Source: Ianthella basta (taxonomy: Eukaryota; Porifera; Demospongiae; Verongiida; Ianthellidae). From it: 64,000 bases of DNA. Location: positions 457,001 to 521,000 of the forward strand of contig OZ025889.1 in NCBI GenBank assembly GCA_964019415.1, given 5' to 3'. Under the pieces are notes generated by a model that saw nothing but the letters and a program-made list of their open reading frames with translations, ran no database searches and was not told the DNA's origin. The first letter of the stretch is position 1. Every line of letters starts with the position of its first letter. Below, in pieces: positions 1-64,000 of this stretch. Made by a program: the position numbers and the translations under genes.

Positions 1-24
1 CACACACGAGTCACACAACATATG

Positions 25-1181
25 CTATTCTGTCCACACACCCCACTGCAATGGTTTGCCACTGGGAGGCATTCGTTGCCGAACATCTCCCAGGTCCCAT
101 GTCACTCCATCCATTGCTGTGTGATATAACAGTACAACACCATCAGAGGGACCACCTGATTGGCTGACATCATCGTGTGGCAACTGCCTGGTTGCTATGG
201 AGAGGCTGGGTAACTCCCTCTGTGCCATATCATTCATGAGAAGACTAGCTATCCTCCCTTCTAAGCTAGGTCCAGTGTCAACACAGTCCTGTTGTGCTGT
301 CAATGACATCTGGCCAAGCTGGTCCTTCTCTGTTGCTCTTTCAAACAGGAGATTGGCTTGAAGCGGCTTCCACTCTCCGCGACGGCCAGGCTTTGAAGAC
401 AACTCTTCACAACTGCCATCAGGTTCTAGCTCAGTTCTCCTTGCCTCCTCTGTTGAGTCCTCACTTGACACACAAGACTCCTTGTCTGGTGTCTGCTCCT
501 CTGCAGAGCTGCTACCTCCCTCCTCGGCTGTGGCATTGGGGACAAGGTGAACGGCCAACAGTGGCAACGGAGACAATCTGAATGCCTGAATAGCTGAAAT
601 CGAGAAACTGCAGGGCAAGGGGGAGAGAGATGTGAGGACGTGTCATAAGGCTGGCACAGTGCAGTCACTGAAGGCAGTCGAATGACTATATGCAGAAGTG
701 CAACGTAAACAAATTAATGCAGCTATACAATCATATATACCATACATGCTAGGGGCTGTGCAGATCGGAACACGAGCCGCTGTGCTGCAAGCATCTATTC
801 TGTTATAAGTGAATTTGACCCATGCCACAAATCAGCCACATTTGCAATATTGATTCACCCTTTTCTGCTAACGAAAACTCCGAGCCACTGTCCTCTGCTG
901 CTTCTGCGCAGTGCTTCAACTGTGCCCTCGAATTCTCGTACGTGTGTAGACCCAACTGGCGTCTTAAGGCACTTGCACTGACCGGCTACTGCTATTTCAA
1001 GTGAAGGCAGCACCCACGTGCCCCAGAAATCTATCCCCTTGTCGCCTGGTCGCCCTCTGTGGGTAAGCTGAAAGGACTGTGAACGGAGAACTTCTATTGA
1101 CAGTAGCTCGTACGCTCTGCCAATGGCCACATTGCTCGCTCTTCGCTTTAGCTGCTGCAAAGCCCTACAGATGAGGACCAT
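25..1181 (-). CDS. Rrg7/Mrr-like restriction-endonuclease-fold protein
   Basis: Two exons, 859..1181 and 25..607, join in phase to give about 301 residues. The start is the ATG at 1181; a donor GTGAAT and an acceptor after CCTGCAG restore the frame, giving the junction SRKG-FSIS. Residues ~20-90 carry GRAYE, GDKGIDFWG and VAGQCK, the GD-x-GID...QCK pattern of the Mrr/PD-(D/E)xK nuclease fold as found in the Rrg7 (DUF2034) family of mitochondrial proteins. The stretch AFRLSPLPLLAVHL at the exon 2 start fits the end of that domain. The remaining ~170 residues are acidic, serine-rich and not recognised. The basic start of the protein (RALQQLKRR) could be a mitochondrial presequence. The gene is head-to-head with MCM7. 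Family assignment comes from motif recall only; nuclease activity is not shown. Confidence 0.6.
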
Positions 1182-1322
1182 GGCCACAAGCAGCCATATA
1201 AATATTGACAGGACACACCCGCTCTATGACGATTATAGCGTCATCTCGCACGTGCTTATGGCGCTCGTTGCCCGCGCTTTTATTCTCTCCTGTGGTACAG
1301 ATCAACTTTGTGATTGACTGAG
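1182..1322. promoter_or_regulatory. Shared divergent promoter, nuclease-like gene / MCM7
   Basis: Only 141 bp separate the two start codons. The interval has a TATAAATAT-like run near 1197 and a GCG-rich segment near 1258-1275. No defined factor site is claimed; a bidirectional promoter is inferred from spacing. Confidence 0.5.
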
Positions 1323-6061
<4,739 letters not shown>

Positions 6062-7190
6062 CCCTTTGGGCTGCCAGCTGCAGATACACTGACCTACCTG
6101 AACCGTAATACTGTTTAATGTAACACTGCCTCTCACTGCAGCTGAGTCGTGATGAGTGGTGTCAGCTTAAGAGTGATGTAGGTGTATTGGCATGTATTTG
6201 GGAACGATTGTTGGCAACCTAGTAATGCATTTCATTGCCATGGATATGATGCCACAGTGGTATTGTTTGTGCATATCATGCAAATGTACTGTTCTTTCAT
6301 TTGTCGTTAGTTCACATTTTCCACTAAATGTTCCAGGTAGAAGGATCACTCTGCTTGCTCCCATGATAGCCGCCCTATCTTCTTCGTCACACTAGATTTA
6401 GTTGTTAGTGTGAAAATGGCTGGCCTCCATGCCATGTTAAACCCATGGTGAAGCGCTATGGCAGTGTTAGTTTGGCTGTGAGCAACAAGCAGTATAGCCA
6501 GTATTAGCTACTAATCAATCGTGTGGACACTTATGTCAGCCAAAGTTCCACCCCCAGACTCATGAAGGTCGTCTATGGCTGTAGCTGCTGGTTCGTTGCA
6601 ACTGCAGCGTCTACATAGCGGAAAGCAGTGCGTGTGTTGGTTTATGTATTAAATAGGATGGACGGGCAGTTTGGCCATCCATGGTTTGTGCCAATCAGCT
6701 TCTTTGCAATAGAGAAGTTTAGCATAGTCTAATAATGTAGCAGTGCACAAATGGCCGGCTTATTAAATTGACATGCTTTCAATGTGCAGTGAGAAGTGCA
6801 AGCAGCGTGTAGAGAGAAAGGGTAATTATAACGTGTGCTATGGATAACTGCTAGTAGAAACATTACCAACCCCACGTGTTTCATGTGAAGTGCACAATAT
6901 GACAATGTATATAAACCACATGGCATTGGGTCAACATGACAATGGGATAGCTATATATGTTGATACTATCCCATGTGGTCACATGACACTGTGGATTATG
7001 CTACCACAAATGTGATTGGGTCAACATAGTGAGACCCCTGTTATGACTCAGTCCCATGTGGCTGCATAGTCCACAATGTTTCACTGCTAACTGCTGCTGT
7101 AGTCTCACTGCTAACCTACTCCTATGTGGCAAATGATTGACAATGTCATGTTAAACTGGAAGACAAAGCAAGGAAGATGCCCAGCAGTAT
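6062..7190. other. MCM7 3' flank, no gene seen
   Basis: No exon-like or conserved coding segment was found. From about 6900 on there are repeated motifs such as TCCCATGTGGTCACATGACA and GATTGGGTCAACATAGTGAG, which recur at 8761-8810 and suggest old palindromic elements. Confidence 0.6.
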
Positions 7191-7243
7191 AGTTGCCAAC
7201 GCTGAGCCCAAACTCTGCCTATTTCAACAGGAAAACAATAGGA

Positions 7244-7311
7244 GGCAAAAAGAAGAAAAAGAAAAAAAAGAAGAAAAGAAAAAAAAGAAAAAAAAGAAGA
7301 AAAAAGGATGA
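7244..7311. repeat. Purine-rich AAAAAG tract
   Basis: A run of A-rich purines (AAGAAAAAG and similar) that may be the tail of a retroposed element. Confidence 0.75.
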
Positions 7312-7501
7312 CAAAAGTCAGGATTTCAGCAGCAACACCCATTCCATAACGGATGCGGCCCCGTGCCCAGCAGCTCCCCAGACGGTCCCCCTCATTCGCG
7401 GAGTTTCCAGTTCTCATCCCTAGGTGAGACCAAGCTCCGAGACACCAGTGGCAGTATTGTGGCATGACCTTGAGAATATGGCAAAGAAAGTTTTTTTCTT
7501 G

Positions 7502-7565
7502 CCTCTCTCGGGAATCGAACCTTGGCTCGCTACAGTTGGCGCACTGGAGCCCCCGACGAGAGAGG
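7502..7565 (-). repeat. tRNA-like 64-nt structure (SINE-derived?)
   Basis: Read on the minus strand it begins CCTCTCTCG and ends CGAGAGAGG, a perfect 9-bp terminal stem. It holds GGTTCGATTCCC, a B-box-like T-loop sequence. An internal GGCTC/GAGCC stem is present. At 64 nt, with a poor T stem, it is unlikely to be a working tRNA; a tRNA-derived repeat is more likely. Confidence 0.5.
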
Positions 7566-7638
7566 ACTGCAATTGGAGCTACTTATACCCCACACTATGC
7601 AGCGCGAACGAAATAAAGTGGTGAAAAAAGAGTTACTT

Positions 7639-7688
7639 GGTGGCGCTCGAACCCGAGCCATTTGGATTACAAGTCGATGACCTTACCC
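7639..7688 (-). repeat. Second tRNA-like fragment
   Basis: On the minus strand it has GACTTGTAATCC, which resembles a tRNA-Thr(UGU) anticodon loop, then GGGTTCGAGC and a CCACCA-like end. The T stem does not pair, so this is a degenerate tRNA-derived piece. Confidence 0.45.
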
Positions 7689-7694
7689 AGCCCG

Positions 7695-7735
7695 CCATAT
7701 GCTCCCCGTACGTGGGAAGTACGGGGAGCATATGG
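7695..7735. repeat. Perfect 17-bp inverted repeat
   Basis: The arms 7695-7711 (CCATATGCTCCCCGTAC) and 7719-7735 are exact reverse complements around a 7-base loop. Confidence 0.95.
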
Positions 7736-7845
7736 TGAAGTGAAAATTGGCTGGCTGTGGCTCTGGCCAGGGAGCGCCATTGATGGATCTTGGCAATAAA
7801 TGGTTTGTGCCACCTTAGAGGTCACCTAGCTAGTTTGTGCCACTA

Positions 7846-8690
7846 GTTTGTGAAGCTGGCTGGTTTGTGCCACCGGCCGGTGGAGATAGCTGGTTCGTGC
7901 CACCTGCCGGTGGAGCTAGCTGGTTCGTGCCACAGGCCGGTAGAGTTGGCTGGTTTGTGCCACCTTCCAGGTCACCTAGCTAGTTTGTGCCACCAGCCCC
8001 ATGAAGCTGGCTGGTTTGTGCCACCGGCCGGTGGAGCTAGCTGGTCTGTGCCACCGGCCGGTGGAGCTAGCTGGTTTGTGCCACAGGCCGGTGGAGCTAG
8101 CTGGTTCGTACCACCTGCCGGTGGAGCTAGCTGGTTCGTACCACCTGCCGGTGGAGCTAGCTGGTCTGTGCCACAGGCCGGTGGAGATAGCTGGTTCGTG
8201 CCACAGGCCGGTGGAGCTAGCTGGTTCGTGCCACCGGCCGGTGGAGCTAGCTGGTTCGTGCCACCGGCCGGTGGAGATAGCTGGTTCGTGCCACCGGCCG
8301 GTGGAGCTAGCTGGTTCGTGCCACGGCATCAATCCACGATGTCATGTGACCAAGTCACCTAGCTGGTTTGTGTTACTGGTCGGTGGAGCTAGCTGGTCTG
8401 TGCCACCGGCCGGTGGAGCTAGCTGGTCAGTGCCACCGGCCGGTGGAGCTAGCTGGTTTGTGCCACCGGTCGGTGGAGCTAGCTGGTTTGTGCCACCGGC
8501 CGGTGAAGTTAGCTGGTTTGTGCCACCGGCCGATGGAGCTAGCTGGTTTGTGCCACCGGCCAGTGGAGCTAGCTGGTTTGTGCCACCGGCCAGTGAAGTT
8601 AGCTGGTTTGTGCCACCGGCCGGTGGAGCTAGCTGGTTTGTGCCACCGGCCGGTGGAGCTAGCTGGTCTGTGCCACCAGCCGGCACTGGT
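7846..8690. repeat. 30-bp minisatellite, two blocks
   Basis: The unit contains AGCTGGTTTGTGCCACC followed by GGCCGGTGG. It repeats about 26-28 times with substitutions; a non-repeat spacer at ~8323-8365 divides it. The core CCACCGGCCGGTGG is self-complementary. Because 30 is a multiple of three it opens long false reading frames on both strands. Confidence 0.95.
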
Positions 8691-9311
8691 CTTACTATGT
8701 TGACCAGACTCATTGAGGGGTAACACACAATGTCATATGAACACATGTAGCTGTAAACAGATGGGATTGGGTCTCACTGTGTTGACCCAATCCCATGTGG
8801 TCACATAACAGTTAGCTTACCTGCAATAGGATATGACCCCACCTCCCAGGCTGAAGACCTTCTAACTCCGCCGCATGCTGTATGCTGTGTAAAGAGAACA
8901 TGGCTTATGTTGCTTTCTATACGTAGGCATAGGGATGTATATCCCAGTGTGTTGTATATACTTTTTGAAGTGACTCCAAAACATCTCTTGGGTTGGCATG
9001 GTGGAAAGGCTATTTGAATGTCACAGCAGATATGCACTATATGCATCATTCACTGTACCACCAAAGTCGTCAGAGAAAAAGGCGTATAAGCCAAGACAGA
9101 CATGGGTTCGTTGCCCATGACTAGATCCATCAAATGATTCGTGCATGAGATGTGTGCTAAGCCGGTTTGTACTTAGTTCAAAAGTATACATCTTACAGTT
9201 GTTACGTGTATGAGTGTTCATGTGGTATGTACCATGTCTCTAAGTTTTTATTGCAGCTTACAGTTTTGGGAAGAACCTAAGCAAGCTCCTCTATAGTATG
9301 CCGTCAGAGTT

Positions 9312-9375
9312 TAGTCTCGCACGCCAGCCCCTATTTCCCTTATTGTGCAATAATAGGGGCTGGTGCGCGAGACTA
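9312..9375. repeat. Short foldback element
   Basis: TAGTCTCGCACGCCAGCCCC and its near-exact complement flank a short A/T-rich loop. This looks like a small palindromic MITE. Confidence 0.8.
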
Positions 9376-9396
9376 GTCAGAGTTATGCATGTACTG

Positions 9397-9548
9397 GAAC
9401 CTGTCTAAGACAGCCACCTGTGGGTCAGTTCTAACTGACCTTCATTGAGAGGTGGCTGCTCTAAAGAAGTAGATTGCAATATGCTTTAGTCCTATTTGGG
9501 ACCAGGTGGCTGCCTAGCACAGTGACTGTCTTAGACAGGTTTCACTGT
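9397..9548. repeat. Palindromic MITE-like element, second copy
   Basis: Same family as 3333-3515: it opens CCTGTCTAAGACAGCCACCT and closes GACTGTCTTAGACAGG, with the AGAGGTGGCTGC and AGTAGATTGCAATA blocks inside. Confidence 0.85.
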
Positions 9549-10120
9549 AGTAGCTAGAAGTACCATAGTAGAAGTTATGCAGTTGCTCAGGCTTCCAGCA
9601 AACACAAGACTTAGTACTCAACTTCAATGAATCTCTTTTGGTACATTCCTCTTCCTCATCAGCAAGTGCCCTCTAGCAGAGATAATTAACACAGCAGTGA
9701 AACCAATGCTATGGACAGTAATGCCCTGACTGTGCTTTGATTGTAGACACAATTGCTCTCGGTCTTTGGACCGTGTATAGTAGCCCCATCCATTGGACTC
9801 CTCACTGCTGTGGTCTCACTCATAACTGTCCCATATGTGAAAGTAAATCATGCTTGGTTGGCCATGGACTAGATAATTGATGGGGTATCCTCTGTTACTA
9901 TGGTAACAGCAGATGCCTTGGAAGCTTTGATAAGTCACTTTCTTATCTTCCTGCAATGAAACTCATTCACAGACCCAGCAGTAGCTAACACTGCTAGCAT
10001 ATCCATAGTGGGCAATCAGTAGTACTCTTGTAACATGAAGGACAGTCTGGAGTTTTAATGTTACTGTCAGCAACCATCCACATCTCCTTTTACAGCTAAC
10101 TACAACTATAGTAGTCAATG

Positions 10121-10121
<1 letters not shown>

Positions 10122-10186
<65 letters not shown>

Positions 10187-10233
10187 GCACACACACACAC
10201 ACACACACATGCACACAGTACACAGAGGTACAA

Positions 10234-10280
<47 letters not shown>

Positions 10281-10306
10281 CACACAGTACACAGAGGTAC
10301 AAACAT
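10122..10306. repeat. Compound CA microsatellite
   Basis: Two CA tracts each end in the same TGCACACAGTACACAGAGGT motif, so a CA-plus-tail unit has itself been duplicated. Confidence 0.9.
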
Positions 10307-10309
10307 TGT

Positions 10310-10900
10310 AATATGAACCAAGTGTAAAAATCATTAACTGATTAACTGGGTGGGACTGGTGAACCAGGGACAGCCCCTTCACATACATAATTGAATAGCC
10401 AGCTGGTAAACAGGTTGCTGCATGCTATGGGTATAGGTACTAATAGAAATGGTACAAGGTGCAGACACTGAAATGGGAACCAAGTGTACGCAATTAGCTG
10501 CATAGGTGGGACTGGTGAAACCAGGCCAGGCCATCATACTGTCATGTAGTTGGTCTAAACACTCTAGTAAGCAGGTGCAGAGTACACTGATAATCTAATC
10601 AAGTGTGAAAACTATTTTACTGTGTAGGCTACACTGGTGACCCAAGCCAGCCCCATCCATTCTGTAAATGGCTTCCAGCTGTCAACAGTGACTGGAGGCA
10701 GCCACTGAAATGTGAACCAGGAGTAAAAAGCGATAACCCCAACCAGTAAACAGGTGCAGAGTGCAGCTGCATGTACATTAAATATATTTATACAGAATTA
10801 ATACATACTTTATACACTACTCTGCAGGTGTAGTAAGAAATTAATGCTGTACACACACACGCCACTTAGTAGCCCCACGGTCTAGGGCAGGTTTGCTGGA
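10310..10900. other. 5' flank of HD-Cys copy 1 (duplicated flank type)
   Basis: Contains the GGTGGGACTGGTGAA, CAGCTGG and AAACAGGTGCAGAGTGCAG motifs that recur upstream of every copy of the family. They mark the duplication unit. No coding exon seen. Confidence 0.6.
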
Positions 10901-10904
10901 AGGA

Positions 10905-10912
10905 TATAAAAG
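10905..10912 (+). promoter_or_regulatory. TATA box, HD-Cys copy 1
   Basis: TATAAAAG lies 77 bp before the ATG in the cassette GCAGGTTTGCTGGAAGGATA..., which is shared by the copies. Confidence 0.8.
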
Positions 10913-10981
10913 AGAGCCTCTTCCTTTGCAAGTAACGTACCTTAACAAGTAACTTTCCTTAACCCGTGCTTGTCTACGCGT

Positions 10982-11815
10982 ATGATGAAGATGTTGTGGG
11001 GAATTGCAGTGATATTCGTCTTCACTGCTGCAAGTGTCAAGGCGGACGATGTGCACATTGATGTGATGGAAGATGAGCAGCTTGGAGGAGCATACTTCTC
11101 AAACACCTCTGATGGCTCCTGGTACATCAAATTCTCTGCCAAAGTGGATGGGGAGGAGATTTCATCCGTTTGTGAGATAGTGAGCGCGGATGATGAGGAA
11201 TTCCACGCAGAATTGACAGAACTGAAGTTTCCTTACACAGACAAAGGCAACAGGAAAATTGACCACATGCAGACCAGAGTCGTCAGCTCTGCCAGAGCCA
11301 CAGCCCAAATTCTTGACAGTTCTGAGCTTCTTCCTGCAACAGTTGATGACATAGCCGATGCTTTCTGGGACATGGCTGAAAGTTTGGCTGACAAGACTGC
11401 AGACATGGGAAAGAATGAAATTCGTTTTGCCGTGATGTACCACAGCGTCATCATCCAGGCTGCCCTGAGAATCATAAAAGGTGCCAAGAATACAAAGGAC
11501 ATCTGTGAAGTATCCCCAGACTATGAGGCCACTGGAAGCAGCTCGCTGTTCATCTGTGTGCAGGATCTGCCTCAATATCCATTGGTACCCCTCAAACGTG
11601 AACGAAGAGGTATTCTTGACTGGGTTCATAGACGCTTTGGCGGTGGAATACAAGGAGACCAACATGGATGCTGTGGCAATTACCCAGGACGCTGTTATCT
11701 TGCACTCAATATTTGCTATAGGCACGATAGAGCTTGCACCTGCTGTGCCCACTGGTGGTGTCTCTGGGGGTGCAGATGTGACTCTGGCTGCCCACGGAGC
11801 AATAAGTGCCGCTGA
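10982..11815 (+). CDS. Secreted cysteine-rich HD-Cys precursor, copy 1
   Basis: Single exon, 277 residues, family not recognised. Residues 1-21 are a clear signal peptide (MMKMLWG...ASVKA). Residues 22-205 are the pro-region, with an NTSDGS sequon, three cysteines and a helical middle (VMYHSVIIQAALRIIKGAKN). Residues 206-209 (RERR) form a furin-like site. The 68-residue tail has 12 cysteines in the order CC-x6-C-x6-C-x6-C-x-CC-x4-C-x3-C-x-C-x3-C-x5-C. Within it, CYRHDRAC resembles the His-Asp centre of secreted phospholipases A2, though with one extra residue before the second cysteine. The start is the first of two adjacent ATGs after CTACGCGT. Likely a secreted pro-peptide released by cleavage; toxin, antimicrobial or enzyme are all possible and none is shown. 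Confidence 0.85.
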   Translation: MMKMLWGIAVIFVFTAASVKADDVHIDVMEDEQLGGAYFSNTSDGSWYIKFSAKVDGEEISSVCEIVSADDEEFHAELTELKFPYTDKGNRKIDHMQTRVVSSARATAQILDSSELLPATVDDIADAFWDMAESLADKTADMGKNEIRFAVMYHSVIIQAALRIIKGAKNTKDICEVSPDYEATGSSSLFICVQDLPQYPLVPLKRERRGILDWVHRRFGGGIQGDQHGCCGNYPGRCYLALNICYRHDRACTCCAHWWCLWGCRCDSGCPRSNKCR

Positions 11816-11899
11816 GCCTATAGGCACAGTACTGGAGAATACATTACACTTTTGCGGAGAAGTGAAGAGGACAATTTTTGAAACAGTTGTTATCATTTA

Positions 11900-12980
11900 A
11901 TTACGTAAGTATTGTGTAGCTCTGAGTTTGAGTAGTACGTACATGCATACACACTTTTCTTTCATTGTGCTTAATCAAACGTTTGACTGCACATGATTAG
12001 ATCTTTTGGCTTCATGTGTAAGGATGTGAGTGAATTAAGCATTTTCCATTCATTAAATGTTTGTTGGTATATGTCACTATGCATGCAGTTGGCTAGTGTG
12101 TGTGGCATCGTGGTAGCTTTAGCAGAAGCATTAGCAACTTAGCATCAAAGAAGCAATCTCCTAGCTTGCTACCAGTATATACTCTCAAGAAACTTGAATG
12201 CCATGGAGTTCTGGTGTCATCGTTATAGTGATCATGCATCCTTAAAGGCAGCTACTCTCTGGATAGATGCTGCAGGACTGGCTGTACGACATGCCTCATG
12301 CAGTCAAAAGACTGGCTATTTTTCTCTCTAGCTCATTAATTGTGACAATTGGTGAAGAAGCCGCCAGTTAGACAACTCAAGGCATGTTCAATGTGAGCTA
12401 AATACATAGCCCTAGCTCTTATAAGTCTATATATTCTCATAGGCATATGAGAAAGAAGGTGTTGTGAAGTGGTGGAATGAGCAGCTGTTTAAATGAACCA
12501 AGTCCAATAAGTGCCTAATTGTTTTACTGTCCAGTAAACATGCAGTCACAAAGTGCAGACACTGAACCAAGCGTACAAGCAAATCTAATTTAGTTGCTGT
12601 GTAGGACTGGTGAACCCAGCCAGGGCAGGCCAGTCCCTTTGCAGTATGTGCTAGGTTTACACTCACAGGGTTCAGATAATCTAATCCAAGTGGGCAAAGA
12701 TTTTGCCATGTGGACAGCACTGGTGAGCCCTGGCCACTCCCATCCATTGTGTAAATGGATTACCAGCTGGCAAGGTACAGGTACAGGGCTCAGGCACTGA
12801 ACTGCAGACCAAGTGAACCAAGCAATAACCCCAGTAAACAGGTGCAGGGTGCAGCTATACAGTGAATACAGAATGAATTAATACACAGTTATTACACTAC
12901 CCACAGGCATATTAAAAGTTCAATTAACACAACACACATAGTCACATACATAGCCGCATGATCCAGGACAGGTTTCCTGG
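11900..12980. other. Spacer, copy 1 to copy 2
   Basis: Holds the copy 1 3' flank and a second instance of the duplicated 5' flank (from ~12420). The stretch 12110-12430 (TAGCTTTAGCAGAAGCATTA...) is repeated at 16030-16370. No gene seen. Confidence 0.6.
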
Positions 12981-12985
12981 AAGGA

Positions 12986-12993
12986 TATAAAAG
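12986..12993 (+). promoter_or_regulatory. TATA box, HD-Cys copy 2
   Basis: TATAAAAG, 65 bp before the ATG, in the shared cassette. Confidence 0.8.
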
Positions 12994-13050
12994 AGAGCAT
13001 ATCATCCTGCACAAGTAGCCTACCTTAACCAGCGTTTGTCTACACGTATT

Positions 13051-13968
13051 ATGAAGATGTTGTGGGGAATTGCAGTGATACTCGTCTTCACTGCTGCAAG
13101 CGTCAAGGCAGACGATGTGCTCATTGATGTGATGGAAGATGAGCAGCTTGGAGGAGCATACTTCTCCAACACCTCTGATGGCTCCTGGTACATCAAATTC
13201 TCAACCAAGGTGGAGGGGGAGGAGATTGTATCCGTTTGCGAGATAGTGAGCGTGAATGACGAGGAATTCCATGCAGAATTGACAGAGCTGAAGTTTCCTT
13301 ACACAGACAAAGGCAACAGGAAAATTGACCACATGCAGACCAGAGTCGTCAGCTCTGCCAGAGCCACAGCCCAAGTTCTTGAGAGTTCTGAGCTTCTTCC
13401 TGCAGCAGTTGATGACATAGCCGATGCTTTCTGGGACATGGCTGATAGTCTGGCCAAGAAGACTGCAGACATGGGAAAGAATAATATCCGCTTTGCTGTG
13501 ATATACCACAGCGTCATCATCCAGGCTGCCTTGAGAATCATGAAAGGTGCCAAGAATACAAAGGACATCTGTGAAGTGTCTCCAGACTATGAAGCCACTG
13601 GAAGCAGCTCGCTGTTCATCTGTGTACAGGACCTGCCTCATATGAAGCACTCACAGGTACCCCAGGAGCGCCAGCAAAGGCAAACCAGTGATTCTACATC
13701 CTGCAGTAGCGGGGGGTGCATTACGTGTTGTCAATTTCCATCTAGTTGTTCTTCTAGCTATAGGCTATGCTGTAATAGGAAATATGGTCGTGGATTACAG
13801 GGAACGGATTGGGGATGCTGCTCTAACTATCCAGGTCTGTGTTGTTATGCAAGTGATCTCTGCTACAATCATGACAGAATATGCACTTGTTGTGAATGGT
13901 TGATTTGTTTGTGGGGGTGTAAATGTGACTCTCACTGCCCACCAAGCCCTAAGTGCAACAAATCTTGA
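13051..13968 (+). CDS. Secreted cysteine-rich HD-Cys precursor, copy 2
   Basis: Single exon, 305 residues. Signal peptide (MKMLWGIAVILVF...) and pro-region are nearly identical to copy 1. The tail is of the long type: after QERQQRQ comes a seven-cysteine block (SCSSGGCITCC, RLCC), then the common 13-cysteine block with CCSNYPGLCC and CYNHDRICTCC. It ends PPSPKCNKS. In place of RERR there is only a weak dibasic-poor QERQQR region, so the processing site may differ. The first codon of copy 1's double ATG is ATT here, so translation starts at the single ATG. About 210 bases of its tail are the same as in copy 4. Confidence 0.85.
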   Translation: MKMLWGIAVILVFTAASVKADDVLIDVMEDEQLGGAYFSNTSDGSWYIKFSTKVEGEEIVSVCEIVSVNDEEFHAELTELKFPYTDKGNRKIDHMQTRVVSSARATAQVLESSELLPAAVDDIADAFWDMADSLAKKTADMGKNNIRFAVIYHSVIIQAALRIMKGAKNTKDICEVSPDYEATGSSSLFICVQDLPHMKHSQVPQERQQRQTSDSTSCSSGGCITCCQFPSSCSSSYRLCCNRKYGRGLQGTDWGCCSNYPGLCCYASDLCYNHDRICTCCEWLICLWGCKCDSHCPPSPKCNKS

Positions 13969-14459
13969 TCCTAGCCACCAGAGAGTATACACTCCTCTTG
14001 TGTGGGACATGTAGAAGAGAACAACTGTTTGTTCTGATTTCTTCTCATTTAAAGAAATTTTGTGTTGTTCCCAGTTTGACCACAATTAAGTATTCTTTTC
14101 ATATATTATGCATTCATGTACATTCCATGCATGCAAGTTTGACTATAAATGTACTTCATTTTTGGTACTTATGTTCTCACATTATATCAGTACAATAGCA
14201 TAATATATAGCATGCTTTCAAGTTTGATTGTCCACAATTATGATGTCACAAGAAATATGGCATCCCTGTGTCAATATGGCATGGCATCCTTAGGACATAC
14301 ATGTTTGACCCCTTGCTTATAAGTTATAGGAAACACTGAGTCCTGAATGTGAAGCATCCTATGAAAATTGGCACCCATGGTAAGATGTCACCTCCGTCTA
14401 TGTAAGGATTTTGAAGGTAGTTTGTCATTATAGTGGGAATATTCATTCACTTCTAACCC

Positions 14460-15005
14460 ATGCATTTGTTCAATAAATGAATTGACGTTTCAGCTGCATG
14501 CTGCAGCCTTCCTCAGAGTACAATCAAACAGAATGAAAAACTGAGAAGACTACACAAACAAACGGAATCTTACATTTGTCATTCACTGTCATTCATACAT
14601 CACATTATAAGTTCTAGGCTCTAAATCTGTTGCCTTTGAATGAGGCACTTCTGCCAACCACGAATCTCCACACCCTGGTCCCTGTTCATTAGCTCACTTT
14701 TATTCCTTAAGGAGATGAGGATGCAGGCTTCTTTAATCCTAAGAATGTTGATTTTAACTTCCTTGCATGGTCCAAGGTCTGGGTCTACTCCCAGACAGGG
14801 TGATGTTGAGCCCAGGCATGTTCTGCAATCGCTGACTTCTCGGTTTCTCCTCTTCTCGTGGCAGCTTGGTGCTCCTTCAGTCTACGCCCCAGGGCCCTCT
14901 TAGTCTTCCAAAGTAAGTCTGGCCACAGCCACAAGGGATCTCATACATGAAGAGGTCATCGGGAGTGGTATGAGATCCCTTGTGGATGATGCACTTGCAC
15001 ATGCC
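14460..15005 (-). mobile_element. Penelope-like element remnant with GIY-YIG fragment
   Basis: On the minus strand, ~14880-15005 reads DDLFMYEIPCGCGQTYFG, the start of a GIY-YIG endonuclease domain as in Penelope-like retroelements. After a frameshift, ~14740-14890 reads LKEHQAATRRGETEKSAIAE followed by HAWAQHHPVW, the continuation of the same domain. The end near 14485-14520 (GACGTTTCAGCTGCATGCTG) is the usual kind of terminal sequence. Stops and shifts make it dead. The neighbouring 15003-15080 is a leftover 3' end of an HD-Cys gene. Confidence 0.7.
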
Positions 15006-15099
15006 GTGACTCAGCCTAAGCACCAGAGCACAAGCCCCTCTTGTGTGGACATGTAGAAGTGGACAATTCTCTGAAATTGTTTTCTTCTCATTTAAATGT

Positions 15100-15225
15100 A
15101 TCATGTACCGTAATCGTAGAAATTTTTGTGGGACAAAAATTTTGTGTGTCAAATTATTGTGGGGCATAAATTTCATGGCCTGGGCTACCCACGAAATTTA
15201 AACCCCACAAAATGTAACTATACAT
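15100..15225. repeat. Inverted-repeat element (AAATTTTTGTGGG type)
   Basis: Blocks of AAATTTTTGTGGG, ATTGTGGGGCATAAATTTC and their complements (GAAATTTAAACCCCACAA) alternate. MITE-like, no coding potential. Confidence 0.6.
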
Positions 15226-15791
15226 TGTTAAACACAGCAGAATACAGAGTACTACACTTTGCCAAGTGAAGATCTTCTATATCTTTCCTCATTCTCCAAC
15301 GTAAGCCTTCCTGACCAAACACACTGTAGCCTCGTTGACCCAATGATCCAGCTCTCTGGAAAAGAAGAAGCACATTACTGCAACCATGCCGCGACGCAAG
15401 CAGAGTTCTTGCCTATTTTCGGTCCAAACCTAGGGCTAGCGGCGGCACTGTAGTGCTGGTAAGGTCAGCGCTTCCCCTTCACATTCCATGCAGCACAGAC
15501 CTCCATGTTCGCTTTTGCGATGGCCGCAAAGGTGATAGGTAGTAGTACCTCAACCCCTCAGAAATGGTACAAGATGCAGACACTGAAATGGGAAACAAGT
15601 GTAATTAGCTGTGTAGGTGGGACTGGTGAAACCAGACCAGGCCATCATACTGTCATGTAGTTGGTCTAAACACTCACACTCAGGTGCAGAGTACACTGAT
15701 AATCTAATCAAGTGCGAAAACTATTTTACTGTGTGTAGGCTACACTGGTGAGCCCAAGCCAGCCCCATCCATTCTGTAAATGGAACACGTC

Positions 15792-16031
15792 AGTTGATGA
15801 CATAGCTGAGGCTTACTGGGACAAGGATGAAAGTTTGGCTGACAAGACTGTAGACATGGGAAAGAATGAGATCCGTTTTGCCGTGATGCACCAAAGCACC
15901 ATCATCCAGGCTGCCTTAAGAATCATGAAAGTCGCCAAGAATACAAAGGACATTTGTGAACAGTCTCCAGACTATGAAGCCACTAGAAGCAGCAAGCTGT
16001 TCATCTGTGTGCAGGATTTGCCTCAATACCA
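15792..16031 (+). pseudogene. HD-Cys copy 3, internal fragment
   Basis: Only the middle of the pro-region remains, from VDDIAEAYWD through KLFICVQDLPQY. The signal peptide and the cysteine tail are absent. The 5' side joins repeat-flank sequence and the 3' side joins directly to the TAGCTTTAGCATAAGCATTA flank, so both ends are deletion junctions. No promoter cassette precedes it. Confidence 0.85.
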
Positions 16032-16895
16032 TGGTAGCTTTAGCATAAGCATTAACAACTTAGCATCAAAGAAGCAATCTCCTAGCTTGCTACCAGTATA
16101 TACTCTCAAGAAACTTGAATGCCATGGAGCTCTGGTGTCATCATTATAGTGATCACGCATCCTTAAAGGCAGCTACTCTCTGGAGGCTGCAGGACTGGCT
16201 GTACGGCATATATACCTCAGTCAAAAGACTGGCTATCTATTTTTCTTTTAGCTCAATGACATTATAATTGTGACAATTGGTATATAAAGAAGTTAGTTAG
16301 ACAACTCAAGGCATGTTCAATGTTTGCTAAATACGTAGCCTTAGCTCTTATAAGTCTATATATTCTCATAGGCATATGAGACAGAAGGTTTGTGAAGTGG
16401 TGGAATGGGCAGCTGTTTAATGAACCAAGTCCAATAAGTGCCTAATTGTTTTACTGTCCACAAAGTGCAGACACTGCATGAACCAAGTGTACAAGCAAAT
16501 CTAATTTAGTTGTTGTGTAGGACTGGTAAACCCAGCCAGGGCAGGCCAGTCCCTTTGCAGGATGTGCTAGGTTTACACTCACAGGGTTCAGATAATCTAA
16601 TCCAAGTGGGCAAAGATTTTGCCATGTGGACAGCACTGGTGAGCCCTGGCCACTCCCATCCATTGTGTAAATGGATTACCAGCTGGCAAGGTACAGGTAC
16701 AGGGCTCAGGCACTGAACTGCTAACCAAGTGAACCAAGCAATAACCCCAGTAAACAGGTGCAGGGTGCAGCTGTACAGTGAATACAGAATGAATTAATAC
16801 ACAGTTATTACACTACCCTACAGGATGTTAAAATTTCAATTAACACAACACACATAGTCACATACATAGCCACATGGTCTGGGGCAGGTTTGCTG
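16032..16895. other. Spacer, copy 3 to copy 4
   Basis: A near-duplicate of 12110-12980, consisting of the 3' flank and then the 5' flank of the family. No gene seen. Confidence 0.65.
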
Positions 16896-16901
16896 GAAGG
16901 A

Positions 16902-16909
16902 TATAAAAG
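16902..16909 (+). promoter_or_regulatory. TATA box, HD-Cys copy 4
   Basis: TATAAAAG, 63 bp before the ATG, in the shared cassette. Confidence 0.8.
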
Positions 16910-16964
16910 AGAGCCTCTTCCTTTGCAAGTAACGTACCTTAACAAGTACTTGTCTACATGTATT

Positions 16965-17873
16965 ATGAAGATGTTGTGGGGAATTGCAGTGATACTCGTC
17001 TTCACTGCTGCAAGCGTCAAGGCAGACGATGTGCTCATTGATGTGATGGAAGATGAGCAGCTTGGAGGAGCATACTTCTCCAACACCTCTGATGGCTCCT
17101 GGTACATCAAATTCTCTGCCAAAGTGGAGGGGGAGGAGATTGTATCCGTTTGCGAGATAGTGAGTGTGAATGATGAGGAATTCCACTCAGAATTGACAGA
17201 ACTGAAGTTTCCTTACACAGACAAAGGTAACAGAAAGATTGACCACATGCAGACCAGAGTCGTCAGCTCTGCCAAGGCCGCAGCCCAAGTTCTTGAGAGT
17301 TCTGAGCTTCTTCCTGTAACAGTTGATGACATAGCTGAGGCTTACTGGGACATGGCTGAAAGTTTGGCTGACGAGACTGTAGACATGGGAATGAATGAGA
17401 TTCGTTTTGCTGTAATGTACCACAGCGTCATCATCCAGGCTGCCTTGAGAATCATGAAAGGTGCCAAGAACACGAAGGACATCTGTGAAGTGTCCCCAGA
17501 CTATGAAGCCACTGGAAGCAGCAAGCTTTTTATCTGCATGCAGGACCTGCCTCATATGAAGCACTCACAGGTACCCCAGGAGCGCCAGCAAAGGCAAACC
17601 AGTGATTCTACATCCTGCAGTAGCGGGGGGTGCATTACGTGTTGTCAATTTCCATCTAGTTGTTCTTCTAGCTATAGGCTATGCTGTAATAGGAAATATG
17701 GTCGTGGATTACAGGGAACGGATTGGGGATGCTGCTCTAACTATCCAGGTCTGTGTTGTTATGCAAGCGATAGTTGCTACAATCATGACAGAGAATGCAC
17801 TTGTTGTGAACCATGGCATTGTGGGCCGCTATGTAGATGTGACTCTCATTGCCCACCAAGCAGCAAGTGCTAG
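16965..17873 (+). CDS. Secreted cysteine-rich HD-Cys precursor, copy 4
   Basis: Single exon, 302 residues, 20 cysteines in the tail. The signal peptide and pro-region follow the family. The first part of the tail equals copy 2 (SCSSGGCITCC ... CCSNYPGLCCYAS), but its end (CCEPWHCGPLCRCDSHC) matches copy 5 instead, so the gene is a mosaic. The HD core reads CYNHDRECTCC. An out-of-frame ATG at 16958 precedes the chosen start, which is the first ATG leading into MKMLWG. The residue run DETVDMGMNE differs from most copies (KKTADMGKNE). Confidence 0.85.
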   Translation: MKMLWGIAVILVFTAASVKADDVLIDVMEDEQLGGAYFSNTSDGSWYIKFSAKVEGEEIVSVCEIVSVNDEEFHSELTELKFPYTDKGNRKIDHMQTRVVSSAKAAAQVLESSELLPVTVDDIAEAYWDMAESLADETVDMGMNEIRFAVMYHSVIIQAALRIMKGAKNTKDICEVSPDYEATGSSKLFICMQDLPHMKHSQVPQERQQRQTSDSTSCSSGGCITCCQFPSSCSSSYRLCCNRKYGRGLQGTDWGCCSNYPGLCCYASDSCYNHDRECTCCEPWHCGPLCRCDSHCPPSSKC

Positions 17874-18081
17874 GCACCAGAGAGTATACACTCCTCTTGT
17901 GTGAACATGATGAAGAGAATAACTGTTTGTAACAATTTCTTCTCATCTAAAGGAATATTTTGTAGTTCCAAGTTTGACCACAATTAAGCATTCTTTCATA
18001 TTGTTATGCTCTCACACACATTATCAGTTAACTGATGTGTGATTCCATGCATGCAAGCTTGACTACAAATGTACTTCATTT

Positions 18082-18918
18082 TTGCTACTTATGTCAATCA
18101 ATTAATCAATCAATGCACATGAGGGTTTTATCTCCCATGTGGGAGGTCGCCCTAATACAACAGGAGTTTGTAGAAAATAATGTCATAACTCAGTTTATAA
18201 TATATAAAGTTAAGCAAAATTATTAGTCCACCTCATTCTAGGTCTTCCTCGAGGGCGCTTTCCTGGAACCTCACCATCATACACCATCTTCGTCACTCTA
18301 CCGTTGCTCATCTCTTCTAATCTTTGCTTCCACTTCTGCTGCCGTCTATTTACAAGATCCAAAACTCCCTTCTGCCTCAATCTGCCCCTAAGATCCACGT
18401 TCCTTATTCTCTCTAACCTTGATACCCCTTCTATCCATCTTAACACTCTCATTTGTGTAGCCTGTATTCTTCCCTTATGTCTTGCTTGCAGTGCCCATGC
18501 TTCACACCCGTAAGTCAGCGTGGGAACCACCGTAGCATTCACCACCCTCAGTTTTGTCCCCTTTGTCAATTCCTTCCTTCCCAACACTGTGCTTCCAATT
18601 GCCCCCACCATCCTCGACTCCATTCCTATTCTCTGCTTCACCTCACTGTCCATACTCCCATCACTACTGACCATTGTCCCAAGGTACTTCATCTCCTTTA
18701 CTTGTTCCACTCTCTCACCCTTAGCTTTGACATTACACACCTCATACTTTCTTCCAACTCTCATAACCCTCGTCTTTTGCCAGTTCGCCTTCATTCCCCA
18801 TTCATCCAATCTCTCATTCAGCTCCTGCAAATTGTATTGTAGTGCTTTCTCAGTCTCTGCCAGCATCACCAGGTCATCTGCAAATAATAATACCTCCAAC
18901 TGCCCTTGCTACTTATGT
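18082..18918 (-). mobile_element. 5'-truncated LINE with 13-bp target-site duplication
   Basis: The frame 18210-18899 encodes the end of a non-LTR reverse transcriptase: LLFADDLVMLAE (catalytic Asp pair), the thumb region, and a C-terminus with GKRPRGRPRMRW. It has no stop for 229 residues, but the 5' part is missing. The 3' tail at the left ends in ATTG tetranucleotides. The insert is bounded by TTGCTACTTATGT at 18082-18094 and 18906-18918. The same site is uninterrupted after copy 2, near 14157-14170. Clade not assigned. Confidence 0.9.
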
Positions 18919-18919
18919 T

Positions 18920-19560
18920 CTCACATTATATCAGTCCGATGGCATAATAGCATGCTTTCAAGTTTGATTTCCACAATTATGATGGCACAAGAAATATGGC
19001 ATCCCTGTGTCAATATGGCATGGCATCCTTAGGACATACATGTTTGACCCCTTGCTTATAAGTTATAGGAAACACTGAGTCCTGAATGTGAAGCAGCCTA
19101 GGAAAATTGGCACCCATGGTAAGGTGTCACCTCTGTCTGTGAAAGAATTTCGAAGGTAGGCTGTCATTATAGTGGAGATATACATATATTCATTCAGATC
19201 CAACCCAATTGATTAGGATTTGACGTTTTGGCTGTAGCATGCAGCCTGCTCAGAGTACAATCAAACAGAATGAAAAACTGAGAAGACTACACAAACAAAA
19301 TGAATCTTACACCTATCATTCACTGTCATTCCTTATGTGTCACATCACCAGTTCTAGGCTCTGAATCTCATCTTGATTGTTGCCTTCAAATAGGACTCTT
19401 CTAGGTGATTACAGGTGGACAAGGATGATTCCATGCTTCATGCAGCCATAATCATGGCGCCACATTCATGAAGCTGACCTGAGACTGACCAGCACACCAA
19501 ATTATCAGGAATATAGCACACTTGGTTAGTAACAAGCACATGTTGTGCAGCGCAATATAA
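18920..19560. other. 3' flank of copy 4 with Penelope-like terminal remnant
   Basis: Matches the region after copy 2 (14178-14640), including a GACGTTTTGGCTGTAGCATG segment near 19214 that resembles a Penelope-like element end. No gene. Confidence 0.6.
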
Positions 19561-19689
19561 TCAAATTAAATATTAAAATATAATTTATTTATTATGCCAG
19601 GTTGCGAATATGTATACATTCAGAAAGGAAGATAAACAACATTCAATTAAAATAATGTACCACAAATTCAATTTCTGGTGCACATTCAT

Positions 19690-21380
19690 TGAATGCGTTC
19701 ACTTACAGGTATTGCTGTAGGTCATGCATGTCTGGTGTGGTCCATGAGAAGTGCTCTGTGGAGTCATCCACCGCTGGATACAGGTACGCCTTCATCACCT
19801 GCTCATCAGGGAAGGAGGGTGGGAGGGAGAGGAGGGGAAGGGAGGGGCATGCATTATGACATCACTTCGGATAAGCAATTGTAGGAATTCATTTGATCTC
19901 CATTTTGACCACACCCATTGAAGCATCACCACGCCCCCTCTCTCCCTCAACCCACCAATTTCCTCTGTCTGCCAGTGAGTCTCTTGTCAGCAGCCGACAG
20001 CTGGGACCCCGCCTCATGCCACGCCCTACAGAGATGAACGCCACCACATCACACCAGCAGCGTAAGAACACCAACACAGGCAGTCATATTCTGTATTGAA
20101 CATTATGTAAAAGGATGGAAGGGAAGTGTGTGCATATGTTGTGAATGTCAATCTTCTTATGTAAACTAGTTGTGCACAATGTGTTCTGCAGATGCCAGCC
20201 GACTCACAAAATGTCATGAACAAAGTCCCATGTACAGACACTATAGCAAGCATGGTAGGCTACTGTCCATGGAAGTGTAAGAGCCCTGGGGCTATTGCAG
20301 ACTGACACAGCGATGAGTGATAAGTGCTTATCACATGTTGTTGTACTGTCACTTGTTTACACTCATTGTGAAAGATAACACTAAGTGACCCCCACCATTA
20401 GTGAGATAAGTGAGTATCTGATCACTGGTTGCCATCATTAGGGCTTGTTGCCCCCCAGCCTCCTGAGACACCATTGGTGTAGAAGGCTGATTGGTGTAAA
20501 CTTTCCAGTGATTAATCTTTGTCACCCAATCCTCAGCAGTGGATCATTTGCTACAAATTGTCCTCTATAAGTGAGTATCTGTTTGTTGGCTTTTGTCAAC
20601 TACCCATCTAAATGGCTATGGGACCTGTTGGTTGCTCACCATGTACGTATGTGCTGGAGTATAGTAAGTGGGTAAATGGGTGTTGTCTGACTGAAGAACT
20701 CACCTACAGTACACTATAATTACTCCAACACTTAGTGGACTTACTGGCAGAGAATGTCTGCGGACAACAACCAACTCAAGTGACATTGTGTGTGGTAGTC
20801 TGGTCCCTGCTGGCCTCTTACTGTGTGTACTGTAATACTATCATGACATGCACAGTGCCTGTGAGAGCCCAGGGAGTATACAACACAGCATGAGTAAGAG
20901 CCCCAGTCAGTCTAACACATGATGACAGAGTGGCAGTAAGAGCCCCAGTCAGTCTAACACATGATGACAGAGTGGCAGTAAGAGCCCCAGTCAGTCTAAC
21001 ACATGATGACAGAGTGACAGTAAGAGCCCCAGTCAGTCTAACATAACACATGATGACAGAATGGCAGTAAGAGCCCCAGTCAGTCTAACACATGATGACA
21101 GAATGGCAGTAAGAGCCCCAGTCAGTCTAACACATGATGACAGAATGGCAGTAAGAGCCCCAGTCAGTCTAACACATGATGACAGAATGGCAGTAAGAGC
21201 CCCAGTCAGTCTAACACATGATGACAGAATGGCAGTAAGAGCCCCAAGGGCAATACATATACATACATACCTAAACTTGTGAAGTACTTGTAACCCTTCC
21301 CTGGGAAAGTCCCTCCAAACCTCTAACGCCGTGACAACCCCAACATCCTGCACTCCCTCACCTTCATACACATTCACACT
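19690..21380 (-). pseudogene. ERCC5 3' duplicon A (broken)
   Basis: Minus-strand remains of ERCC5 exon 12 (~19700-19835), exon 11 (~19966-20035) and the second half of exon 10 (~21270-21375, reading GVQDVGVVTALEVWRDFP). The last two exons and everything upstream of exon 10 are missing. The intron between exons 11 and 10 has a 42-bp minisatellite. Missense changes relative to the intact gene at 38955-44724 and the missing parts show it is dead. Confidence 0.9.
20880..21250. repeat. 42-bp minisatellite in ERCC5 duplicon A
   Basis: About nine units of CAGTAAGAGCCCCAGTCAGT plus CTAACACATGATGACAGA... The intact ERCC5 intron has about one diverged unit (40520-40600); duplicon B has about four (33800-33955). 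Confidence 0.9.
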
Positions 21381-21399
21381 GTTGAATTCTTGTTACAGT

Positions 21400-22420
21400 T
21401 TATTTACCCTTGCCACAATCCTTTCTCTGTATTTTCGGGTAAAAACAACGTTTTAACACTGCACGGACGGGTGACGCCGACCAATCACGTACAGTGTGGT
21501 TGTTTGGTGACACCTGGACGCTGCCCAGTGCTGCTGATGAGGAGTGGAATTCTCTGAAAAGGCCTTCCAGCACAGTGGCAAACCTACAACCTTTCGTCAA
21601 CCTGTATGCAGAGGTAAGTATACCTTTTCTTGTCAAATCAGTTCCATATATAATGCGTGATTCCACATTTAACAATTTAAAATGTACCAAATTGCAATTA
21701 TTGCTGCATTTTGCAGAATAAGTATTTCCCAAACCCTGCATGCCATGGACTGGCATGACTGCAAGTGCTCCTGCATTGTCTGTTGGTACTGTCTCTGCTG
21801 TTGTGAATTATGCAACTCTCATTAATTGCCAGAGTGCATGCTAGCACCAGAGAGAGTGCTCAAAGCCATAATATAATCATTTGGACACAGACATTGCGAA
21901 ATGTATTAGTGGAATGAGCATGCACCTGTTTTGAAATGGAATGAGCAGCCATTGATTGTGAAATGAACCAAGTACCTAATTGATTTACATTCCAGTAAGC
22001 AGTCACAAGGCAAATCTTATTCACTTGTTTGGGTGGGACTCATGAACCCATCCAGGGCAGGCAGCCCCAAACTGGGCATGATGCACTAGGTTTACACTCA
22101 CAGGGTTCAGATAATCTAATCCAACTGTAAACATATTTTGGTATACTGGTGAGCCCTGGCCACTCCCATCCATTGTGTAAATGGATTACCAGCTGGTAAG
22201 GTACAGGTACAGGGCTGGGGCACTGAACTGCAGACCAAGTGAACCATGCAATAACCCCAGTAAACAGGTGCAGGGTGCAGCTATACAGAGAATACATACA
22301 ATGAATTAATACACAGTTATTACACTACCCTACAGGATGTTATAATTTCAATTTACACTGCATGCACATGTGCACATAGTCACATACATAGCCGCATGGT
22401 CTAGGGCAGGTTTGCTGGAA
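21400..22420. other. Spacer before copy 5
   Basis: From 21494 an open segment reads WLFGDTWTLPSAADEEWNSL and ends at a good donor (GAG-GTAAGT, 21613). It might be an orphan exon of an unknown gene; no partner exon was found. From ~21930 the HD-Cys 5' flank resumes. Confidence 0.35.
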
Positions 22421-22424
22421 GGAT

Positions 22425-22432
22425 ATAAATAA
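22425..22432 (+). promoter_or_regulatory. TATA box, HD-Cys copy 5
   Basis: Variant TATAAATA, 59 bp before the ATG; other copies have TATAAAAG. Confidence 0.75.
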
Positions 22433-22483
22433 GAGCCTCTTCCTTTGCAAGTAGCCTACCTTAACCAGTGCTTGTCTACACGT

Positions 22484-23374
22484 ATGATGAAGATGTTGTG
22501 GGGAATCACAGTGATACTCGTCTTCACTGCTGCAAGTGTCAAGGCAGATGATGTGCTCATTGATGTGATGGAAGATGAGCAGCTTGGAGGAGCATACTTC
22601 TCCAACACCTCTGATGGCTCCTGGTACATCAAATTCTCAGCCAAGGTGGAGGGGGAGGAGATTGCATCTGTTTGTGAGATAGTGAGTGCGAATGACAAGG
22701 AATTTCAAGCAGAATTGACAGAACTGAAGTTTCCTTACACAGACAAAAGCAACAGAAAGATTGACCACATGCAGACCAGAGTCGTCAGCTCTGCCAGAGC
22801 CACAGCCCAAGTTCTTGAGAGTTCTGAGTTTCTTCCCGCAACAATTGATGACATAGCTGAGGCTTACTGGGACATGGCTGATAGTTTGTCTGACAAGACT
22901 GTAGACATGGGAATGAATGAAATCCGTTTTGCTGTGATGTACCACAGCGTCATCATCCAGGCTGCCTTGAGAATCATGAAAGGTGCCAAGAACATGAAGG
23001 ACATCTGTGAAGTGTCTCCAAACTATGAAGCCACTGGAAGTAGCTCACTGTTTGTCTGTGCACAGGACCTGCCTCATCGGAAGCATTCATTGGTAACCCA
23101 GGAGCCTCGGCGACGATTTGACCGTCAAATATCCTGCTGGTCTGGGTATTGTCATCCGCACTGTCGTGCAAGTATTCGTCAATACTGTAATGCTAAATGT
23201 GGTGGCGGATTGCAGGGAAGTGATCCGGGATGCTGTAGTAACTACCCAGGGCTGTGTTGTCTTGCAAACAGTTTTTGTGCATGGCATGACGGAGAATGCA
23301 CTTGTTGTGGACCGTGGCATTGTGGGCCGCTTTGCAGGTGTGCGTCTCATTGCCCGCCAAGCCGAAAGTGCTAG
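22484..23374 (+). CDS. Secreted cysteine-rich HD-Cys precursor, copy 5
   Basis: Single exon, 296 residues, 18 cysteines in the tail. Signal MMKMLWGITVILVF; pro-region as in the family, but with NDKEFQAELTE and SDKTVDMGMNE. A PRRRFDR site precedes a five-cysteine block (ISCWSGYCHPHC, QYCNAKC), then CCSNYPGLCCLANSFC, the core CAWHDGECTCC, and the end GPWHCGPLCRC. Aspartate and histidine of the core are kept. The tail opening is shared with copy 7 and the ending with copy 4. Confidence 0.85.
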   Translation: MMKMLWGITVILVFTAASVKADDVLIDVMEDEQLGGAYFSNTSDGSWYIKFSAKVEGEEIASVCEIVSANDKEFQAELTELKFPYTDKSNRKIDHMQTRVVSSARATAQVLESSEFLPATIDDIAEAYWDMADSLSDKTVDMGMNEIRFAVMYHSVIIQAALRIMKGAKNMKDICEVSPNYEATGSSSLFVCAQDLPHRKHSLVTQEPRRRFDRQISCWSGYCHPHCRASIRQYCNAKCGGGLQGSDPGCCSNYPGLCCLANSFCAWHDGECTCCGPWHCGPLCRCASHCPPSRKC

Positions 23375-23399
23375 AGATATCGATCCTAGGCACCAGAGA

Positions 23400-24840
23400 A
23401 TAAGTCCCACTTGTGTGGACTGTGTGGCTTCTCAAACTAAGAACACAGTGTAGTTCCAAGTTTGACAGCATACATGCATACATACTAAATTTCCTTCCAC
23501 TACATTTTCCACACAATCAGTCATAATTTCACATTTGACTGAATGTGATTCTCTTTGCTCTCATATGTACGCTCAATATATTCCAAATGTGACCATGCAC
23601 AGTGCGTATAATTTTGCACGTCTTTGAGCACTGTGAAAAGTGAATAACTAGCATTGCCCTTACCTATAGGCCTGCTGCATACAGTGAGTCAAATGCTGGC
23701 TAGAGCATGAAAGGTATAGCTGCTATGATGACAGTGAAACATTGGCCAATAACCTGAAGATGAAGGAAACAGCTGCAGTGGTGGTCAGCCGTAAAAATGG
23801 GAATCAAAAGGAGAGCTCTGTGTGCAGATACTTGCTCCATGAAAACAATTAGACAGCTGACGACTCTGACCCTTGGAGAACTTTCCCAGTTCGCTCTTTG
23901 TATACAGTCACTGAGTGAGCATTTGCAATTGGTGCTGTAGTTTGGCCAGCTGGAGTATGTGCAAACAGTTTAAATGAACTAACAACCATGCCTAATTGTA
24001 TGCACGTGGGCTTGGCACATGGTATAATTACAAATAGCCATAAGCACACATCGTGCAGTGCAATGAGAACAATAATCTATCAGTACAATGCGTGTTGTGA
24101 ATGTGGTCACATCCAGGAAACAAGATGAACAACCATTAAATGTACCAGCATGTACTGGTATAATGAGAGTTACATTAATTTTACAGTTTACCTCAGAGAC
24201 AATGCAGCAAACACGACATGAGCAATATTGCTATCATGCCAGTGGCTATGGCAATCTAGTACTCTTTGGAAACTTTAATGTCAGTTGTAGTGTCATCATT
24301 GGTAAAAACACTTGCAAAACGGAAACAATTCTCTGGATAGGTGATGCAGGAGAAGCCACCGGTTGGGCAGTTCAAGGCATGCTCAATGCTGAATGGCTTT
24401 CTATGCCCATGATCCACCATACAGGACACAAGCTCTTGTGAAACAGTGGCACGAGCATGCAGCTGTTGATATGAACAGGCCCCACCAAGTGCCTAATCAA
24501 TTCGCTGTCTTTACATTGTCACAAGCTCTTAATGACAGGTGAACCCAGGGCCAGCACCCAGGGCATACCTAGTTGCATGGTTTACAGACCAGTGAACACT
24601 CACAGGGTTCAGATAATCTAATTCAGGTATGAACATAACTTTGCTGTGTAGGCAGCACTGGTGAACCCAGCCAGCCATCACATAGCTGTACAAACAGATT
24701 ACCAGCTGGCAAGGCACAAGGTACAAGCACTGAACTGGGAGCCAAGTGAAAGAGGAATGACCTCCGTAAAACAGACCAGTAATCAATTAATACAATATTT
24801 TATACTACTGTATATATATATATACAGGTTGATGGTCTAG
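23400..24840. other. Spacer, copy 5 to copy 6
   Basis: Flank sequences of the family (e.g. GGTTCAGATAATCTAAT at ~24607). No coding exon is supported. Confidence 0.6.
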
Positions 24841-24920
24841 AGCAAGTTTGCTGGAAGGATATATATAGAGGGCATCGTCCTGCACAAGTAGCCTACCTTA
24901 ACCAGCGCTTGTCTACACGT

Positions 24921-25190
24921 ATGATGAAGATGTTGTGGGGAATTGCAGTGATACTCGTCTTCACTACTGCAAGCATCAAGGCAGACGATGTGCTCATTGA
25001 TGTGATGGAAGATGAAGACTGGAGACCTGGGACAAACAAGGTCTGTTTTGCCGTGATGTACCACAGCGTCATCATCCAGGCTGCCTTGAGAATCATGAAA
25101 GGTGCCAAGAATACAAAGGACATCTGTGAAGTATCCCCTGACTATGAGGCCACTGGAAGCTGTACTGTGTATGCATTGAGCCTCTTTTAA
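24921..25190 (+). pseudogene. HD-Cys copy 6, internally deleted
   Basis: The signal peptide and the first ~15 pro-region residues (DVLIDVMEDE) join directly to DWRPGTNKVCFAVMYHS, removing about 110 residues. After DYEATGS the frame runs into CTVYALSLF and stops, so the whole cysteine tail is absent. The TATA box is also degenerate (TATATATA). It could still encode a 90-residue secreted peptide, but decay is the simpler reading. Confidence 0.85.
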
Positions 25191-25199
25191 ATACAAAAA

Positions 25200-25840
25200 T
25201 ACAATAGCTCGGATCATTTATACATTATGATGATCCCATGGCATCTTGAGCTCATTGGATTAATGTATATTATATGTTATATATATAGCTTCCCATAATG
25301 ATATTCATGAAGCTTACACAGCTTTGCAAGCTAGAGCTAGACACAGATGATGCAAATATAGCAGCACAAACAGAATTAAAACCAAGTCCACCAAGTGCTT
25401 AATTGATTTACTGTCCAGGAAACAGTGGTGCAGACATTGAAAGTGAACCAAGTGCAAATCTTAATTAGCTGTGTGGGTGGGACTGGTGAACCCAAGACCA
25501 GTCCTGGCCCACATGACATTAGGTAATCGGTTTATACAATCTAATACAAAGTCACAGGGTACAGTTAATCTAATTCAAGTGTGAAAATATGCTGCACTGG
25601 TTAACCAGCTAGCCATATCACATTACAAAATGGAATGCCAGCTGGCAGCATGCAGCCACTGAACTGAGCTGCAAACCACATGACAGAAGCCGTTAGCACT
25701 GTAAACATGGGCAGGATGCAGCTTTACAGTGAATATGACGAATTAATACATAATACACTACCCTCTACAGACATAATAAGAATTCACTAACACTGTACAC
25801 ACATGTCACATTTATATGTAGCCCATGGTCTATAGGGAAG
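25200..25840. other. Spacer, copy 6 to copy 7
   Basis: Nearly the same as 29090-29660 upstream of copy 9, so copies 7 and 9 share a recent duplication unit. No gene. Confidence 0.65.
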
Positions 25841-25846
25841 AAAGGA

Positions 25847-25854
25847 TATAAAAG
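25847..25854 (+). promoter_or_regulatory. TATA box, HD-Cys copy 7
   Basis: TATAAAAG, 60 bp before the ATG. The preceding cassette is shortened to TATAGGGAAGAAAGGA, as in copy 9. Confidence 0.8.
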
Positions 25855-25906
25855 AGAGGATCACCCTGCACAAGTAGCTTTCCTTAACCAGTGCTTGTCT
25901 ACACGT

Positions 25907-26797
25907 ATGATGAAGATGTTGTTGGGAATTGCAGTGATACTCATCTTCACTTCTGCAAGTGTCATGGCAGATGATGTGCTCATTGATGTGATGGAAGATG
26001 AGCAGCTTGGAGGAGCATACTTCTCAAACACTTCTGATGGCTCCTGGTACATCAAATTCTCTGCCAAAGTGGATGGGGAGGAGATTGTATCCATTTGTGA
26101 GATAGTGAGCGCGGATGATGAGGAATTCCATGCAGAATTGACAGAACTGAAGTTTCCTTACACAGACAAAGGCAACAGAAAGATTGACCACATGCAGACC
26201 AGAGTCGTCAGCTCTGCCAGAGACACAGCCCAAGTTCTTGAGAGTTCTGAGCTTCTTCCTGCAGCAGTTGATGACATAGCTGACGCTTTCTGGGACATGG
26301 CTGACAGTCTGGCCAAGAAGACTGCAGACATGGGAAAGAATGAAATTCGTTTTGCCGTGATGTACCACAGCGTCATCATTCAGGCTGCCTTGAGAATCAT
26401 GAAAGGTGCCAAGAACACGAAGGACATCTGTGAAGTGTCCCCAGACTATGAGGCCACTGGAAGCAGCTCACTGTTCATCTGTGTGCAGGACCTGCCTCAT
26501 CTGAAGCATTCATTGATAACCCAGGAACCTCGGCGACGATTTGACCGTCAATTAGCCTGCTGGGGGTATTGCCTTCCAAATTGTCGTGCAAGTATTCGTC
26601 AGTACTGTAATGCCAATTGTGGTGACGGGTTGCAGGGAAGTGATTGGGGATGCTGTAGTAACTACCCAGGGCTGTGTTGTCTTGCAAACAGATTATGTCG
26701 ATGGCATGATGAAGCTTGCACCTGCTGTGCCCACTGGTGGTGTCTCTGGGGATGCAAATGTGACTCTCACTGCCCGCCAAGTTTTGATTGTGACTGA
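25907..26797 (+). CDS. Secreted cysteine-rich HD-Cys precursor, copy 7
   Basis: Single exon, 296 residues, 18 cysteines in the tail. Signal MMKMLLGIAVILIF...; pro-region typical. PRRRFDR site; tail opening CWGYCLPNCRASIRQYC as in copy 5; core CRWHDEACTCC; ending CAHWWCLWGCKCDSHC as in copy 1. It is therefore a mosaic of the copy 5 and copy 1 types. Ends SFDCD. Immediate neighbours are pseudogene copies on both sides. Confidence 0.85.
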   Translation: MMKMLLGIAVILIFTSASVMADDVLIDVMEDEQLGGAYFSNTSDGSWYIKFSAKVDGEEIVSICEIVSADDEEFHAELTELKFPYTDKGNRKIDHMQTRVVSSARDTAQVLESSELLPAAVDDIADAFWDMADSLAKKTADMGKNEIRFAVMYHSVIIQAALRIMKGAKNTKDICEVSPDYEATGSSSLFICVQDLPHLKHSLITQEPRRRFDRQLACWGYCLPNCRASIRQYCNANCGDGLQGSDWGCCSNYPGLCCLANRLCRWHDEACTCCAHWWCLWGCKCDSHCPPSFDCD

Positions 26798-26879
26798 GCC
26801 GGGTACTAGAAAGTACAATCCACTTGTGAGGACATGTAGTAAAGGACAATTATTTGAAACTGTTTTCTTATTTGTCATT

Positions 26880-28150
26880 TAAAGGGACATTGTATAGTTC
26901 CAAGTTTGACTATATGCATACATATTGCACTGTATATGTACGTACCTTTCGTCCACTACATTTTGTTCACATAATCAGTCACGATTGCATTTTTGACTGC
27001 ATGCACATTGATTTTGGCCTCATGTGTAAGGTGAATGAATCATGTTCCATTCATTGGATTTGTTGCTGGCATGTCGCTTCATTTGCAGTTCATACTCCAG
27101 CCCCATTGCATGTAGTTGATGGCTATCTAGTACAATGTGGCATCATGGCAACTTTGACACCATCAAAGAAGCAATCCCTTAGCTTGCTTCCAATTTCTCA
27201 TTCATGCATTAATCTTGGATGTCAGTTCTTAGACTAGTATCATCATTATTGATCACAATTCCCAAAGGCAGCTACTCTCCTGATGGATAGATTCTGTAGG
27301 ACTGGCTGCACAAAGACACTATACTGCACCTCATGCAGTCATGAGGCTGCATGGCTCATTGTGCCAAATGATAGCAATGAAAAGGCTACCAGTTGGGCAA
27401 CTCAAGACATGCTCTATTCTGAATGGCTTTACATTAGCATACAATCAAATGCAAGCTAGACACAGATGCTGTGAAATAGTGGCACATGCATGCAGATTTA
27501 TAGTCATAGTGTCAGAATTAATGAACCGAGTCCACTGAGAACCTAATTGATTACTGTCAAGGGTAACAGTTGCAGAGTGCAGGCATTGAATAGGATTCAA
27601 GTGCAAATTTCTTAATCAGTAGTGTGGGTGGGACTGGTGAACGCAAGGCCAGCTACATATAGCATAAAGTATAATTGGCTTAACGTCTAATACAAAGTCA
27701 CAGGGTATACGAATAATATCTCATTTAAGTGTAAAATATGCAGCACTCGTCAACCAGCTGCAGCCAGCCATCACATTACATAAATGGATTACCAGCTGGC
27801 AGACGCAGCCACTGAACTGAATTGTAAACCAAGTGGATGAAGCTATAAGCACAGTTAACAGGTACAGTGTGCAGCTGCACGTACAAGGAATAGAGGTATG
27901 CACCTACCAAATACATAGTGAATTAATATACAATACACAGGCATAATAAGAATTTAATTAACACTGTACACATAGTCACATGCAGTTAAGCTATATAACA
28001 GTCACAAGGCAAATCATATTCACTTGTTTGGGTGGGACTCATGAACCCATCCGGGGCAGACAGCCCCCAACTGGGCATGATGCACTAGGTTTACACTCAC
28101 AGGGTTCAGATAATCTAATCCATGCAAGTGTGAAAATATTTTGCCATGTG
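26880..28150. other. Spacer, copy 7 to copy 8
   Basis: Family flank sequence, including the GGTGGGACTCATGAACCCAT block near 28030 that also occurs near 22030. No gene. Confidence 0.6.
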
Positions 28151-28154
28151 GGCA

Positions 28155-28500
28155 CCCTAAGAATCATGAATGGTGCCAAGAGTACAAAGATTGTCTGTGA
28201 AGTGTCTCCAGAGTATGAGGCCATGCACTGGAAGCAGTGTGCTGTTCACCTGTGTCCGGGACCAGCCTCAATATATACTCATTGGAAGCTGTCACACGTG
28301 AATGAAGAGGCCTTTGACTCGATGAATATATAGATGATTTGGTGGTGGATTGGGTGGAAGGAACATTGGCTGTTGTAGTATTAACGGTGTTATTTTGCAC
28401 ACAGGGGGTGCAGACAGCCTGATATAGCTTGCACCTGCTGTGACCACTGGCATTGTGGACCTGCTGCAGATGCATCAATTGCCATGGTACATGTCGTGAC
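28155..28500 (+). pseudogene. HD-Cys copy 8, decayed 3' part
   Basis: Starts inside the pro-region (LRIMNGAKSTK, CEVSPEYEA) and then loses frame. Further traces of the tail (TTGGCTGTTGTAG, GCTTGCACCTGCTGTGACC) are recognisable at DNA level to ~28500. No promoter, signal peptide or intact cysteine block. Confidence 0.8.
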
Positions 28501-29660
28501 TCAGCCTAAGCACCAGAGCACAAGCCCCTCTTGTGCATGTGGACATGCGGAAGTGAACAATTGTCTGAAACTTTTTTCTTCTCATTTTAATGTACCATGT
28601 AGTTCCAAACAGCATACATGCATACATAATTTTCTTCTACTAGTTTTTCTCACATAATCAGTCATCACTTCATACAGTATTTAACTGTACACAATTGTCT
28701 TTTGGTCTCACGTAGCTAAATGTATAATCAATACATTCCAAATGTGCCACACTATGGACGTATGTCCTTGAGTACTGTAGAATGGGAAGGACTAGCAGGA
28801 GCATTGCCTTTAGCAGACTCACCAGCTACAGTGAGTTGTGCACTGAATTGTGCATGAAATTAGTTTCTATGGCAACAAGGAGTCTAAGCTCAATCTTTGG
28901 CAAACAACCAAAGATGGATGGAGTGATGGTGGTCAACTGCAAATTGGAAGCCAATTGCTCCATGCATATCTAAACACACACTCCATGAGAACACTATAAG
29001 ACAGTATACATTAATTTTGAACTGTAGGACATTTCCACCATCCCTACATCTGCCCTTGTTTTTGGAGGAAACATTTTTACGCACCTTTATATATAGCTTC
29101 CCATAATGATATTCATGAAGCTTGCACATGCAGCTTCACAAGCTTGAGCTAGACACAGATGTTGTGAAGTATTGGTACAAACAGAATTACTAGGAACCAA
29201 GTCCACCAAGTGCTTAATTGATTTACTGTCCAGGAAACAGTCACAAGGTGCAGACATTGAAAGTGAACCAAGTGCAAATCTTAATTAGTTGTGTGGGTGG
29301 GACTGGTGAACCCAAGACCAGTCCTGGCCCACATGACATTAGGTAATCGGTTTACACAGTCTAATACAAAGTCACAGGGTACAGGTAATCTAATTCAAGT
29401 GTGAAAATATGCTGCACTGGTGAACCAGCTAGCCATATCACATTACAAAATGGAATGCCAGCTGGCAGCATGCAGCCACTGAACTGAACTGCAAACCACA
29501 TGACTGAAGCTGAAAGCACAGTAAACATGGGCAGGATGCAGCTTTACAGTGAATATGACGAATTAATACATAATACACTACCCTCTACAGACATAATAAG
29601 AATTCACTAACACTGTACACACATGTCACATTTATATGTAGCCCATGGTCTATAGGGAAG
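28500..29660. other. Spacer, copy 8 to copy 9
   Basis: 3' flank of copy 8, then the 5' flank of copy 9 (~29090 on), the latter nearly the same as 25270-25840. No gene. Confidence 0.6.
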
Positions 29661-29666
29661 AAAGGA

Positions 29667-29674
29667 TATAAAAG
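29667..29674 (+). promoter_or_regulatory. TATA box, HD-Cys copy 9
   Basis: TATAAAAG, 60 bp before the ATG, flanked as in copy 7. Confidence 0.8.
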
Positions 29675-29726
29675 AGAGGATCACCCTGCACAAGTAGCTT
29701 TCCTTAACCAGTGCTTGTCTACACGT

Positions 29727-30554
29727 ATGATGAAGATGTTGTGGGGAATTGCAGTGATACTCATCTTCACTTCTGCAAGTGTCAAGGCAGATGATGTGCT
29801 CATTGATGTGATGGAAGATGAGCAGCTTGGAGGAGCATACTTCTCCAACACCTCTGATGGCTCCTGGTACATCAAATTCTCAGCCAAGGTGGATGGGGAG
29901 GAGATTGCATCTGTTTGTGAGATAGTGAGCACGGATGATGAGGAATTCCATGCAGAATTGACAGAACTGAAGTTTCCTTACACAGACAAAGGCAACAGGA
30001 AAATTGACCACATGCACACCAGAGTCATCAGCTCTGCCAGAGCCACAGCCCAAGTTCTTGAGAGTTCTGAGCTTCTTCCTGCGGCAGTTGATGACATAGC
30101 TGAGGCTTACTGGGACATGGCTGATAGTCTGGCCAAGAAGACTGCAGACATGGGAAAGAATGAAATCCGTTTTGCTGTGATGTACCACAGCGTCATCATC
30201 CAGGCTGCCTTGAGAATCATAGAAGGTGCCAAGTCCTCTAAGGACATCTGTGAAGTATCCCCAGACTATGAGGCCACTGGAAGCAGCTCACTGTTCATCT
30301 GTGTGCAGGATCTGCCTCAATATCCATTGGTACCCCTCAAACGTGAACGAAGAGGTATTCTTGACTGGGTTCACAGAAACCTTGGTGGCGGAAAGAAAGG
30401 AAGTGACATTGGCTGTTGTGGAAATTACCCAGGACGGTGCTATTTTGCAAACCCTATTTGTGAATGGCATGATAGAGCCTGTAGCTGCTGTCACCGCTGG
30501 TGGTGCCTGTGGGCATGCCAGTGCACCTATTGCCGCGGTACATGTGGCAAATGA
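29727..30554 (+). CDS. Secreted cysteine-rich HD-Cys precursor, copy 9
   Basis: Single exon, 275 residues, short 12-cysteine tail like copy 1. The signal peptide and pro-region are conserved; RERR at 206-209 is a furin-like site; the tail opens GILDWVHRNLGGGKKGSD. Its core is CEWHDRACSCC. The ending CLWACQCTYCRGTCGK differs from all other copies, moving the last two cysteines. The 5' flank equals that of copy 7 while the tail equals copy 1, again suggesting exchange. Confidence 0.85.
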   Translation: MMKMLWGIAVILIFTSASVKADDVLIDVMEDEQLGGAYFSNTSDGSWYIKFSAKVDGEEIASVCEIVSTDDEEFHAELTELKFPYTDKGNRKIDHMHTRVISSARATAQVLESSELLPAAVDDIAEAYWDMADSLAKKTADMGKNEIRFAVMYHSVIIQAALRIIEGAKSSKDICEVSPDYEATGSSSLFICVQDLPQYPLVPLKRERRGILDWVHRNLGGGKKGSDIGCCGNYPGRCYFANPICEWHDRACSCCHRWWCLWACQCTYCRGTCGK

Positions 30555-30619
30555 GCCTAAACACCAGAGAGTGTGCTTCACTTGTGCAGAAATGCAGAAA
30601 AAGACAATTGTTTGAACTG

Positions 30620-31730
30620 CTTTCTTGTCATTTAAAGGAACATTGTGTAGTACCAAGTTGACTGCATGCATACACAATCACTCATACTTTCTTCCATATA
30701 TTTTTCTCACTTTATCAGTCATCATTTTGTTTCTGACTGCATTGTATCTTTGATCTCATGTGTAGGACGAATGAATCATGTTCCATTTATTGGATTTGTT
30801 GCTGGTATGTCACTTTGTGTGCAATTTGTGCTTCCAATTGCATTCAGTTAGCTATAGTGCATGTGGCACCACGGCAGTTTGATACTGTATATGGAGTGAA
30901 CACCTTGGCAGCCATTTTGAATCTACGAAAAATGTACGGGACGCATATAGGAAGTATGCACGGGACCTCCTCTACAGGACGCACTACACCTCCCTGGACC
31001 CTCCTACATGGCTTGCCGAAGGCGGGCATTGCAGCTAGTACACCTATAAGTCATGCATCCTGGGCCAGTTCTCTCCTTCAGCTCACTGCATGTACTGGAT
31101 GCATGATGAAGAAGCCACCATTCAGTGGAGCAACTCAAGGAATGCTCAATGCTGAACTGCTTTCCACTTGCTCACACTCATATGCATGAGACCCAAGCTG
31201 TTGTGAAATAGAAGAATGAGCAGCTGTTGAAATGAACCAAGCCCACTAAGTGCCAATTGATTACTGTCCTGTAAACAGTCACAAGGTGAAGGCATTGAAA
31301 TGTAAACAAAGTGTAAAGCAAATCTTAATGAGTTGTTTGGGTGTGATTGATGAACCAAGGCCAGCCCGTAGCATTGTATACACTTGGCTTACAGATCAGT
31401 AAGCAGTCGCAAGGTACAGGTAATCTAATCCAAGTCGAGATCTGAAAAATATGAAAACATTTGCTGTGTGGGCAGCACTGGTGAACCCAAGGCCAGCCAA
31501 CACATTATGGTAAATGGACTACCAGCTGGTAACAGGCTCTGAACTGTGAACCAAGAGAAAGATGCACCAATCCCAGTTTATACATACCAGTAAACAGGTG
31601 CAGGGTGTAGCTATACAGTGCATGAATACATAATGAATTAGTACATAATTATTACACTACCCTACAGGTATATTGAATATTCAATAAACACTGCACACAA
31701 AATATGTCTTGTATGTAGCTGCATGGTCTG
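30620..31730. other. Spacer after copy 9
   Basis: Family flank sequence with no supported gene. A 5' flank is recognisable from ~31200. Confidence 0.6.
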
Positions 31731-31731
31731 G

Positions 31732-31835
31732 AGGGATACAAAAGAGAGCGATATCCTGCACATGTATAGCCTATAACTACCTGAACCAGAGCTTGTCTAC
31801 AGGCTTAATGAAAGATGTTGTGTGTGGAATTAAAG
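31732..31835 (+). pseudogene. HD-Cys copy 10, promoter and first codons only
   Basis: Cassette with GGATACAAAAGAGAG (damaged TATA), then GAGCTTGTCTACAGG and an ATG followed by AAAGATGTTGTGTGTGGAAT, matching the start of the family with small insertions. It breaks off at ~31835 into ERCC5-duplicon intron sequence. Confidence 0.75.
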
Positions 31836-34090
31836 TGTTGCCCCACAAACAAAGTCCCACAAACACAACAATGTCTCACAAACACCATAGCAAGCATGGT
31901 AGGCTACTGTCCATATGGAAGTGTAAGAGCCCAGGGGCTATTGCAGATAAGTAACAAGTGCCTATCACATGTTCTTGTACTGTCATATCTTGTTTACACT
32001 CATTGTGAAAGATAACACTAAGTGACCCCCACCATATGCATTAGTGAGATATAAGTGAGTATCTATTCGTTGGTTGCTCACCATGTATGTATGTACTGGA
32101 GTATAGTAAGTGGGTAAATGGGTGTTGTCTGACTGAAGAACTCACCTACAGTACACTATAATTACTCCAACACTTAGTGGACTTACTGGCAGAGAATGTC
32201 TGCGGACAACAACCAATTCAAGTGTTTTGTGAAGCTCAATTGCATGAGCTCCGCTGACTTGTGAGTGAACCCATGTTGCATGCATGCATACGTATGGCAC
32301 GAAGTGCCTGAGATTGACCAGTGCACCAAATGGTCATGAACAGCACACATGGATAGCAATAAACACATATTGTGTAGTGCAATGTAATCAAATTATATAT
32401 TAAATACAATATATTAATTATGCCATTTTGTGAATATGTATACATTCGGGAAAGAAAATAATCAACATGCAATTAAAAATAATGTACCAAACTTCAATTA
32501 CTGTTGTGAATTTATTGAATGCTTTCACTTTTTTCCACATCCCATTCTTGGTCACTGGTAGTTCCCTCTTCTCACAAGGGAATTATTGATATCAGATCTT
32601 GCTTTTTGCCACGCATTCTGCTGCTCCCTCTGCCACGCCTTCTGTTACTCCCTCTGCCACGCCCTCTGTTACCCCCTCTTCCACTCCCTTTGCCACACCC
32701 CCTGCCCCTGCCTTGCCTTTGTGGAGTAGCCAATGTTGCACGGTCCCCTACCATGTCTCCTGAATGCATTATGACATCACTTCAGATAAGCATTTGTAGG
32801 AATTCATCAGACCTCCATTTTGACCACACCCATTGAAGCATCACCACACCCCCTACCTCCCACAGCCTACCAACTTCCTCTGCCTGCCAGTGAGTCTCTT
32901 GTCAGCAGCCGACAGCTGGGACCCCTCCTCATGTCACGCCCTACAGAGATGAACGCCACCACATCACACTAGCAGTGCAAGAATACCAATGCAGGCAGCC
33001 ATATTTTGTATTGAACATTATGTAAAAGGATGGAAGGGCAGTGTGTGCATATGCTGCATGTGAATGTAACTCTTCTTATGTAAACTAGTTGTGCACAATG
33101 TGTTCTGCAGATGCCAGCCGACTCACATAAAATGTCATGAACAAAGTCCCATGTACAGACACTATAGCAAGCATGGTAGGCTACTGTCCATGGAAGTGTA
33201 AGAGCCCAGGGGCTATTGCAGACTGACGCAGCGATGAGTGATAAGTGCTTATCACATGTTGTTGTACTGTCGTATCTTGTTTACACTCATTGTGAAAGAT
33301 AACACTAAGTGACCCCCACCATTAGTGAGATAAGCGAGTATCTGATCACTGGTTGCCATCATTAGGGCTTGTTGCCCCCAGCCTCCTGAGACACCATTGG
33401 TGTAGAAGGTTGATTGGTGTAAACTTTCCGGTGATTAACCTTTGTCACCCAATCCTCAGCAGTGGATCATTTGCTACAAATTGTCCTCTATAAGTGAGTG
33501 TCTGTTTGTTGGCTTTTGTCAGCTACCCACCTAAATGACTGTGGGACCTGCTGGACACTCACCATGTACGTATGTGCCAGAGTGGTAAGTGGGTAAAATG
33601 GGTAATGTCTGACTGAAGAACTCACCTACAGTACACTATAATACTCAAACACTTAGTGGACTTACTGGCAGAGAATGTCTGCAGACAACAACCAACTCAA
33701 GTGACATTGCGTGTGGTAGTCTGGTCCCTGCTGGCCTCTTACTGTGTGTACTGTAATCCTATCATGACATGCACAGTGCCTGTAAGAGCCCAGGGAGTAT
33801 TATATCACACCATGAGTAAGAGCCCCAGTCAGTCTAACACATGATGACAGAATGGCAGTAAGAGCCCCAGTCAGTCTAACACATGATGACAGAATGGCAG
33901 TAAGAGCCCCAGTCAGTCTAACACATGATGACAGAATGGCAGTAAGAGCCCCAAGGGCAATACATATACATACGTACCTAAACTTGTGAAGTACTTGTAA
34001 CCCTTCCCCAAGAAAGTCCCTCCAAACCTCTACCGCCTTGACAACCCCAACACCCTGCACTCTCTCCCATTCATACACATTCACCCAAAC
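31836..34090 (-). pseudogene. ERCC5 3' duplicon B (broken)
   Basis: Contains a partial RG-rich tail of the last exon (~32523-32765, reading GRGRGCGKGSGRGG), exon 11 (~32868-32945) and exon 10 (~33975-34085, reading GVQ..-like VQGVGVVKAVEVWRDF). Exons 12 and 13 and most of exon 14 are deleted. The segment 31850-32230 repeats intron 10 sequence already present in duplicon A, so B is itself rearranged. Confidence 0.85.
33800..33955. repeat. 42-bp minisatellite in ERCC5 duplicon B
   Basis: About four units of the same repeat as 20880-21250. Confidence 0.9.
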
Positions 34091-34279
34091 ACTGTTGAAT
34101 ATCAGAATTAATTTTATGTTGCATGATTTCTAGAGTGTACAGCAAATTATACAGCCTTATAAGGATCAGTCATAATATAGTGTACACAGAATGCTTTGAT
34201 TCATACAATACTAGTACTGTGTATAATTATTGCATGCATCGACCTCAGATCATGTATCTATTGTGGTATTTTGCAGTGT

Positions 34280-36890
<2,611 letters not shown>

Positions 36891-36995
36891 TTGAGAGAGT
36901 CCCTATAAAAGGTATATTAAGAATTCAATAAACACTGTACATACACATGCATCACGTGTGTAGCCCCACAGTCTAGGGCAGGTTTGCTGGAAGGA

Positions 36996-37003
36996 TATAA
37001 AAG
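36996..37003 (+). promoter_or_regulatory. TATA box, HD-Cys copy 11
   Basis: TATAAAAG, 60 bp before the ATG, in an intact cassette. Confidence 0.8.
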
Positions 37004-37055
37004 AGAGCATTGTCCTGCACAAGTAGCTTACCTTAGCCAGCGCTTGTCTACACGT

Positions 37056-37853
37056 ATGATGAAGCTGCTGTGGGGAATCGCAGTGATACTTGTCTTCACT
37101 GCTGCAAGCGTCAAGGCGGGCGATGTGCTCATTGATGTGATGGAAGATGAGCAGCTTGGAGGAGCATACTTCTCCAACACCTCTGATGGCTCCTGGTACA
37201 TCAAATTCTCAGCCAAGGTGGAGGGGGAGGAGATTGTATCTAGTTGTGAGTTGTGGAGCAGAAGTGAAGGCTATGTTGTTGAATTAACAGAACTGAAGTT
37301 CCCTTACAGCAACAAAGATAGCAGAAAAATTGACCACATGCAGATCAGAGTCATCAGCTCTGCCAGGGCCACAGCCCAAGTTCTCAAGAATTCTTGGTTT
37401 CCTGCAACAGCTGCTTGCATGGCTGACATTTACTGGGACATGGCCTACACTCTGGCCAAGAAGACAGGGGACCTGGGACAAAACCAGGTCCGTTTTGCTG
37501 TGATGTACCACAGCATCATCATCCGGGCTGCCTTGAGAATCATGAAAGGCGCGAAGAAGATGAGGGACATCTGTGAAGTGTCTCCAGACTATGAAGCCAC
37601 TGACAGTAGCTTGCTGTTCATCTGTGCACAGGACTTGCATGACTTGAAACATTATCTGTTACCTCATGAGAGAAGATTTGTTCGTCATACAGAAGATGAT
37701 GAATCATCTGCTAGTGGTTCATATTGCTGTAACTACCCACGATACTGTCAACCAGCATTGATATGGTGTGGGAGAATACAGGCCAAATTTGTAAGGCATG
37801 GTATCTATTTTGAAGTCTGGTGGTGCCTTGTGATCTGGGTTAGTGATTGCTAG
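37056..37853 (+). CDS. HD-Cys precursor, copy 11, divergent tail
   Basis: Single exon, 265 residues. The signal peptide (MMKLLWGIAVILVF) and early pro-region match the family. From ~residue 66 it diverges (SSCELWSRSEGYVVELTE; PATAACMADIYWDMAYTLAK). The tail keeps only SYCCNYPRYC and lacks the HD core; it ends in a tryptophan-rich WWCLVIWVSDC, with DNA that still resembles CACTGGTGGTGTCTCTGG of other copies, so frameshifts probably altered the reading. The promoter is intact. It may be a decaying copy or a changed paralogue. It sits between duplicon C and the intact ERCC5. Confidence 0.75.
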   Translation: MMKLLWGIAVILVFTAASVKAGDVLIDVMEDEQLGGAYFSNTSDGSWYIKFSAKVEGEEIVSSCELWSRSEGYVVELTELKFPYSNKDSRKIDHMQIRVISSARATAQVLKNSWFPATAACMADIYWDMAYTLAKKTGDLGQNQVRFAVMYHSIIIRAALRIMKGAKKMRDICEVSPDYEATDSSLLFICAQDLHDLKHYLLPHERRFVRHTEDDESSASGSYCCNYPRYCQPALIWCGRIQAKFVRHGIYFEVWWCLVIWVSDC

Positions 37854-37859
37854 AGACAG

Positions 37860-38950
37860 GCGCTAGTACAAACACGACAAAGACTACTATTGCTAGAATT
37901 TGCCCTTTGCATGTGTTCTGCCCACTTAAATGACGTGATTCAAGTATGACCACCTAGCTACATGTTGCACTGTTTCCACTATCCTTTTTTTCATGTAAGC
38001 TCAATATAATGTGCATGTGATCCCATGATATTTCATTGTGTGCATATTATTAGTATCAAATAATATTATCTTGCATGACTTCAAAGTGCACAGTTATATT
38101 ATTATACAGCCTTACATAGGGATCAGTCGTATATAGAATGTTTTCATATTATTTCGCTGCGTATAATTATTGCATGCATGCATCGACCTTATAAATAAAC
38201 ATAAGTTATAAGTTTTTTAGAGTTATAAAGGTAGAATCTATAGAAGTTACCGTACTGATCAGTTGTTTTAAGCGTATGCGCTTATAGCTCTGGCAGGAAG
38301 TAAATATGCGCCCAATAAAGGATGAACGAATGGTTCAAGAAATTATAATGATATGCTAACGTCATATTAAGATGTCCGCCGCGTGCATAAGTGAGTTCTC
38401 ATTAAAGCGTTCTTTTTACTAGCTTATAGTCATTATTACACTTCAGGCAAGTGACTAGGTTACCAGGTAGTCCTTTTATGTGCCTAATAGAATGGGTGAA
38501 TCCCTGAAATCACTATGCGCCTAACAATTAGGGTGAAAAACTGGTAAAGAAATGTGCGCTTAACAGAGGTTATGCGCGCTTATAAGAGGGGTGCACTTAA
38601 CAACCGATCAGTACAGTATACTATTATACATAGCTTAGATCACATCTATTGTGGTACTTTGCAGTGCTTTGTGAAGTTTGCTTGAACTACATTACTTGGA
38701 AGTGAACCCATGTTTCATGCATACGTATGGCATCACATTCAAGAATAAGCCTGAGATTGGCCAGCACATGCACCAAATGAACAGCACACATGGTTAGCAA
38801 TAAGCACATGTCATGTAGTGCAATATAATCAAATTATATATTAAAATATAATATAATTATTCATTATTTGGGACAGGAATGTATACATTCAGGAAAGAAG
38901 ACAATCAACATGCAATTAAAAATAATGTACCAAAATTCAATTATTGCTGC
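37860..38950. other. Spacer between copy 11 and ERCC5
   Basis: No gene. Contains one terminal-inverted-repeat element (38252-38614) and, from ~38640, the 3' flank of ERCC5 that is also present in the three duplicons. Confidence 0.7.
38252..38614. repeat. MITE-like element with ~20-bp terminal inverted repeats
   Basis: Left end GTACTGATCAGTTGTTTTAA; right end TTAACAACCGATCAGTAC, an imperfect reverse complement. No coding capacity inside the 363 bp. Confidence 0.7.
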
Positions 38951-38954
38951 ATAT

Positions 38955-44724
<5,770 letters not shown>

Positions 44725-45044
44725 CCCTTGAACGCCAGTTTGAGCACACACGTGCTAATGATATTCATCACTGCCAGGGGGAAACCCTGCACTAGAATAA
44801 TCCATTTCGGATTATTCATGACCAGGATCGTGACCTTGCTGTAATAGAGTGCAGATTGAAACGCAGCATCGCTAGTGGGCGCGAATTTGTAGCTGAAAGT
44901 AACAGCGTGTACCTGGAGAAAACACAGAGGCAAATAGCAAAGAATTGCACTGAGAGTGTTTGGAGTTGTAACAACTTTCACCAGACGGCTCTAGTGTGAT
45001 AGCTAGCTACATTACAGAAGTCTCGGTTCGCTGGCGTGTGCGAG
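44725..45044. promoter_or_regulatory. Shared divergent promoter, ERCC5 / small basic protein
   Basis: 320 bp between divergent start codons, with no repeat. Promoter function is inferred from position. Confidence 0.45.
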
Positions 45045-46579
45045 ATGCCGGCAATGGTAACGCCCTTCTTCTGGAAGGTTCTGGCTGTAGCTATAGGCAA
45101 GAAGGCAACAGTGTACCTCCTGGGGCGGTGGTACGGGTATCCGCGAGTGTACAGGAGATTATTGGAATACAGCCGTCGCTCCCTGAAAGACAGGACGCGA
45201 CAGAGAGTTATGCAGAACAGAGTCAAGGCATTCTTCAGATTCCCAAACAGGGTGTATTACTGGTTCAGGTAAGTTGTGTGTGTAGAGTGTTTTGGGATTG
45301 AACTGGTGTACGTACACGTGCATAGCCCGCCGGTCCGCCATTTTGTTGTGCGAATCGTGGACCAATCAACATGGAGCCCGCCCTAGGGCTGCTGTAGACA
45401 GCACTCTGTGCATGAGTGCCATTGTATTTGCACCCTTCTCAGCTCTCAACAAACTGAAACCCAGACCACTCGCATTGGGGCCCTGGCCCTAGGGTGCGGG
45501 TGAATTATGTATTGCTCGTGTTGTATCAGCAACTCGACCTCACCTCTCGTGCCAGAAATCCCATAAGGGACTCCTAACCAACTTTAAGTGGTTTATTGTG
45601 AATTGCGCGGGTGGACGGTCGGCCTGCAGTCTTCCATTTTCGTCGATTGCATCATCTGCAAGCCATATTTGGTTAATTCTATTGCGTCATCTCTAATCTG
45701 ATTGGTTGACTCCATTCAAACTTGCCTCACATTCTGGTCAGAAGGAAGGAAGAGCGAAGCGAATAGCTGTAGCAGTAGTGGGCAAAAACGCTCCTTCGCT
45801 GGCAAGAAGACTCTCAACGAACCTTAATAGAACAGGTCCAAGGTGCGCATTGTTCTTTTATCATTGCGGAAGAACAAATATGTGCTGCCATTGTTGCTGT
45901 CCCTTCGGCTAGCTAGCTAGCTAGTGCGCAGATGCCCGCTCGAACTGCCAGTTCAAGAGACGCAAAAGGGACTAGCAAAGTACCCTCCCTCTGTCGTTAG
46001 AACACTCGTTGCCGCCTTTCAGAAGCAAAGGATGGGTTGCAGGCTAGGCTTTCACTTACAGAGTGCCGAGGTCATATTTCAGCAGAAATGAAGATGAACT
46101 TTTGAAATTCGCAACCTCAGTATACCACACTGGACAGGATACCTTTAAAGGTTTAAGTATGGAGTTTGAGTGCTTGCGTTTCTTGCTAGCGTACTTTATG
46201 GCACACTAGCATTCTATAATTTCCATACAGAACGGCCATAAAGCACGCTGCAGGCGTATGCAATATAAAGTACTCAAAATCCCTTTGATCCGCCCACGCA
46301 AGTCACAATAATGATTAGTTATTTGATGGCTGGTTCAATGTGAGGTCTTTTACCAAAGTGTTAATGTGAAGCTTGTTGTGTGATAGAGATGGTCCCCATG
46401 TTAATCTGCAAACTGACATTGAGGTGAAAACATTTTGATCCAGATAACTCGTAACCTGTTTGATGTGAAGTCTAAATTTGTGTATTGCCTCCTCAATTTT
46501 GTATACCAAGTATTTCATTTTGACTTAACCGAATACATTTATATTCCTAACTTGCAGGGAACTGCCTTACAGGAGATGA
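45045..46579 (+). CDS. Small basic 81-residue protein, unrecognised
   Basis: Exon 1, 45045-45268, reads MPAMVTPFFWKVLAVAIGKK, then ATVYLLGRWYGYPRVYRRLL and a very basic, aromatic rest ending RVYYWFR. It ends at a consensus donor (CAG-GTAAGT). Exon 2, 46558-46579, follows a CTTGCAG acceptor, restores phase and adds ELPYRR-stop. The start (FFWKVLAVAIG) could be a short membrane-associated segment; the composition would suit a small mitochondrial membrane or assembly protein, but I do not recognise the family. Exon 2 is short, so the splice call is weaker than exon 1. Confidence 0.6.
45300..46550. other. Intron of the small protein gene
   Basis: 1.3 kb without a convincing exon or tandem repeat. 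One open segment near 45720-45840 ends at AAG-GTGCGC but has no family similarity that I can see. Confidence 0.45.
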
Positions 46580-46940
46580 TCAATTCCACCACCATTCTGA
46601 TATCAATGTAACAATGTGTGTCTTATGTACTACATGTGTGAACGTTAATTTGGTTACTTCGTGAAACGTTGTATTTTTGCTCTTGGTATGTGTTAATTTG
46701 CTGGTACCATTGCAAATTTATAATTACTACACATTAGTGCTCACTAATAATGACACTTGACAAACAAACAAAAAGTAATTAAGGGCAACAATATAATTAT
46801 TGTAAGTACACACAAGCAACTACGACCACTACAGTGTGCACACATGTGTAAATGATGCGTTAATTGTCGATAACTGGGTGAAATGACGAAATCGTACTGC
46901 ATGACTGCACGTGCAATATATGGTGTGGCGATATTTCATT

Positions 46941-55628
<8,688 letters not shown>

Positions 55629-55909
55629 GATCCTGCCGAAGCGTGGCCGTGCCCGGGTGAGTGAGTCTTTCCTTGGGACTCCTTTGCGCTCCGGTGAATC
55701 AGATCTTTAATCAAATCACTCACACGTTGACCGCTTCACATTCGACTAACCGAGGTGACCAAAATTCCGATTGTGTAGTCTAAGATTTATATTAAGACAT
55801 ACGTAGCAACTATATTATTTGTCCATGTATTGTCTGCATTCTCAAAGACTAGATAGTATATTTACAACACTAGTACATCCATATAAATACGGATCAGCCA
55901 GACGCCGGG
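55629..55909. promoter_or_regulatory. Shared divergent promoter, RYK / ANKRD39
   Basis: 281 bp between start codons; a CATATAAATAC element lies 30 bp before the ANKRD39 ATG. Confidence 0.5.
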
Positions 55910-56345
55910 ATGTCGTCCTCGGCTCTGGGTCGGACCTTCTGTCTGCACGCTGAACAGAGTTGTAGCTGCGTGTTGCGTCCAACTTCTACGAGCCAGACCC
56001 TCGAGGAGCTGGCGTTCGAGCGAGGCATATGGTCGGCTGCAGTGACTGGCAATGCGGAGAAGGTGTCGTGTCTCTTGCGAGGGGGGACTGACGCCAACGC
56101 GAGGGACGGCTCAGGATACACTGCACTAGTAGGCGACTTCACTTATGGCAGCATTGTGTTATATTGCGTTCGTATTCCCGCGACCCCTCCCTCCCCCCCT
56201 CCTCCCCCCCCCCCCCCCCCCCCCACACACACTCAGCATTATGCTGCTAGGAATGGTCACATGGATGTGTGTACAATGTTGGTAGAACATGGGGCGAGTG
56301 TCAATGGACAGACAAACGGTACACACACACGTACACACACACACA

Positions 56346-56380
<35 letters not shown>

Positions 56381-56879
56381 ACACTTACGTACACACACAC
56401 ACAAACACACACACACAAACACATACACACACACACATGCACACACGCACACACAAACACACACGTACACACGCGTGCGCACGCACACACACGTACACCC
56501 TGCTTACTTACAGGTGGGGCAACCCCTCTTCACCGAGCTGCCTACAGTGGGCACACTAACATTGCAGAGCTGCTGATCAAGAGTGGCGCTGAAGTGGGGC
56601 TGGTTGACAGTGACGGCAAGACTGCCCTGCACAAGGTGGGCCATTTGTAGCAAACACGCTTGACCAGGCTGGCAAGGGGGGAAGGGTCACTCCCAAATGG
56701 TTCCTATTTTACTATTCAGTCCGTTTATTGCAGCCGCATTTGATGTGTGATGTGTTGTTGTATTCACACAGGCTGCTGAAAGAGGACACACGGACATTGC
56801 TAGGATGTTGTTGGAGTGTGACAGAGCTCTGCTTGGTGTTAAGGACAAGAAGGGAAATGTCCCCAATGTGGATGTGTGA
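55910..56879 (+). CDS. ANKRD39: Ankyrin repeat domain protein 39
   Basis: Four exons (55910-56128, 56237-56318, 56514-56635 and 56772-56879) join in phase to 176 residues, close to the usual ~180 of ANKRD39. The N-terminus has a CxxxxxCSC cluster ([10 protein letters not shown]), then the family-typical [20 protein letters not shown]. Ankyrin repeats follow: [37 protein letters not shown] and [20 protein letters not shown]. It ends [15 protein letters not shown]39 is a small cytosolic ankyrin protein of poorly defined role. A long C-tract (56200-56225) and CA tracts fill introns 1 and 2. Confidence 0.93.
56319..56505. repeat. CA-rich microsatellite in ANKRD39 intron 2
   Basis: The tract starts with the donor itself (GTACACACAC) and runs almost to the acceptor. 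Confidence 0.92.
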
Positions 56880-57320
56880 CTGTTGTAGACCAACAGGTGG
56901 CTGTTTGGTTGTAAATTTCAAAGTGGAGGAAGGGAAGGAGAACAGCGTTGTTGTTCCCTGCAAGGACCCAACCTGTGTGAACATAGAATGGCAGGCACCC
57001 TTACATGCTAAGAAGTGGCAGTCTTACTCCACAATCCATTGGATCATGCCTTGCATGTGTGGTGTGTACTAGTTAGATAACAGCAACACTCAGTACCACA
57101 TGCTCAAGATGCCTTTAATGCCATTGACTGTTATAAGACAACAGTCAATGTACAGTATGGATGTAGTGTTAGTGCACACGATAGTGAGTTGTACATCTTT
57201 CAAAGTTGCAGTAGGATATACTGTGTGGGCTGAAGTTGCTCGGTTTTAATGTTCAGCTGCATGGTGCGAAGGTTTTGGTTGTGGCTGCATGAAGGTGGTG
57301 TGATGTGTGGACTGATGTCT

Positions 57321-58952
57321 TCAGGTCTGCTTCTCTTTACTTTGGGGGTGCAACTCTACTTCCACTCGCTGTACTTTGCATGCCTCAGCCCCCTCCTTCC
57401 TGACTTCACCCACCCCTTCCACTCCCTCCTCCTCTTGTCTGAGCTCTTCCTCCAGTAGGTCTCCCTCTGCCTGTTTCATGGCTTCCAATAAGCTCTCCAT
57501 CTGAGGGTCATGTGGTATTTGGTAGTTGGTAGATGCATGGCGAAATGCACTCCCCACTCCAGGGGCAAGCGTCCTCAGCCTAAACCTTCGGGTGGCAACA
57601 CAGCGGATGATCTTTGCAGACGACAGTTGGGAATGGAGACAGACAAGAAGACATTGTATTACACAAACTCAAGAAATGAAGTGTCTGAACTAAAAACTAT
57701 GCAGATTTAATGCTCCAATACAGCCTTGGCCTGGCCCTCTTGACCCAAATTCTAATTCTTGTGTGGAGGCGGAAGAGAAGTTATCTTCTGCCCCCATGCA
57801 AAAATGAGAAGTTGGGTCTAGCAGGACACTCCTTACACACTGGTGTATGTCTTTGGGTGTATGAAATGTGTAGACTCTGTGTGATGTATCTGAAGATTAC
57901 ATCATATACAGTAGGCATTTGTGGCTGATGTTGCATGCGCATGTGTGTCTTGACTCACTGCCATTGGAAAGAGGATGAGGTAGAGAGCAGCATTGAACAC
58001 TAGCCAGCCAACTTCAGCCACGATAGGGATACTGTCTACACCCAAGTGCATCTTCAGCCGGTGTATTGTCAGGTCAAGGGTGGTGGGCAGGGGATAGCAG
58101 TATGTGACCTCTGGAGTAGAGAGGAGAGGGGAGGGGAGGAGGGAGTAGGGAGGGGAGGGGAGGAGAGAGTAGAGAGGAGCAGGGAGGGGAGGGGGGAGCA
58201 GGGAGGGGATGGGAGGGGAGGAGGGAGTAGAGAGGAGAGTGGTGGGGTGTGGAAAAGTGGAAGAATAAAATCAATGAGAAATGGTGTTGTGCAGAGCGAG
58301 GCACGGAGCAAAAGAAGTGAAGGAGCAGAATCAGAGCAGCATTGCATGAATTGAATTGTATGCGTAAGATGAACTGGCCCATGTGATGCTGTGTCCAAAT
58401 TGATGCTCTTACTTGAGCTAAACTCAATGTCCATCTCCATGATCTGATCCATTCCATTCTGGCAGTAGCGGTATGCTCCAAGACGACATCCTGTCATCTG
58501 CACACCTTCGTACTCATCATTGATGGATGGATCAGAGCTGTAACACACAGCATTTACAAAGTTGAGCAGTGAAAGTGCATGTTGTCATGTAAACTGGTAC
58601 TAATTGATTACTGATGGGTTGCTATGGATACTGGGGCATGATAGCTAGTGTGTGTGTGGACAACATACCAGTTGGGCCTGAAATCAACACTCAAAATGAA
58701 TGGTCCACTGCGCTCCTCATTCAGAACAAGAGTGTACTTTTCCTGGTTGGCTTCAGTATCATGTTTCAGCATGGAGGAGGATGAAGGGGACTCATCGATT
58801 GCACACCAGGGATCAAACGCAAAGATCTCCTGTTGATAGAAGAATGCATTGGTTGTGATGGTAGAACACACATGAAGGGCTACACATGACAACATCATTG
58901 ACTGTAATACTGGTATATTTAGATCTGCATGCTCCACTCCTATACATGTACC

Positions 58953-58995
<43 letters not shown>

Positions 58996-60420
58996 TGGAG
59001 GGACTCCTAATTATGTGCCTTCACTATGGCCTTCACTATGGCCTGAACCTCACACTCAGTTAAAACCAGCCTCACATTTGGAGAGGTTCCCACATGCACA
59101 TGTGCTTTACCATCTTCCTTCCGAACGTCTATGTCCAAAAGAAGCTTTTCAGCTGCAAAATTGTGATTGAGAAATGTTAATGGCCCACACTACAATGCAT
59201 GCAGTTCACACCCTGCATGAATGCACACCCACTCTCCTCCAAGTGCCCACAGTGTGGGAGTATTCGTCCAAGATAAGTCCGGATGTTGATAGCACATTCC
59301 TGTTCCACTGGTTGGTGATGGCAGTGTGCCCCACCTTCCTGTGCTGAGGGTGTGTCACAGCCAGACACGCCCTCCACTGGCTCCAGACGCAGGCTCAGTA
59401 CACACTGACGAACAGTGTCCCTCTCCAGTGTCTCTAAGTCCTCTTCCTTGACTGCCTTATGCAAGGAGATATTGAAGTTTGTAGTCCTGGATGCTTCCTA
59501 CAGCAGAGCAACATACATAGGAGTAAACGGATTTGTACACAGATCAACAGTGTGATAAATACACCAACACTATAGTATCATGAAATGCATCAGATCCATG
59601 TGGTGTGCCCGTTCTGGTCTATGACTCTATTATTCATGTAACAACCTCCTTCACATGTCCATGTTCAGTCTATGTACCTTTGTGTTAGTGCTACACTGGA
59701 CCTATCTGTGTCCTAGCACCTTCAGGTGCGGTGCACTCTAATAATGATTAATTGATTAATTGATTAATTCAATACATCAATTTCAAGTACTGCCAGTGGA
59801 CCACTCTAGTGCATGGTATAATACATACATATTGTCTGTGATAATTGTGCATATAATTATATATGCCTCCATGTGAAACACACACACACAAGCTACTCAC
59901 TGGTAGCACGTGTAGCCTTTTCTCCCCCGACCCTGATACCAGCATATCCACACATGACAGGATCACTGTGGAATGAGCTTCCACCTGTGTATTTCATGGA
60001 TGGAGGAAGATAGAGTTTGAGGAAATGCTACTGAGCTATATTTAGGCTGAGCACCGGCATATTTACACTGCGAATAGAGTAGTGCAATAATTATATTGGA
60101 TGTACAATTAACTCTAGCTACATAACGTAACTTGCCATAGAGCACGTGCAGCTCACCTCCAAATGGTTCTTCACTTTCACCTGTACAATGGCGTGTCCTT
60201 CATATTTGATATCATCGAAACGCAGCCTCCATAGGTTCCCCGGGCACTCCTTCGTCTCCGCCTGGGAGAGAGGAAAGCAAAAAGCGTCGGTAGAATGCAT
60301 ACCAACCAGGTAACCAAGGTTTGCAGCTCCGTATCTATTGCAGTTCTGGCATTTGACACTTACTGCTAAGCCCTGCACAAGACATGCTATGAGCAAGGCG
60401 CACAGGTGCTCTCCCCTCAT
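57321..60420 (-). CDS. Type I membrane protein, unrecognised
   Basis: Nine exons join in phase to about 445 residues: 60364-60420, 60157-60261, 59901-59984, 59212-59497, 59076-59152, 58669-58829, 58413-58537, 57959-58110 and 57321-57611. Exon 1 is a signal peptide (MRGEHLCALLIACLVQGLA). The extracellular or lumenal part (~20-330) has about 15 cysteines, with KECPGNLWRLRFDDIKYEG, ECAINIRTYLGRI and DPWCAIDES. One TM helix lies at ~GWLVFNAALYLILFPMAII. The ~90-residue cytosolic tail is basic next to the membrane (RCVATRRFRLRTL) and then acidic and glutamate-rich, possibly coiled (MKQAEGDLLEEELRQEEEG). I do not recognise the family. The last acceptor (CTGCAAAG) is the least sure junction. Confidence 0.7.
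58115..58240. repeat. (GGGAGGGGA)n purine tract
   Basis: G/A-rich run immediately upstream of the exon 8 acceptor of the minus-strand membrane protein gene. Confidence 0.85.
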
Positions 60421-60678
60421 TGCAGCCTCGACTATATAGCTTGGCGCTATTGCCTTGAGAACGGCGGCGCATTGTAAGATGACGTCACGAGCTCAACAGG
60501 GATTTCCCCCTTTGGCAGGTGAGCATCTTGTGTAAAAGGATACCTGGGCGTGGGATGACGTTGCATCAGATTAAGAATGCAATTTCTTGTACAGCTGCAG
60601 GCGTGTGCCACCTCTGGTGCCTTCGAAGCTCTACAACTCTCCTGTTCGCTTGTAGTGTAGTACAAAGAGCGATCTGAG
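60421..60678. promoter_or_regulatory. Shared divergent promoter, membrane protein / ARF-like
   Basis: 258 bp between start codons, without repeats; contains TGACGTCA at 60480-60487, a palindromic CRE/ATF-type site. Confidence 0.6.
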
Positions 60679-61616
<938 letters not shown>

Positions 61617-61619
61617 TCT

Positions 61620-62640
61620 GCCCTCACTCCTCAGTGTCCCACTTTGAAGCGTTCTAGCTTAACTAATAGGTAGCTGCTTTAAAGAGCCTGGATTCAAAGT
61701 TAAAGTCACAAGGTTCTAGATCTGGTATTGTGGCATGTCCCATTGAGCTCACCCAGCCCGGAGTTCTAAAAGAAAATTTTTAGTGGCAGTACTCACCAAC
61801 AAAATTAATCAGCATGATTCCAAAGGTGCAAATATGCAACCAGTATTGAAATTATAACCATGGTTTACAATGGCTCACATTTGCGTTGAGATGGTGGATT
61901 CCACAAGTGAAGTCGATCCATCAACATTCCAGCTTGTCTGATAGTGAGAAAGTTTTTGTCCCACTGTTTAATGCCAATGTCCAGATTTACAGCACTTTTG
62001 TCCCACTTTGGTAATTACTTGGTTGACACCTATGACATTCTTAAATTGACAGTAGGGCCTGCTGCCAACTCTCATTGTCTCCAGCTGCCTGTTTTTCTTC
62101 TTCTTTCTTTCTTCCTGCTCTAACAAGGTGTTTTTCTTCACTTAGAAAATGATACGAATATTTGCTTTGATGTTTTCTCCTTAATGAGGTGCTTCTCTTC
62201 ACTTATAAATTATTACTAATATGATTCTTTGAAGTTTGTTCCTTAATGAGGTGTTTTCCCTTACTTCTTTAGCTTTGATGTGTGCTCCTTGTGAGGTCCT
62301 TTTCTTTGCATAGAGATGTTCTGTAAGCATAGCTGACAGTAGCTAACTGGCTGAGTATTGCAACCGATGAAGATGGAACTTCCCAGTTGAATTGCCTTAC
62401 TGTAGTTTCCCCTATTGCTGCACGAAACCTCGGCAGATCTCAAGTTAATGAATATTTCACTGGGTGTTTGGTGTTTGCTCCTTAAACACTTGTGTAAGAG
62501 CTTCCCTCTAGGTGATATCCATCGCTGTAGTACATCGCCATAGCAACTCCTGCTAGTACATCGCCATAGCAACTCCTGTTAGTACATCACTATAGCAATC
62601 CTTGTTGTACAGTATACGAGATACAAATATTCCTGGCTAC
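61620..62640. other. Gene-free interval
   Basis: No coding exon seen. There are three loose repeats of a TCCTTAATGAGGTGTTTTC-like motif (62120-62270) and three of CATCGCCATAGCAACTCCTG (62520-62600) leading into the satellite. Confidence 0.55.
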
Positions 62641-62644
62641 AGCT

Positions 62645-64000
62645 GTATGTGCCCTATAGTATAGGTTATGTGCCCTATAGTATTGGTTATGTGCCCTATA
62701 CTATAGGTTATGTGTCCTATAGTATAGGTTATGTGCCCTATAGTATAGGGTTATGTGCCCTATAGTATAGGTTATGTGCCCTATACTATAGGTTATGTGC
62801 CCTATAGTATAGGTTATGTGCCCTATACTATAGGTTATGTGCCCTATAGTATAGGTTATGTGCCCTATAGTATAGGTTATGTGTCCTATAGTATAGGGTT
62901 ATGTGCCCTATAGTATAGGTTATGTGCCCTATAGTATAGGGTTATGTGCCCTATAGTATAGGTTATGTGCCCTATACTATAGGTTATGTGTCCTATAGTA
63001 TAGGTTATGTGCCCTATACTATAGGTTATGTGCCCTATACTATAGGTTATATGCCCTATAGTATAGGTTATGTGCCCTATAGTATAGGGTTATGTGTCCT
63101 ATAGTATAGGTTATGTGTCCTATAGTATAGGTTATGTGTCCTATAGTATAGGTTATGTGCCCTATAGTATAGGTTATGTGTCCTATAGTATAGGTTATGT
63201 GCCCTATAGTATAGGGTTATGTGCCCTATAGTATAGGTTATGTGCCCTATACTATAGGTTATGTGTCCTATAGTATAGGTTATGTGCCCTATAGTATAGG
63301 GTTATGTGCCCTATAGTATAGGTTATGTGTCCTATAGTATAGGTTATGTGCCCTATAGTATAGGGTTATGTGCCCTATAGTATAGGTTATGTGCCCTATA
63401 GTATAGGTTATGTGCCCTATAGTATAGGTTATGTGTCCTATAGTATAGGTTATGTGCCCTATAGTATAGGGTTATGTGTCCTATAGTATAGGTTATGTGC
63501 CCTATAGTATAGGTTATGTGCCCTATAGTATAGGTTATGTGCCCTATAGTATAGGTTATGTGCCCTATAGTATAGGTTATGTGTCCTATAGTATAGGTTA
63601 TGTGCCCTATACTATAGGTTATGTGCCCTATACTATAGGTTATGTGCCCTATACTATAGGTTATGTGCCCTATACTATAGGTTATGTGCCCTATACTATA
63701 GGGTTATGTGCCCTATACTATAGGTTATGTGCCCTATAGTATAGGTTATGTGCCCTATACTATAGGTTATGTGCCCTATAGTATAGGTTATGTGCCCTAT
63801 AGTATAGGTTATGTGTCCTATAGTATAGGTTATGTGTCCTATAGTATAGGTTATGTGTCCTATAGTATAGGTTATGTGCCCTATAGTATAGGGTTATGTG
63901 TCCTATAGTATAGGGTTATGTGTCCTATAGTATAGGTTATGTGTCCTATAGTATAGGGTTATGTGTCCTATAGTATAGGTTATGTGCCCTATAGTATAGG
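62645..64000. repeat. 21-bp satellite, runs off the window
   Basis: More than 60 units of GGTTATGTGCCCTATAGTATA with a C/T change (GTGCCC or GTGTCC), an extra G in some units, and either CCTATAGTATAGG or CCTATACTATAGG. No spacers, so not a CRISPR-type array. The 21-base length gives false reading frames. Confidence 0.97.

Follow-up and report, generated by a model that had tools for sequence, protein, structure and literature searches.

What is an array of closely similar, intronless genes for secreted, cysteine-rich proteins doing in a sponge genome, and where did it come from? The question is raised by a 64,000-nucleotide stretch of Ianthella basta DNA (hereafter the window), and the sequence comparisons reported here point to a toxin of the interbacterial type, probably gained by horizontal transfer.

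Organization of the array and its proteins

An earlier note on this DNA described seven intronless same-strand genes and four remnants, the genes sharing a TATA cassette, a signal peptide, a pro-region and a basic site. All of this was confirmed, and the seven CDSs, counted from a conserved MKM/MKL start, are open and in a single frame. Gene 1 (10985..11815) encodes a signal, the pro-region, an RERR site and a tail with 12 Cys. Gene 2 (13051..13968) has the same layout with an RQQR site, a 20-Cys tail and an additional N-terminal Cys segment, and gene 3 (16965..17873) is built like it, also with 20 Cys. Genes 4 (22487..23374) and 5 (25910..26797) end in 18-Cys tails, and gene 6 (29730..30554) in a 12-Cys tail reached through a linker that it has in common with gene 1. 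Gene 7 (37059..37853) retains an intact pro-region, but its tail shows no Cys-core in any of the three frames, as read by eye, and instead has an acidic SASGS stretch and 6 Cys; this tail is either degenerate or of a different type. The range of 12 to 20 Cys given previously thus holds for the tails of six of the seven genes (12, 20, 20, 18, 18 and 12 after the RxxR site). A TATAAA is found 63-80 nt 5' of the ATG in 7/7 genes, always inside the common cassette, which for gene 1 lies at 10902..10917 (GGATATAAAAGAGAGC); those of genes 2 to 7 are located at 12986, 16902, 22424 (variant TATAAATAAGAGC), 25847, 29667 and 36996, all on the forward strand.

The likeness of these genes is not due to chance, since paralogue matches to gene 2 reach E values of 1e-189. 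Using the seven genes as queries, tblastn and blastn searches located the four remnants on the same strand: a piece of late pro-region (15790..16041; best tblastn E value 2e-39), late pro-region that directly follows a promoter and signal, the middle being lost (24832..25172), an upstream bit followed by pieces of late pro-region and tail in a broken frame (27936..28746), and a 5' end with its promoter only, detected by blastn alone (31662..31837). A mini-gene composed of signal and tail, with the identical cassette type, occurs about 900 kb away (G000:C22:1392604-1392828). In the same assembly, the mitochondrial contig has TGA inside COX1 and the order atp9-nad4-nad6-nad3-nad4L-cox1 (genes named by eye), features that we take to be those of demosponges; a silicatein-like DNA pattern, sought as another sign of sponge identity, gave 0 hits.

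The pro-region comprises 175 residues, or 188-193 with the basic site, and is preceded by a plain signal ending in VKA-DD. An R..R, admittedly a loose pattern, occurs within 75 residues after the pro-region in 7/7 window genes and in 36 of the 43 window and database proteins scored, three further proteins without the anchor motif being left out. The net charge of the pro-region ranges from -12 to -18 in genes 1-6 and from -12 to +3 in relatives, several of which have acidic tails (to -15). Two related proteins, P0011 and P0024, are identical at 174 of 175 pro-region residues and have unrelated tails. Synonymous divergence in the tail (pS 0.603) exceeds that in the pro-region (pS 0.175) by a factor of 3.4. 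Pooled dN/dS is 0.24 for the pro-region and 0.26 for the tail and lends no support to the idea that the genes are fast-evolving in the sense of positive selection, the tail value being weak evidence because its pS is near saturation. Seven of nine tail or linker stretches exceeded 95% of 1000 shuffles in amphipathicity at a helix or strand angle, a result that is only suggestive because the stretches were picked by eye and scored at two angles each.

Relatives among Bacteroidota lipoproteins

Searches of Pfam, NCBIfam and PDB sequences placed neither the pro-region, for which the earlier note had also recognised no known family, nor the Cys tail in a named family, but the proteins are not isolated, as they have kin in Bacteroidota. 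The PDB sequence search returned a single match to one chain (2r39, E value 0.057), which vanished with a profile. A cathelin/cystatin-type pro-domain was not recovered: Pfam gave no match in the seven genes at E<=10, and PDB sequences gave none of this kind. Several weak matches were set aside, namely PF21509 on P0029 (E value 0.009) and the PT repeat on P0031, P0033 and P0039, the last of these above its cut-off; PF20154 matched the transmembrane (TM) protein of L031 under its cut-off (E value 0.0012). A search of titles and abstract openings, in which subscription literature was covered incompletely, found no description of the family.

A profile of the tail retrieved 17 short proteins with a cut-off of E<=10, and 15 of these had E<=1.4e-5. 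When the alignment of these 15 relatives was used to scan GTDB, 35 stretches fitted the pattern, of which 21 were confirmed (the other 14 are outside the count), all 21 assigned to Bacteroidota by title. The products of most confirmed genes are lipoproteins whose two parts are each homologous to those of the sponge proteins: full-length hhalign comparison of sponge and bacterial sequences gave an E value of 1.1e-20 and a probability of 99.3 over 228 aligned columns. Taken alone, the pro-region gives weak homology by its hhalign probability (57; E value 1e-4, score 33.5), and none of 300 column shuffles reached that score (maximum 21.7). With an HMM of the bacterial N-domain, 40/40 pro-regions from the sponge were matched at E<=10; the lowest E value was 3.7e-7, whereas 2000 shuffled decoys came no lower than 0.22. 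The N-domain feature H..S/AI...R...C...P...F.CQ.D is present in the sponge proteins by hhalign and by the HMM with shuffles and decoys, and the C-terminal GCC.NY.G.C...C..HD domain in six of the seven window genes, gene 7 being the exception. At the level of sequence, the sponge pro-region and tail thereby prove to be collinear homologues of the bacterial lipoprotein N-domain and C-terminal Cys domain. A lipobox-like (SpII) Cys near the N-terminus, judged from the alignment, is found in at least 90% of 15 bacterial rows and is absent from the sponge proteins.

These bacterial relatives, together with the intronless genes, could suggest a bacterial contaminant or symbiont contig, an explanation that we regard as having a negligible chance of being correct. 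The array lies in a 6.2-Mb contig, a further copy is found on an 11.3-Mb contig, the window also carries MCM, Fibrinogen_C, ankyrin and reverse-transcriptase ORFs, and both TATA cassettes and remnants are present; GC3 is 0.49-0.53 in the seven genes versus 0.21-0.47 in five bacterial genes.

Domain combinations were surveyed in 397 bacterial genomes of one family, with up to seven candidates scored per genome. The N-domain search matched four of these genomes, each time at a locus already known (L031, L050, L041 and L047), and every N-domain that it found was accompanied by the tail. The tail is joined to a clearly different N-part only at L048, which gave no match to the N-domain profile. Two other loci, L038 and L043, had been considered carriers of other N-domains, a proposal withdrawn as both weakly match the common N-domain profile (E values of 1e-4 to 4e-3; best decoy 0.036). 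The weak A8 matches in G001 and G002 (L059 and L060) proved by eye to be a lipoprotein of another type and a TPR-like protein, and were discarded as unrelated. Among viral contigs, 21 pattern matches included no confirmed relative, and the L031 protein, as sole tblastn query, matched nothing in plasmids or phages at E<=1e-3.

In the tree, all 14 sponge rows are split from all 16 bacterial rows by a branch of great length (4.18 and 0.81 on the two sides of the midpoint root). Several end branches are also long, and the bootstrap values were still unsettled; as the tree is unrooted, it shows neither the direction of transfer nor the donor. This leaves some room for defence or venom peptides born in the animal, with a logic like that of cathelicidins or conotoxins; convergence, or else gene transfer from animal to bacteria, would then account for the resemblance to the bacterial proteins. 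The signal, RxxR site, variable tails and tandem array would all suit such an origin, which nevertheless appears improbable given the collinear homology in both parts, the occurrence of 21 loci in several Bacteroidota families versus one sponge clade, and the absence of introns. A defence or toxin role is still plausible for secreted pro-proteins with a basic site in a tandem array, as the earlier note proposed, but its venom or defence reading overlooked the Bacteroidota lipoprotein homology of both parts. Likewise, bacterial ancestry would explain the lack of introns better than the high expression then invoked.

A possible toxin-immunity layout and the chemistry of the tail

A small TM ORF, defined as 80-125 aa with at least two TM segments and located on the same strand within 200 nt, lies directly 3' of 16 of the 23 bacterial genes versus 2 of 188 other ORFs of at least 150 aa from the same loci (L039 and L040 being duplicates). 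These small ORFs have two to four predicted TM segments, usually three, and their products fall into two sequence groups by eye. At L048, two adjacent genes are 90% alike over their first 242 residues and then diverge: the first ends in the Cys core, the second in a different tail. Each has a separate 3-TM ORF directly after it, and the second gene accounts for one of the two background matches in the count above. Searches of the 397 genomes with the N-domain showed no further case in which C-terminal domains and their partners are swapped behind a common N-part. In its gene order, the bacterial pair looks like a toxin-immunity layout. For the sponge, no ORF of 70-140 aa with at least two TM segments was found within 1.5 kb downstream of any of the seven genes.

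The layout resembles that of BcpT/BcpI of Bacteroidales. BcpT is a 499-aa SpII lipoprotein toxin with a small immunity gene immediately 3', in which the N-part is suggested as a folding aid and a proteolytic C-terminal fragment of about 300 residues is considered active (PMC9308784). The immunity protein differs, BcpI being a 57-aa lipoprotein whereas the Bacteroidota family described here has a 3-TM protein. Exchange of C-terminus and partner gene, seen at one locus (L048), is also a trait of polymorphic toxin systems (PMC3482391).

In the tail, 61/61 rows chosen by GCC..Y.G carry G, C, C, Y, G, C, C, H, C, C and C at the core positions, and 59 carry the D. A phospholipase A2 (PLA2) was considered from the similar look of the HD dyad and C-x-C-D, and rejected: the signature C-C-x-x-H-x-x-C, which we take to be PS00118 of secreted PLA2, occurs in 0/61 rows, and no Pfam PLA2 family matched at E values up to 10 (21 tails, 10 short relatives). 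The Asp of C-x-C-D is missing from genes 4 and 6 and the mini-gene, and the corresponding position of the C5 copy lacks C-x-C. Lipase chemistry is nonetheless conceivable because Tox-PLA2 is listed with CxxHxxxYxN (PMC3482391); the C-x-x-H core is alike, but the Y at H plus 4 is replaced by C in 60 of the 61 rows and by F in one.

The Bacteroidota kinship could therefore be real and the proteins not toxins at all, the lipoprotein being an enzyme or ligand that is secreted and rich in disulphides (such as a lipase for feeding or symbiont handling) and the TM ORF its membrane partner. A Cys scaffold with an invariant H and a near-invariant D would suit catalysis or the binding of metal, and no small TM ORF follows 7 of the 23 genes (5 of the 21 loci: L033, L038, L041, L043 and L047). 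We consider this account unlikely, though it deserves to be taken seriously; sparse spread, the L048 exchange of C-terminus and TM partner and the two partner groups fit conflict genes better.

A possible path from bacterial weapon to sponge effector

With moderate confidence, we favour the view that the array descends by domestication in a eukaryote from an unnamed Bacteroidota two-domain lipoprotein, which resembles an antibacterial toxin with a membrane immunity protein. The lipoprotein would be toxic, and the TM protein would confer immunity to it. Transfer would have run from bacteria to a sponge ancestor, a direction that we infer from the lack of introns and the wide but sparse bacterial spread. 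The lipobox would then have given way to a signal peptide and an RxxR site would have been gained, with the TM partner no longer found, before tandem duplication. In the present proteins, the pro-region may serve as a folding or inhibitory carrier; a furin-type protease would cleave at RxxR to release the disulphide-rich tail, whose GCC-N-Y-x-G-x-C...C-x-x-H-D core would target the envelopes of bacteria, perhaps as a small enzyme with lipid substrates. Gene conversion could keep the carrier uniform as tails diverge or swap, yielding varied effectors.

Two known systems help to place this proposal. The dae genes, cell-wall amidase toxins of the T6SS family, were domesticated by ticks, mites and others. 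The sponge array is similar in being a putative interbacterial-type toxin gene in an animal, secreted and without an immunity partner, and differs in its unnamed Cys-rich lipoprotein C-domain, N-domain carrier, RxxR site, tandem copies and swapped tails. In cathelicidins, a conserved pro-region is attached to unrelated C-terminal peptides; the array follows the same logic of pro-region and variable tail, but no sequence relation was found, its homologues are bacterial and its genes are intronless.

A broader and more tentative reading, which we would put just short of an even chance, is that an ancestor of demosponges took over an undescribed lipoprotein toxin-immunity system of Bacteroidota and made of it an antibacterial arsenal, amplified in tandem and processed by furin. 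Its conserved carrier would bear exchangeable payloads (Cys-rich, amphipathic-strand and cationic-helical), making up a modular, intronless repertoire of innate effectors.

Because both parts of the protein match toxin-like lipoproteins of Bacteroidota, the sponge may wield a captured bacterial weapon. The findings point to a new Bacteroidota toxin-immunity family and also to animal use of such a weapon, in which the carrier domain would be kept and the payload diversified. The standing question of how sponges police their dense microbiota would thus become testable with a single small protein and a candidate gene for immunity.

The array in the sponge genome

The window spans 457001-521000 of contig C22 in a genome of 209 Mb and 96 contigs. 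At 10.9-37.9 kb of the window, its + strand carries seven single-frame genes and four remnants, confirming the tandem array of an earlier note together with the TATA cassette, signal peptide, pro-region and basic site that it described. All seven genes share GGATATAAA with TATAAA, 63-80 nt 5' of the ATG, and each encodes a signal peptide followed by a pro-region of 175 residues and an RxxR site. The 12-20 cysteines also claimed for the tails were found in genes 1-6 (12, 20, 20, 18, 18 and 12, respectively) and not in gene 7 (37059-37853, +), whose tail has 6 cysteines and lacks the Cys-core (GCC-N-Y-x-G-x-C...C-x-x-H-D). The interval from gene 3 to gene 4 contains an RVT_1 reverse transcriptase fragment (18210-18899, -).

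Across the 15 pairs among genes 1-6, pS, pN and dN/dS were 0.175, 0.046 and 0.24 for the pro-region versus 0.603, 0.261 and 0.26 for the tail, and mean nucleotide identity was 0.88-0.98 along the pro-region versus 0.58-0.75 along the tail region. We read this contrast as homogenisation of the pro-region, or as younger carriers bearing old tails. The fast evolution proposed earlier, if taken to mean positive selection, finds no support at these ratios, for the tails of these 15 pairs included; genes 2 and 3, which are the least diverged of the pairs, gave 0.66, a value based on 6 synonymous and 18 non-synonymous changes. Net charge in genes 1-6 ranges from -12 to -18 in pro-regions and from -2 to +5 in tails, and both vary widely among relatives.

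MCM, Fibrinogen_C, ankyrin and reverse-transcriptase ORFs also occur in the window, along with a coding-length minisatellite open in several frames (7850-8723; ELAGSCHRPV / GASWFVPPAG repeats) and four ARAGORN calls without assigned tRNA (62950-63746); Rfam returned no entry at gathering score over the whole window. The mitochondrial contig C96 (21,233 bp, of which 20,000 bp were read) has TGA within COX1, and atp9, nad4, nad6, nad3, nad4L, cox1, cox2, atp8, atp6, cox3, nad2, nad5 and cob were recognised by eye. In animals, mitochondrial atp9 is not known outside sponges, and the gene order corresponds to the one in demosponges.

Relatives and further copies

Homology searches yielded 36, later 45 proteins, of which six are the window's own and 39 come from ENA assemblies, probably of related sponges; these 39 share 48-62% BLAST identity with gene 2, except one at 40%. 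Pro-regions are similar across the relatives. Their tails are either Cys-rich, as in 16 of the first 30 proteins from outside the window, which were aligned together with six window tails, or of other types (cationic helical, alternating-strand, Pro-Thr-linked, some truncated), although some tails could be mis-called since the sequences are predicted proteins whose method is not stated. P0011 and P0024 have pro-regions identical at 174 of 175 residues and unrelated tails. Among the Cys-rich relatives, P0013, P0015, P0016, P0019 and P0021 have strongly cationic, partly amphipathic linkers joining RxxR to the Cys core, with a tail net charge of +8 to +15, versus -15 to +5 in the remaining 11. 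An acidic run then SGSG or similar follows the basic site in P0023, P0024, P0026, P0030, P0031, P0033, P0035, P0036, P0039 and gene 7; such a combination, which comes ahead of several of the tails, resembles glycosaminoglycan attachment sites.

A mini-gene 0.9 Mb from the array (contig C22, 1392604-1392828; 4605-4829 of locus L019) combines the same TATA cassette, a leader and the same signal peptide, here joined straight to a Cys tail, without pro-region. A divergent copy on contig C5 (6085078-6085893, locus L008) has its own TATA cassette and a signal region out of frame with the rest. P0049, P0052 and P0056, on contigs of up to 1.5 Mb, also look like short secreted precursors and share the Cys core, perhaps coming from other animals; P0051 joins a sugar-nucleotide transferase start to this core, maybe through an assembly artefact.

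Bacteroidota homologues and their neighbours

A tail profile search found 17 short proteins, 15 of them at E<=1.4e-5 (best 6e-16), and a GTDB scan with an alignment of 15 of the 17 gave 35 pattern matches and 21 confirmed loci, all Bacteroidota by title. From these loci 23 genes were read and 15 aligned. The aligned proteins measure 308-359 aa in 12 cases, 382 aa in one and 456-461 aa in two, and at least 90% have a lipobox-like cysteine. The alignment omits L035, which is truncated where its contig ends, L040, which duplicates L039, the short L045 and L049, L038 and the two genes of L043, whose N-domain is divergent, and L048, which does not match the N-domain. The gene is sparse: when 395 genomes of the phylum were searched, it turned up in the source genome itself and, as a tail fragment, in one more.

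Sponge and bacterial proteins are collinear over their full length (E 1.1e-20). The pro-region alone matched the bacterial N-domain at E 1e-4 (probability 57), with 0 of 300 shuffles equally good, and the N-domain HMM matched 40 of 40 sponge pro-regions (best E 3.7e-7, against 0.22 for the best of 2000 decoys). Eleven tail-core positions are invariant in 61 of 61 rows; these rows were selected by part of the core itself and leave out gene 7, the duplicate L040, and P0061 and P0062, both of them weak. By sequence comparison, the two sets are homologous and collinear.

A small ORF with at least two predicted TM segments, by simple hydropathy count, lies within 200 nt downstream of 16 of the 23 bacterial genes versus 2 of 188 other ORFs, an arrangement like that of toxin-immunity pairs. 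The small proteins form about two sequence groups, judged by eye, and five compared with two family libraries gave nothing above curated cut-offs. By blastp, no other gene of the neighbourhood recurred at more than 5 of the 21 loci. At L048 (7143-10000), two neighbouring genes are 90% identical over 242 residues and then diverge into different Cys-containing C-terminal tails, each gene with one 3-TM ORF; this exchange with own partner ORFs, seen at one locus, is like that of polymorphic toxin systems. It raises the odds of the reading proposed here, and the rejection of L038 and L043 as other N-domains lowers them, with no net change. L038 and L043 were rejected as such because they match the same N-domain profile weakly (E 1e-4 to 4e-3); L048 gave no match to it.

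Likely direction of transfer and proposed mode of action

In an unrooted tree of 30 proteins, sponge and bacterial sequences stand fully apart, at about 5 changes per column. We infer that transfer went from bacteria to sponge, a direction favoured by the bacterial spread, the absence of introns and an operon that looks toxin-like.

The array protein belongs to no named family by any test applied. The H-D of the core suggests from sequence that the tail may be an enzyme; PLA2 membership failed wherever tested. The array would work like the dae genes. It would also work like BcpT (PMC9308784) and resembles polymorphic toxins (PMC3482391). Our best guess is a carrier-plus-payload mechanism, in which cleavage at RxxR would separate the tail from the pro-region carrier and the tail would act on bacterial envelopes, a membrane target being suggested because the bacterial partner is a membrane protein.
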